Source of the DNA: Leishmania martiniquensis
Taxonomy: Eukaryota; Euglenozoa; Kinetoplastea; Trypanosomatida; Trypanosomatidae
DNA length: 64,000 nt
Direction of reading: 5' to 3'
Assembly: GCF_017916325.1 (NCBI RefSeq)
Contig: NC_090163.1
Span: 752,501-816,500, forward strand
Shown here: positions 1-64,000 of the stretch, one piece after another
Position numbering within the stretch: the stretch's first letter is position 1
Layout of the letters: every line of letters begins with the position of its first letter
Notes under the pieces: model-generated
The model's database searches: none
What the model was told of the DNA's origin: nothing
The model's input: only the letters and a program-made list of their open reading frames with translations
Made by a program: the position numbers and the translations under genes

Positions 1-945
1 TATATATTGGCGTTATTCAGCGAAAAAAAGGCGAGAAGGCGTCTTAACACAGCGTGTGCCGGAGCGTGCGAGATGGCGAGTGCATGGTGTGTATCAAGGG
101 CGCAAGAAGGGGGACGTGGCAGAGAAGAAGTGGGGGGAGGGGAATACGTGGTGCGCAGGGCAAGTGGATGCATAGGGAACGCCAGGGCGTTGAGAAGAGA
201 CGATAGGATGGGAAAGGATGGCAAGCCGATGTTCAGTTGGAGGAGATGAATGGGGCAAGCAGCGGGGTGCATGTTCGGGCGTCCGCCCATAGCATACGTA
301 CGCGATTTGTACACGCAGCAGTAGCAAGACGATGCTGGTGAGGAAGCGGCGGGCACGCCGGCGAAGTACCCCACACCTATTTAGCGCTCAGTGCTGGCGC
401 CCCGTATGGTTCTCCGCGGCGTACACGAAATGTCGGAAAGAATTAAAAGCGAGGCCACGCAGAGCGCCACCATACGTTGATGATGCAAAATTGGTGGTCC
501 AACAACGAGCCGAGCGAGAGCAGTCAGGGAATCTCCATCAAGGCAGCGTCAGACGCTTATCTGCGACTCCTTGGATGAACAGCCCACGATCTCTGTTGCT
601 CCTCATAACGGTGAAAGCGGTATTCGCCTATGTGTTTCGTGTGCACCTGTGTGCTTATTGCGTTCGTGCAGAAGAGGAGGACATTCGCTTAAAGGCACAG
701 CTCGGCCTTACCGTAGGCAGCAGCCGCCAATCTTCATTAGCTTAGCACCCGTGTGTCGACTGTCTATGACCGCGAACGCCTCTCGCTGGATATACCTGAC
801 TTGTGCGTGAGAGGCAGCAACGGAGACAGGTGGCAGCTAACAGCCCCCGGGTAGATCAGAAACGAAAAAAACCCTTATCACTAAGACGCTACGAAAAAAA
901 AACAAAGAAGCCGGTTACTCTACCAGCACACAGTTTTTTCCTCCA
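1..945. other. non-coding stretch at window edge, no gene supported
   Basis: I see no credible gene here. The first 250 bases are purine-rich on the plus strand, like other intergenic DNA in the window. From about 330 to 900 this bias is lost, which in this window usually marks old repeat material. A short plus-strand reading at 473-484 spells Tyr-Val-Asp-Asp, the core of a reverse-transcriptase active site, inside a 137-codon open frame (332-745). Without the other RT motifs this could be chance. The stretch ends where repeat R1a begins. Confidence 0.5.
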
Positions 946-3694
946 GTGCCGCCGCGAAGGAGCCGGCGATAGCGTAGGCGGACTACTGCCGTTTGCCCAC
1001 CTCTGCTGCGCGACAGCAAAATCCTCAGCGTCAAGGGCCAGTCTTCTCGCCGTCGAATCGGGTCATGCGTCTAGCGGCACCTCCTCTGCCGCCTCACCCC
1101 TTCCTCGCAGACATGCCGTCGACCACCCCTTCATTCGCTTCAAGCCGCGGCACCCCGTTGTGTGGTGCGGAGACTCATCGCCATGTAGCCTGGAGGGCGC
1201 GATAGCGTAGCGCCGGATGCTCCCGTCACCTTTCCAGCATCTGTTCCTCACCCGCCCGCCTCGTCGTGTGCACGAGGCGCCGCGAATGTCCCGCCCACGC
1301 ACGTGGGGACTGACTGGCGTCGATCCCTTTGAGTCTCGTTCGTCCACCACAGTGCAGCAAAGAGGGCCTACAGCTGATCCTTCTGGGGATCCGCATGCAG
1401 ACCTGGCCATCTCGGATTCCCTCTCCTCGAAGCAAGCACAGCCGCGTCGATCGTCTGAGGAATCCTTGATCTCGCGACTATAGCGCGGGCCCACACCCTC
1501 AGCCTCCTCAGCGACCTGATCTGCGGACTCGAACGCGCCAGCCCACTCCACACGTGCACACACACAGCCTTGGCAGCTGGCCGGCGTCGGGCTGCCCTGT
1601 GGAGGCAAAGGCCCCGGGCGCCTACGGCAGAGCGGTCAGAGACGAAAGTCGGACGGCCGTCGCTGGCGTGCCCCTTCCGCGTGGCCGAGCAGCCGTTGCG
1701 AGACAACTGAGCTCGAGTGGCTCACCCGCATTCCCCGCCAGCGCCGCAGGGGCGGTGGAGCGCGAGAGCGTCATCGGGCTTGGGTGACTTCAGGAGGGGA
1801 AGGGGGGGCGCAGTGAGCCCTCCTCTTGCCACGTCGCAGGGGCACGCAGCCGGCGCCGACGCTCTGGGCTGTAGGTGTTCAGCAGCGCACTCTCGCCACC
1901 CCTCGAGAGGGCATCGACGCGCTCACGGTAAGTGCTCTCGGCCGCAGGGAGGTGCCCCAGTGGACTTCGCGGGCACCCATCGCGAGCAGCTTGCAGGGCC
2001 TCGTGCTGCGCCGCCATGGGGCGTGGAGGAGGGCTGCCAGACGTCACCTTGGCTTCTGTGGGCCCATCCTCGGCCATGCCATGGTCTGCCCTCTCTCGCT
2101 CCCAGACTGCGGCCGCCTCGCTGCATTCCCAGTGCGCGCAGTGCGCGGGGGGGTCGATACCCTGCGTGCGGGGCCCGCTACTCAGGAACGCGGGAAGTAA
2201 CAGCATCACAGGGCTGCGCCCCTCTCCCTCGAAGTCAGGTCGTTGGAGATCGCTGAGGAGCATACCAGACGGGGTGCGGTGCTCAGGCGACGCAGTAGGT
2301 GCCCCCGTCGAGAGTCGCCTCCAGCGGCGTCAGCGCTGGGGTCCGCAGCGGCCGGTAAGCGGCCTTGCCAGATGACCCGGCTTTCCTGCTGGTCTTTGCT
2401 ATGAGTCCAGTCGGGAGCTCCGCCTTGTCCGCAACACATGCGTTGTCGATGCTGCTCTCTGCTGAGGCTGCCCTCGATGTGGCGCCATGGGCGACTCGCC
2501 CTCCCTCCCTGGCGCGCCGTCGGGCTGTCGTGATGGCCGGGGTCAGCGCGGCGCTCGGGAGCTCGCGCGTCTTCGCCGAGCCTGTCCTTGCCGGTCGATG
2601 TGGCAGTCACGCCGCGGTACAATCTGCGGCGTGCTCAGCGGAAAGAGCGCGATGAAGGCGCCGGTCCGCACCGGCGGCGCCCGGCCATATCCCGCCCCAA
2701 AGCGAATAGGGGGCCTTGGCCGCACAGCCGTCACTCCGCGCCGCGGTGACGGTGCCGCGGTCGTCATTGAAGCTGCTCAGCGCCGGGGCGGCGTCCGATG
2801 ACGTCCCCAAGGACCCCTCAGGGCTGTGCCGCGCCGAGGAGGCCCTTGGCGCGCGTCTGTCACGCACTTGCCGTGGTGCCCAGCCCCCAGAACGAGTCCA
2901 CGCCCGGTCGGTCCGTGCCTTCGCGTGCCCCACATCAGGCGGCGCGAGTCGGCGCTCACTCCAATACCGCGAGGGCCGGGCGCGATGTTGGTTGGCACCT
3001 CTTCACGGGTCTCGCGTGCCGCCACGTCAACCTGAGGCACACAGCTGGACGTCAGGTGTATCCGCCCAGCAGGGTCGACGTAGCAGAGTCAAACTGTCGC
3101 GGCCTCCGCCTCGCCCTGGAGAACGGAGGGACGCCCTACACCCGCGCCTGCGCCCTCTTGTGCGACCACAGAGACGCCACCTCCGTGCTTCTTTTCGCTT
3201 CCGGCACCGGAGTACCAACGACCCGGAAGAGCAGATGTCTTACAGACGCGTGCGAGGTGAAACGCGTCTCTCGCGGTGCACAGACTCGCATCGAAGATGC
3301 GTCAAGGAAAAAGCGAGGCCACCACCCCTTGGCGGCGCTCAGCTCCTTGCGATTCCACCGCACACAGCGCAGCCTGGGATATCGGCAGCGCACCAGTCGC
3401 CGCAAACGCGTTGCGCAGATGTGTACAGCTGTTGAATCGCCAGTATAACTCGTAGTGAGCTGGTCCACCGGTGGGCATAGCCGCACCGTCTCCTCGGCAC
3501 AACGGCAGCCCATGCCCAGCCCAGCTCCGCCGACCCCACAGAGTCCGCCAATCCACTCGATGGCAGGCTGCAGGATACCCCACAGAGAGAGAAGGGGAGA
3601 GCGCAGCTACACATGGGCGCTTTGCTGAGGCGGCCGGCATCGGGGCGGGGGCGCGTTTGAGGCGGAAAAGAAAAAGACGAAAAGGCGATGGTGA
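946..3694 (+). repeat. R1a: 2.75 kb dispersed repeat, probable decayed ingi/L1Tc-type retroposon
   Basis: This block recurs almost base for base at 44428-47181 in the same orientation. The copies part sharply at both ends: the left flanks differ before GTGCCGCCGCG and the right flanks differ after GGCGATGGTGA. The only differences I found are a G run of 7 here (near 2147-2153) against 12 in R1b, and one substitution at 3551. The plus strand has no long conserved frame. Around 2283-2300 there is a reading resembling the PQG turn of a reverse transcriptase, and about 36 codons later (2392-2406) a Phe-Ala-Asp-Glu reading if one base is restored, as in a FADD box. A helix reading LSAEAALDVAPWAT follows, like the RT thumb. 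A GSV reading near 2900 could be the start of an RNase H domain. The spacing fits a LINE-type RT. The assignment to the ingi/L1Tc clade is inference; the duplication is directly visible. Confidence 0.85.
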
Positions 3695-4319
3695 CGCTGT
3701 GGCGGTGGCCGTGGAGAGGAGGGGAAGGGGGGAGACATGGGCACGAGCGGCCCTGGGAAAGGAGGGGCCGGGGGAGTGACAACGAGAAGCGGAGGCGCGG
3801 AGGGAACAAGCGAGAGGGAGAGGGGGGAGGGGAGAAGAGACGAGACCAACACGCCGAAGAAATGGAGCAGGTGAAGAAAGTGCGGAAAAGGGGGGCGGCA
3901 AGCACAGCGCAAGGCAGCACGAGCAGAGCAGCAGACAAAGGAGGAGATGAGCGGCAAAAGCGAGCGCCTACAACCAGCGCGAGGGCAGAAATAGAGAGGG
4001 TGAGAGAGATCAAAGATGAGCGGCGGACACACACGCACACAGGCAGACAAGCAGACGCATTCATCCGTCCCGACGTCCATACACGCCTACACGCGTGTCT
4101 GTGAAGGCACTTCGAGGAACGCCTTTCCTCTTACGGTTGGTCAAGTGCTTAGCACAACTATAAATATATGAGCATGTGTGTGTGTGTGTGCGTGTGTGTG
4201 CGTGTGTGTGCGTGTGTGTGCGTGTGTGTGCGTGCAGTAACAGGAGCTGGCACTTCGACCCCCTCCCCTCTGCGGTCTGTCCTCCCCCTCCCCACCTCTC
4301 TCTCCTTCGTTCCCCTGCA
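3695..4319. other. intergenic, 3' flank of the CorA-type gene
   Basis: Strongly GA-rich on the plus strand (CT-rich in the sense of transcription), as expected of UTR and spacer in this unit. No gene is seen. It contains the TG-rich minisatellite at 4171-4235, just beyond the stop codon of the CorA-type gene in the transcribed direction, so probably in its 3' UTR. Confidence 0.6.
4171..4235. repeat. TG-rich minisatellite, 10-bp unit
   Basis: After a short (TG)n run the unit CGTGTGTGTG is repeated in tandem four to five times. It lies about 90 bases downstream of the CorA-type stop codon, reading on the minus strand, and would be transcribed as a CA-rich tract. Confidence 0.9.
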
Positions 4320-6293
4320 CTAGTCCAGTGGTGCAAGTGCCCCAGGCGTCTTGTACATGAGAAACTTGCAGACGATGGGCATCACACTGAACACTAAGAT
4401 ACCGAGTGTAATGCCAACGATGCAGTAAAAGGGAGTCGTCGTTTCTGCATCGGTGAAAGGGACTCGCACGTTCATGGCGAACAGGTTCGGTATGATCGTA
4501 ATGGGCATCAAGATGACAGCAATTTGCGTCTGCACGTGGTTCAGGTAGTCCATAAAGTTGCAGTGCGACAGGAGGCGCGCTGACACACCGCTGATGAGGG
4601 TCATGCTCGCCCGGTTGGCGATGTCGCGACCTTTGCGCAGGTGTAGCGCCATGCTTCGAATGGATGAGAGGGCACGCTGGTAGCGTTCCACTGCGTGTGA
4701 GGATCTGGAGAACGGCGTCAGGCGCATGGCTGGCAACAGCAGCTCCTTCAGCACTCGCTCCTTCTGCAAGGCGTCTATATGGACGAAGGCGATGCGATGG
4801 CGCAGGCTCTTGGTGCGCACCAGCATGTCATCCTGGTCCACGCGCGACGGCAGGATTTGAAGAACCAGCTCGTCAAGCTGGTCCGCCTCGATGAGCCGTG
4901 CTCGGGTGGACTGCTGGAGGGAGGCGATGATGGCGGAAACGAGGGAGCTGCACACAATGGAAATGGCTGTGGCTGCACGGCAGCCCGGCGATGTCGGGTC
5001 GTAAGGAGAGCCGAACCGCGTCATGGGCTGCTGGGCGTCGCTCAACTGCTGCACCGACAACCGAGATGGCAGACCGGCTGCGGGGTGTGCGAGTGGTGCC
5101 TCAGTTGCCGCTTCGATGCTCCTCTCCTTGGTTGAATCGCTCGCGTTGTCAAACAAGAGGTCTTTGCCGTGGTGGTGCTCCCACCCGGAGGCAATGGCGT
5201 CGCTCGTTGCTGTTTTCGCGCACTCTGCCCGCTTGTGCGCACCGATGGTCGACACCGGCGACGTTGAGCGACTCGCGACCGAGTGATTTCCCCGCACACC
5301 AGCTGCGTCGATGATGCTTGGAGATTCTGTAGACCACGTGAGGTCGGCCATGATGAGCTGCACGTCTTCTTCACCGCCAAAGTCACCCGCGCTGAAAGTG
5401 AAGAGCGCCGACTCAAAGGCCAAAGCCACCACCGGTGTGCATGGCAGCTGCGTGGCATGTAGACTTGCCCCATCACGCTCAATGATGCCGCGTTCCGCAC
5501 TCTCGGGCCCTTGCAGTGACATCGCCTGCAGACAGAGCACAGCGTAACCATGAGCAGGGAAGTATTCGAGGAAGTTCTCGCGCACCGGCATGTGGTGTCT
5601 AGAACTGCTGCCCTTCTCGTGCCACTCGTAGGAGGAGGGCTTCTTGTCCTCAGTGTCGCTACTGGGCTCGCCGCTCTCAGCGCCCGTGTGGCTGCACAGT
5701 GCTGAGATGATGCGGCGCCGTGTAAGCACATGGACTGGCAGGCTCGCCATAACCTTCTCCAGCTCTTCCTCTGTGGCCGCCTTGATGCTGACCCACGCCG
5801 GGCGAGCGTCGCCGCTGGGGGGAGATGTCGGAGAGAGCCTGATGGCCGGCAAGACGGAGTCGTCCTTTGCTCTGTCGACAGCGAGATCAGAGGGGAGCGC
5901 TGACGCGGCGTTCGCAGCTGTCATTGTGGAGGCGGGGAGCGGCGATGGGGTCTTTGCAAAGTGATCGCCGGTGCTCGGTGGCGAAGAGGAGATGGCACAG
6001 CACTGATCCTGTTCACGTAGCATCTGCTGCAGCGTGGAGGCATTGGGCACGTGGTGCCAGGTCGCTTGTGTCATGCCTTCGTCGAGGTAGCACACGCGGA
6101 TGTGGACGCCATCGGTGTTCTGCTCAACGCCACAGCCCGCTACAACATGCATCGTGTCACCACGAAGCAGCAGAGAGGGAGTGCTCTCCGGCGTTCCCGA
6201 GCTCCTCCACGTCATTTCTGCCTCCTCCGCGGAGGCACCGCCTCGGCGTTCGCGCGAAGTGGTCATGATGGATGCGTGTTGGCGAGCAAGCAA
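4320..6293 (-). CDS. CorA/MRS2-type divalent cation transporter with AMN in place of GMN
   Basis: Encodes 657 residues. The C-terminus has the two-helix architecture of CorA/MRS2/ALR magnesium transporters: a long helical stretch, transmembrane segment 1 (about 591-609), a short acidic loop, and transmembrane segment 2 (about 622-647), with a brief tail ending in LAPLD. In this family the first helix ends in Gly-Met-Asn, which forms the outer mouth of the pore. Here residues 606-608 read Ala-Met-Asn (4470-4478), so Met and Asn are kept and Gly is replaced. The first 400 residues are Ser/Thr/Ala-rich and poorly constrained, so the protein is longer than bacterial CorA (about 320 residues). The likely role is Mg2+ or other divalent ion transport. 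The membrane (plasma, acidocalcisome or mitochondrial) cannot be told, and no clear mitochondrial presequence is visible. The start at 6293 is the most upstream; Met10 (6266) is a plausible alternative. Confidence 0.87.
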   Translation of the reverse strand: MLARQHASIMTTSRERRGGASAEEAEMTWRSSGTPESTPSLLLRGDTMHVVAGCGVEQNTDGVHIRVCYLDEGMTQATWHHVPNASTLQQMLREQDQCCAISSSPPSTGDHFAKTPSPLPASTMTAANAASALPSDLAVDRAKDDSVLPAIRLSPTSPPSGDARPAWVSIKAATEEELEKVMASLPVHVLTRRRIISALCSHTGAESGEPSSDTEDKKPSSYEWHEKGSSSRHHMPVRENFLEYFPAHGYAVLCLQAMSLQGPESAERGIIERDGASLHATQLPCTPVVALAFESALFTFSAGDFGGEEDVQLIMADLTWSTESPSIIDAAGVRGNHSVASRSTSPVSTIGAHKRAECAKTATSDAIASGWEHHHGKDLLFDNASDSTKERSIEAATEAPLAHPAAGLPSRLSVQQLSDAQQPMTRFGSPYDPTSPGCRAATAISIVCSSLVSAIIASLQQSTRARLIEADQLDELVLQILPSRVDQDDMLVRTKSLRHRIAFVHIDALQKERVLKELLLPAMRLTPFSRSSHAVERYQRALSSIRSMALHLRKGRDIANRASMTLISGVSARLLSHCNFMDYLNHVQTQIAVILMPITIIPNLFAMNVRVPFTDAETTTPFYCIVGITLGILVFSVMPIVCKFLMYKTPGALAPLD

Positions 6294-9200
6294 TAGGTCT
6301 TACCCCCGTCTCGCCGCGATTGAAAGAACCTAAGAAAGCTGTTGAGAATCCCACTCGGCCGGCACAGCCGCCCCAAGCAGAACACTTATACCGTGTGGGT
6401 GCGTCCCCGCGCTGTGGTGGGACAAATCCGCGCAGCCAAAGCTGTCGGGTAATGTTGGGGAGGCGGGCACGTCACTCAGAGGCAAACCAACGCGAAGCTC
6501 AACAGCTGAAAGCTAAACGAGGTAAAAGGGAAAGCAAGAAGAGGCAAAGAGAAAATGCAGTGGCGGGCGCGTGTGCGTATGAGTCCACCCTCCGGGGTCT
6601 TTTCTTCCCTAACCCCGTCCCCCTTTTTCGGTGTGTGTGTGTCTACGTGTACCGGTGGCTATGACTACTGAATCAACCGACAAGACCGGCTCAGAGCACA
6701 AAGGCAAACGAAGCCGCTTCTTATGAAGGGGAGACAAAAAGAGGAAGGCAGGAAAATGGATCGGTGGGAAAGTGCGGGAGGGGAGGGACGCGTTTGGCTC
6801 AGCGTTGCCCTGCCGTTGGCGAACGGAAACTTAAGAGCACGCGGAAAGGAGTGATGCAGAAGCGCAGCTCGCGGTGCCCCTTCTGTGTGTGTGTGTGTGC
6901 GGCTTGTGAGATCGCTTTGCCGGGTTGAGGAATGTGGAGGAAGGGAAAGGGGTCTGGTGAGAAGAACTGTGGGGAAGGCGGAGACAAGTGCGTGACGAAT
7001 GTCTCGCGTGGCGATGTGTGTCTGTATGTGTGTGGGGGTAGGGGAGAGAGGGAAGGGGCTTTTATGTGCCAGCGTACAGCGTGCCGCAGAGGTGTTAGTG
7101 GTTAGGAGAGCGGTGCCGTGCGCAGCCGTATTTATGCAAATCGGTCCTCGCCGTACGTGACCGTGTCTAATGGTCACCAAGCGCCGTATGGCGTGTCAAT
7201 AATTACTCCGTGCAGATGCTCTTCTTTGTGTGGATGGGGCGTTCCTCCTTAGCCCTTCACTTCTCTCCCTTCGCCTTTACCTATCGTAGCTGAGGACGAA
7301 GAGAGACGGGCGAACAGGCAGCCATGCACACACGACGGAGGAAGTGGAAGGAAGCAGAGCGGAACAAAAAGAGGGGGAGAGCGTTACAGTACGGCAACCG
7401 TGTGTGTGTGTGTGTGTTGGGGGAGAAAGGGGTGGGGCGGTGAGTGGGCTGGCGGGCACCGTGCCGATGGTTAAGGTGTGGTGGTCTTGGGCAAGAGCAA
7501 GTGAGGAGGCGTCAAGGCAGGAGAGAGAGGGGGAGGGGGGAGGAGAGAGGCACACGACACAGAATGCGGGACCGGACGCCGAAAGTGCCGCTTCCTTCAG
7601 GTTCCCCTTATCGTTTGTGTCTCCAACGGCTCTTGCCTTTCCTTCGCGTGCTTCCGTGCGACGCAGTGAGGGGGCAGCAACGCGGAAGTAAGGATGCAAG
7701 CGAAAATACAAAAAGCGTAGGCAAAGGGCCGGCAGGTCGTACGGGTAAGAGCTGTGAGTGGTGGTTGTGGAAAGCGCAAGGAGGGAGGAAGAGAGAGCGC
7801 GAGAGACAGATAGTTGAAATGGAGAGGGTATTGGGAAGGGGAGCACAGAGAACGAGGGGAGAAGTGTGTGGACTGGCACGAATCGGCCGTTCGGAGTTCA
7901 TCGTATGAGTCTGCTCGATTGCGTGCTGTTTTGGTGTCGCTCCTGCTCTGCACCGGTGCACCGCATTGTCCAATGCGCCATGGAGGCGGCCGCGCCGCGA
8001 GAGGAAGAGGCACACGTGATCAATCAGTATCGAAGAAAAAAAGCAGAGCGCACCAGCAACTCTGTAGACGAGGTACGGAAGAGCAGATGGGCTCCGCAGA
8101 AAAGTGAGTCGAGGCTGCAGATGTCACACTTACGCGTGGCACAAGGGAGTGATACAGCGCACAAGCCAGCAAGGATACCAGCCCTGCAATCCAACTGAAG
8201 CGCCAAGACGCCGCCGGCTCTCTCTCTCTCTCGCCGGTGGCGACACATAACTACACAAAGAGGTCAGCTAGCCTTCAGCTGCTGCTACTGGGCAGTGGCT
8301 CCCTCTCCGCTAAGTCGCCATGGTGCAGCTTTCCTCCACGTGAAACGGCAACTGCTCCCTTTGCTGCCGGTGCGCGCAGTGGACTCCATGAGCTCAGCCC
8401 CTCCCCCCTTCAGTCACGTCAACAGTTCGCAAAGGGCATCCGTGGCTCCCAAAGGCTCACATTCGTCCTTCTCCGCTCCAGCAGATGAGTTTCCAGTCTA
8501 CCGTCGTTCGCAGAGCACCCTCACAGCTGACAACCCGCTGAGAGCGATACCTGTTGGTAGAGAGAGAGGGGGGCGCACAGCACCTCACGCGCATACACGT
8601 CCAGGGGTGGGGTCTTTGTAGTCGCGCACGCATGTGCATGCGTGGGGGAGAGGCGACCGCCCATCGCTCCTGTCTAATCGGCCGCAGGGGGGGGGGGGTA
8701 GGACTCCCCAAATCGAGGAATAGCTGCGATAACCCCTTTGAGAGCGCCCACACGGGGCGCGGCGGACTGGTGTTCGTATTGGGCGGTCGCACGAACATTG
8801 GCAGAGGTTCTCGTACTTCGTCATTACCGTTTCTTTTTTGACTCGATCCGTACGACAGCCATAGCTGGTTGCTTACGACGCAAGCGTGCCCGCGTCTCTC
8901 TGCGCCACTGTAAGTGTGGATGTGTTTCGGCTTGTTTGGCAGCTGCTACAGAAGTGTGCACACCAGTCCGCCCCCACAACCACCACCACGAACCCGCTGT
9001 TGCGTCTCGCTACCCGCGCACCGAAGGATACGAAACGAGGAAGCCAACGCAACAGAGAATCGGGAGAGGGAAGGCGTGCGTGTGCGCGCCTGTATAAGAG
9101 GTGCCTCGATCGCTCCTCTCATCATGCCTAATGCGCAGCCGCCGTCTCCAGCTTCACTGCACAGGTGATGGGAAGGCAAGAGGGCTTCGAGCGGCGCGAA

Positions 9201-9599
9201 AGGGGCACTGCGTGAGAGAGAGAAAGAGAGACAGAGACGCAGATGCGGGCACGCGCCTCGGCTCATCAGACGCCGTGCAGAGATACGAACGCTGATGCAC
9301 GCAGGCAAAGCGCAGAGGGGCGGAACAGTCAAAGGCGAGAGATTCAGACAACCTCAAATGGAAGAGAAGACATGGCAAGACGGCAGAGGCGAAGTCCAAT
9401 CGCTGCGAAGAGAGGGATAGGAGCCGCGAGAGGTGCGCATGCAAAGGCCTCTCAACGCCGGCCCACAGAGCAGATGCCTATGGAAGAGGGACAAGGAGCG
9501 ATGCCCGTGCGGCGATGACGTATATATAAGAAGATTAGGGGGAGCGCCCCCTCCGTCTCCCTGTGTGTGCAAGGCGATAGACGTACGAGTGGGCGCACC
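6294..9599. other. 3.3 kb intergenic between S15 hydrolase and CorA-type gene
   Basis: No supported gene. The segment 6294-7870 is purine-rich on the plus strand with short TG and GA tracts, typical of UTR and splice-signal DNA here. From about 7880 to 9180 the purine bias disappears and the composition resembles that of the R1-R3 repeats, suggesting an old diverged repeat, but I found no second copy in the window. Open frames such as 7597-8013 (minus) are low-complexity Ser/Leu/Pro frames caused by the base bias. Confidence 0.5.
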
Positions 9600-11660
9600 T
9601 CAGACAGCATCCCGACTGACACGCCGAGAGGAGCTCTTTTCGAACACCTCCTCGTTGTTGTACACAGCCTTCATATGGGACCGAATGTAGAGGTGGTCCG
9701 CATCGCAGTGCTGCGTGCTCGTAATAGTCACCTCCGTGACGCAGCGCGGGCAGCTCACTTTGACCGTCTGGGTGATGGTGTACCGCGCCGAGAGTGGGTC
9801 ACGGTTGCTGAGCGCAAGCTCACGATGAAGGTTGTGCTTCAGCGTTGTGTCAATGTCCTCGAAGCAGAAGATGCCCTCACCGAACACGCCGCCGACGGAG
9901 GTGGTCACGCATGTCCAGGTGTCTCGCACGAGGTCGTACGAGATGGAGCGGTCCACGCGGCCTGGCGTCACGATTGTCATGGGTGTCGAAGCCGCCACCT
10001 CCGGAACCGGATCTGGCCCTGGGAACAAGGTGGCGCTCGGGGGGAGCACCGGGACGCGCAAGGCGGCCGTCGCGGCATCCAGCAGCAATGTCGTGTCCGT
10101 CGGCGAAGGCCACACCATGGGCCAATAGTTGTTCGCGAGCGACAGGGAGATGCTGTGGCCGGCCGGGACACAGTAGCCACAGAAGTCCATCGTCACTGTC
10201 ACCTGCACGGCCTGCCCCGGCTGTACCAGGGCGATGGCTCTGTCTCCCTCTGGACCGCAGTGCACGAGGTTCTTCATACCGTAGGTGAAGCGCGTCGCCG
10301 CCCCATCTGGCGCGATGTCGCAGAGCTGGGCAAACAGAAAACCCTTCGGATGATCACAGGTCAGGCTCACAGAGAAGGTCGGCTGGCCAAAGATGTCCAT
10401 GGCAGCCGTCAGGGGAGCTGAGATGTAGGTGACGGCCAGGCCGTTGTCCATGCGCTGGTCACCGGCCGTCTCGCCCATCACGCCCGCACCCATCCATTCA
10501 CCCGAGAGGAGTCCATGGTTCAACGGGGTGTGAACCACGACCATGTCGATCGCACTGGCGGCGCCGTCTTCAAGCACCTCTGCGAGAAGCCGGCTGGCAC
10601 CGAGGCCGTAGGTGACCGTCGGCACCTCAGCGCTCACCCACCTGTCCATTGCAACCCACTTGCCAGGCGCCACCGGCTTGCTCGTGCACGGCGGCATCGA
10701 ATCCTCGATGTAAGCCTGGAGCACCGGCCACCTCGCCACGTCGTTATCCTTCCGACCCTTCATCCAGTGGTCCCACCAGTCCTTGGCCGCGCGCAGGAAG
10801 TTCATCTGAGGCATTGGTGAACCGTCCTGGGGGTAAACGTGCGCCCACGGGCCGCAAATGGCCTTACGCGGCACCCTAAGCTCCTCTAGCAGGTGGAAGA
10901 GAGCGTTCGTGTACGAGTCCGCCCAACCATCGACGAGGAGCACTGGCACCTGGATGGCGCTGTAATCCTCCTGGATGGACCCGTGCTTCCAGTACCCGTC
11001 GTACCGCTGGTGCTCGGCCCAGTCGGCGGCATTCAGCGGCATCGCACTCAGCCTCTTCACCCACATCTCCTTCCAGTTATCGCCAACGAGGTCACCGTCC
11101 GGCGGGCAGGACTGAAAGCCCTGCATGATACAGCCCCACCAGAAGTTGTCGTTCAGCAAGCATCCCCCCTTCCAGTGGATGTCGTCGGTGAAGCGGTTGT
11201 GCGTAAAGCCTAAAACGATGATGGCACGCAGTGCAGGAGGACGACGAGCGGCTACTTGCAGCGAGTTAAAGCCACCCCACGACTTTCCCATCATGCCAAC
11301 ATCACCGGTGCACCACGGCTGCTCGCTAATCCAGTCGATTACCTCCAGCGCATCGTCCTGCTCCTGCTTTAGGTACTCATCGAGCAACAAGCCATCAGAC
11401 TCACCGGCACCGCGCATGTCGACACGAACCGATACGTAGCCTTGGCCGGCGAAGAAGCCGTGCATCGGCTCATCGCGGATGCGAGTGCCATTGCGCTTGC
11501 GGTATGGGATGTACTCCAGAATGGCCGGATACTGGTGCTCCGAAGACGCGTCCTTGGGCATGAACAGCCGTGCAGCGAGGCGGATACCATCTTTGAGGGG
11601 AATGTAAATGTGCTCCACGAACCGCGTCGGATGCGGAGGATCTGTGCACACCCGGCGCAT
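9600..11660 (-). CDS. S15/CocE-NonD-type alpha/beta serine hydrolase (X-Pro dipeptidyl-peptidase-like)
   Basis: Encodes 686 residues from the Met at 11660. The N-terminal alpha/beta-hydrolase domain carries the nucleophile elbow GKSWGG (Ser127, codon 11280-11282) after the conserved oxyanion region YVSVRVDMRGAGES. The other triad residues are Asp248 in DGWADSY and His274 in GPWAH. A lid segment separates the nucleophile from the Asp. The last 200 residues form the jelly-roll C-terminal domain of the family (motifs SAPLTAAMDIFGQP and PAGHSISLSLANNYWP). Family members hydrolyse acyl esters, amides or Xaa-Pro peptides; the substrate here cannot be inferred. An open frame continues upstream to 11888, but that stretch includes the polypyrimidine tract at about 11672-11720, which looks like a trans-splice signal, and conserved sequence begins only after 11660. 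No signal peptide is seen with the 11660 start. Confidence 0.93.
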   Translation of the reverse strand: MRRVCTDPPHPTRFVEHIYIPLKDGIRLAARLFMPKDASSEHQYPAILEYIPYRKRNGTRIRDEPMHGFFAGQGYVSVRVDMRGAGESDGLLLDEYLKQEQDDALEVIDWISEQPWCTGDVGMMGKSWGGFNSLQVAARRPPALRAIIVLGFTHNRFTDDIHWKGGCLLNDNFWWGCIMQGFQSCPPDGDLVGDNWKEMWVKRLSAMPLNAADWAEHQRYDGYWKHGSIQEDYSAIQVPVLLVDGWADSYTNALFHLLEELRVPRKAICGPWAHVYPQDGSPMPQMNFLRAAKDWWDHWMKGRKDNDVARWPVLQAYIEDSMPPCTSKPVAPGKWVAMDRWVSAEVPTVTYGLGASRLLAEVLEDGAASAIDMVVVHTPLNHGLLSGEWMGAGVMGETAGDQRMDNGLAVTYISAPLTAAMDIFGQPTFSVSLTCDHPKGFLFAQLCDIAPDGAATRFTYGMKNLVHCGPEGDRAIALVQPGQAVQVTVTMDFCGYCVPAGHSISLSLANNYWPMVWPSPTDTTLLLDAATAALRVPVLPPSATLFPGPDPVPEVAASTPMTIVTPGRVDRSISYDLVRDTWTCVTTSVGGVFGEGIFCFEDIDTTLKHNLHRELALSNRDPLSARYTITQTVKVSCPRCVTEVTITSTQHCDADHLYIRSHMKAVYNNEEVFEKSSSRRVSRDAV

Positions 11661-11720
11661 CTCGGAGAGGCGGTGCAGGTGAAATGAGATAGAGAGCGAG
11701 AGAGAGCGCAAACGGGAAGT
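11661..11720 (-). promoter_or_regulatory. candidate trans-splice acceptor for the S15 hydrolase
   Basis: Read on the minus strand, a CT-rich tract (about 11720-11672) is followed by an AG at 11662-11661 that directly precedes the ATG at 11660. If used, the 5' UTR would be only the spliced leader. An acceptor here would exclude the 228-base upstream extension of the frame. Confidence 0.4.
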
Positions 11721-12369
11721 CGCCGCGGCCGACCAACAACGTAAAAGCGGGGCGAGCGTACACAGAGCCGTCCAAACACTATGAGCCTTCTCGTGGTTCG
11801 TGAGACCGCAGGGCACAAGGATACCCGCGGCGTGCACACCCCTGCACAGAAGCGGCTCGACGACCCAAGTAAGCAACTCAATCGGCACACAAACTAGCCC
11901 GACACAAAGCTCTCCACAGCCCGATTGGTGCGTGTGTCTATGTGTGTGTGTGTGTGTGTGCCTTGCCTCACCAGCTTACACTCTCCTTCTGTACAGCAGC
12001 GGTCGCACAGTTCCCCAAAAAGTCGACGAAGGGGAGCTGAGAGCGCACGCAGACAGCGCCGAGCCGCAATCCCACAAAAATAAATCCCGCGATAGGAGAA
12101 GTGAGAGACCCCGACACGGAAGCAATGATGAGCAGTTCGGCAAAAGCAGTTCGCCGTCAAAAAAAAAGGGAGGCGATCAGAAATGTCTTGCCGCCGTCCG
12201 CGTCGAGACAAAGACAGAAGAGATCCTGAGACGGTCAGTAAAAGAGGAAGAGAAGTTGACGGAGGAGGGAGGGGCGCCTGTGAAGCGGGGAGGGCCCATC
12301 TCCATGCTTGCACGCGCTACGGGCAGCGTCACGCGAGCGTCCCGGACGGGGCCAGGCAGTGAGGCCTGA
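11721..12369. other. intergenic, 5' side of the S15 hydrolase
   Basis: No gene seen. Contains a short (TG)n run near 11939-11960 and GA-rich plus-strand sequence up to about 12290. After that the composition shifts toward that of the retroposon-like block that follows. Confidence 0.5.
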
Positions 12370-13886
12370 CCTCTATTCGCCGCCCCTGTAGAACAGCGCA
12401 TCACCTCCTACGTCTCCCCGAAGGCAGTGCAGCGTCCACTCGGTGTATCGAGTTGAGGCCGCATATGCGTGGTCAGTCATCGGCACATGTGTTTCCAGCA
12501 TGAGTCGCATCACCGCGCGCGTGTCCTTCACTGAACGGTGAGAGGAGCGACGCTCCGTCGCCGCATCAGCGCAATGGTGCTCCTCGCCTTGCCAGTGGCT
12601 TCAAGGCCAGCAAAAGCAACGAGACCCGCGTCAAGCCCGGCCGCGTCGATGCTGCGTGCGTCTGGCACCCCCCTTCCTCCCTTCCACCGGCTACCAGGCC
12701 ACAGCCGCCTACCTCACACGCCGACTCAAACACACTACTCCTCATCCTCCCGGTGCCGCGTCGCGATAAAGGCCCCATTCTGCGGAAAACACCGGAGGAC
12801 GCGCGATGCGTTGGGGCCTATTCCCTGCCGCCGGCCGGCACGATGCACGGCGTTCGCCTCGGGCGCTCCAAGACAGATCCCGCCCGCGAGGAGCCGCAGA
12901 GGCACAGCCCTGCGGCCGTCCCCCAGGTGAGCAGCGTCTGGTGCGACCCAAAAACAAGTCGGCATTGATAAAGGCAAAGGTGTAACAGTCGGGCGGCAAA
13001 GTCACTGGCTTCACACTGAACCGCTTCGCTCTTCTGACGTCCGCTCCTCCACCGAGTCACCTCTCAGCCTGGTACGCGCCTGCTCTCGGAGACGAACTTC
13101 CCCGAGGGTGCACGCGACCACCAAGGCAGCAGTCGAGTAGTGACTCCTTGCTGGCGACGCGGTCGTCGCCATTCACGGCGGCGCTGAGCTGTTCTGCAGC
13201 GCTTCAGGACGCCTGCACGGCTATCTCCGCCGCACCCACACCACCCCGCCAACTACCGGTGCTGTCGATCCCGACGCTCACCAGAACGTCGGAGGCGTGC
13301 CGTCGCTCGCCACACAAAGGCTGGAAGACTAACGCCGCTATCGCTGTCCGCATCGTCTCCGGTCTCCCGCCCAAGCCCATCGGGCGCGCTCTTCGCCGAT
13401 ACGCAGGGCCGTCTCCTCATCCCTCAGCGAAAGAGCCGCCGCAAGTCCACGAAGGGAGAGACACGCACGGCAAAACCACGTCCTCTGGGCCATTCGTGCC
13501 CCACACTCGTCCAGCGCGGCTTTCCCTCGACCGTGCGCCCGAGTCCACAGGCACACAAACGCACATGCCCTTGGGGTATAGTAGTGCGGCCCATCCAGCC
13601 AGCTCTACACCGGCCGCGGTCAGAGAATCGGTCGCTGCCTGAGGTGTCCCTCCTTCGCTTCCGCCGCGCTGAAGAGCTAACAAATGAGTGAGCTCGGTGC
13701 TCTACTCGGCTCCAACATGCTTGCTGCCGCCGCTGCCTTCTGCACATCCTCATGCGCCGAGGACGGCCCTCGTTCGCGGACGGCGTTGCCCAGTGCCCTT
13801 CGGAGAGGCGCTCGCCAAGCAGACTCCCGATACGCCCTATCCGCTGCTTCTTCCCACTGCTCACCTCGCCATACAAACCCCGGCGT

Positions 13887-14740
13887 AAAGCAGCGCGACC
13901 CCGTGGTTCCGCTCGCCAAGTGGACTGCCAGCGCTGAGGATGCAGCGAGCATGCGTGTGCTTTGCCTGTACCGACGCCTTCTACTGCGCGAATGCCCAGC
14001 ATCGCCATCTGCTCACTCATCGGTCAGCCGCTCGCACCCGCGCTCATCGCTGGGCAGGACCGCAGGCCGCACGTCTGCGAGCAGGCGGTCGCCCGCCAAA
14101 GCCCGCGGAGAGCCGTCTCGGGCCGTCTGCAGTGCTTTTGTCCACGCACGGCGGCTCGCGGAAGGCGATGCAGGACTGCGGCCCCCTTAGCACCCTCACA
14201 GCTCCGTCGCATACACGCGTGGGGCGCTTCGCTTCGCTCGCCCTTGCCCTTTCCGCCACGCGGAAAGCATTCTGAAGCCCCGCTCCACAGCCGTCGCCCA
14301 GCACCCGCCATTTTCGCGCGGTCTGCAGTATACGTGGGTCGGGGCGATCGCCCTCGTTCCTCAAGAGCCTACGATGGCCGCGCTGGGCTGCAGCGAGTCC
14401 GTCGATCGGCCCCCAACCGGGTCACCGCGAATCGCCCGTGATGCCGGACGGATGGAAGGACGTGCTGCCCCCCTCCAGCCCAGCGAGCGATACAGAGTGA
14501 ACGCCCCTTTGCCTACGATGACGAGCCCCACCGGAGCCAACATGGCGTACACAAAGCGGTGTCGAGTGGACCATTGTGGATGGTGCAGTCCTCTGCTTCG
14601 CGCTCGCTTGCTCTGTAGAGTGTGTGTAGGGAAAGGGGGAGAGGGAGGAGGGGAAAAGGGAGCTGAGCTCACCTGCCGGCTGCGGGAGGAGAGGAGAAGC
14701 GCGATTCGTCATGATGCGCCGCGGTGTGGTACGCGCTCAT
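13887..14740 (+). repeat. R2a: 854-bp dispersed repeat
   Basis: Recurs at 39560-40413 in the same orientation and equal length. The one difference I noticed is C at 14241 against T at 39914. The copies share AAAGCAGCGCG at the left and ACGCGCTCAT at the right, beyond which they diverge at once. The unit includes a plus-strand frame with a C-x2-C-x12-H-x3-H zinc-finger pattern, a GC-rich middle, and a GA-rich stretch near its right end. No flanking target-site duplication or poly-A tail is evident. Confidence 0.92.
13958..14020 (+). other. C2H2 zinc-finger motif remnant in R2a
   Basis: In the plus-strand frame 13940-14275 the reading has Cys-Phe-Ala-Cys, twelve residues, His-Leu-Leu-Thr-His, which is an exact C-x2-C-x12-H-x3-H spacing. 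C-terminal CCHH fingers are characteristic of L1Tc/ingi-type elements. The frame stops 85 codons later and is not supported as a gene. Confidence 0.55.
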
Positions 14741-15956
14741 CGAAAGGCAGCGGCACACGCAACTTGGTGTGCGCACGTACGCCGGGATACAAAGAGAGAG
14801 AGGAGGAGGAGGAAGGGAGGGAGGGATGGGCGCACTCGAAGAAGTCGCGGCGCATACCCCTTTTTTTCCCCTCTTGGGAGGATTACATGTGAGATCGACG
14901 CATTGGGATGAGAATTGGCGCGCTTTCAAGATAGCGATGAAGAGACGCGGCCCACGAGGAATGGAAGACTCCTTCGAGGAGGAGGAGGCACGAGCGACCA
15001 GAGGGGTGATGTGCACTGCCTCGTGAATATGAGCCCAAAGAGGAGAGTGTGGGGGGAGTGAGAGACAGGGGGAGAGAGGGTGTGGGAAGCCGAGGGGACG
15101 AGGTGGATAGTCGACAAGAAAGGACGTATGCAAACGTGAGGTTAGATGTCGTATAGAAAGAAGGTCGGCGCATTGGTGCGTGCGTGTGCGCACGTCTGGG
15201 GTATGCAATAGGGGAGTGAGCGGCTTGCACCGCGGAAAGGTCAGCAGAAAGAATCGATAAGAGGGGCAAAGGGGGCCTCGGTGGGGGAGGAGAGGACGCT
15301 GCAAGGATCTGATGAGCTGCACGCGATGTGCCAATGTAGGGTAAGTTGGTGTGAGGGCGTGCGTGAGTGAAAGTCAAGACTTGCAGAAACGTACACGCAG
15401 GCGCGGCCACGGGCAAAGGGGGGGTAAAGAGCGGGTCGTTGGGCTACGAAAGGCATGTGATGCGGAGGGAAGGGCGTGCCCGTGAAGAAGTGCTCCGTGA
15501 GCAAGGGAGGAAGCGAGTGCGTGAGGCGGCAGCAGCCCAGAGCACGAGCACGCGCGTGCGCTCTTCCTGTGCCCGGCGTCTCGTCATGCGCACGCAGATG
15601 AAGCTGGACACCTCCCTCAAGGAAGACATCGCTTTTCTCTCTATCCATTACCTTGTCAGAGCGCTTCAGGCGCTCATGCATTCATTAGGACACCGTGAGG
15701 GGCACCTCACCTCACCCCTCACCCTCTCTCCCCCTCCTTGCTCGTATCACCCCGTGCCAGCGCCACGACCTTTGAACGGTGCCGGCACACCGCATGCAGT
15801 TGGGCAGAAGAATGTGGTGCTGGGATAAGGGAAGCGCCATTCGCCTCCGAAGCCGACACTCACAGAAAAGCGCCCCGCATCGACCAGCGAGCCGGCTGGA
15901 TGTCGCCACCCAACGACGCTTCCGCCGCCAAAAGTGGGTGAGAGTCGGCGCGCATG
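14741..15956. other. intergenic, downstream of the GFM2-like gene
   Basis: GA-rich on the plus strand, with no gene supported. It would hold the 3' UTR of the GFM2-like gene. Long minus-strand frames here (for example 14669-15334) are Ser/Pro/Leu-rich products of the pyrimidine bias. Confidence 0.55.
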
Positions 15957-18503
15957 TCAGCTGACGATACCTAGATTCTTCAAGATCCGCGCCAGCACAG
16001 CCTTCTCCTCTACCACGCGGTAATCGTGCAGCTTCACAAACATGCTTGCGTGCCCCTTGACTGCCTTCCGCAGCTCCATGGTGTAGCGAATGGAGTTGCG
16101 CATAGCCACAACCGCCGTGACAGACCGGCCGTCCTCCTGCACGTCGACGGTGCGCGCATGATGTTCGTTGAGAGAGCTGACGACGCTGCCAATGTAGGCG
16201 GGCTCGGGGAGATGCACCTCCAGCTCCATCATTGGCTCCAGCAGCGCCAAGTCGGCCTTTCGCGTCGCTTTGAGCACGCCCAGCAGTGCTGCGCGGGCGA
16301 CTTGGGTCAGCGACTTCTCCTGCAGCTGCGAGCCAGCCGTCTTGCGGAAGTAGGTCAGCACCACCTCCACGCCGTGCATCGGCAACCCTGCCAGAGGGCC
16401 CATCCGCATGCACGCATGCACAGCGGAGTGGAAGGAGGCTGCAATGATGCGAAGCTCCTCTTTGGCGTTGCGCACGTCAGCCATGCGAGCCCCACTCGAG
16501 AAGCCGCCGCCCTGCTGCTGCCTCCCAACGCTGAGGAACTCTTCTTCAAAGGCGCTATCGATGCGGAAGCGGCACTGATCCATAGCGCTGCACTCCTCGC
16601 CATTCTGCAGCAGCGGCCGCAGCTCGAGTGAGCACTCCGCGTAAGGTAGGTCGTTCAGTAGGCACAAGTGCCTTTCCAGTGACTGGGGCGCTCGAATCGT
16701 CTCCCGATACTCGACGATCGTGCGCAGCAGCCGACACTTCACCTGGTACTCGTTCGCGAGCCGCGAGAGAATGATTTCCAAGTGCAGCTCCCCCATCCCA
16801 CTAACCACCACCGTCCCCTGCTCGCTCTCAGTGACACGCAGGCTGGGGTCCTCCCTGGAGAGCTCGGTCAGGGCGCCCTTCAGCAACTCCACCTGATTGT
16901 GTGTGGCAGCCTCGATGGAGAAAGAGATGACGGCTGGCGGGGCACTGATGCCCTCCAGCGTGTGCACCTCCTCCTTCACGTCTCCAGGCCTTACGTGCTG
17001 CTTGGCCTGCAGGAGGTGCTGCGACGGCTGACTGAAGAGTGTGTCGCCGGTGTATGTGTCGGCCAAGAAAGCCGCGCCGATCTGGCCAGCCTCCAAGTGC
17101 GGCACCTCCACCGGCAGGTTTGCGTGCATCACATAGAGCTTCTCGATCAACTCTGACTTCAGCCGGGTGTTGTTATTGAGGCGCATGCGAGGGCTAATCC
17201 GGCCACTGTACACACGCATGAATACAAGAGGGAGGCGCTGCCCCTTGCCTGGGTGCATCATATGCGTGACCTTGAAGGCGAGGGCCACGGTCGGCACTGT
17301 CGGCGAGGACGAAGCAGGCGGAAGGGGCACCGGTGTGCCGTGTTTCGTGAAGCCGGTCAGTTGCCGATCACAGGGCGAGGGCAGGTAGTACGTCACAGCG
17401 TCCAGGAGCGGCTGCACGCCTAGATCGCGACGAGAGGCGCCACAGAGCACCGGGATTAGTGGCGGCCTACCGCGTGGCGGGTGCAACACCGACCGGCGCA
17501 CGGCGGCGCGCAGCGCCTCAGTGGAAAGCCGCCGCTCCGCCTCAGCCTCGTCGCCGTCTGTGGCGTCCAATTGCTCGATGAACGCCTCCGACAGCGCATC
17601 GTCGAAAGCGGTGAGCTGAGTCACGAGGTCGTGGCGCGCCTTGCGCAAGGAGCGAGCTACGTGCGCCAGCTCGTGATTTGTGGTGCTGCGACTGTCATCC
17701 GTGGACAGCGACGCGTCGCTGATACGGCTGAGGTCAGTTCGCCGCACCTCGCGCCCGTGGGTACCGTCGAAGCGGCACGCCACCTGCTCTACGAGGTCGA
17801 CCACGCCAGCGAAGCTGCCGTCCTCGGCGTGTAGGGGAATCTGCAGCAGCAGCGGTTCCAATTGAAGCTTGGTGCGAATCGAATCCACCGACAGGGCAAA
17901 GTCGGCGTTGTACTTGTCCATCTTATTCAGGAAGGCAAGCAGCGGTGCGCCATACTTGCGACTCTGCTGCAGCACCATATAGCTCTGCGCCTGCACACCG
18001 GCAGACGCATCAAAGAGCGCCACAACACCGTCAACAACTCGCATCGCCCGCTCCACCTCGACGGTGAAGTCGGCGTGACCGGGGGTGTCGATGAGGTTAA
18101 TGCCGTGATCTCGCCACCGCAGGGAGACTGCGGCGGACTGAATGGTGATGCCACGGTCCGCCTCCTCCTTCATGAAGTCCGTTGTCGTCGTGCCGCTGTC
18201 CACGTCGCCGACGCGCTTCGTGGCACCGGCGCAGAATAGCATCCGCTCCGTCGTGGTTGTTTTCCCAGCGTCGATGTGCGCCACAATGCCAATGTTGCGC
18301 ACCTTTCGCACTGCCTCATCTGCCTCACGCTCGCCTCCCCCGCCGGCGAAACGGCCTGAGCAACGAGAAAGGGCGGGGGAGGCGAGTAACGGAAGACTTG
18401 TGTGCAGGGGCCCATAGGCGCGAGTGCTCGGCAGCTGGCCAGCGCCACAGACCCGCCCACACCAGGTCCACCGCACAGGACGCGGGAGCCACCGGTGCAG
18501 CAT
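15957..18503 (-). CDS. mitochondrial elongation factor G2-like GTPase (GFM2/MEF2-type)
   Basis: Encodes 848 residues. The first 55 are rich in Arg, Leu and Ser with no acidic residues, as in a mitochondrial presequence. The GTPase domain has P-loop AHIDAGKT (75-82), switch region RGITIQSAAV (118-127), DTPGH (139-143) and NKMD (193-196). The stretch GDVDSGTTTTDFMKEE resembles the GFM2 branch (ribosome recycling with RRF) more than GFM1, which usually reads differently there. Domains II to V follow, including SGMGELHLEIIL in domain III and GLPMHGVEVVLTYF in domain IV. Human GFM2 is about 780 residues; the excess is at the N-terminus and in insertions between the G domain and domain II. The likely role is splitting of mitochondrial ribosomes after termination. 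Assignment to the EF-G superfamily is firm; the G2 subtype is inferred. Confidence 0.93.
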   Translation of the reverse strand: MLHRWLPRPVRWTWCGRVCGAGQLPSTRAYGPLHTSLPLLASPALSRCSGRFAGGGGEREADEAVRKVRNIGIVAHIDAGKTTTTERMLFCAGATKRVGDVDSGTTTTDFMKEEADRGITIQSAAVSLRWRDHGINLIDTPGHADFTVEVERAMRVVDGVVALFDASAGVQAQSYMVLQQSRKYGAPLLAFLNKMDKYNADFALSVDSIRTKLQLEPLLLQIPLHAEDGSFAGVVDLVEQVACRFDGTHGREVRRTDLSRISDASLSTDDSRSTTNHELAHVARSLRKARHDLVTQLTAFDDALSEAFIEQLDATDGDEAEAERRLSTEALRAAVRRSVLHPPRGRPPLIPVLCGASRRDLGVQPLLDAVTYYLPSPCDRQLTGFTKHGTPVPLPPASSSPTVPTVALAFKVTHMMHPGKGQRLPLVFMRVYSGRISPRMRLNNNTRLKSELIEKLYVMHANLPVEVPHLEAGQIGAAFLADTYTGDTLFSQPSQHLLQAKQHVRPGDVKEEVHTLEGISAPPAVISFSIEAATHNQVELLKGALTELSREDPSLRVTESEQGTVVVSGMGELHLEIILSRLANEYQVKCRLLRTIVEYRETIRAPQSLERHLCLLNDLPYAECSLELRPLLQNGEECSAMDQCRFRIDSAFEEEFLSVGRQQQGGGFSSGARMADVRNAKEELRIIAASFHSAVHACMRMGPLAGLPMHGVEVVLTYFRKTAGSQLQEKSLTQVARAALLGVLKATRKADLALLEPMMELEVHLPEPAYIGSVVSSLNEHHARTVDVQEDGRSVTAVVAMRNSIRYTMELRKAVKGHASMFVKLHDYRVVEEKAVLARILKNLGIVS

Positions 18504-20642
18504 GAGCGGCTATGCGGCCGGGTGGTGCTGCGAGCGGCGGCGGCGGCGTCAGTCTGCCCTTTGGCTTGGCGCCCTCTCCTTTTTCTTCGGGAGTTATGTG
18601 AGACGGGGCGCGTGCCCATGCGCCCCCGTCCCCCTTCAAGAGGTCGCAGGGGGGGGTACGAAAGTACAGGCGGCTCCGTTAGGCGAGCGCCGCGAAGACC
18701 GCTTCATGCTCGAGGCGGCGCACACTTCACAGCCCCAGGTCGGCGAGGATAGGAGTGCAGCTCGCCAAGCACGTTGGCAATGAAGAAAATTGTGAAGCAC
18801 TGAGAAGAGAAGCGGGATGGCGAAAGGGTACGAGTGGTATTGGAAAGGCATGTGTGCATCCAGGGAGAGGAAAGCTGCCCTTCAAGCGCGCCCGGTCCGT
18901 ACGCTAACAGCAGAGTAGCGCGAAATAAAGCCTTTCGAGCGACCGCGAAGCAGCCAGCCCCAGGCGCAAGTGCACCCCCTTCACGCGAACAGCCCACACA
19001 AAACACATTAGGGCCAACCGCAACAACACTCAAAGAAAGTCGCTGCAGCTCTCCGCCATGCTGCTGCGCCCATCTTGGTCACAGGACACGCACGCAGGCG
19101 CTTCACTACTGCTTTAGTTTCTGTCTGCACTCTCCCGTTACTTTCTTAGGCCATAACGGCGCGCACACACGCAGACGCACAACATGAGAAGCATGCGCGA
19201 TTACAAAGGGGGAAGTCGTTCAGAGCACCACAAAGGTACGCGGGCACAGAGAGGGCTGCTGTGCGTATGTGGGCAAGAGAGGCTGAATCAAAGGAGCCCA
19301 GCAGCTCGTCCCCGTACGCACATGCAATGGCAAGCGCAGGCACAACGCGTTTGACGATTATATCTTCCTTCGTAACAAAGACCTTCGCACCTCTGTGCAA
19401 AGCACCGGCGCACGCAAAAAAAAAAGGAAGGAGAAAGGAGGAGAGACAGCGAGCTAGACGGCCTGGGGGAGGGAGGAGGGGGAAGAAGGAAGAGGGAAGG
19501 GCTGGTAAAAATCTTTGAAGAGTGCAGTGCGCCACACATCGACCGAGAGAGACAGAAAGAGGTTAATGAGACGAAGCGGAGCCGAGCACAGGTTAAAGCG
19601 ATGCCCGTAAGGACAGCATGACGTGATGAGAGAGGGAGAGGCTGAAGAAGGAGAGGGACAGAAAAATGCATGCATCTACGCATGCAGACACCAATTCACA
19701 CCTTCCATGGCGAGATACCCTGCGCAGACGGCCCCGATGAGTCGTGCGCTCCCCCCTCCCCTTTTTTGTTCGGGCATGGAGTTGGAACGCCAACGAGCAC
19801 GTGGAGGAGGAAGAGCGAGAAAGAGTGGGGAGGAGGGGATAAGAGTGGGGGCGTTCTGTGTATGCAACTGCGCTGCGCAATGCAAGACTATATCGAAAAG
19901 ATTGAGGAGCGGATGGCGCCGGGGGAGGGAGGAACAGCTGTGTTTCTGTTCGCTTGGGCCGTTCGACCCTCCGCGTGCCCGCATAAGTATGTCGAAAAGA
20001 AGGGCTGCCACAAGGGTGCCTTTTCTCCTCACAGACATGGATGGAGGGCTTTAGAGGAGTCCGCACTCAATGACCACGCCTGCCGTTGTCGTTGAGTCGA
20101 TGTATAAATGTAAGTGTGCGTGCTCTTCACTGGCTTCGCGGGAGGGAGGGCAACGACGAGGAGAGCGGCGAAAAGAAGCAGCGCCTCGCTGTCCCATGCG
20201 TGCACGGCTGCGATCCGCATACGGCTCTCTGTGGGAACACCACGGGTCTCCACCTACCGCGACCCCCTTCTTCATTCGCCTCGTGCGACCGCTATGCACG
20301 TGCGCACAACCCCTCCCTGTACGCGCAGAGGTGAAACAGCAGAAGAGGCAGAGGAAAAGGGAAGCTTTGAGGGTAAGCCGAGGAGGGAAAGCTCGGCAGA
20401 CGCAGAGGGCGCCCGCTGCACCACTCTTTTTTCTTCGCGGAATGGGTTCGGCTCGCTCACAACCGTTTATCGTCCTTCGCTGCCGCGCGTGTGCCTGATA
20501 CCCGTCGTGTGAAATGTGTGTGTGTGTGCGCCTCGCTTGGCCATCGCCGGGACTTCTTGCGCCTCGCTCTTGCTCCCCTCGCGCTTCCATGTGCAGTTCG
20601 GCACGTGTACGCCTCTTCACGGTGACATTCGCCGCAGCACCC
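18504..20642. other. intergenic between RpiB and the GFM2-like gene, left of R3a
   Basis: No gene supported. 18504-18830 is GC-rich 5' flank of the GFM2-like gene. 19380-19900 is strongly GA-rich on the plus strand. 20500-20642 loses the bias just before R3a. Several frames of 130-200 codons on both strands overlap each other and have biased composition, so I treat them as chance. Confidence 0.5.
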
Positions 20643-21281
20643 CCGGCCTGTCGCAGGCCCAACCGCTCCGCGGTGCGAAGCAGTCGTGCTTACACCGCGC
20701 ATCCAGGCGCCGAGTCGGCCCATCTCAGCACATCCGCCTCGACCGTTACTCGCTCGGCCCCTCCCGCTGCGAGCATCACCGCCCCACAGCCGCTCCAGCG
20801 ATGCCAGGCGCCACCTGCCGCACCTCTCGCGGCCCGGCTCAGGCTCCCCACCAGTGGGCAGTGAGGGCCGCGCAAGGCATCTTCGAGTCACGCTGGCACG
20901 CTGCCTATCACGTGGATGGCGCGAGCACGCCTACGGTCGCAGGTCGCTCCGAGGCGACGCCATCCGCAAAGCTACATACACGCGGACTCGGATACGCCGT
21001 AGGTGCGTCACCCCGCTCCCAACAGAAGCGCATCAGCATCAGCAAAGGCCGCAGGGAGGGCTGCGCGGGCTACCCGCACAGAGTGGGGCACGGCACACAC
21101 ACACACAAGCCGAGACGCTGCCCCGCCAAGAGGGGTGTCCCCACCACCACCGCCAACAGTCAACAGCCGTTCATCACGGAGCGCCGCAATTAGGCGACGA
21201 AAGTAGGAAAAAAACGAGGGCGTTGAAGGATGCGCGTACAGCTGTGTGAGGTGCCGGGAGAGAACGTCGGCTGCAAATAGA
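20643..21281 (+). repeat. R3a: 639-bp dispersed repeat
   Basis: Recurs at 35026-35664 in the same orientation and equal length. The only difference I found is G at 21219 against A at 35602. The copies share CCGGCCTGTCGCAGG at the left end and GGCTGCAAATAGA at the right end. A plus-strand frame is open through most of the unit (to the stop at 21191-21193), and a reading near 20745-20830 (LLAR, then LQRC) could be another eroded RT stretch, but this is weak. In both places it lies between minus-strand genes. Confidence 0.92.
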
Positions 21282-21702
21282 GCTGCGAGATGAAGGGCTG
21301 ACAACACAAAAAATGCTGACGGCGACGGCCACCCAGCACCACCTGGTCAGTGGCAACATGGTAAATTAACCGCCAAAGAGAAGAGTGGGGCCACTGGGAA
21401 GCGGCAGGTTGTCATGCCCTCCGTACGGGTGAGCGCAACCGTGCGTATGGGGTGGAGGGGGAACGGGGGAGTGAAGTCCCCGTAGAGGGAAGACTGGAGA
21501 GAAAGAGAGAGAAGAGCGAAGGAAGGGGGGAGTATGCGTACTGCCCTGAACCCGCCGCCGTGGAGGCGCCAGTCCGTGTGGATGTGTGTGAGTCTCCCAC
21601 TCCATCGCTTCTCTCCCTCTTCCTCTGCACGGCCCACAGAGCCCCTCCTCCTGCAGGCGCCCACAACCGTTGGCACCCTTCCCCTCCCCACACACACACA
21701 CA
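21282..21702. other. intergenic, 3' flank of RpiB
   Basis: Purine-rich on the plus strand up to about 21540, then mixed with short CA repeats near 21690. No gene. It should carry the RpiB 3' UTR, with R3a lying beyond it in the direction of transcription. Confidence 0.5.
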
Positions 21703-22176
21703 TCACTGCTTCTCTTTCAATTGCTCCATCTCGATCTCCCTAATCTTGTCGACGCGGCCGCCGTGGCGCCCCTCTCTCGACACCTCTGTCGTGAGGAAGG
21801 TTGTGATAATATCGCGGACAACCTCCAATCCACTGGTGCGTACCCCTACGCACAAAACGTTAGCGTCGTTGTGCTCGCGACTCAACTGCGCTGTCACATG
21901 GTCGTGACAAAGCGCCGCGCGAACACCTCTATACTTGTTGGCCGCAATCGACATCCCTATGCCGGTCCCGCAGAGTAGGATGCCGATATCAGCCTCGCCC
22001 TTCAAGATGGCCTCGCATACCTGCGCGGCGTAGTCGGGGTAGTCGACGGACGCTGCGGAAGAGGGGCCCATGTACAGTACCTTCGACGCCACTCCAGTGG
22101 CGGCCACCATTTCAAGGATCTCCTGATGAGCTCCGAAGGCAGCATGATCGCAGCCCAGAGCAACACGCTTTGACAT
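21703..22176 (-). CDS. rpiB: ribose-5-phosphate isomerase B
   Basis: Encodes 157 residues from the Met at 22176 (MSKRVALGCDHAAF). It interconverts ribose-5-phosphate and ribulose-5-phosphate in the non-oxidative pentose phosphate pathway. The family signature GCDHAAFGAH is at 8-17, and the active-site loop CGTGIGMSIAANKYRGVRAAL starts at Cys69, the catalytic base. Asp10, His11, Asp45 and His102 match the residues assigned to substrate binding and catalysis in the Trypanosoma cruzi enzyme. Length is typical for RpiB. The open frame extends to 22347, but the extra 57 residues are low-complexity (His/Ala then Ser/Pro) and overlap a CT-rich splice-signal-like tract, so I start at 22176. RpiB is absent from mammals, which use the unrelated type A enzyme. 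No obvious glycosomal C-terminal signal is seen (it ends in EKQ). Confidence 0.97.
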   Translation of the reverse strand: MSKRVALGCDHAAFGAHQEILEMVAATGVASKVLYMGPSSAASVDYPDYAAQVCEAILKGEADIGILLCGTGIGMSIAANKYRGVRAALCHDHVTAQLSREHNDANVLCVGVRTSGLEVVRDIITTFLTTEVSREGRHGGRVDKIREIEMEQLKEKQ

Positions 22177-23804
22177 GATTCGACGCGAGGGAGCCAGGGG
22201 AGGGGGAGAGAGAGGAAGGGTAGAGTGAGGTGTGGGAGAGCTTCGGGGGGATAGGAGGCAAGAAAGGAGGTGAAGCCGTGGCACTCCGCTGATGGTGTAC
22301 GCGTGTCCGTCGGCGTGGGCGTGGGCGTGGGTGACAGAGAAGGACAACGGAAAGGGCGAAAGCGGCGTGGAGCAGAACGGGGTGCACTACCGAGGCGACT
22401 ACGCTCTCGAAGCTGACGCAGGAGAGTGAGTGGCGGAGAGGCGAAAGGGGCCCGAGCACAGAGGAAATCAAACACGCATGTGTGTAGGAGCGATAAGACA
22501 AAAAAATGTGAAAGGCACGTCATACGCATGAGCAGAATCGGTGCACGGCCGGGAGGAAGGGCAGATGGGTAAGAAGCGACAAGCAGTGTTCGAGAGAGAG
22601 GAACAAGAAGGATGCAGAAGGAGGAGAGGCGTCAAGGGACGGCATGAAGTAAGACCGTCACCTTCACACTCGGAGCGCCGCTAAACGGCATCCTCGCTCG
22701 AGAGGCCCCGCGAGCGAGAGAGGCTTTGTCATGAAGAACGGGTGCGAGCATGCGGGCACGAGCATACACCCTTGGCACAGGTGCGCCTACGTGTTGGTAT
22801 GCGGCGGAGGATTCACGCTTCGCACCACTTGAAACTTTACGAAAACAAAAAGGAAACGGCACTCTCGTGCCGGCGCACTCTTCGAAAGAGGCGGCCATCC
22901 GTCCATGCCCCTCGAGGCACCACGAAGGCGCGGGGGAAGGCGGCCCACAAGGCGGCATATCCAGAGCGCCTCTCTTTTCCGTCCTGCCCCACCCTTCTCT
23001 CGCTCTCTTCTGCCCGTTTCCCGTCTGCTACTGCTCCTGGGGCGGTGTAGTGAAGCTGCGAAGGTAAGGGAGTGTTTCTGTCTCGTGCGGCACACACACA
23101 CAGAGACCAGGTGCATCCCCCTCCGTCCGCCCCCTCCTTTCCTCTACCCCTGCCTCGGTCGCCCCTCCCCCCCTCAGCCCCTTTCTTCCTTCCCTTTAGC
23201 GCTTTCGCTCCGCCTTTTCGCCTCACGCCTGTGAGGGCGTCAGCTGGCACCGTATACGTCAGAGTGGGGTGGAGTGGACATGCAGAGGAGGAGGGGGGCG
23301 AGGATGGAGACGTCGCGGGCGCTTCCTTGACACAATGCATACGTACATCCACAAGCACTTGGCCACACAGACGTGGAAAGGGGGGAGGCTGACCTCACAG
23401 CTCCTTTTTTGTTTTCCATCGACGGTTCCACGAAGCATTTGCAGCAGGGCCCCAAATAAATAAAGAAGACGCACACGCACAGCAGCACGTCATGTAATCT
23501 GTGTCACCCCCTCCCCCCCACCCCCACCCCCTCTGTCTGTTTGAGCGTGCCGTCCTATCACGCCTGCTCTTCGGCCTGACTACCAGAACGAATGACGCCA
23601 GCGGAGACGAAGAAGGAAACGAGAGGGGATCCATGAGCGGCAAGCAGGCCCGTTGCCTTCTGGATGCGCATCTACTGTTCTCTCGAACGTTAGCGGTAAG
23701 TAAGCGCCACACCACACAGCCGACCTTTGTTCCGCTGGGCACTGGACCTCCCTCAACTCCTCATCGCATGCCTCTCGCTGTTCCTCCCCCCGTGCCCTCC
23801 GCCG
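22177..23804. other. intergenic between the TRPC4AP-like gene and RpiB
   Basis: No gene supported. The first 150 bases upstream of RpiB form a CT-rich tract on the minus strand with candidate AG acceptors, expected for trans-splicing. The remainder mixes GA-rich and CT-rich blocks. Frames up to 173 codons on the minus strand (22837-23358) have the biased composition of spacer. Confidence 0.5.
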
Positions 23805-26800
23805 CTAACACTGCGAGAAGCGCGGCATGAAGAAGTCTGGCAGAATGCGCATCAGGAACAGCGCCATCGTCTTGTACTCGCCGAATGCGACTTCGGTGCT
23901 GAAATACACCGTCTCGACGTACCGCTGGCACGAGGCGTAGTAGCCGACCCACAGGCACAGCAGGCGGAAGAAGCTGCGATAGAAGCAGCCGCCAAATTCG
24001 CGCTGGTACACACTCCCCTCGTGCGGGGGATCGCAGGAGCCGTAGGCCATGAAGGAGGGGCAGCGCCTTGGTAGCTCATCGGGAGCAAGCCCCCCTTTTG
24101 TCGTGGAGCGGCCCTCGTCCGCTGAGCTCGCGAAGGAGTCTGTGATGGAGGGCGCCGTCTTGTCGAGCTTCGAGCGCTCCTTCCTGGCCTCCTGGGCCTT
24201 TGTGGTGTCGCGCCCGCTGCACGTGCAAATTCCTAGGTCCCCGGCCAAGGGCATCGGCGCCTGGCAACGCCTCGCCTCCCGCTCCCTTGCCCGGGCTGCG
24301 CGCTCCTCCGCCAACCACACACGGTGTCCATGCTGCGCAAAGGACCTCATGTTCGCCAATACGTCGCGAATGTTCGCCTCTGCCGCAGCAGCGCTCTCCC
24401 TCGACCTCTCCGTAGCTGCCACACGCAAAAACACCAGCAGCACCGTTGTCACGACGGAGAGGCGGCTGTTGTCCTCCATGGACTCGATGTTAAGCCCACA
24501 GAGGGCGCTGAAGATAAGTTTGTGCGGCTCGCCGAGCAGGAGTTGAGCGAGCGGGGCCAACTCCTCCAGCCGCGCCGCGTCTTCGGCGGTCTCTACGGTG
24601 GGATGCAGATGCTCCGTCGAAGACTGCGGCGATTGCGGGGTGCTCAAGATTCCCTGCGTCTGTGATGAGAGCGACTCCGAACGGGACGCCGGCGGCGGCG
24701 CCTTCGTGCCACCCTCGTCACGACGGCCAAAGAGTGCCGCACGCAAGCGAGGCGGCGGCCCCACCATGGGCAGCGGGCAGTCCCTGCGTAGCAGTGCCAG
24801 ATCACTCTCGTCACACATCAAGCCTGGGAATGGGCGGTGCTCAGGGGCCTGTCGGTGCGGCGTGCGTGCAAGCAAGCACACCAGCTCTCTCAACAGCTCC
24901 TCCCTTCGCGGTCCTTGGGCTGGCGCCAGGCTGATCTCGCATGTGTACTGTCGCGAAACGCGAATCACGTATGAGATGCGGACAGCGTCGCCGGAGATGA
25001 TATCACTTGTGCGACCGATGCCGGGCAGCGTCGGTGGCAGCCGCACATCGTCCACCGAGTCGTTCACCGGCTTCGAGAGGTAGTTGCCGGTGGAGCGTAG
25101 CCCCGGTGTGAGAGAAAGCAGCAGCGCACGCAGCAGGTGATGCGTGTCGACACCGAAGGTGAAGAGGCGGCGCAGCAGCACGCTACCAAACGGCTCGTGC
25201 TCCCCTCGCTCCAGGGGTGGCCGCTTCAAGATCTCCTCGACCTCCTCATGCGCGGCAGAGAGAATGACGGGGTTCTGCCGGTTCGCGTTGCTCACCGCCT
25301 CGTTCAGGTGTGACAAATCCCGATCCCCAACCACATAGGCGCACAAAGTGCGCAGGTTACCGGCATGGTAGCGGAGCAGCTCACCGAGGACTTGAAGCAT
25401 GTTCGACAGCAGCCGCGCCGGCGTCATGGACCCGCTCAGTCCCGGAATGCGTGTGCCATTGTAGATGCGCTCGAGAACGCTCGTAAGCAGCAACTGGCCA
25501 AGCTTTGTCTGCGGGCAGTCCGGGTCGTCGCGGTAGGCTTCACGGAACAGAAAAGTGCGCAGGTAGGAGTCCAGTGTCTGGTACAAGCTTACGCGGACAC
25601 AGCTGTCTTCTTGATCACGGTGCACGACACAGGCGATGGCCTCCGCATTTCTCCGCGCGCTGGCCACGACGTCGGGATCCTTGACGACCAACTCCTGCTC
25701 TCGACGGTCTTGCGCGTTCCAGTACTCGTAAAGGCCGCGCAGCAACTCCATCTTGCGCATCGTGTCGGGACCATGCTGGTGGTTCTCCGCCTCCTCCTCG
25801 GCCATCTGATTGGGGTCGCGCAGGTACACGATGGCGAGGTCGCCGAGAAGCTTGAGGAGTGGAACAAGACGCCACGTCGCCGGGTAGCGCAGCGAGCCGT
25901 CGGCAAGCGTGGCCGGCTCCTCATGGTCCGAAAGGGCAGGTGACGGCAAGTAGCGCGGCAAGGCCCGCAACTTGTCGGGCAAGTTCACGTGCGGCGGTAC
26001 ATCCACGAACGCTGGCAGCGACGGGTCCAGGCCAAAGGCGACCTCCAGCATCGGCACAGACCGAGGCACCCACCGGCAGTCCCGCAGTGCCTTCCACGAG
26101 TCGCTGAAGTAGAAAGTCGAGAGGAACATGTTCAGCAGGTACAGCACTTCGCTCTGTGACTCGACGATGCGCTGCGTGTCGACGGGGTCCAGAAAAGCGA
26201 GATCGTCCACGCGTGGCAGCGGCTCAAACAGCTCCGCCGAGAGTCGCTCATTAGCCGCGTAAAACTCCTCCAGTGTCGGCGGCCGCGGCGTAGGCGCGAC
26301 CGTGCGACGCACAGTCAAGCAAACGAGTGCGTGGCGGTTGTCGTCCCTCTCTGGAATCAAGGAAGGGTCACGTAGACGCCAGCGCTGCCGCGTGTCGGCC
26401 GCCCCCACCCACCAGTGAATGTCCATGATGGACTTGAAGCTATGATCCATGTCGTCCTCCTCGATCATCTCGCGGTCCAGCATCCACTGCAACAACCTCG
26501 ACTGGTCCTCGGCTTCGAACTGGTTGGTAGCGATGCGGTTCAGAAACGCTATCTGATCGGGCCCCTCAAGAGGTCCCCGAGGGCGCCCCACCTGGATGGC
26601 GGGCTGCGCCGGCACACTACCGCTGTCGCCGCCGACTCCCCTTTCAGGGCCGCCCTGCTCCGGAGGAGTGGACACCAGCAGCGGCAACGACAGCGCCGCA
26701 CCGGGTGCGGCACGGTTCACGCCGAGCGCCGCGCTTGCTGCGCCACTGCGTACCGTGGTGCGGATGTACTCGATGTACTCCGACAGCGCCGCCGTCTCGT

Positions 26801-28106
26801 TAACAGGGGGCAGAGGGGCAGCGGAAGGGTTGGTCGACGCAGTGGACGCGGAGGGCTGCTGCAGCGGCGGTGTTGGTCGCCGCACGGAGTTCATGGACTG
26901 CACGGGCGCTCGAGGCGCTTGCCCCTGGGACTGCCGTAGTCCCAGCAAGCGCTCGATTCCGGCAAAGAGAGTGGGGAGGGAAGAACCGTCGACGAGGAGG
27001 TCTGCCGTGCCGTCACTTCCGCCAGACGCACCGCTCCCCTCTGGCTCCTCATTGTCTGTCCACTGGCCATCCTCCTCCTCACCCTCCCAGTTGGTGCCCT
27101 CGTCGCCGAGGAGCACCACGCTGGAACGGCTGCCAGCACGAATCGCGTTGGCGGCTCTCTGCACGTCCCTTGCAATCAAAGTAGTCTCTGTGGGTAGCAT
27201 CATCATGGAGCGTCCGCCCTGCTGTATGCGCAGCCCATTTGGTCGCAGCTCGCACAGACTAATGAGTGTCGACACGAGCCCCTCCTCACCAACCAACCAC
27301 AGCACGTTACTGTCCACCACCCGCTGCACCTGCCGCAGCACCGCCACCGTTTCCGGGTAGTGTAGCCGGCGGGCCACGATCGGGTTCTGGCCTTGGGCAA
27401 GGCCGGGCAAAATAAGTAGTGCGAGAAAGCGGCAGAAGGCAGCTAACGCCATCGGCGAGGCACGCCGCAAAGCGCGGATGAGCGAGGGGTTTTTGCTGAT
27501 CTCCAGCACTGGGCCAACGCAGGCGAGAATGTGCTCCAGCAGGCCCGTCGCGGTAGCCCACAGGGAGCTGTCTTCAAGAAACTCAATGAGTCTATAGAAC
27601 ACTCCCGGGTAGCGGTCGTAGATCACCCAACCGAGGTCGTTTTGATCTGCCACCAGGTCGGTCAGCTGAAGCATCACCTCTGCGTAAATACTGATGATAA
27701 GCTCAAGGGTGCGCTGCCGCCGTCCTCGCTCGAGGGCGGTCATGCGGTGCGACGCGCGCTCTAGCGAGAAGCGCAAGGGGTTGAACGGATCGCAGAGGAT
27801 GAGGCAGTAGATGTCCAATCCGCCACTCGCCAGAAATTCGCATGCGAAGCGCGTCTCATCTTTCTTCTCCAGAATATCACCAGTGCTGCTGAGCCTCTTC
27901 GACAGGTCGCTGTACTGACCTTCGAGCCACAGCTTCCACATGAGCGAGATGGACGCCTGCGCCGACGTGTCCGAGACGAGCCTACTGGTCTGCGGCACGG
28001 TATGGTAAGCATACGTAGGCATGCGGCGCGGCGGCAGCGGCTCTCGCCCACTGGTTACAAGACTACGCAAGGGCATAGCCTTGCCACGTTCCTCTCTACC
28101 CACCAT
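23805..28106 (-). CDS. large TRPC4AP/TRUSS-like protein, probable cullin-4 ubiquitin ligase adaptor
   Basis: Encodes 1433 residues. Several blocks match the order and character of animal TRPC4AP (DUF3689 family). The stretch FLASGGLDIYCLIL (about 91-104) parallels the N-terminal GGVD block. NPSLIRALRRASPMALAAFC (206-225) parallels the block that in TRPC4AP reads NLSSLVSNF followed by an NFCRILAV motif. A central helical region with ELLRGLYEYWN and, near 905-925, LGELLRYHAGNL parallels the LLGELMKFN block. TRPC4AP (about 800 residues) is a DDB1-CUL4 substrate receptor and a TRPC4/TNFR1 scaffold; the ubiquitin role is the likelier one here. The extra length comes from acidic and Ser/Pro/Ala-rich inserts (about 330-480) and an Ala/Glu/Arg-rich region near 1230-1330. 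The C-terminus (YRSFFRLLCLWVGYYASCQR) is hydrophobic-helical. The start could also be Met11 or Met29. Homology is judged by eye. Confidence 0.75.
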   Translation of the reverse strand: MVGREERGKAMPLRSLVTSGREPLPPRRMPTYAYHTVPQTSRLVSDTSAQASISLMWKLWLEGQYSDLSKRLSSTGDILEKKDETRFACEFLASGGLDIYCLILCDPFNPLRFSLERASHRMTALERGRRQRTLELIISIYAEVMLQLTDLVADQNDLGWVIYDRYPGVFYRLIEFLEDSSLWATATGLLEHILACVGPVLEISKNPSLIRALRRASPMALAAFCRFLALLILPGLAQGQNPIVARRLHYPETVAVLRQVQRVVDSNVLWLVGEEGLVSTLISLCELRPNGLRIQQGGRSMMMLPTETTLIARDVQRAANAIRAGSRSSVVLLGDEGTNWEGEEEDGQWTDNEEPEGSGASGGSDGTADLLVDGSSLPTLFAGIERLLGLRQSQGQAPRAPVQSMNSVRRPTPPLQQPSASTASTNPSAAPLPPVNETAALSEYIEYIRTTVRSGAASAALGVNRAAPGAALSLPLLVSTPPEQGGPERGVGGDSGSVPAQPAIQVGRPRGPLEGPDQIAFLNRIATNQFEAEDQSRLLQWMLDREMIEEDDMDHSFKSIMDIHWWVGAADTRQRWRLRDPSLIPERDDNRHALVCLTVRRTVAPTPRPPTLEEFYAANERLSAELFEPLPRVDDLAFLDPVDTQRIVESQSEVLYLLNMFLSTFYFSDSWKALRDCRWVPRSVPMLEVAFGLDPSLPAFVDVPPHVNLPDKLRALPRYLPSPALSDHEEPATLADGSLRYPATWRLVPLLKLLGDLAIVYLRDPNQMAEEEAENHQHGPDTMRKMELLRGLYEYWNAQDRREQELVVKDPDVVASARRNAEAIACVVHRDQEDSCVRVSLYQTLDSYLRTFLFREAYRDDPDCPQTKLGQLLLTSVLERIYNGTRIPGLSGSMTPARLLSNMLQVLGELLRYHAGNLRTLCAYVVGDRDLSHLNEAVSNANRQNPVILSAAHEEVEEILKRPPLERGEHEPFGSVLLRRLFTFGVDTHHLLRALLLSLTPGLRSTGNYLSKPVNDSVDDVRLPPTLPGIGRTSDIISGDAVRISYVIRVSRQYTCEISLAPAQGPRREELLRELVCLLARTPHRQAPEHRPFPGLMCDESDLALLRRDCPLPMVGPPPRLRAALFGRRDEGGTKAPPPASRSESLSSQTQGILSTPQSPQSSTEHLHPTVETAEDAARLEELAPLAQLLLGEPHKLIFSALCGLNIESMEDNSRLSVVTTVLLVFLRVAATERSRESAAAAEANIRDVLANMRSFAQHGHRVWLAEERAARAREREARRCQAPMPLAGDLGICTCSGRDTTKAQEARKERSKLDKTAPSITDSFASSADEGRSTTKGGLAPDELPRRCPSFMAYGSCDPPHEGSVYQREFGGCFYRSFFRLLCLWVGYYASCQRYVETVYFSTEVAFGEYKTMALFLMRILPDFFMPRFSQC

Positions 28107-31100
28107 CTCCGTTTCGGGGCTCGGCGGGGGGGCCTGGATATGGCTCCGGGTCGGTGAATCCGTGTGTATCTGCGTTTACTAAACAGAGAGGGAGAGGGTG
28201 GAGCTACTCTGGTCAGTAGCCGCACAGAAGAGATTGCTTCAAAGGAAGAGCAACTGAAACTACGGCAGTAGCCTGACCGTTCGGAGACGTCCCCGCACAG
28301 GCAGTACTCACAGAAAGGGAAAGCTGCCGAACTTGAAGGCGGAAAAAGCGAGCCGGCACAGAGAGTGTGGTGGTGTAGCCGTGGCACGAAGGCGAAAGGG
28401 GGAGTGCCCACAACTCCGCCACGATGGTAAGCGAAAAATGGCCGTTTTGCGTACGCCGACGGTCACCGTGGAAACTCCCCGCTGATGCGTGCACCCACAG
28501 TTCCGTTTCACGGGCACTACCCCTCTGATTGCTTGCCCCCGCCCTGCTTCGTTCGTCGACGCTCGTCTCCCCTTCCTTTTTTTACTACAGCTCCCTCCGC
28601 CCTCTTCGCAACAAAAGTCAGCCACGCACCGACTCCTGTGGGCCGAGCCGAATGCGGCTGAGGGGGAGTGCGGGGGCGGGGGGGGGGGCACAGAAAGCAC
28701 ACGAACAGATGGAAGCGTGCAGACAAGCCGTGCACTACTGGTACCTGTGTGAGTGAGCGAATGGGTGAGCGGATGTGTGAGCGGCAGCGTCGCGATCGCC
28801 CACCGGGCGCGTTGGTAGAGAGAAGCCACAAGAAGGGAAGCAGAGGCGAGGATGCTGCATTTGTTTGGGAGAAAAAAAAGGAAAGGCCTGCACCATGGGG
28901 AAGTGCAGTGAGCCACAGTAGTGGTAGAGATGCGTGATGTCTGCATCGGTAGCCCCGTCGTCTGGAGATGATGACCCGGCGACGTAATCGCTCCGCCGCA
29001 GTAGCATCCCGCTGCAAAGGCGCCTCGAAACGAATGGCACCGCATTGCAAGAGAGGGAAGCTACGAGAAACTTAGGGAAGGAGGAGGAAGCGGGGAGTCG
29101 CCTCTGTATGTGAGGGATCACAGCACTCAAGTCGTATGCCCAGCAGCAGCCTCTGTCTCGATGCTCTCAAACGCACAAACGCACGCGAAGATGCCGGCGC
29201 GTCCAGCAGAGGCCGACCGTGCAGCACCCCATTTCTCTTTGCTAAGCCTCCTCAGCACGAGTACACACACACGAATGCCCCTCCCCGTCCCCCTTGGCGT
29301 GCAGACGGCGCAAATCCATGTCAACACTACACATCACTGCGTGAATCTAAGACGGCCACAACTCACGCGTGGCGTTCAGTTTGCGGTGGAGTTGCGCTGT
29401 ATGATCAGGTCGGCACTTCTCACGTGTGTGTGTGTGTAGGAGGGGAGGGGGAGGGGGGCAGCGAAGACAGGGAGAAAAAAGAGAGGGAAGGGAATAAAAC
29501 ATGAAACGAGACGGTATAGCACACACGCACACACATACACATACAGAGGGGTCACGCTCTCCACAGAACGCAGGAAACAAAAAATTTCTCTGTGCGTTTT
29601 GCGTTTGTTCGCATCTGTGTTTATGTGCCAAACAAGAACAACTCTAACACACCCGTCACAGGGCTGTACCGTACAGAGGAGCGAGACGAGGTGGTGCCAT
29701 CTATACCCCCACCCCCGCTACCTCACGGTTCCCTGCACCCTCCACGCTCACGAGCATACCCATACATGCAGCTTCCCCAACCCCACTTACAAAACGAGCA
29801 CGATACAGAAAGCGCGCATACCTCTCCTCCCCTCTACTCCCTTCCTCCTGAATTCTTCATGCTGCGACGCGTCATCGTCATTTCACCCCTGAAACTCTAA
29901 GCTCCATCATGTACACAGAGGTGTGCGCACACATGTGTGCCGCCCGCCGTCAAAGAAGGTCGGCAGGTGCGCAAGATGGTGCGCGCATAAGCGAGTAGGC
30001 GGGGCCGAGAGAGAGAGATGCGGTTTATCCACGAAGGTGAAAAGAGGAAATACAAAACATCACACTGAACCAAGACGTACAGAGGGGAAGTGAAGCGAAG
30101 ACGAGACACAAAAAAAAAAAACGTTGCGCCCATACTCCCCGGCCCCTATACATAAATATATATATGTGTGTGCGGGTCAGACAGACACATCTCCATGTGA
30201 GGACAGGCTCGCAAAGACGTAACCCAGAAGCTGCGAAAGCTGCAGGAAAGAGAAGGGGTGCAGTTATCACAAGAGGGGATGGAGGCGGGGTGGGGCGGGA
30301 GGAAGGGGGGCCTATGTGGATGAGGGGAGGAGGACGTCAAGTAACAGAAGACAAACACAGAGAGAGAGAGGCGAATCAACAGGCGGAAAAGCTCTAATAC
30401 AGAAAGGACAACGAAAAAGAGGGACGAAGAAGTAATAGAACAGTGACACACTTTAGAAACCGCATCGTCATGGGTGGAGCTCGCCAGCCTACACACATGC
30501 ACAGCCGCATGAGCATCCTCTTTCGTACGCGCTCCCTCCCTCGCATCGAGCTACCTTTACAATCCCCAAACGGGAAGGCAACGCGCGCGCCAGCCACAAG
30601 TGAGACGCACCATCGGCATCGGGCGAAGTCACATGACCGGTCGCCTTTTCCAGCTTGAAGAGGAAGGGGGAGAGAGAGGGGGGGTCAGCCAGGAGGGCGG
30701 AGGAAGAATGCGGTGAGAGGGAGGAGAGACACAGCAATAATGGCAAGGACTACCGCACTTACACGCACAGACACACAGATACACCCCCCACAAAGTTCAA
30801 GTAAAGAAAGCAACAGAGAGAGAAAGCCGATCTCTATGCCTCTCTTCTCCGTCTGGACCGCCCCTGCCTTCCTCGGGAAGGTGTATACCGGGAGAGGGGG
30901 AGAGGGAAAGAGAGAGGGAGAGGTCACGTGCACCAGCTTACGTGCAGTCAGAAGATGGCAGCGTCGTGGAGTCGTTCGAAAGGCGACAGAAAGCAGACGC
31001 TGTTCGAGGTGTGACTGAGGGAAGACGCAGAGGGCGTGAGACACGACCTGCACGGGACAACATTTCTGCAGTTTGCATTGCTTTCCCCCTTCCTCTTTCG

Positions 31101-32044
31101 CATCCCTGGAGCTGAAACACACACATTCTCTCTCTCGATGTCTCCGCTCCTCCGTCCATCTGTCACGCGCCGCTTTCATCCACTTCCCTCTCTATGGGGC
31201 ACACCCATTGTACACCGCGCCATCAGCCCTCTCACACTTCGACTCCTCTCAACGCGAAGGAGGCCGGCACGGGTACCCAAAGGGAGAGCAACACACAAAA
31301 GAGAGATGCGCGCGGTAAGACGGAGAGAAGGCCAATTGCAAGCAAGCGAGAAAAACGGTGCAGCTCGCATCGTCCGGCTCCTGCAGTACACCAGCCTACA
31401 CAACCCCCACCCCCCACCCTACCCCTTTCTCTCCCTCTCCCCCTTGCTCTCGAGCTATGCGCGATGAGAGGGCTGATCATGTCTCCTATCGATACCCCCG
31501 CGGCACTACCACACAAGGGGGGCGGAGAAACACGTGCGCCGGCTCGTCCACTGCACTCCTCAGCAGCCTATCGCGGAAGACAGCGAAAAAAGAAACGCGA
31601 GTGTCGCACCTGTGACAAGAACCGAGAGCGCGAAAAAAAAAAGAGGACAGAGAAAGCTAGAGGGGAGGAGGAAGGGTAAGGTGGAAAGCGCGGCAGAGGC
31701 CTCCAGAGGGAGAAAGCGAAAAAAAAATGCTCGAACGCAGAGGCACTGCTTTACACCGCACACACACACACAGACACAAATACGCACGCGCAGTGAAGCT
31801 ATAAAAACAAAAAGCCACGCACGTGAAGAGTCACAGCATGCAAGCGCGAAGCACAGGAGTCGGAGAAGAGGAGAAAAAACAGGACGGCAGTGCGGCAATG
31901 AGACGTCTGAGATTGACACCACAGCGGGCCGGTGGCGCCACGAGCTGAGAATGGTGATGTCGTGCGCGCCTCGATGTCTATGAGCAAAGATGGACTCCAC
32001 GTAGGCACACGCTCGCACATGCATGCTCTGTTTTCTGCACGCAC
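28107..32044. other. 3.9 kb intergenic between the LRR protein and the TRPC4AP-like gene
   Basis: No gene supported. Alternating GA-rich tracts (28650-29110, 29430-29570, 30240-30430, 30650-31000, 31280-31350, 31620-31900) and CT-rich tracts. Short CA/TG runs occur at 29420, 29520 and 31750, and a TA run at 30150-30165. The longest minus-strand frame (28308-29045) is Ser/Pro/Leu-rich with Thr-His repeats and shows no recognisable domain. The size suggests long UTRs or undetected non-coding RNAs. Confidence 0.5.
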
Positions 32045-34342
32045 TCAGAAAGCTTGTGAGACGGACTTGCGAAGTGGTGGGTTCGGGTCCTGTGACGGGG
32101 ACGGTTCGATGCAAGGCGGGAATGTCTGGATGCTCGCGGATCGCTGCAGCTCTACTCCCTCCGGGTGGTGCTCGCCAGATTCGTCGTTCGGGTGCGCAAT
32201 GTCCGGGGGTATATCCTGCGACACCTGCAGCGTCGTGCACCGCTCCGTCACCATGATGCTCGCATTTTGGCTCATGCGGCTCAGAGAGCGCTGAAGGGAG
32301 TTGGTAGTGGGAAGAAGCTGTGCTTGGTGGAGCTGCTGACCCTGCTGCTTGTGCGACCCGTCGTCGCCAGCGTCCGCCGCGGCAGTGGCCCTACCGTAGC
32401 TACTCGATCCGGACTTGCTGTTCATGCGCTGGTAAGCCGACCCGTTGGAGCCGCTCGGGCTCGCTGTTGTAGCGCTGCCCTTCGCACGGAACCCGGTCGA
32501 CTGCGGCTGGTTTCCAGGACTGCTGCTACGCTGGGGGCTGGCAGTGGGCCTGCCACTGATGCGCTCACCAACGCCACAGTGACACTCCCGGCGGGCCTCG
32601 AGTTCACTGACGCGGGCCGTCAGCGCCTGGATCTGCGAGTGCTGATGCTGAATGGAGCCCTGTAATACCTTGATAATCCTCTTGAGCACCCTTGTTGTGT
32701 CCGGATTACACGGGGTGTCCTGCAGCTCGTCTACCAACGCCTCGATGCTCTCGTCGACTTTCTTGGAAGGTGCGGGTAGCAGGTGCCCTGCCTCGGCTTG
32801 GGGAGAGCGAGATGAGGAGTGGAGAGACGCCGGCACAGAGCGCGGCGCCCGAGGCTGCGCACTGGCATCTGCGGATGGAGCAAGGTCACCCGGCGCGCTC
32901 TCTCCGTGCCGATGTCGATGGCGATGTGGGCTGCCGTTCTTCTGCCGACTGCGGCGAGAGGAGCTACGATGGGACGGCGGCTCCTGCACCTGCACCGCGT
33001 CCTGCTCTGCCGGGCTTACAGCGCGCGACGAGCGGCTGGCCGGGCGACTGGCTGGACGGCTTCCGCCGCGCTCACTGCGGCGGTGCGATGATGCAGTTCG
33101 GCTCGCAGGCTGGCCATCAGCCCTCGAGCGTGACTGTGCGCGGGAACCTGCGCGAGACTGCCGGCGCGACTGCGCACGCGAGTAGCGGCGCAGGCTCTTC
33201 GTGGCCAGGTACGCATCACGGTCGTCGGGCCCCACGTAGATGGGATGCAGGTCCAGCTTTTCCTCCCGCATCGCATTGCCTTCGTCCACATTGGACGCAA
33301 TGAGCTCGCAGGCGTCGGTGACGAGTGCGGCGAGGGTGCTGTTCGTCTCCTGCACAGCCTGAATGAGAGCTAGTGTGCTCTTTGGGTTCAGCTTCCACCC
33401 GTAGATATCCAGCAGGAGCAGAGTGCGGTTGTGCGGGATGGCCGACAGGACGGTTGCTGCCGCCTCAGGGGAGGGGCTCATGAAGCCTAGGAAGAGCTGT
33501 ATGAGCGACGTGTTGCGGGCAATGACATCAGCGAAGAGCACGATGGTTCCGCTATCCAGCTGGTTGTGGCGCATATTTAAGCGCTGCACCGTGCACGCGG
33601 GGTCCAGGAGAGCCCGCACAAGCTCCCTACCACCCTCGCCGCTGATGCGGTTGGCAGTAAGGTCAAGCGTAGAGAGGCATACCGCGTGCGGAATGCTGCG
33701 AGCGATCTGCGCGGCTCCATTGTCGCGCAGAGCGTTATAACCGAGATGGAGGTGCTTCAGCTTCGGTGCAGTCCGCAGCGCCTGCCCAATGTACGAGGCG
33801 GCGTCGCACTCGATCTTATTGTTGTGGAAACTGAGCTCCACAATATCGGAGAAGGACTGCTGCAGCGCCGCCGCAATCGGGATAACGCCCAGCTTCGTGA
33901 TGTTGTTCTCGGAGAGATCCAACACCTTCAAGCCGCACCCGCTTCGGGACAGAGTGTTCCCAATAACCACTGCCGCCTGATCCTTCAGGTTGTTCTTGCC
34001 GAGGCGTAGCTCGCGGATGTGGTTTGGGTTGGCCTCGATTGCCTCCATCAAAGCCGTCACGCCCGGCAGGCCAAACGAGTTCTCCTCGAGCACCAGTACC
34101 CGCAGCTGGCTGCTGTCGCTGAGCGTTCGAATCACCTCTGCGACGCAGCAAACATCGACATCGTTCAGCGGGAGGGTGCCTTGGCCCAGTGCAGCGGTCT
34201 TGGCATCTGTGTCGAGGGCTTGGACAAAAGCATCGGAGATCTGCGCATGCTCACGCTTGCAGGCGCTCATGTACGCCCCCGCTGCAGCACTGTGCACCAA
34301 TGCCATCGTTGTGCGCTTCTCTTTTTTTCGTGCCTTTCCCAA
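32045..34342 (-). CDS. RNI-type leucine-rich-repeat protein with Arg/Ser-rich tail and coiled coil
   Basis: Encodes 765 residues. From about 70 to 330 there are successive 28-residue leucine-rich repeats of the ribonuclease-inhibitor type: LRVLVLEENSFGLPGVTAL, IRELRLGKNNLKDQAAVVI, LKVLDLSENNITKLGVIPIA, then IVELSFHNNKI, LKHLHLGYNALRDNGAAQIA and LSTLDLTANRISGEGGRELV. These form a curved binding surface. Residues 385-490 are dominated by Arg/Ser/Gln and Arg/Pro/Ala/Ser repeats with a His/Arg run, probably disordered and basic. A short coiled coil (about 548-582, TRVLKRIIKVLQG to ALTARVSELEA) follows, then a Ser-rich tail. Such proteins in flagellates are often cytoskeletal or flagellar, but nothing here fixes a partner. 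There is no signal peptide or membrane span. Met13 (34306) is a possible alternative start. Confidence 0.86.
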   Translation of the reverse strand: MGKARKKEKRTTMALVHSAAAGAYMSACKREHAQISDAFVQALDTDAKTAALGQGTLPLNDVDVCCVAEVIRTLSDSSQLRVLVLEENSFGLPGVTALMEAIEANPNHIRELRLGKNNLKDQAAVVIGNTLSRSGCGLKVLDLSENNITKLGVIPIAAALQQSFSDIVELSFHNNKIECDAASYIGQALRTAPKLKHLHLGYNALRDNGAAQIARSIPHAVCLSTLDLTANRISGEGGRELVRALLDPACTVQRLNMRHNQLDSGTIVLFADVIARNTSLIQLFLGFMSPSPEAAATVLSAIPHNRTLLLLDIYGWKLNPKSTLALIQAVQETNSTLAALVTDACELIASNVDEGNAMREEKLDLHPIYVGPDDRDAYLATKSLRRYSRAQSRRQSRAGSRAQSRSRADGQPASRTASSHRRSERGGSRPASRPASRSSRAVSPAEQDAVQVQEPPSHRSSSRRSRQKNGSPHRHRHRHGESAPGDLAPSADASAQPRAPRSVPASLHSSSRSPQAEAGHLLPAPSKKVDESIEALVDELQDTPCNPDTTRVLKRIIKVLQGSIQHQHSQIQALTARVSELEARRECHCGVGERISGRPTASPQRSSSPGNQPQSTGFRAKGSATTASPSGSNGSAYQRMNSKSGSSSYGRATAAADAGDDGSHKQQGQQLHQAQLLPTTNSLQRSLSRMSQNASIMVTERCTTLQVSQDIPPDIAHPNDESGEHHPEGVELQRSASIQTFPPCIEPSPSQDPNPPLRKSVSQAF

Positions 34343-35025
34343 CTTGGAACCGGAGAATGAATACGGCGAGGAAGGCGCACTCGGCTCCGCACTAACGTCT
34401 CCGCCAGCAGCAAGTCTTCGAAGGACTGTGTTTGTTGAGCGAAGCTGCTTTGCTCAGGGATGCGTTCTGGGTGGGTGGGTGTAATGCTCAACCCTTTACG
34501 CCAGAGAGGTACAGCGGAGGCGGATAACAGCAGGCGATGCGAAGAGGCCGGCAAAGAGACAGAAAAGTGGGGAGAGGGAGGGCTGAGAGACACGTCGCGC
34601 GGAGATGGAGAGTGGACATGGCGTGCGCACGCGCGCGAGAGAGAGAAGAATCCACAAGGGAACTATGGGGAAACGGAGGGGCAAACGCACACGCAAACAG
34701 CGGCACGAGGAGCTGACACAGTTAATCCTGCGCTGCCCAGGCCTCTCCCTCCCTCCACCCCCCTCCACCCACTCACACGCATACACGAGACCGGCACAGA
34801 CCGGGAAAGGGGGAGACTTTTGGGTTTCTTCATCTCTTCTCGAAGACGTTTTTTCTTCGCTTCATTCTGCAGGCGAGAGATGTCCCTCCACAGCAAACGT
34901 CGCACTGTCGAAGAAAAACTTTATTATTTCCGCTTTTCATTCATACTGCACCGTCGCAGCCATTCCACGCGTCTCCCCTCTCGCCCGTAAAGCATTCAGT
35001 TCAAACGTCACTATGCCCACCACCA
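34343..35025. other. intergenic upstream of the LRR gene, left flank of R3b
   Basis: GA-rich plus strand at 34500-34830, consistent with the 5' flank and splice signals of the LRR gene. No gene supported. The 323-codon plus-strand frame 34605-35576 is this biased spacer fused by chance to the open frame of R3b. Confidence 0.5.
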
Positions 35026-35664
35026 CCGGCCTGTCGCAGGCCCAACCGCTCCGCGGTGCGAAGCAGTCGTGCTTACACCGCGCATCCAGGCGCCGAGTCG
35101 GCCCATCTCAGCACATCCGCCTCGACCGTTACTCGCTCGGCCCCTCCCGCTGCGAGCATCACCGCCCCACAGCCGCTCCAGCGATGCCAGGCGCCACCTG
35201 CCGCACCTCTCGCGGCCCGGCTCAGGCTCCCCACCAGTGGGCAGTGAGGGCCGCGCAAGGCATCTTCGAGTCACGCTGGCACGCTGCCTATCACGTGGAT
35301 GGCGCGAGCACGCCTACGGTCGCAGGTCGCTCCGAGGCGACGCCATCCGCAAAGCTACATACACGCGGACTCGGATACGCCGTAGGTGCGTCACCCCGCT
35401 CCCAACAGAAGCGCATCAGCATCAGCAAAGGCCGCAGGGAGGGCTGCGCGGGCTACCCGCACAGAGTGGGGCACGGCACACACACACACAAGCCGAGACG
35501 CTGCCCCGCCAAGAGGGGTGTCCCCACCACCACCGCCAACAGTCAACAGCCGTTCATCACGGAGCGCCGCAATTAGGCGACGAAAGTAGGAAAAAAACGA
35601 GAGCGTTGAAGGATGCGCGTACAGCTGTGTGAGGTGCCGGGAGAGAACGTCGGCTGCAAATAGA
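35026..35664 (+). repeat. R3b: second copy of the 639-bp repeat
   Basis: Equal in length and orientation to R3a (20643-21281), with a single observed substitution at 35602. The left flank (CCCACCA) and right flank (AAGGAGAGAG) differ from those of R3a, so this is a discrete unit rather than part of a longer duplication. The two copies bracket a 14.4 kb segment with RpiB, the TRPC4AP-like gene and the LRR gene. Confidence 0.92.
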
Positions 35665-36623
35665 AAGGAGAGAGAGGTGAAAGATGAAGGAGTCGCTATA
35701 GCGTCACATCTCATAAAGGTGAGGTGTAGGTAGCAAAGGCACCCATGAAAGCACCTTCGCCGTCCCTCTCTCTTGCTCTCTCTTTCTCTCCATCGCACGC
35801 CACTCAGGGATGATGACGGAGCCGACGTTGCAGAGCGAGAGAGAGGGAGAGAGAGAGTTCATGGACAGGAGTAGACGGGAAGGATTTGTTTACCGCACCC
35901 CCTCGCCGACTCAGCTCTGAGAGCGCTGTGGCTTACTTGCATCGCCTCGCACAGCGGCAGAAGCACTACCCATCACCGCTCAGTGCCAGCGGCGTGTGCG
36001 CACAGAGGCGGCTGTGTTTACCCTGTCCCATCCGCATCCTTCTCTGCTGCGGGGCAGTCATTTCTCATTTTATTTTCTGACGTCACCCCACTGCCTTTCG
36101 AGTGCTACAGGTCTCGGCACACGCTCAAAAACACATCACACACACGAAGTAGGTGAACGAAGGGGTAGGCGCCGCTGAAAGGCAGTGCAGCGAGCGAGCG
36201 CGAGCGAGACGACTGAGCTTTCGAAGAGGAGCGGTCATAACTGCGCAAGCAAGGGAGACAGTGATTGATGGATACAAGAGAGACCGAAACGTTAAAGAAT
36301 GAGTGGCGTGGACACACGACGCAGGAGGTAGTGACCACGTCGGCACGCGCAGCAGAAGAGAAAACAGCAGGCCGAAGAGAAGGGGAAAACATGGGGAATA
36401 TCAGAGAGAGAGACAGACGGGGGGGCGTCGGCGCATGAGCTCGATGAGGGGGCGGATGGAAAAAGAATAGTGCGAGAGCATCATTGGGCAGCGGCGTCAT
36501 TGGCACCGCGCTGCAGCCAGCCCCTCCTCCGGAAAAACGGGGCGCCCCCCTCGCACCCAAGACAGAAAGATGAATCGGAAAAAAGAATAGCCAAGGCAGG
36601 AGAACGGCTCAAAGGGGCGCAGG
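35665..36623. other. intergenic downstream of the 109-residue membrane protein gene
   Basis: No gene supported. Purine-rich on the plus strand at 35820-35880 and 36160-36470. It would contain the 3' UTR of the small membrane protein. Confidence 0.5.
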
Positions 36624-36953
36624 TCAGGCTGAGATCCGGTACGGCTCACGGAACGACGGCAATGAATGAGCGACGGTGACGCCAGCCGTCTCGGGAAAGG
36701 TGAGCGGCGCCGCCTCCGCTGGGAGTGGGCAGCGCTGCTTTACCATCTCCTCCGCCCGCTCCCGCACCACAAGCTGCTCCGACGGCAGCCGTCGCCATGC
36801 TGAGGTGGCGTACAGGGCCACCAAGGCAAAAATCATGAGGGCTACGACGCGGTACTGAGGAACGAGTAGAACACAAACGACGAGGTAGATGCAGATGGCG
36901 GCCAAGCAAGCGTAGTACAGCACCCGACAGCACATTCCAGTGACACATGCCAT
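36624..36953 (-). CDS. small two-span membrane protein, paralogue of the gene at 38006
   Basis: Encodes 109 residues and I do not recognise the family. Two hydrophobic segments, at about 11-31 and 36-52, are followed at once by WRRLPSE (53-59) and a polar C-terminal tail of about 50 residues. The upstream neighbour has the same plan: two spans, then WRRLPSE, then an Ala/Glu-containing stretch ending in a Cys, then a Pro/Glu-rich tail. This shared motif in the same position relative to the second span is the main evidence that both are real genes. No signal peptide cleavage site is evident; the first span may act as a signal anchor. The function is unknown. The start is the first Met of the frame. 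Confidence 0.65.
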   Translation of the reverse strand: MACVTGMCCRVLYYACLAAICIYLVVCVLLVPQYRVVALMIFALVALYATSAWRRLPSEQLVVRERAEEMVKQRCPLPAEAAPLTFPETAGVTVAHSLPSFREPYRISA

Positions 36954-38005
36954 TAGTCTCTCTTTCTCTTTCTCTCGCTGTGTGTGTGTGCCAAGCAGTA
37001 GTCTTGGCCGGTAGAAGAGCGTCTACAAAGAACCTCGAAAGACGAACGAAAAGGGAGTGGTGCCAGTAGAATGTGTGTGCCAGTAGAGTGTGTGTGTGTC
37101 TGTGTTACAGGAAACATGGGGCGGATGCGCTCCGTCTGGCGCGCACCTGCTGTGGAAGTCAGCCGAGCTTTGTCCATATCCGCAACGCAGACGAGGTAAC
37201 CGTGCCCATGTCTGTGCGCCTCTCCCCCCTCAGTCTCCCCCGCCGCCACCACCACCTAGGAAAGGAAGACGGCACACAGAGAGAGGAGGGCCATGTGCGG
37301 GATACGCGTCATTGCTCGTTCTTGACCGAGTTCGGGCCTCCGCTCCTCCCTGCCTCTCCGTTGCATTTCTTGACCATATCGCGTCATCTTGCAAATCATC
37401 AATGGTTTCCGCTCTCTTGCTGGCTGGTGACACGTATCCGTTGGGTGTTCATTGGCATCGCAGTCCGGCGAGCAGAGTGTGCTCCTCAATGGTGGCACGC
37501 CCGCACACCCGCCTTCGAGCGAGCGCTCGAGATGCCCCACCAAGAGAAGCATGCATACAATACGAAACAGATAAGGGAGGAGCAGAGCGGGTACAAACGG
37601 CAGAGAGAGAGAAAAAGAGGGAGATGGAGGGAGGAGGAGGGGCCTGCGCGGACGAAGACAAAAAGAGAAGGGAGGGAAAGACGGTGAGAGCGCACATACA
37701 CACAGAAGCAGAGGTGGCGACTGCGCCATCCGCTCTGGGTGGGGAGCGAGAGGGATGTGTCGGCGAAGTGGCGAGAGCGTGTGAATGTGGACGGCACACA
37801 CACACAAACATGGAGGAAAGAAAGTGGAAGCGCACGCAGTAAACAGAGAGGAGAGACCATCCCCGGTACACAGATATACGCTATACAGGCACCTGCTGAG
37901 TGAGAAGACATCACCGAGTATTCGGAGAGTGAGCAGAAGCGCTGGGTGGGGGGTGGGGTTCGTGACCGACTGCAGACGCGCCACAAGGGGGCGGCAGTTG
38001 CCCTA
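36954..38005. other. intergenic between the two small membrane-protein genes
   Basis: No gene supported. Contains a CT tract and CA runs at 36957-37100 and a long GA-rich plus-strand tract at 37550-37860, the likely splice signal region of the downstream gene and the 3' UTR of the upstream one. Confidence 0.5.
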
Positions 38006-38533
38006 TTATCGAATGGCGCAAGCAGCAGCGGACGGAATGAGAGACGGATAATACTGATGCACCTGCAGTTCTTCGTGCCGGCAGTCGGGCGACGATTCGG
38101 GCTCTGCAAGAGCATAGTAGCCGCCACAACGGAGGAGAATAACTTCGGCGCTCTTCGCCTCTAGCAGGCACCTCTCCGACGGCAGGCGCCGCCAGAGGGA
38201 AAAGACAACCGTCGGTAGCAGTAGGGCCCACATAATCACGGGGCCGCGCCAAGCTGCGGACGCGACCATCGCATACACCATGAAGGCGTAAACGATAGCC
38301 AGTCCGCACCAGTACGTGACGAAAAAGAGAAGCGGCAGAATGCTCACATCGAGAGGCTGCACCTCAACGTGGCCTGCGGGCATTGCCACGGCCGCCACAT
38401 TGTCATGCTGCGAGCGCTCTGGGGTCACGATGCAGTTCCGCTGAGGTGCAGAGAGCGCGCCCATCGGCGTTTCGGCTGGGAAAAGGCTCGGCTCTTCGAA
38501 CGGAGAATGAAGGGAAAACGTTTCGCAGGACAT
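38006..38533 (-). CDS. two-span membrane protein, paralogue of the gene at 36624
   Basis: Encodes 175 residues from the Met at 38533 (MSCETFSLHS). A hydrophilic N-terminal region of about 60 residues precedes hydrophobic segments at about 62-92 and 98-113. The second span is followed directly by WRRLPSE (114-120), then LEAKSAEVILLRCGG and a Glu/Ser/Pro-rich tail. The motif, its position after span two and the length of the tail match the next gene downstream (36624-36953), which lacks the long N-terminal region. The open frame reaches 38860, but the added 109 residues are Phe/Ser/Leu-rich and look like translated splice-signal DNA. The family is not recognised and the function is unknown. The pair probably arose by tandem duplication and diverged. 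Confidence 0.65.
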   Translation of the reverse strand: MSCETFSLHSPFEEPSLFPAETPMGALSAPQRNCIVTPERSQHDNVAAVAMPAGHVEVQPLDVSILPLLFFVTYWCGLAIVYAFMVYAMVASAAWRGPVIMWALLLPTVVFSLWRRLPSERCLLEAKSAEVILLRCGGYYALAEPESSPDCRHEELQVHQYYPSLIPSAAACAIR

Positions 38534-39559
38534 GAGACCAGCGAACGCCGTGTGCCTTCTTACTTCTCGAGCCAATGGGGCAACTCTGCTCTCTCTCTCG
38601 CCCGCTCGCTCTGCGAAAAGAGAGATGCACAGCTGATGCTGCGAGCGGGTCGTGATTGCTGAGTGCTGCTGCCTCGGGTAAGAAGTGAGCTCGGCTGAGC
38701 GGTAGCAGAGCGCCACGAGGAGAAGAAAACAAAAGGAAAGAGAGAGAGAGCAGAAGAGGAAGTGAGGAGACACCTGCCGGTCTGGCCAATGCGGAGGGAA
38801 GACGACGTGAAGAAATGGAAAAGAAATGAGACCGAAAACAAAGCCTTTTTGGTGCTTCAAAGGCGTGCGCCAAGATTGAAGAGATGAGCGCGGCGTAGAG
38901 GGTGGCGGAGAGATGAGACGTATATGTGGGCATGTGCATGCGTGGGAACGTCATCCAAACAGATTCAATTGAGACGAGGGGGAAGGGAGGGAGGGGGGGG
39001 CATTGATGAGAGGAAAGTGAAGGGGTACAAACGGCGTCGGTGTTGTCCTGCACTTCCACTACAAGACACCAAAGGCATAAGAGACTACTAAAAAAGGGGG
39101 AGAGCCCCAGCTGCAAGCAGCGCATTGACCTCGCCGAGATGACGATCGCAGTCGCATTCGCTTCGTGAGCGCGCCCACTCGCGCCCAGCCGGAGACCTAA
39201 AATAGAGGTCTGCAGCGCCCAGAGAAAAAAAAAGTGGAAGCTTGAGTTCGACAAGCATGAACTCTCCTGGAGGAACGCACACTCACACGCGCCCTACTAA
39301 GGCTCCCCCTCCCTCACACCACCCATCAACGCACCCGCTGACGGCAGTCAAGGCCAAAAGAATGGCATGAGTGCACTGCTGCCGCGAAGACGGAAGCAGA
39401 TGTTGCGCATAAGAGGCGCCTCGCATCCGCCCTCACACCAGCAACGCAGCGATAACAAATGCCCCCCGCCATGCAGCCTTTTATTCCAGCGTCCGCAATA
39501 GCCGTTTTCCTGCCAAGGAATGCTCGTACAACTCACCCCCAGCGGCCCCCCGACGAAGA
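38534..39559. other. intergenic, right of the 175-residue membrane protein gene
   Basis: No gene supported. CT-rich on the minus strand near 38700-38770 and 38960-39030 (possible splice signals for the gene at 38533). It runs up to R2b without any visible target-site duplication. Confidence 0.5.
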
Positions 39560-40413
39560 AAAGCAGCGCGACCCCGTGGTTCCGCTCGCCAAGTGGACTG
39601 CCAGCGCTGAGGATGCAGCGAGCATGCGTGTGCTTTGCCTGTACCGACGCCTTCTACTGCGCGAATGCCCAGCATCGCCATCTGCTCACTCATCGGTCAG
39701 CCGCTCGCACCCGCGCTCATCGCTGGGCAGGACCGCAGGCCGCACGTCTGCGAGCAGGCGGTCGCCCGCCAAAGCCCGCGGAGAGCCGTCTCGGGCCGTC
39801 TGCAGTGCTTTTGTCCACGCACGGCGGCTCGCGGAAGGCGATGCAGGACTGCGGCCCCCTTAGCACCCTCACAGCTCCGTCGCATACACGCGTGGGGCGC
39901 TTCGCTTCGCTCGTCCTTGCCCTTTCCGCCACGCGGAAAGCATTCTGAAGCCCCGCTCCACAGCCGTCGCCCAGCACCCGCCATTTTCGCGCGGTCTGCA
40001 GTATACGTGGGTCGGGGCGATCGCCCTCGTTCCTCAAGAGCCTACGATGGCCGCGCTGGGCTGCAGCGAGTCCGTCGATCGGCCCCCAACCGGGTCACCG
40101 CGAATCGCCCGTGATGCCGGACGGATGGAAGGACGTGCTGCCCCCCTCCAGCCCAGCGAGCGATACAGAGTGAACGCCCCTTTGCCTACGATGACGAGCC
40201 CCACCGGAGCCAACATGGCGTACACAAAGCGGTGTCGAGTGGACCATTGTGGATGGTGCAGTCCTCTGCTTCGCGCTCGCTTGCTCTGTAGAGTGTGTGT
40301 AGGGAAAGGGGGAGAGGGAGGAGGGGAAAAGGGAGCTGAGCTCACCTGCCGGCTGCGGGAGGAGAGGAGAAGCGCGATTCGTCATGATGCGCCGCGGTGT
40401 GGTACGCGCTCAT
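39560..40413 (+). repeat. R2b: second copy of the 854-bp repeat
   Basis: Identical in length and orientation to R2a, with one substitution noticed (T at 39914). The C2H2 pattern is present at 39631-39693. Unlike R2a, it is not preceded by the RT-like stretch; its left flank is unrelated (CGACGAAG). It may therefore be a 5'-truncated copy, or R2 may be a unit spread by recombination. Confidence 0.92.
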
Positions 40414-43400
40414 TACTTTCTATGCAACGCACGAGTACTATCAGAGCGCGCGCAAAGTCTGGGAAAGTTCGGTGGTTGAAGAGGGCGCACCTGAGCGCTG
40501 CAGAGAGGTGAAGGCGCCCATGTGGACCTCGGTCATCAAATCGGGCGAGTCCAACGGTAAAGCATCGATCATAGTTGAGTCATATAGGCGCACGGAGCCC
40601 GTCTACCAGGACAAAGCAGTCACCGCCTTACACGCACATACAAGTACGCAGCTCGCAGGTATAAGATTAGGGAGATAAACATGGAGAAGAGTGAAAAAGG
40701 GGGGGAACAAAAAGGGAAAAGAAAGAGGGGCCCAACTGAGGCAAGCGGTTTGTGAACGTTAAGCACACAGGAAAGCGGGAAGGAGTGTTGTGCGTGACCG
40801 CGCAATCCTGTGAAGCTGTCGATGCTTGTATGTGCGTGTGTGGGTGTACATACATACACATATATATATATATATCACTCCCGCCTGTTCAGGAGTGTGT
40901 ATAGATGGGGAGAGGGAGAGGGAAGCAGCAGCGGAAGAGACCCTAAACAAAAAAAAGGGGAAAACGCATAGACGACAAAGAGGAAAAGTCACCCGGACAG
41001 GAGGCCGTCGTTTCCGTCGTTGGTGACGGTTCTCCTGTGAGCTGCTGCGCTCCATTTAGAGTGTGAGACGCACACACGCACACACAGAGACCGTCACACA
41101 GACATGTATAAGCGCAAAGAGTCGGCTTGGAGGAGAGAGAGGAAAAAGGGGAAAAAGGAGAGTGAAAACGATGCCGGTGGGGAGAGGGAGAAGGACGCCA
41201 CCAGAGAAAAAGACAAGCAGACACGTCGAGATGGCGGGCGAGGAAGATGAGAGCAACGCTAACGGGGAAAAAAGGAGAGGAAGAGATGAGGTTAGCGGGA
41301 TAGCGCAGGGAAGTGTGAACAGAGAAAGAAAGAGAGAGCGCACGAGAAAAACCGTCAGGAGAGGAGGAGGGGGAAGCACAATGCAAGAAGAAGGTAGCTT
41401 CCTGCATGGGTTCCGGCATGTGTGTCTGTCTGTGTGTGTGTCGGTGTGGCATGTTCGCTGCCTCACGCTTCCTCATCTCTCAACACAAAGAGTCACGGCT
41501 GGGAGCGCGGAGAAGGAGGAAAGAAGTGCAGCCGAACAGCCCCCAGGCCTCACCGCGGCCACTACACACGGAGACGCAACGGCGCATACTCACGGACAGC
41601 CCGGAAGTGGGGGCGCGAAGACGCAGCATCGGCGGTGATCTTTTCACAGAGCTCCAAGACAAAACAATTCGCCGGGCGAAGAAAATGCGTTGGCCATTAG
41701 AGGAGACGACTGATGTGAACGTGGTACACGGCCCACCGAGGAGAGGAGGGCATTCCTTTTCGGGAGCCGTGAGAGGGAGAAGGACGGAGATGGCCTCACG
41801 AGCAGGCCCGCTTTTTTTTCGTGGGAACGATAGGGTGAAGAGGATGAAGAGCGGCGTTGCCGCTGACCAGGAAAAATACCACCCTTGCCCGCTTTCTCCG
41901 CCATTCATGCAGGTTTCTTTGCCCCTTCACGTCATTCGGTAGGCAGCTGTCATGCTGGGCAGCCTACTGCAACTCGTTGTGGTGTGTTTAGGGTGGATTG
42001 CTTTCTATATACATGCTTCCTACACCCGACCCCACCTCCCGCGGTCCTTTGTCACATGCTCTCTCTTGTCGCCACGCCGCGAGGTTCACCCGCGTAGCTG
42101 CCGTTCCTCCCGTGTTATGATCGCCCGATTTCCCTTCCTCTCCTCCCATTGCATTGAAATACCTCACACGCTCCACAGGACTCGTGTCAGTCACAGCTGA
42201 CTCCCTCCTCTATGACGTATTTTCGTGTCGCAAGAGAGTGCAAACATGTGATACAGAAGGGAACACGTTAAGGTGCGTCTTTCGGTCAGTTTCTAGTTCG
42301 CCTGCGTCCATCACGGCGTTTGCGTGTCTGTGGCCTGTCGCGAACTTCTTCAGCGTGCCTGTGACTGAATGACCGAGGGCCCAGCGAGCGCTGTACAGGC
42401 TTCGCGTACGCTCATCAACCCGCTTCGCTCTTCAGCTTTGCGCGCGCGGGGAAGGAGGGCTGCACAGGCGCAGACACATGCACGCTTCGTTGCCATTGGT
42501 GACGTCAAGTCATTGCGACTGCCACTATCCGTCCATTTACTTTTGGTTCTCAGCTCTCTCCGCTTCCTTTCATCGTCATCAGTGCCGCAGGTGTGTCTGT
42601 TGAAGCCTCCCTCCTTCACGTATCTCTCCCAGGCGCTCCTTCGCCTGCCTTCCTTGGCTCTTCAGCAGAGGGCCGATGCACACAAGTTAGACAGAAAATG
42701 ATTTTGTTCTGACCTGACTCCGTTTGTGGAAGAAAAAGGCAGAAAAATAGATAAAGGCTCACAGACATACACGCACGCGTGTGCGTTAAAGTGTGCGCGC
42801 GTCGTCAACGGAGGGAAGAGGAACGAGCAGCACTGCGCCGCCAGTGCGATTCCGCTCCTACCCTCGCGTGCTCGTGCCTGACACCTTTCCTACATCTTCA
42901 AAAAAAGGCGTGGAAGGAAGAGGAAAAAGCACACGTCTCACGATTAAGTTTGTGCAGGGCGCAGCGAGAGAGCCATGAATCAGCAGCTCACTCGAATTGC
43001 ACACACACATGTGCGTGCACACAAGCACAGACGTACACATTACCAAGCAAACCTTACAAGGAGCGACCACGAAAGAAGCGCATGCACGCACAAATGGTAC
43101 ACTGCTTCCTATCTTCGCTTAATGTAACACAGTGGATATGTGCGTGCCTTCATCATGACGGCGACATGGGTAGAAGTCGCAGGTGGCACCCATACTACAC
43201 ACATACACACACACACAGACGCCGTCAAGTTGCATCACTACCTTGACGATTTCGTCCATCCTTTCGTATGCACGCATAACACAGCTGTTCTACTGTTGGT
43301 GTGCCGGTCTGCGTCTGAGTGTGTGTGTGTGTGTGTGCTCTCTCTTTCGTGCTTGTGCACTTCCTTCTCCCTTTCAATTTCCTTATGTGCGCGCGGGTCG

Positions 43401-44427
43401 CCAGTGAAACACTCCACCATTTCATCGCGGCACGCGGATAAAGGAGAGACGGTCAAGGAGTGGCATCAGCGGCGAAAAATAGCGAAGAAAGAGGAGGTGG
43501 TCGAGCAGCACACCCACAGCCACACACAAACATATATATATATATATCTGATGAAATGATATATGATAAGGGAAAGCATGAATGGTTCAAAATGAACTAT
43601 ACAAGAAAGGAGAAAACACGTATGTGCGCACGCACCCACAGCCTTGCAGAGACAGACAGAGAGAGACAGAGGGGAAGGGGGAGAGAGACGTGGGTGAAAA
43701 GAGGCGAACAAATGAGACTCACTGTAGAGGAGGAAAGAGAGGGCGTTGGGGGCGGAGGGAACGAGGAGAAACGCACAAAGACATGCAGCGAGGAGAGCAG
43801 CGGCCACACATGCCACGTGGCATCCACGAAGCACGTCCGCGCGCACACGATACGAAAAAAGGGGGGTAACGTAGTTGTTACAGAAACTCAAAGAAGAGGG
43901 CGGAAGCCAACTTCATGAAAAAAAAAAGGCGTATGATATGAGGAAACGGACGGACATCGAAAAAAAAAGAGAGCGAGATGAGAGGTGAGGGAGGGCAGAG
44001 ACCCCAATGGGAAGCGAAGCCGAACTGATGGGGGATACACCCCAGAGAAAGGAAAAAGGCAGGAGCTAAGGGAGAAGGGAAGACGCGTAAACAAGTGTAT
44101 AAGAGTGCCCCCGCCTTCAATCGTGCGCACAACGGTCCGTAAGCATACTCCTTTCGCCCTTTGCGGCAGGTGCGGCGCAGTCTTCTCTGCGCTCTCCGCA
44201 CTGCGAAACCGCCCCCGGGGGGGACTTCATCACGTTGGAGGCATACCAACAACTTCGCACGTGTCGCCGAAGGCTGGAAGATAGCAAGGAAAAAGAAAAA
44301 ACAAGCGCTACATCATTCTCCCACAGAGAGCGTCGGCAGTTAGCGGCCATGGACGCGCACACATGTTTCAACGAGAAGCGCGAAGGCTATTTCACAAAAA
44401 TGCGGCCCTTTTTCCACAAACACTTCC
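40414..44427. other. 4 kb gene-free stretch between R2b and R1b
   Basis: No gene supported on either strand. GA-rich tracts on the plus strand at 40680-41400 and 43450-44100, a more mixed composition at 41880-42700, and TA runs at about 40858-40875 and 43531-43547. Frames such as 40943-41476 (minus) and 41063-41638 (plus) overlap each other and have spacer-like composition. Confidence 0.5.
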
Positions 44428-47181
44428 GTGCCGCCGCGAAGGAGCCGGCGATAGCGTAGGCGGACTACTGCCGTTTGCCCACCTCTGCTGCGCGACAGCA
44501 AAATCCTCAGCGTCAAGGGCCAGTCTTCTCGCCGTCGAATCGGGTCATGCGTCTAGCGGCACCTCCTCTGCCGCCTCACCCCTTCCTCGCAGACATGCCG
44601 TCGACCACCCCTTCATTCGCTTCAAGCCGCGGCACCCCGTTGTGTGGTGCGGAGACTCATCGCCATGTAGCCTGGAGGGCGCGATAGCGTAGCGCCGGAT
44701 GCTCCCGTCACCTTTCCAGCATCTGTTCCTCACCCGCCCGCCTCGTCGTGTGCACGAGGCGCCGCGAATGTCCCGCCCACGCACGTGGGGACTGACTGGC
44801 GTCGATCCCTTTGAGTCTCGTTCGTCCACCACAGTGCAGCAAAGAGGGCCTACAGCTGATCCTTCTGGGGATCCGCATGCAGACCTGGCCATCTCGGATT
44901 CCCTCTCCTCGAAGCAAGCACAGCCGCGTCGATCGTCTGAGGAATCCTTGATCTCGCGACTATAGCGCGGGCCCACACCCTCAGCCTCCTCAGCGACCTG
45001 ATCTGCGGACTCGAACGCGCCAGCCCACTCCACACGTGCACACACACAGCCTTGGCAGCTGGCCGGCGTCGGGCTGCCCTGTGGAGGCAAAGGCCCCGGG
45101 CGCCTACGGCAGAGCGGTCAGAGACGAAAGTCGGACGGCCGTCGCTGGCGTGCCCCTTCCGCGTGGCCGAGCAGCCGTTGCGAGACAACTGAGCTCGAGT
45201 GGCTCACCCGCATTCCCCGCCAGCGCCGCAGGGGCGGTGGAGCGCGAGAGCGTCATCGGGCTTGGGTGACTTCAGGAGGGGAAGGGGGGGCGCAGTGAGC
45301 CCTCCTCTTGCCACGTCGCAGGGGCACGCAGCCGGCGCCGACGCTCTGGGCTGTAGGTGTTCAGCAGCGCACTCTCGCCACCCCTCGAGAGGGCATCGAC
45401 GCGCTCACGGTAAGTGCTCTCGGCCGCAGGGAGGTGCCCCAGTGGACTTCGCGGGCACCCATCGCGAGCAGCTTGCAGGGCCTCGTGCTGCGCCGCCATG
45501 GGGCGTGGAGGAGGGCTGCCAGACGTCACCTTGGCTTCTGTGGGCCCATCCTCGGCCATGCCATGGTCTGCCCTCTCTCGCTCCCAGACTGCGGCCGCCT
45601 CGCTGCATTCCCAGTGCGCGCAGTGCGCGGGGGGGGGGGGTCGATACCCTGCGTGCGGGGCCCGCTACTCAGGAACGCGGGAAGTAACAGCATCACAGGG
45701 CTGCGCCCCTCTCCCTCGAAGTCAGGTCGTTGGAGATCGCTGAGGAGCATACCAGACGGGGTGCGGTGCTCAGGCGACGCAGTAGGTGCCCCCGTCGAGA
45801 GTCGCCTCCAGCGGCGTCAGCGCTGGGGTCCGCAGCGGCCGGTAAGCGGCCTTGCCAGATGACCCGGCTTTCCTGCTGGTCTTTGCTATGAGTCCAGTCG
45901 GGAGCTCCGCCTTGTCCGCAACACATGCGTTGTCGATGCTGCTCTCTGCTGAGGCTGCCCTCGATGTGGCGCCATGGGCGACTCGCCCTCCCTCCCTGGC
46001 GCGCCGTCGGGCTGTCGTGATGGCCGGGGTCAGCGCGGCGCTCGGGAGCTCGCGCGTCTTCGCCGAGCCTGTCCTTGCCGGTCGATGTGGCAGTCACGCC
46101 GCGGTACAATCTGCGGCGTGCTCAGCGGAAAGAGCGCGATGAAGGCGCCGGTCCGCACCGGCGGCGCCCGGCCATATCCCGCCCCAAAGCGAATAGGGGG
46201 CCTTGGCCGCACAGCCGTCACTCCGCGCCGCGGTGACGGTGCCGCGGTCGTCATTGAAGCTGCTCAGCGCCGGGGCGGCGTCCGATGACGTCCCCAAGGA
46301 CCCCTCAGGGCTGTGCCGCGCCGAGGAGGCCCTTGGCGCGCGTCTGTCACGCACTTGCCGTGGTGCCCAGCCCCCAGAACGAGTCCACGCCCGGTCGGTC
46401 CGTGCCTTCGCGTGCCCCACATCAGGCGGCGCGAGTCGGCGCTCACTCCAATACCGCGAGGGCCGGGCGCGATGTTGGTTGGCACCTCTTCACGGGTCTC
46501 GCGTGCCGCCACGTCAACCTGAGGCACACAGCTGGACGTCAGGTGTATCCGCCCAGCAGGGTCGACGTAGCAGAGTCAAACTGTCGCGGCCTCCGCCTCG
46601 CCCTGGAGAACGGAGGGACGCCCTACACCCGCGCCTGCGCCCTCTTGTGCGACCACAGAGACGCCACCTCCGTGCTTCTTTTCGCTTCCGGCACCGGAGT
46701 ACCAACGACCCGGAAGAGCAGATGTCTTACAGACGCGTGCGAGGTGAAACGCGTCTCTCGCGGTGCACAGACTCGCATCGAAGATGCGTCAAGGAAAAAG
46801 CGAGGCCACCACCCCTTGGCGGCGCTCAGCTCCTTGCGATTCCACCGCACACAGCGCAGCCTGGGATATCGGCAGCGCACCAGTCGCCGCAAACGCGTTG
46901 CGCAGATGTGTACAGCTGTTGAATCGCCAGTATAACTCGTAGTGAGCTGGTCCACCGGTGGGCATAGCCGCACCGTCTCCTCGGCACAACGGCAGCCCAT
47001 GCCCAGCCCAGCTCCGCCGACCCCACAGAGTCCGCCACTCCACTCGATGGCAGGCTGCAGGATACCCCACAGAGAGAGAAGGGGAGAGCGCAGCTACACA
47101 TGGGCGCTTTGCTGAGGCGGCCGGCATCGGGGCGGGGGCGCGTTTGAGGCGGAAAAGAAAAAGACGAAAAGGCGATGGTGA
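44428..47181 (+). repeat. R1b: second copy of the 2.75 kb repeat
   Basis: Matches R1a (946-3694) almost base for base. It is five bases longer because the G run at about 45629-45640 has 12 instead of 7 bases, and it has C at 47038 where R1a has A. The same decayed RT-like readings occur at the corresponding places. The right end is followed by an A-rich stretch (AGAAAGAAAAAATC), which could be a remnant of an A-rich tail, though the equivalent sequence after R1a is not A-rich. The near identity of two copies of a broken element points to recent duplication or gene conversion. Confidence 0.88.
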
Positions 47182-50100
47182 AGAAAGAAAAAATCAGGGA
47201 AAGTGATAAAAACAGCAGTACAAAGAAAAAATGCAACGCATATCGCGGGTTCGTCTGAAGGCGAAAGAAGGCAAATTGAAATGCAAGCGGAATGGTAAAA
47301 GAAGGCTGAACGAAAAGAAAAAAACGAAGAGAGACCGATGTCAGCGTAAAAGATGCGCTCGAGAAAAATATCCAGGGGGGCCTCTCTCACCTATGCGTAG
47401 CACACGGACATTGGCACAACGCGGCGCAGCGGTAGTCGATCCGCTGTGGGTCTTTTCGTCTTTTCTGTTTGTTCGCCTGCGCGTAAAGGAAAAGAGATGG
47501 GAGCTACATGTACCACCTCTTCCCTTTCCACGCACTCTGAGAGCCAAGGAATGCGGCTATCGTGGGTGTGGGTTTTGGGGTGTGGAGGCTTGGCGGAAAG
47601 GTATAGAGGGCCTGAAGCGCCTCTCACCGTTCTGCAGCACAGCCAAAACGTTAAAGATCACTGAGGAGAGTCAGAGGAGGGGCCCCGGTGAGGGACATGC
47701 AGCGGGAGAGAGACGAACAAGCAACAACCGTTGGAAGAAGAAGGAATCAACGAATCGAAGAAAGAGGCGGCAAAGAAACGCACACAAGGGAAGATGTAAA
47801 GAAGCCAAAACGACAAAGGTACCTAGCAAGATGAGTAAAGGAGGAGAGAATCGAAGAGGCGCCAGAGGCACGGCGTTCCCCTCTCTGAAGTAGACGCGGC
47901 ACGACGGGCAAACGCGTGCAGGTTTGCGTGGACGACCTCCTTCACGAGGTCGGTCGACCCATCCTCGATGCAGCGTCGAATGGGCAAGCGCACGCACTAG
48001 GAGGGGAGAAAGGGTACACGAGGGGAGGGTTGTAAGGGACTGGAGGGAGAGAGGGGTAGAAATAGCGGAGAGGAGAGAGCAGGGGCGAGACCGACCACAC
48101 AGACGGCCCAGCAGCAGCTTCCGATCATCTCTCATCCTCCTTTCCCTCCCCCCCCGCGCCATCATCCATCGGCATCCTTACTTTCGCCGATGAGTGGCAT
48201 AGATCCCGAGACAAACATACACGAGAACAGAACGGGAAAAAAAAGGCTGTAGTGCACTTCAGAAGAAAGGGAAGTGAAAGCGCACAGAGACCAAGACACG
48301 TTAAAGAGAATAAAGGTCCACCGAGAGAGAAAGACTAAGGAAAAAAAAAGGACTGTTGTTATTCTTTAGTCGTCGCTCGTGTTGCGCGCACGAGCCGCCA
48401 CCGCGTTTATTAGCCTATGAACCTGGGCGTACACCTCCAACCACTCGCTCGATCGACGGGCGCACCCTCCCCTTGAGCAGAAAATGGAAGACTTTAGGAG
48501 AGAAGGAGGCACATACAAGCACACTCAGGGGCGCAGACAGGCAGAGGCGGGGTAGTTCGAGCAGCACCGAGAACTGAACAATCGCAGAGCGAGAGCGAGT
48601 ACCATAGAGAGAAAAGATAGGTAGGTGATTACCTTTGCCGATGCCCTGGCGCCACTGTTCCGCGCTTCCTGTGTGGCACAGAGGCACCGAGCGAGCACGG
48701 CAAGGGAGAGGGAGACGCTGACAGGAGCAGCTCGGGTGCTTTTTAAGGTGTCCATTTTGAACGTTGCCATTGCCGTCGTTTCCTCAGTCAAGCGCGAAGC
48801 TGTCCACCATCCATCCAGCAAAAGGGAAAAAAGAAGGCAGGAGAGAATACGTCAAGGATGTGGGGTAACGTGCTCAAAAAAGAGAGAGGGGGGAGGGGGA
48901 CGCGAAGGAAAGGGGAGCGCGGAGAGGGGTCAGAACGTAAGACACAAGCAACAGAGAAGAGGAAAACAGAGGCAAAACAGCAATGGCGAAACTTAAGAAA
49001 AAAAAACGAAAAGAAAAGGAGCTGGGGAAAAAGAACAGAAGTAAGCACATTCTCGAGCACATACACAACCAGTTGGAGGGTGGAGGTGCGAGAGAGGCGC
49101 GAAAAGGGGAAAAGAGAGAGATGGGCGCCGGCAGAGGGTGGATGCTGGACGAAGCGAGCGAGTCGAGCACCATTGGGAAGAGAGAGAGAGCTATAGAGGC
49201 GGGAGCAAAGGCGGAAATGCAGAGCGAGAAGGTGAGGGGGTAGGAGATGAGAACAGACCCGACACAACTGCTGCACAGCAGTCGCGAAAGGGAGTCAATC
49301 AGCCAGAAAAAAAAACGAAGAAACGTAACGCTATAGGGGTGAAAAGGGCCAAAGAAAACGAGAAGAGAGATCTGAGTCCGTACCAAACACACTTGTGGAA
49401 AAAAGAAGGAAAGGGAAAGAGACGAGGGGGAGGAGGGTGGACGGAGATGCGATAGTAAGCGAGAGAGACAGAGCGGCGGCAGCGGAGGAGGAGGAAGATG
49501 TTTAAGACATGCAGAACAAGACGATCACACGTGAAGCGTGTGTAGAGAGCTTATGGGTATTCATCCTCTCTCACACTAACACAGAGAGAGGTGGGGGGGA
49601 AGGGGAGACAGGGACCACAGGTGCGGGTGCCGGAAAGACCAAAAGCAACCGGAGACAAGGCGAGCTCCGCACGCACGCCAGAAAGGGTAAATGAAAGGCA
49701 AAAGAAGAAAAAAGCGAAGGGAACAAAGCAAAGTGAAGCGAGGGCAGTCCCTACAACAGGACGAAAGCAAGAGCACCAATACGCAAAAATAAAAACAAAA
49801 GAGCCGCCAGACTGCTTTCATGCAGGTTTGTACGGCCATGCGTGGGCGTGCTGGAAAAGAGATAAGAATGCCAAAACAATGGACATTTGTGCCGTGTGTC
49901 ACCTTACTTTTTCCTTCCTCGTACCACACCCCTCCTCTGTCGTCTTCGTTCCTCGGGAGGTTCACCGCCTACCCCCTTCCAATGTGTCCTCTTTTTTGTT
50001 GCTGCTGTTCCCTCCGCCTTCACTTTTGCTTCCTCCAGTGCTGTCTAAGTCTCTCTCTTATTTGTGCTTAGCACAATCGCCACGTATGCCTGTAGACTGT

Positions 50101-50773
50101 CCGATTGCCCATCAATTCAGTGGTGGGCGCTCGTGCAGGTGCCATAAGAGTGCGCGTATGGGCGAGTGGGTGGGTGTGTACTTGTCGGGGGGGCAAGAGA
50201 GAGGGAGAACGAACAAACAAAAGACATCGAGGGAAAAAGGGGAAAGGGGGGCATAGGAGCCGCGTGAAGCAAGTGTGTTTGGAGGGAAGGGAACAGTAAA
50301 CGGCGAGGAGCGACGCGATGCATGCGGCGCACGCTTCGCCCGTTAGAGAGAGAGAGACGGAGAGCAAAATAAAAAGAGGAGGAAAAGGGACACTAAAAAA
50401 CGAAAGATCGTCATGTGCATCCCGATCATCACTGTCACGGCAACAAGTCGTAGAAAGAAAGCAAAGGGGAAAAAAGCGCACACACACATACACAGAGAGA
50501 TACCGAGAAGACAGACAGAGAGAGAGACAGAAAGGGGAGGGGGGGCGGGATGGCATAGAAAGGAGAGGGGGAAAGGGACAGAGTCTTGCTGAGTGAGGGC
50601 GACCACACGCACCACAGCTAGCCGTGCTACGCCTGCCAAGCGCACAATAACGGCAGCAAAGAGTGAAGCGAGGGATAGGAAACGGCAGCTTTCAAGGAAA
50701 AAGGTAACGCATGTGTATGTACGTCAGAGTGCGTTTGCCACAAGGGCCATGGCAACGTCGCTACCTCTGCAAC
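47182..50773. other. 3.6 kb intergenic downstream of the kinase gene
   Basis: No gene supported. Very purine-rich on the plus strand from 47182 to 47870 and 48230 to 49800, and again at 50160-50600. The long frames (47231-47893 plus, 48874-49392 minus) are Lys/Arg/Glu-rich or Phe/Ser/Leu-rich images of that bias. It probably includes the 3' UTR of the kinase. Confidence 0.5.
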
Positions 50774-53479
50774 TCACGCATGGGCGGTCTCTGCAATAAG
50801 AGGGAAGTCCTCCGCACCGCGGTGATCGGCACCTGGTGCCGTCGGCATGGGAGCAATGGGAGAGTGCAGCAAGGTCTGATGAGGCGAGTAGGCCAGCTTG
50901 TTCAGAGCCCTGCCACCGCTACCCGTATCATCTGTCGAGCCCCCCTGGGAATCTACGAGTTGAAACTCGCTCTTAGGTAGCGTGTTGGCATCGGTCGTGT
51001 TCTTTAAGCGGGCTATTGCCCCAGTCGTCGCTGATATGGGATGTTCTGCTGATAGGAACAGCGTGGGTGATAGCTGCGGGCTACTCTCCTCCTTATCTAG
51101 CAGCGAGGCTCTTTCCTCCTGGCCACGCTGATCACTCGAGCCCTCACCTCTCCCGCCGGCTCGCGACGCCGGGCGATTAGGACTTCTCTGGCTCTTCTCT
51201 GAACTCAGCAGCCGAGTCATGGCAGCCCGCTCTCCAACCTCCGCGTACGCCTCGTTAGTGGTCACCTCCTCCGGAGATCGGCAGCTCTCACAGGAGGGTA
51301 TCGGCTCCGTCGTGGAGCGGCTCCGCAAGGCCGGTGAGGTGGAAATGGGGTGGTCCTCTGAGAGTTGCCGAGAGAGGGGCGCAGATGTGCTACGATGGAT
51401 GAAGTCCATTAGGGAGGCGTTGCGCGACATGACGACACTACCCACGAAAGAGTCTCGCATCATCTTATCTGCAGTGCGCACGTAGTACCGAAGGCCAGAA
51501 CCCAGAAGAGGCGCTGGCACTGGCGGACGCGGAGTGCTGCTGCCCACGTGGCTATCCTCCTGGTGGCCCGCAAGAGGAGAGGCCGCCGAGGACGCGCCAG
51601 GCAACCGAGAAAGCGTCGGCGCCGCGCCGCTGAGGTGCGTGTGGGGTCGACGCAGCGGGGTCGCGAGGATGAAGGAGATGTAGCCACGCACAACTTTCGG
51701 CAGGGGGAGGTCGATGATGTCGCACTTCAGGAACACACGCAGCGCCACGGCCACAACACAAACCACGACGAAGGCGACGAAGTGTGCAGCCATGCTCGTG
51801 GTAAGCCACAGCCCGTACGCGTAGCGGCCCCACCGTGCAGGGCGCTGAGTGTCGCTCGCGCTTGGGGCGCAGGCAGCGAGGCTGGTCTCCACGGGCATAC
51901 TCCCCACAAGGCCTGCAGCCACGGTACCCTCAAGCACCTCGTCCGCGTCGTCATTCTCGTCTCCAGAGTTGTCCTCCCTCTCGACCCCCTCTGTCTCGTC
52001 GCTCGAGGAGGAGCTCTTGATCGAGGTCATGGAGGTGAACTCGATGCCGCACTGAAGAATCTTCTGTTTTTTGGGTGTGCGTAAGGGTCGGGCGGACGGT
52101 GTACTAACGGCAAAAGATGCTGATGCACTGCAAGTACCCCATTCGCCACCCTGCACAGTAGTGGAGTCGTCACGCTGAAGCCGCGAAGCAGAGGAAGAGA
52201 CGGAGAGGGTGGCGTCCTCCCTGTGCGAGAGCTGCGAGCTGGCATGCGAGGACCGCTGCCGGGCTAGCAATGTGGGGGTGTTGACCTGAATGGGGCAGCT
52301 GTTCGTGCTGCTATCGAGCCGGAAATGATCGATGCTCCTGTAGAAGCCGTCATCGACGTCGTCCTCGTCGAAGGGCAGAGAGCCTGCAAGTGGGCAGTCG
52401 TGTAAAAGCATCTCCGCTAGCACCCCCGCGGTTATTGGCACAGTGGTGACGAGCGGCGTCAGTGCCTCGCTAGCAAGAGCACGCGCCGACTGGGAGCGTT
52501 CCGAGGCTGTTGACCGCGCCGACGGGGAGCGCGCCGTAGGGGAGCATGCCAACGGGGAGCATGCCGACGGGGAGTACAACTCCAATACTGACATCCATGG
52601 GTGCTGGAGAAGCTGCTTCACGGTCCAGCGCTGGGCCGCGTCCACGCACAACATGTGCTGCAGCATGTCCTCGATGACAGCGGGAATGGGGCGTGGTAGG
52701 CTATATGTGGTTGTTTCGATCAACTCCAGCATGGCATCGGGGTCGCTGCGCGAGCAGCGATACGGAAACCCGCCGAAGAGCATCACGTAAAGAGTGACGC
52801 CAGCGGCCCAGACGTCGACTTTACGACCATCGTAGGATGGGTGCTCACGAAGGAGCTCAGGGGCGCAGTACTTCAACGTACCACATGCGCGGTGCAGCTT
52901 AGAGCCAGGGGCGCAATGGCACGCGAACCCGAAGTCGGAGAGCACCACTCGTGTCCGCCGCTTGTTCAGCAGAATGTTCTCGGGTTTGACATCACGGTGG
53001 ACAATATCGCGATCATGTAGCGTGGACAGCGCCAGTAGGAGCTGCTTAAAGTAGTGCTGCACGCGATCGTACGGCATGAAGGGTGCTGCTAAAGACTGCG
53101 GCAGGTTCGTCGGAGAGCGGCCACTAGACGTCGGTAGCTGTATTCGCCTCAGCTCTTGACGCCGCTCGCGAATAAGATCCAGCAGTGTTCCACCCTCGAC
53201 GAGATCCATGACGAGGTAATAATTGTGCTTCGATATCATCCTGTCTACAAGCCCAGTCACGTATGGAGAGCTCCCAGCAATATCAAGTGCGTTGACCTCG
53301 CGAATAAGGGCCTCCGTCATCTTTTCCCGCTGGGCAACCCTCTTGTCCACAATCTTCATGGCGTAGGTCTGGCCCGATGAGAGCTCCGTGCACCGCCACA
53401 CGGTGCTGAAGGCACCGCTGGCAATGGGCGCGTCCAGGCGGTACTGCACCTCATTGCCGATCACTTTCCCAGCGGTCAT
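50774..53479 (-). CDS. serine/threonine protein kinase with apparent C-terminal transmembrane segment
   Basis: Encodes 901 residues from the Met at 53479. The kinase domain spans about 13-297: glycine loop ASGAFSTVW, Lys42 in YAMKIVDKR, catalytic loop HRDVKPENIL (Asp163), DFG (Asp182), APE, and VDVWAAGVTLYVMLFGGFPY. The sequence and order suggest the CAMK-like group, and all catalytic residues are present. An insert of about 25 Ser/Pro-rich residues lies just before the helix leading to the catalytic loop. After the domain come short Ser-Pro-x-Ala repeats (ACSPLACSPTARSPSARS) and a long Ser-rich region. A hydrophobic span at about 563-584 (AAHFVAFVVVCVVAVALRVFL) then suggests a membrane anchor, with some 310 low-complexity residues beyond it. 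No signal peptide is seen. The frame extends to 53593, but conserved sequence starts after 53479. The substrate is unknown. Confidence 0.92.
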   Translation of the reverse strand: MTAGKVIGNEVQYRLDAPIASGAFSTVWRCTELSSGQTYAMKIVDKRVAQREKMTEALIREVNALDIAGSSPYVTGLVDRMISKHNYYLVMDLVEGGTLLDLIRERRQELRRIQLPTSSGRSPTNLPQSLAAPFMPYDRVQHYFKQLLLALSTLHDRDIVHRDVKPENILLNKRRTRVVLSDFGFACHCAPGSKLHRACGTLKYCAPELLREHPSYDGRKVDVWAAGVTLYVMLFGGFPYRCSRSDPDAMLELIETTTYSLPRPIPAVIEDMLQHMLCVDAAQRWTVKQLLQHPWMSVLELYSPSACSPLACSPTARSPSARSTASERSQSARALASEALTPLVTTVPITAGVLAEMLLHDCPLAGSLPFDEDDVDDGFYRSIDHFRLDSSTNSCPIQVNTPTLLARQRSSHASSQLSHREDATLSVSSSASRLQRDDSTTVQGGEWGTCSASASFAVSTPSARPLRTPKKQKILQCGIEFTSMTSIKSSSSSDETEGVEREDNSGDENDDADEVLEGTVAAGLVGSMPVETSLAACAPSASDTQRPARWGRYAYGLWLTTSMAAHFVAFVVVCVVAVALRVFLKCDIIDLPLPKVVRGYISFILATPLRRPHTHLSGAAPTLSRLPGASSAASPLAGHQEDSHVGSSTPRPPVPAPLLGSGLRYYVRTADKMMRDSFVGSVVMSRNASLMDFIHRSTSAPLSRQLSEDHPISTSPALRSRSTTEPIPSCESCRSPEEVTTNEAYAEVGERAAMTRLLSSEKSQRSPNRPASRAGGRGEGSSDQRGQEERASLLDKEESSPQLSPTLFLSAEHPISATTGAIARLKNTTDANTLPKSEFQLVDSQGGSTDDTGSGGRALNKLAYSPHQTLLHSPIAPMPTAPGADHRGAEDFPLIAETAHA
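52495..52575 (-). repeat. short in-frame tandem repeat in the kinase gene (SP-x-A units)
   Basis: About five imperfect 15-base units of the type GACGGGGAGCGCGCC (as printed) encode Ser-Pro-x-Ala/Cys pentads immediately downstream of the kinase domain. Length polymorphism between strains would be expected. The Ser-Pro dipeptides are potential proline-directed phosphorylation sites. Confidence 0.7.
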
Positions 53480-56189
53480 TTTGTTTTCTCTCCGCTTCGT
53501 CGATGTTCTCTTGGCAGTTTCGAAGTGCGACGGCGAGACGGGGGGTGAGCAAGAGAGAAGGTGCCGAAAAGACCCCAGGAGGGAGGGATGCACGTGAGCA
53601 CAAGCAGATCAAAAGGAGGGCCCAAAGGTGTAGATATGCACACACACCTGCACACACATATACACATATGTGTGTGTACAGCGACCCAGACAACGATGGT
53701 GGCGCTAGAAAGAGAGAGAGAGCAAAGAAAAAGAGGAGCGAACCAATGTTACACGCACACACGCACACGCACAGAACAATACGCTACGCTGCAGTGATAC
53801 ACACCTTTGAAAAAGACCTTTAGGAACAGCCCACGCCAGAAGAGAGGATCGGCGCCGCAAATAACAAAGGACGGGGAAAAAAGGCAGAGAAGGACACTGA
53901 AGTGGAAGGGGGTAAACAAAAAAAGGTCGAACAGCAACGAAGCACACGCACACACCGTTTCTCTCTTCCCCTCCTTGACGGGTGAGGGGGGCGTACGTGT
54001 GCGCGAGTATAATAAAATGTATTATATATATATACTCTGCTTGTCCTTTTCTGAATCTGTCCCCGTGCTACTCCTCTCCACTTCACCTGCGTGCCCTGGC
54101 AGCTGCTGCTCCAGAGTGCGGCCTCTGCGGGTGTGCGGATGTCCTACCTCTGATCACTACTCCCGTGAAAAGCCCCGCGCAAGCACGCGAGTAAAAGCCA
54201 CAGTACAAAACCGATGCAGCGCGGGAAGCAACAGCTCACGAGAGATGGGAGAGGGGCGGGCAGGCAGAGAAAGAAAGGCGGAGTCGGAACACGTGCACAC
54301 GACTCAGAAACAACGACACCGGAGGGGATGCTAGAAGCGGCAGAAAAGAAATGGAGGAGGAGCCGTCGACGTAGCGCGGGTCTTTGCGTTGGTGAACTGC
54401 GCGTCTCATAGCAGCGAGGATACACCTCGACCGTACAGTCTGCGCTCTTGTTAGATGCACTGAAGCAAAGAGATGCACCAGAGTGCTATGCTCGCCGATG
54501 CTGCAGCTGCTCCTTTCGTCTGTGATGAACTGAATATATGTATATATTTCTTTGCGAGAAAAGTGGTGCCGCTTTCAGCATCCGCAGTCGTGTCTGCAAC
54601 GGCAGCTCCGCCGCTTGATCGCGTATGGATATGTCGACGGCAGTGTTTCAGTGGGCGTGCGTAAATGTGTGAGCCCAACCCCGATAACCGCGCGATACGA
54701 AGTCGTTCGTTTCGTCTAGCAGAAGCGCAGCCTCGCTAATTGCGCGCAGGGCACCTGCACGGGTTCGCTTACCGTGCACGAGCAGAACAGCAAAAGCGAC
54801 GAAGGAAGCAATAGATATGGGCGCCTGAAATCTCTCTCCAGGGGCGCAGATACAGGCACACAGAGAGGAACGGGTGCGCGCACGCAAAAAAAAAAATCCT
54901 GGGTGGTGAAGCAATACAGCTTGAGGAAAAAGCGAAGAGACAAGAGAGCAAACGCGGAAGCAGTGCAAGGCGGGTTGGGAGAGGGGGATAAGTACACACC
55001 TCAGCTCATTCACAAGATATACGGATACAAAGTGCTTCCCGCTTTTAAGCGTTTGTCGTGGAGGCAGTCCAGTTGAGTCTATGCGCCACGAATACACCCT
55101 TGAATGTTTGCTTGTTCTTTTCCTTTGGCTTTTTTTCGCTCTGCTAAAGTGTGTGCGCGTGCTCTTGCGCGGGAAATCATGGAGCAAGACCGTGTCGCCA
55201 TCCGAGGTTGAGCGTGATGCCACGTGGAGAGAGATTCGAGAAGCAGCGAAACAAGGCGGGAGACGAAAAACAAAAGTGGAGCAAGAGGGACTTATGTGTC
55301 GGATTGTCAGGCGGTGCGGAAGCAGTATCAGCAGTGCGTAGGGGCAGTGGGTTTCCGTTTTGGCAGGAAGAAGGAGGGAAGGACGACTAAAGCGCTCAGA
55401 AGACGCTGCCTCGTACTCTCCGCACGCCCGACTCTTCGTTGCCCCTCTTCCTCTGCCTGCTGACCTCAGTGAGCTCCCTCTGCTTGATGGCGCTGCCGCA
55501 CTCTGTGTCGTTATTGAGAAGCACAGCAATGCCGTGTTTACTGTGAGTGCAACAGGATTCCTTTTCCCTGTTGCAGCATGAGAACATGTGCGCACAAGAA
55601 GCGAGATCTGCGCCACCACCAGTTGCATAGTTATGTAGGTGCATAGACGTGTGTGTAAGTGCGTGCCGCGGCCGATCATGTCTTCTTCTTCACGTTTTCT
55701 TTGTTCATCCTCCCACTTTACCCTTTTCACTCCGTTGCGTTTCTCAGCCTCGTTTCGTGTGCCGATATGCCGCGCATCCGACCATGATTGGTGCGCCTCC
55801 CACACAGCTGCAGAGCATGCAGGCACACGCACACACCTCTCTGTGTATGTGTGTATGTGTCTGTGGGGGGAGGGGAGGGGGGAAGTATACGGCATACTTT
55901 CGGCGGCAGCGATGACAGCCCCTCTTGCTAGCACGGCACACTACTTGCCTTTCTTCCAGCCAAGTGAAAGGAAGAAAGGGAAGCCTGCCCACGAGTACGA
56001 GACGAAGCACATGCATGATACGGGTAATAAAGGGGCCAAAAGAACACAGAGAGAGAAGAGCGGCGCGCACACGCGCACACAGTATTCCCTGTGTGCGTTG
56101 AAGAGCGTAAGACGAGCCCGAAAAGAGCCTCACGGATGCACTTGAGCCTCTCTCCACTGCTTACCTCGTCCCGCTGTTCCACCCTTCGC
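53480..56189. other. 2.7 kb intergenic between the acidic unknown protein and the kinase
   Basis: Contains one long minus-strand open frame, 54648-55934 (428 codons). Its translation looks like spacer (His/Thr repeats, Ser/Arg/Cys-rich, no recognisable domain), so I do not call it a gene with confidence. TA runs occur at 54016-54035 and 54536-54550, and CA runs near 53640 and 53755. The 5' flank of the kinase should lie within the first few hundred bases. Confidence 0.45.
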
Positions 56190-57851
56190 TCAGCCATTCC
56201 CGCCGAGTCGCTTGCGCAATCCATCACTGAGCATTTTCAAAAACGCTCCTGCTTCTTCGTTCACCTGCAGCAACTCGGGGTGCATCAGCTCCAGCGGAAG
56301 CCCACGCTTCGACAGCGTATCCATGCAAGTCACCAAGTCAGTGCTTTCGGATGCAATCACACAGTAGTGCTGAACACCGAGAGAGAGCTTGTTCGAGTCT
56401 TGACAGCTCGTGGCACCGCCGAAACGATGCTGGAGACGCGCTACCATAGCGGTCACGTACTGATTCCAGTGAGCGATGCCTCTGAACATGCGGAAGAAGT
56501 TAAGGAAGCTAGCGGCCACGTCCTCTTCTTCCTCCTCCGCTTCCTCTGCCTCCCTGCCCTCTCCTAAGGACGCAGTGTGGGTGCTATTGTCGACAACGCA
56601 AGCAGCGTTGGCTGCGGTAGCAGCGGCAACGTCATCAAGCGCGTCATCTGTGCCTATGGTGTCCGCATCGGCAAGTAATGGAGTCCATAGATGCCACTCT
56701 GGGGCGTTAGCGATTGCCGCCCACGCAGCCGAGGTGCGAGGAGCGACCTCAAACACGCGCGCCTTCGCGCTCAGCACGTAAATCGGAAGCGAGGGACTCT
56801 CAAAGAGCAAGTCCACCGTGAGAAAAAGCGCCAGGTGCGGATGAAGATGCTGTTGCCCAGAAATGTCATCCAAGCCGAGCCTCAGATGCCTTCCCTTATC
56901 GAAGATACTCACAAGGCGGGGGATGAACGCCGGGTCTGCGGCGCAGGTGCGCTCCAGTAGCGCAGCCTGCTCGATTCGCCGCTGCATAAGGCGAAAATTA
57001 CCATCATGCTCCACCTCCGTCCACGCCATTAGGGAAGGAAAGCACACGTCTGTCACACGCTGGCCGATTCCGGTGAAGGACAAGGATACAGCGTTGTCCT
57101 CCACGGCCCAGGTGTGCGTCCTAGGGCTGAAGTGCAGCGGGTAGGGAAGAATTGCCCGCATCTCGCTCGCGCCAGATCCAGCAAGAGACTTAGCGAGCGT
57201 GAACTCGAGCGTCAAAGAATCACCGTCTGAGCCTCTCTGCGCTTCGGCTTTCAGGTCGATCATCTGTGTGTGCACGTCGCGCAGGAACTTGCTCGAGTTG
57301 CGCATGAGCAAGAACACCTCACGTGTGGTGTAGAGCGTGGGGGAGCGAGAGGGGACCACCCACGCACCATCATCCGCCACCACGTAGCGGCCGCACAACA
57401 CAACACCGTCCGAGGCCCACTCCTCTGATTCAAATACCTCATTCACCCACTCCACTACGCTGCCAAAGCTTGGCACCGGCGCGACGACCTCCGATTCGGA
57501 GCAGCAAGAGGCACCTCCGCTCTGGGCCTTCCCTGCATCGTGTCCAGAGGTCTTACCAGACGGGCTCGCAGGCGTCTCGTCAGCATCGTCCCACACCTCC
57601 TCGCCGACATACGTATCGTACTCTTCGGCTGGGTGAGCGTAGGCCCTGAGGTGTGGATGTGAAGGGATACGTGTGTCATTGGAGTCCAAGTACCGGAAAA
57701 ACGCGACGCCCTCCCTCGCAGAGCCGAGGTCGGTGCTCGCGCCAGCGCTTCCGTCTGCCGGCTGAGCCGCGACGCAAAAGGTGCGGTGCGGGATGGCGTG
57801 TCGTTTCCCCTCCGCAGAGAAGACAATCGAGAGAGGAATTCTCGAATGCAT
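56190..57851 (-). CDS. conserved-looking protein of unknown function, 553 residues
   Basis: I do not recognise the family. The start at 57851 (MHSRIPLSIVFSAEGKRHAI) is chosen because upstream codons are a Pro/His-rich low-complexity run. The composition is that of a real globular protein: a Trp- and acid-rich middle (VVEWVNEVFESEEW, VVADDGAWVV, YTTREVFLLMRNSSKFL), beta-rich stretches (SLTLEFTLAKSL, DNAVSLSFTGIGQRV) and a leucine-rich C-terminus. An acidic run (EAEEAEEEEEDVAASF) lies at about 432-448 before a final helical block. There is no signal peptide, membrane span or known catalytic motif. The neighbours are the kinase downstream and the CEP120-like gene upstream. Confidence 0.85.
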   Translation of the reverse strand: MHSRIPLSIVFSAEGKRHAIPHRTFCVAAQPADGSAGASTDLGSAREGVAFFRYLDSNDTRIPSHPHLRAYAHPAEEYDTYVGEEVWDDADETPASPSGKTSGHDAGKAQSGGASCCSESEVVAPVPSFGSVVEWVNEVFESEEWASDGVVLCGRYVVADDGAWVVPSRSPTLYTTREVFLLMRNSSKFLRDVHTQMIDLKAEAQRGSDGDSLTLEFTLAKSLAGSGASEMRAILPYPLHFSPRTHTWAVEDNAVSLSFTGIGQRVTDVCFPSLMAWTEVEHDGNFRLMQRRIEQAALLERTCAADPAFIPRLVSIFDKGRHLRLGLDDISGQQHLHPHLALFLTVDLLFESPSLPIYVLSAKARVFEVAPRTSAAWAAIANAPEWHLWTPLLADADTIGTDDALDDVAAATAANAACVVDNSTHTASLGEGREAEEAEEEEEDVAASFLNFFRMFRGIAHWNQYVTAMVARLQHRFGGATSCQDSNKLSLGVQHYCVIASESTDLVTCMDTLSKRGLPLELMHPELLQVNEEAGAFLKMLSDGLRKRLGGNG

Positions 57852-58643
57852 GGGAGCTGTGTATGTACTCGGGGGGAGGGGAGCAATCCCCTTTGTATGG
57901 GGGGAGGGGGAGGGGTGTGAGCGTGAATGGAAACGGGTGTGTATGTGTGGTAATGGCAGCACTGTCCACGCGCTCTCCCTAGCAACAGAGAAGACCGAGG
58001 CTCATGCAGAAGATGAAGAGAAAGCAGTCGTTCATAGGTTTACGAAGCAGTTGCCAGAGGGATCGCTATCGCGAGGGCCACTACACTGGGCTTTACCGCT
58101 CAAGTACTTGCAGTGTCGTCTGCTGGGACTTCAGAGACCGCAGTGGCACAGAACTGGTCTTCTGCGCAGTGTCCTGGCATCTCGCGCGCGTCTTGTCCCT
58201 CTCTCTCCACCACTATCCGTGTGCTCCGAACACCCTTTCCTCGCTTGGTCAGCGGGAGAAGAAAGAAGACAACATGGAGGCCCCGCTCAAACGAACCAGC
58301 GTGTACACGCAGAGAGCGCGTACACTCGCGCTGACGATACTTTATCCGATCCGTGCTGCACTTCTGCGTCTAGTTGAACAGGTTCAGCGGGAATGCGGCA
58401 GGCTTTTCAGGCAACACAACGTGCACTCACGCCATTCCAAACCCATAACAGAAGGGAGAGAAACTAAGCCATTCAGCGAGTGCGGAGGAGGAAGGGATAC
58501 GAACCGGAAACGTCGTCCCCCTTGGCAGAGCAACTGTGGAACTGCTGGGCTGGGCTGGGCTAGGAAGGGGGGAAGGACAGCGCGTGGCAAGTCGCTGATC
58601 TTCTCTGCTATCCACATTTTACCGGTTTCCTACTGCCAAGCCG
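57852..58643. other. intergenic between the CEP120-like gene and the unknown protein
   Basis: No gene supported on the minus strand. A plus-strand frame (58004-59254) is open but runs antisense into the CEP120-like gene and is a shadow. A minus-strand CT-rich tract near 57880-57930 may be the splice signal of the downstream gene. Confidence 0.5.
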
Positions 58644-60386
58644 TCACTGTCGCTGCTGGGTCAGGTACTGCTCGTAGAGGCGTATTTTCTCCCCCATCTC
58701 CTTCACTACCTGGTCGCTCTCCGAGTACACGCCTGTCTCCAAGAGCTTCTCGCGATTCATCTTCAGCTGGTGGACAAAGGACTCCATGTCACGCCGCGCT
58801 TCTGCTGACTTCGCGGCGCTGCACGTGTCATGCAGCGGCGCATCCCTGGCGAGCACGAACTCCTCTGGAGTTGGTGAAACGTGTGTGGCAGGGGCAGAGG
58901 CCGCGTCAGGCGACGCCTCCTCGAGGCCACGCAGTCCCGGGGCGAGTGGGGGAAGGGTGCCGGCGCGCACGGAGGGCAGGGGAGCAACATCGTCCTCCTC
59001 ACCCCCCACCACGGATGCCGTCCAGGACTGCAATTCGATTGGCGGATAGGCGCTGTCGACAGAAGTATCTCCCATGTCCATCACCACGCTTACTTCAGCA
59101 GCAGACTCACCCACCCGCAGCCTCTGTTGCGCATGCGGTGGCGGCTTTGCTTGTGAAATGCGTGAAACCTCAGAGACAGAGGACGCCTCGACTGTGGTGT
59201 CTTGGCGGGAAGAGGCGCCTGTTGTATGGTCACCCGCCCTCGCCTGCGCAGTGATGCAAGTTGCGCGCATCCACTCCTGCGGAGCAGCGTGGGAGTGGCG
59301 GCTGGTTCCGGGTGCGGCTGGCTGGGGAGACTCTGCCGCTCTCTCGACAATGGTGAAGGGAAGCGAACTTGATCGTGAGTTCCGATTGATCATCGCTAGC
59401 CCGGCCGCCACCTCATGTTTCAGCTCTGTCAGCATGGCATAAAAGTCATCTCCATCTGCGATATCGCTGGTCATACCCCTCGCGGTGGCACACGCGAGGG
59501 TGTCGCTAACGCTATTTGGCCCAACAGATGCAGTCAACAGCTGCTGCGGTTGCTGCAGCCGATGCGCCTGTACGGCCTGCCTCCCCTTCGCCACCTTCAG
59601 AGACTCCTTCTCCTTGCGCAGACGCTCCCACTCGCGCGTCTGGCACTCCTCGCACAGCCGATGGTATTTGCGCGTGACACTGGCAAGCTGCCGCTTGAGC
59701 TCACGCACATCATGCTCTAAGGTCGACTTCGACTCAGCCAGGAGGGCCGCATCGGCGCTTTTCTCGCGCAGCTGGCGCTGCGTCTCTGCCAGCTGTGTCT
59801 GCGCCAGGCTCAGCGCGCACTCCTGCTCCCGTAGCCGCTGGCCGTCTGTGTCAACCTGCTCGGAAAGGTAACGCGCGGCGCGTCGCCGGAGCAGATCATA
59901 CTCTTGCTGCACCGAGCTGACCCTCTCCTGCAGCTGCAGAATGATGCGATCTTTCTCTTGCAATCGTGCTTGAAGGCTGGATTGGACAAGCTGTGCATCC
60001 TCACGGGTGCGGCGCGCCTGCTCCTCAGCGCGGGTGACGTACGCCTCATGCTTCTCCGCCACCTTTACTCGTCTCACGTTGAAAGCGGCCTCGCGAGCAT
60101 CTAGTTGCGCGGTACGCTTTTCCAGTGTCTCACCAGCCACCTGCAGGCGGTGCCCCATTGCCTCAAGCTCTTGGCGAAGACGCTCAAGTTCTGCCATTCT
60201 TTTCGTCTCCGACTCTCGTACCTCCTTCTTCAGGCGGCGCTCCAGACGCTCCTTAGCCTGACGCAGCTGTGCCTGGTACCGGAGCTGCTGCTGCGCCTTC
60301 CAAACTTCGAGGTCGAAGGCGGCAGCATACTCGCTAGTGGCGCGGATAGAGCTGTCCATCTTGACCGGCGGCGACGACGATGCCAT
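58644..60386 (-). CDS. CEP120-type coiled-coil protein, probable basal-body/centriole component
   Basis: Encodes 580 residues from the Met at 60386 (MASSSPPVKM). Residues 18-60 (SEYAAAFDLEVWKAQQQLRY and the following Lys/Arg/Glu-rich helix) resemble the start of the CEP120 C-terminal coiled coil, where an A-x-x-LE-x-W-K pattern opens the helix. Continuous heptad-like sequence follows to about 300 (Gln/Arg/Leu/Glu-rich). A disordered Ser/Pro/Ala-rich region spans about 320-510. The last 50 residues (FVHQLKMNREKLLETGVYSE, then VVKEMGEKIRLYEQYL) match the closing element of CEP120, an L-x-x-TGVY motif followed by a short amphipathic helix. The C2 domains of animal CEP120 are absent, so this corresponds only to the coiled-coil half. 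Centriole elongation and basal-body assembly is the inferred role. The frame extends to 60737, but the added residues show no such features. Confidence 0.72.
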   Translation of the reverse strand: MASSSPPVKMDSSIRATSEYAAAFDLEVWKAQQQLRYQAQLRQAKERLERRLKKEVRESETKRMAELERLRQELEAMGHRLQVAGETLEKRTAQLDAREAAFNVRRVKVAEKHEAYVTRAEEQARRTREDAQLVQSSLQARLQEKDRIILQLQERVSSVQQEYDLLRRRAARYLSEQVDTDGQRLREQECALSLAQTQLAETQRQLREKSADAALLAESKSTLEHDVRELKRQLASVTRKYHRLCEECQTREWERLRKEKESLKVAKGRQAVQAHRLQQPQQLLTASVGPNSVSDTLACATARGMTSDIADGDDFYAMLTELKHEVAAGLAMINRNSRSSSLPFTIVERAAESPQPAAPGTSRHSHAAPQEWMRATCITAQARAGDHTTGASSRQDTTVEASSVSEVSRISQAKPPPHAQQRLRVGESAAEVSVVMDMGDTSVDSAYPPIELQSWTASVVGGEEDDVAPLPSVRAGTLPPLAPGLRGLEEASPDAASAPATHVSPTPEEFVLARDAPLHDTCSAAKSAEARRDMESFVHQLKMNREKLLETGVYSESDQVVKEMGEKIRLYEQYLTQQRQ

Positions 60387-61410
60387 TGGTCTTGCTCGAA
60401 AGGAATACAGCTCCAATGAGACAGTGCACCGCGGCACCCGACAGCGGAATTGACTGTCCCGCACCGCCGGCCGAGAAAAATATATGTTGCCGAGCTGATA
60501 CTCTATGGGGTCCACTCTCGACGTCTCTTGATCGAGAGAGAAACCCGCAGCGATTGCCCTCGGTATCGAGAGAGCAAAACATGCTCGAGATGCCACGGCA
60601 CCGATGGTACGGCGGCAATGTTGAGTGTTGACCAGTCGCCGAAGAAGGAAACAGGACGTCTCGATGGCGCAAGTACCAACGAGGCGGAGGCGGCAGCCGG
60701 GGATGTCCAGAGTGAGGAGGAGAAGCGCGAAAGGCATTTATACGAAGTAGCGAGGCGGCGAGCGGAGAGCGTCCGCCTTAACCGCAAGCATGCGACATGT
60801 CCTTTCGATCCTCTCATCGCTGCTCCGAGGAAAGCGAGAAGACACGAGGACGACTGGAAAGGTCTGTCAAAAGCTACGGCACGGGCAGATGAATAACGCG
60901 AGAAGACACTAAACGCCTTTCGGCAGCGCATACGCACAAAAAAGAGCCGAGTCCTTGTCGACGTCTGCTGCCGAACGGGACTGTGCCTGTTCGCCCGTTG
61001 TCTTCGTTTTTTCGTTTCATACCCCTACCTCACCCCAACACCGAAGCAACTCGCAGCGAGACAGCCCGTCCTTGGGCTGCGTGCCCCTTGGCGCGCCATT
61101 CAGACACCCCCTTGCAACGAGAGAAACAAAAGACATCTGAGTAAGGCGAGAGAGAACAGAAGCATGTTTCTGTGTATGTGCCTCTATGGCGCTCCCTCTC
61201 GCAGGCCTTTTTCTTTTCTCAACTACACGCATGTACACACGCACACAATTCAAGGAGGAAAGAGAGGAGCAACAAGGACGAGCGATAAGGCAGATCGGGT
61301 AAAAGAAACGCGCCAGGCTAACTGCGCGTAACAAGAAGAAAAAAGAAAAATGAAGCAGACAAGATCCGCTTTGCGCACCTGCGAGATGGGCATCGCTGGC
61401 ACACAGTCGT
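60387..61410. other. intergenic between the GRIM-19-like and CEP120-like genes
   Basis: No gene supported. It contains the 5' flank of the CEP120-like gene and presumably the 3' UTR of the complex I gene. A plus-strand frame at 60450-60896 is not supported by composition or motif. Confidence 0.5.
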
Positions 61411-61932
61411 TTAGAAGTAACCGACAGACCAGTTGTAGCTGCCCATTGGACCGCCGTACTTCACGTAAGGGTGCATAAGCACGTCGTGCAGCGGCGGGCG
61501 CCACACGTCGCTATGGTAGAAGAATTTGCGGAACTCTGACGTGAGTCCTACGTAACCCTTGTCGATGAGATTCTCCTTCTCGTAGCGGTAGCGCTTGTAA
61601 CTTGAAATGAAGCAGCGCAGGTTAACTTCAGCGGTCTGGTACGGGAGGTGCGCGGCTTGGCGTTCCGCGAACTCGATCATCATTTCCATGTTATAGCGCT
61701 CACGCTCTGGGCGTACCCACGCGCCAAAGATGGAGATACCAGCGATGATGGCAACCACGGTGCGGCCTGTGAACCAGCGCTTACCATACACCGGGTACAC
61801 TCGGACAGCGGGGTAACCACCAGGAATCACGCGCTCCTGGCGGTAGGCCTGGCTGCTAAACCATGTGTAAAACGCCTTTGTGTCCGTCGGCACTGGGTCA
61901 CGCACCAACCAGCGAGCAGTAGCGCGCAGCAT
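61411..61932 (-). CDS. GRIM-19/NDUFA13-like subunit of mitochondrial complex I
   Basis: Encodes 173 residues. The plan matches NDUFA13 (144 residues in human): a Gly-Gly-Tyr-Pro block (38-41, IPGGYPAVRVYP), one transmembrane span (about 57-72, GRTVVAIIAGISIFGAWV), a charged stretch RPERERYNMEMMIEFAERQAA as a long helix with the family's RER motif, then LPYQTAEVNLR, which corresponds to the LPLLQAE block, and a C-terminal WRPPLHDVL that corresponds to WVPPL. An N-terminal extension of about 30 residues (MLRATARWLVRDP) may be a mitochondrial targeting region. GRIM-19 sits at the junction of the matrix and membrane arms of complex I and is needed for assembly. The downstream neighbours in this window are not complex I genes. 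Assignment is by motif order, not alignment. Confidence 0.87.
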   Translation of the reverse strand: MLRATARWLVRDPVPTDTKAFYTWFSSQAYRQERVIPGGYPAVRVYPVYGKRWFTGRTVVAIIAGISIFGAWVRPERERYNMEMMIEFAERQAAHLPYQTAEVNLRCFISSYKRYRYEKENLIDKGYVGLTSEFRKFFYHSDVWRPPLHDVLMHPYVKYGGPMGSYNWSVGYF

Positions 61933-61965
61933 GATGAAGAGCTAACAGAGGTAGAGGATGAAACG
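61933..61965 (-). promoter_or_regulatory. candidate trans-splice acceptor for the GRIM-19-like gene
   Basis: On the minus strand a CT-rich run (CCTCTACCTCTGTT) is followed by AG at 61943-61942, nine bases before the ATG at 61932. This is the textbook trypanosomatid arrangement and supports the chosen start. Confidence 0.45.
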
Positions 61966-63036
61966 CAAGTGTACCCCCACGGGAGGGGCGCGCCACGAGC
62001 ACAAGAATATATATATATATATGCGCGGTTCCTATGGAAGGTGGAAGCGGGCGGTGAAGTTTGTATGATGAGGCAGCTCGGCGTTGTCCTTGCAGCTACC
62101 ACAGGCGTTGTTTTGACTTCCGATTTCTCTTTCCTGTTTCGCAGCTGATAGGAAGAGGAAGAGGATGGTGGAAGCAGTGACCGAAGCTGTGGCGATAAAA
62201 AACGGCCGTGCAACTACCACGGATATCGGGAAACCCGGAGGGGCTTCTGCGGCGCATATTTAGTTGTGTGCAGGAAATGTGGTAGAGATACGGGAGATGT
62301 AGAGAGAGCACGAAAGCAGCTGATTGGCGAACAGCAGGCGCTGGCGCGATTTCGACTAGCCAAACAAAGGAGAGAGCCCAGGAAAGGGGCGGCATCCGTG
62401 AAGCAGAACAGCGCGAGCTGGATGAGGAGCGAAGCACAGCACCGCTTTCGAAAGTCGGCATAAAAGGCACTGAGGTGCTGAGGTAGCAGTTGGTGTTCGT
62501 GCGCACAGTAAAAGGAGCACGAGAGCTTTAATAGGGGACACGCCAAGCGTAGCGCTTCATGGGCCCTTGCTGCTGCTATTCTGTGTTTATGTGTATGTGT
62601 ATGTGTGTCTGTTGTGTGATGTGTGTGGCCAAAGAGTTACGACAGACTGAAAGACACGAGATGGTGAATGGTAGAGGGGGGAAGGTGTCTCCTCCTCCCC
62701 CGCCTCACGGCGCCGGTCCAACCTCGAGCAACGACAGAAGGCGCTGCATCGTCAAACACCAGCCAAGCATGAGGCTACAACGTGCAGACGGTGCGGCACA
62801 CCACAGCTTTATATACATACACTGGTTAGTGACTGCACTGCACGAAACGAGGAGGAGGCTGAGGTGCATAGGCCAGACCCTTTGCCTGGTCAACCCTCCC
62901 CCTCTTTCGGCTCCCACTCTCTCACACACAGGGTCGCACTCACGCACATAAGCCGGTGTCTCATTACTAAGCCTTCTCCAGCGCAAGGCAGCAGCAGGTA
63001 AAGTAAGGATAAACGGAAGCGTCAAGACGTGGATCC
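61966..63036. other. intergenic between DPCD and the GRIM-19-like gene
   Basis: No gene supported. A TA run lies at 62006-62023 and TG-rich sequence at 62580-62640. The longest minus frames (62096-62506, 61827-62213) are Ser/Leu/Pro-rich and uninformative. It should hold the DPCD 3' UTR. Confidence 0.5.
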
Positions 63037-63633
63037 CTACTGTTGCTTGCAGTCGGAGTTGCTTTCATCGACGCGCTTTGAGGGCATTGACGCGCGCTCC
63101 TTCCGCGCAGCAGCCTCGGCGGTCAGCACAGAAAGTGGCTTCTTGTATTGGATGATGAGTGTTTGATGCTTCACATCATAGGACAGGTGTGCACTCTCCA
63201 ACGGTATGCGCGCGCGCTCCAGGTCCGGAATATCGAGCCTCTTGAAGTACTTCTTGTTTGACGTGCGCACTACAATCTTACCGACAGTGTCCCCGTCCTC
63301 ACGCTCGATCGCGACAGAAAACACGTCTCTGGGGTACGGGAGATTCCGAATTCGCACCACGTAGTTTTCCTTTGTGTCCTGCCGCACGACCACAGGGCTA
63401 CCGCTCGCTTCTACAATCAAAGTTCGATCCAGGTTGCGTGATGGTGCCTCGGTGCCAACCTCTATCGTCCACTCAGACAAGCCGCCGAGGGAATCGCGGC
63501 TGCGGCGCTTTCTCAGCAGCAGGGCATCTGTCACCACGTCGTACTCCTCAACCATCTCGCTCCCATCGGTGAACTTGGACGTTATCAGCCTACGGTCCCC
63601 GCGTATTACAGACGACCTGGGCTCTGCGAGCAT
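63037..63633 (-). CDS. DPCD: DPCD family ciliary protein
   Basis: Encodes 198 residues, close to the 203 of human DPCD, and matches along its length. Near the N-terminus, GDRRLITSKFTDGSEMVEEY is followed by LLLRKRR and the WTIEVG block. The family core VVRIRNLPYPRDVFSV (91-106), then KIVVRTSNKKYFKRLDIPDL (118-137) and a C-terminal LIIQYKKP complete the match. DPCD (deleted in primary ciliary dyskinesia) is conserved in ciliated eukaryotes and has been linked to R2TP/RUVBL chaperone function and axonemal dynein assembly, so a cytoplasmic role in building the flagellum is expected here. There is no signal peptide or membrane span. The start is the first Met of the frame; upstream on the minus strand is a pyrimidine-rich tract with an AG. 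Confidence 0.95.
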   Translation of the reverse strand: MLAEPRSSVIRGDRRLITSKFTDGSEMVEEYDVVTDALLLRKRRSRDSLGGLSEWTIEVGTEAPSRNLDRTLIVEASGSPVVVRQDTKENYVVRIRNLPYPRDVFSVAIEREDGDTVGKIVVRTSNKKYFKRLDIPDLERARIPLESAHLSYDVKHQTLIIQYKKPLSVLTAEAAARKERASMPSKRVDESNSDCKQQ

Positions 63634-64000
63634 TTTATCGAGCTTGCAGTGCGCAGAGGATACTGAGAAAGGATGGAGCCGTTGAGCACTTCGCCTGTGG
63701 GTACGACAGCTTGATGAAGCGCCCTTGAGCTCGGCCCAACCGTATGCAAGCGCCGTTTTCGTCGGTGTGGAGATGAAGGTCAGCCAAATGAGAAAAAAAA
63801 ACTGCCGCTTTCCGTCGCCCGATGGCGCCCCTGCGCTGTCTATACGAGTGGAAGAGAATGCTGCCCTTTCTTTCGAAAGAGCATATGTGCGGGCGTGGAG
63901 GCGGGTCTCTCCCCCTTCGAGCCCGGTGGCTGCGAGTGCCCCTTCCTCGTCTTGCTTGAATGTGGCTCCTTCGCGAATCGAAGAAATGCCTTCTGCCGGT
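63634..64000. other. window edge upstream of DPCD
   Basis: No gene seen. It contains the DPCD 5' flank with a CT-rich tract and candidate AG acceptors on the minus strand just upstream of 63633. Confidence 0.5.

What the first reader, a model, noticed from the sequence alone, without database searches (positions are those of the whole stretch)
946..47181. Three repeat families nested like brackets, all in direct orientation
R1 (946-3694 / 44428-47181), R2 (13887-14740 / 39560-40413) and R3 (20643-21281 / 35026-35664) occur in the order R1-R2-R3-R3-R2-R1 with every copy reading the same way. Recombination within each pair would release or duplicate a nested block: R3 about 14.4 kb (RpiB, TRPC4AP-like, LRR), R2 about 25.7 kb (adds the GFM2-like gene and the two small membrane proteins), R1 about 43.5 kb (adds the S15 hydrolase and CorA-type genes). 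Leishmania is known to form circular amplicons through direct repeats. For three pairs placed at random the fully nested order is one of 15 possible pairings, so the order alone is not improbable.
Basis: partly seen in the sequence, partly recalled or inferred. Interest (0 to 1): 0.75.

Follow-up and report, generated by a model that had tools for sequence, protein, structure and literature searches.

The report
Nested direct repeats in Leishmania chromosome
Three pairs of near-identical non-coding repeats sit one inside another on a Leishmania chromosome; they look like members of the long-known class of repeats with which this parasite copies or loses stretches of DNA, and the nesting itself is not unusual.

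Summary
The three pairs are real: R1 2.75 kb, R2 854 bp, R3 647 bp (8 bp longer than stated), 99.5-99.9% identical, all direct, order R1-R2-R3-R3-R2-R1, with sharp edges. Two full copies of each were found in the genome. The host is a Leishmania of subgenus Mundinia, probably L. martiniquensis. The blocks show no sign of coding, are GC-rich and lie between genes. R3 and R2 belong to old dispersed families: relatives elsewhere are 64-80% alike, yet R3-family copies near each other are mostly 97-100% alike (21 of 26 pairs). That is the published 'proximity' pattern of SIDER2 repeats and fits local homogenisation by recombination; SIDER2 membership itself was not shown. Locus tags suggest conserved gene order for part of the nest. 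By geometry the pairs are substrates for RAD51-dependent circles and annealing deletions of 14.4, 25.7 and 43.5 kb, as shown at other Leishmania loci; several direct-repeat pairs round one gene are already published (MRPA). Nesting has chance 1/15 (0.12 with these spans). No data on actual amplification here were available. New member of a known kind; low interest.

The parts
946..3694 (.). R1a, 2749 bp, 67% GC, no sign of coding; 626 bp 3' of the CorA-type gene
   Evidence: two copies found in genome
44428..47181 (.). R1b, 2754 bp, direct copy of R1a; in a gene-poor stretch 3' of a kinase gene
13887..14740 (.). R2a, 854 bp, 66% GC; 1217 bp 3' of the EF-G-type gene
   Evidence: diverged relatives on C32, C33, C34, C36
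39560..40413 (.). R2b, direct copy of R2a (one difference)
20635..21281 (.). R3a, 647 bp, 66.6% GC, contains the core of a dispersed family (about 20780-20965); 422 bp 3' of RpiB
35018..35664 (.). R3b, direct copy of R3a (three differences); family profile built without R3 matches 34978-35519
4320..6266 (-). CorA-type transporter gene, inside R1 interval
   Evidence: Pfam PF01544; homologues in Leishmania and Leptomonas
9600..11660 (-). S15/CocE-type hydrolase gene, inside R1 interval
15957..18503 (-).
21703..22176 (-). RpiB gene, inside R3 interval
23805..28106 (-). 1433-aa protein, no family match
32045..34306 (-). LRR protein gene, inside R3 interval
36624..36953 (-). 109-aa conserved Leishmania protein gene, between R3b and R2b
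38006..38533 (-). candidate 175-aa protein with a strongly hydrophobic stretch, between R3b and R2b
   Evidence: codon score and hydropathy only

Best explanation
R1, R2 and R3 are three independent two-copy intergenic repeat groups (RAG type) on one Leishmania (Mundinia) chromosome. R3 and R2 belong to two old dispersed GC-rich families; R3's family behaves like SIDER2, though SIDER2 membership is not shown. R1 has no clear family. Nearby copies are kept nearly identical by ectopic recombination (gene conversion or recurrent local copying) while copies farther away drift to 64-80% identity. The copies are therefore potential substrates for homologous recombination: RAD51-dependent crossing-over would give circles or tandem duplications, and single-strand annealing would give deletions, of 14,383, 25,673 or 43,482 bp. 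The nested order is a by-product of three local pairs falling in the same 46 kb. Shown: the repeats, their identity, edges, copy number found, family relations of R2 and R3. Inferred: homogenisation by recombination. Inferred from other loci: actual recombination products.
For: Identity 99.5-99.9% with abrupt ends; two full copies each found genome-wide; nine local groups with two or more R3-family copies, 21 of 26 within-group pairs at 97-100%, the other five 92.9-96.9%, against 64-80% between groups or elements of the R2 and R3 families; in the five-copy C35 group the high-identity stretch ends at different places for different pairs; no codon phase in R2 and R3 substitutions and no Pfam match in 12 ORFs in or next to blocks; block GC 66-67% against 56.7% for other non-coding DNA of the window, near the published SIDER2 mean of 66.5% (PMC2424063); four of six copies lie 0.4-1.2 kb 3' of a gene; published recombination at such repeats: 40 of 48 tested chr23 amplicons seen by PCR, circles reduced in RAD51 nulls (PMC4028189), annealing deletions across 9-77 kb (PMC6706467).
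Against: No reads, no other strain and no second Mundinia DNA could be examined, so neither conversion nor amplification at this locus is directly shown. No target-site duplications. The C35 four-gamete test had two informative sites only (one incompatible pair of one), too few to prove conversion. R1 has no convincing relative (one 155-bp, 71% match), so its origin is open. The first 28 letters of the T. cruzi Pr77 signature do not match R3 above shuffled noise. The control region of 80 kb of the same chromosome held no near-identical pair, although it holds one R3-family element without a partner.
Confidence: 0.8

Rival explanations
1. Recent one-time duplications: each block was copied once, lately, to a second site (templated insertion or aborted recombination), and identity simply reflects youth.
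For: Sharp edges and 1-3 substitutions per pair; R1 has no diverged full relatives to show an older history. PMC12278014 (passage) takes low-divergence element copies in Leishmania as a possible sign of segmental duplication.
Against: All nine R3-family local groups would have had to duplicate lately and separately; RAGs are shared at over 60% between L. major and L. infantum with conserved synteny (PMC4028189), so such repeats can be old and still alike.
Confidence: 0.25
2. Assembly artefact: one copy of each pair was duplicated or misplaced, or the copies were made alike by short-read polishing.
For: Cross-mapping of short reads can blur differences; the R1 indel is in a G run (7 against 12 G), typical of long-read error.
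Against: Flanks of partners differ; the window has no N; CorA and LRR homologues have locus tags 6 apart in two Leptomonas species and 4 apart in Porcisia, against five or six steps here, and LRR and the 109-aa gene have consecutive tags in L. enriettii; this covers R1a-R3b only, not R2b and R1b. If this is the LSCM1 assembly, Nanopore read N50 was 15 kb, longer than every block (PMC8210701).
Confidence: 0.05
3. A selected amplification ladder: the nested order is maintained because it lets the cell amplify gene sets of three sizes.
For: Geometry fits; at the MRPA locus different clones used different direct-repeat pairs (PMC4028189).
Against: Nesting chance is 1/15 or 0.12; the recognised enclosed genes have unrelated functions; the one paper listed and the two are, by title, not about such a Leishmania amplicon.
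Confidence: 0.04

Closest known systems
Repeat alignment groups (RAGs) of Leishmania, Ubeda et al. 2014 (PMC4028189)
   Same: Non-coding, at least 200 bp, at least 85% identical, low copy (242 of 507 in L. major have two members), usually one chromosome, direct or inverted, on average 1-100 kb apart.
   Different: The passages I read cover L. major, L. infantum and L. braziliensis, not Mundinia; the word 'nested' does not occur in the main text.
MRPA locus direct repeats B-B' and C-C' in L. infantum (PMC4028189, section 10)
   Same: More than one direct-repeat pair round the same gene, each able to give its own circle.
   Different: Resistance locus with observed circles; here no observed products.
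Direct repeats of the miltefosine-transporter locus and the 77-kb pair on chr24 of L. donovani (PMC6706467, passages)
   Same: 460-bp and 1,110-bp direct repeats in intergenic or flanking DNA, used for single-strand annealing.
   Different: At the transporter locus one family supplies several alternative pairs; here each pair is a different sequence.
SIDER2 proximity subfamilies (PMC2424063, PMC11520807; passages)
   Same: R3: size, GC, dispersal over chromosomes, near-identical neighbours beside unrelated genes.
   Different: Signature and A-rich tail not established here; R1 and R2 not shown to be SIDER2; PMC2424063 says members of a subfamily lie close without other SIDER2s between them, which cannot be judged for R1 and R2.

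Membership tests
RAG (repeat alignment group) | at least 200 bp and at least 85% identity between members | tested here: met
   647-2754 bp, 99.5-99.9%
RAG (repeat alignment group) | non-coding | tested here: met
   no Pfam match in 12 ORFs in or next to blocks (2, 10); no codon periodicity in R2 and R3 substitutions. Weaker for R1: only a 155-bp relative to compare and no protein homology search of its ORFs
RAG (repeat alignment group) | low copy, confined to one chromosome | tested here: met
   two full copies of each found, both on C28 (the tool gives lower bounds)
RAG (repeat alignment group) | supports amplicon or deletion | not testable with these tools
   needs reads or PCR
SIDER2 (R3 only) | about 550 bp, about 66% GC, dispersed on many chromosomes, local subfamilies | tested here: met
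   shared blocks of nine groups 340-661 bp, 62.6-72.0% GC; relatives on 8 chromosomes
SIDER2 (R3 only) | 79-nt (Pr77) signature at 5' end | tested here: inconclusive
   first 28 letters of the T. cruzi L1Tc Pr77 as printed in PMC4748587: best score in R3 is 9, in the window 11, in 20 block-shuffled windows 10-14; exact CCACC-N4-CGTG absent from R1, R2, R3. No support with the T. cruzi form; the Leishmania SIDER2 form was not available
SIDER2 (R3 only) | A-rich 3' tail | tested here: inconclusive
   one A7 run at R3 574-580 on + strand
SIDER2 (R3 only) | sense orientation when inside a 3'UTR | tested here: inconclusive
   element sense and 3'UTR ends not established
Single-strand-annealing substrate | direct repeats within the published 9-77 kb range | tested here: met
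   14.4, 25.7, 43.5 kb (PMC6706467); actual use not testable

The most novel reading that the evidence does not exclude
Ectopic recombination between nearby repeats is continuous and GC-biased in Leishmania, so the high GC of these blocks (67% in a 2.75-kb block, against at most 58.9% in 76 other non-coding windows of that length) is a footprint of recurrent gene conversion, and block GC could be read as a gauge of how often a repeat pair recombines. Five papers hold both 'Leishmania' and 'GC-biased gene conversion' (listing only); by title none is about Leishmania repeats.
Probability: 0.1. Interest if true: 0.5.

Novelty: new member of a known kind. Interest (0 to 1): 0.22.

Why it matters
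It extends the RAG/proximity picture to a Mundinia genome; if the species is L. martiniquensis, to one with few annotated INGI-type elements (116, against 1118 in L. enriettii; Table 1 of PMC12278014). It also gives a clean test locus: three unrelated repeats, three interval sizes, one orientation, in one 46-kb stretch. Comparing junction frequencies of the three pairs in one cell population would help to separate effects of repeat length and distance on circles and annealing deletions.

Tried and rejected
Rejected or without support: coding function of the blocks; known structured RNA or tRNA in the window (0 matches to 4227 Rfam families at gathering score, 0 tRNAs); Rfam at E<=1 in 12 of the loci then held gave 4 sub-threshold microRNA/snoRNA matches and no HDV-like ribozyme; homology among R1, R2 and R3 (best E 0.095); target-site duplications (longest common string 2-4 bases, null mean 3.8); Pr77 signature in R3 (not above shuffles). 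The GC-bias idea as main explanation: four elements without a near-identical partner found are 61.6, 69.1, 65.3 and 65.6% GC (partners searched for three of them; the C34 one only through), against 62.6-72.0% for 12 homogenised ones, so no separation; in its favour only that the C14 core, largely without partner, is lowest of ten (61.4%). TRPC4AP label not supported.

Paper searches: (1 paper; 2 papers), seen as listings, held nothing on this locus or on nested repeats by title; PMC7105377 was looked through for repeats and chromosome 28 and gave only a reference-list hit; some searches were seen as listings, from which some of the papers named here were taken.

Full report
What was claimed and what is there. 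Differences are one substitution and a 5-base difference in a G run for R1, one substitution for R2, three for R3 (the G run is 7 against 12 bases). Laxer scoring moves an edge by at most 9 bases, and 900-bp flanks of partner copies, compared with gaps allowed, give no match better than E 0.028.

Where it is. The window lies at C28:752501-816500 of a 32.3-Mb genome in 41 contigs. The LRR protein (32045-34306) is 83% identical to L. enriettii and L. orientalis proteins, 76% to an L. donovani and 71% to an L. braziliensis one, so the host is a Leishmania of subgenus Mundinia (that L. enriettii and L. orientalis are Mundinia is as in PMC12278014). L. martiniquensis is the likely species: its published LSCM1 genome has 32,413,670 bases in 42 scaffolds (PMC8210701, text part 1 of 2 read), close to but not the same as the figures here. 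The species is an inference.

Gene setting. The genes recognised by family or homologue are on the minus strand: CorA-type, S15/CocE hydrolase, EF-G-type GTPase, RpiB, LRR protein, a conserved 109-aa protein, a kinase, GRIM-19 and DPCD; a 1433-aa open frame with coding-like composition has no family match. R1a, R2a, R3a and R3b lie 626, 1217, 422 and 960 bp beyond the stop codon of the next gene upstream in the sense of transcription; R2b and R1b lie in about 12 kb with no well-supported gene. Locus tags of the CorA and LRR homologues are six apart in Leptomonas seymouri (ABL78_3049, 3043) and L. pyrrhocoris (ABB37_01598, 01592) and four apart in Porcisia (JKF63_03617, 03621); LRR and the 109-aa gene have consecutive tags in L. 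enriettii (CUR178_04571, 04572). This window shows five steps from CorA to LRR, or six if the unsupported 245-aa frame at 28308-29045 is a gene. Tags are a proxy for order, not a map, and cover R1a to R3b only; they speak against a scrambled assembly of that part and against a duplicated block of genes.

What the repeats are. Two full-length copies of each were found in the whole genome (the tool gives lower bounds). R2 has 70-79% relatives on C32, C33, C34 and C36 (8 of the 10 rows). R3's core (positions 146-331) has diverged relatives in 24 of the 26 rows, on C8, C14, C21, C27, C28, C30, C35 and C36. I compared 31 of the 38 loci then held, leaving out L001-L004, L007, L011 and L012. There are nine local groups with at least two R3-family copies, the window pair included, and 26 within-group pairs. 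Twenty-one are 97-100% identical over about 280-660 bp; the other five are L034/L035 (92.9%), L018/L035 (96.6%) and L027/L034 (96.9%) on C35 and the two C8 pairs with L036 (94.8% over 172 bp). Between groups or elements, identity is 64-80% for the R2 and R3 families together. Excluding the window pair, 17 of 25 within-group pairs are direct and 8 inverted. In the five-copy C35 group the stretch of near-identity stops at a different place for different pairs. A profile built without R3 still finds both R3 copies (E 9e-62 and 7e-60).

Blocks are GC-rich: 66-67% against 56.7% for the window's other non-coding DNA; the richest of 76 other non-coding 2750-bp windows has 58.9%, while the maxima for 650 and 850 bp are 66.2 and 65.6%, close to R3 and R2. 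Nine R3-family blocks have 62.6-72.0% GC and 340-661 bp. Published SIDER2 means are 66.5% and 550 bp (PMC2424063, abstract and passages). PMC11520807 (passages) reports that 88.4% of SIDER2 clusters have their members on one chromosome, that neighbours are most alike, and that this is not due to gene duplication. The pattern here is the same. I do not file R3 as SIDER2: the part of the Pr77 signature that I could assemble from print (T. cruzi form, 28 letters) scores no better in R3 than in shuffled sequence, and tail and orientation were inconclusive. R2 is a second dispersed family. R1 has no clear family (one 155-bp match at 71%).

How it would work. Established for other loci: repeats of at least 200 bp and 85% identity form 507 groups in L. 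major, 242 of them two-copy; 40 of 48 tested chromosome-23 amplicons gave the expected PCR product (25 at direct, 15 at inverted repeats); circles fall in RAD51 nulls; at the MRPA locus two direct-repeat pairs B-B' and C-C' can give circles (PMC4028189, passages and section 10). In L. donovani, breaks at the miltefosine-transporter gene were repaired mainly by single-strand annealing, and annealing was seen between direct repeats up to 77 kb apart, less often at larger distance (PMC6706467, passages). By geometry R3, R2 and R1 would yield 14,383, 25,673 and 43,482-bp products, with R3 favoured by distance and R1 by length; this is inference, and no reads were available. Chromosome 28 was trisomic in one LSCM1 culture and disomic in two drug-resistant ones, and gene copy-number changes did not track resistance there (PMC11984574, passages).

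Is the nesting special? 1 of 15 pairings is nested; with the actual spans placed at random in 64 kb, 0.12. In 104 kb round the window (2.5 kb masked) there are six near-identical pairs, the three here and three among a neighbouring direct/inverted group at 824-844 kb; in one 80-kb control from the same chromosome (2.5 kb masked) there are none, though it holds one partnerless R3-family element.

Against my reading. Conversion is inferred from the within/between pattern; only two informative sites exist in the C35 group. Recent independent duplication, of R1 above all, is not excluded. Polishing could hide true differences, so identities may be upper bounds.

Verdict. A real, ordinary member of a known class; the bracket-like order is a coincidence until shown otherwise.

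Noticed in passing
L008 1608-3302 (C32 about 407.2-408.9 kb) and L010 1-1695 (C32 about 19.6-21.3 kb): An inverted near-identical pair of at least 1695 bp (99.88%), nearly 390 kb apart, beside or within R2-family elements; far apart for such identity.
   Followed up: no
window 38534-50773: About 12 kb without a well-supported gene between minus-strand genes; contains R2b and R1b as GC-rich islands.
   Followed up: partly
L015-L017 (C28 822-846 kb): Three near-identical copies (98.9-100%) of an R3 relative, one of them inverted to the other two, starting about 24 kb beyond R1b; inverted pairs are the published route to linear amplicons.
   Followed up: partly
L028 (C14 372997-373528): Only 168 of 532 bp have a 100% identical partner 13 kb away (C14:359858-360025), and that part is 71.4% GC against 61.5% for the 338 bp that follow it: a possible partial conversion tract.
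   Followed up: partly
window 34978-35018: The family profile runs about 40 bp past the left edge of R3b but not of R3a, a weak hint that R3b is the older copy.
   Followed up: no
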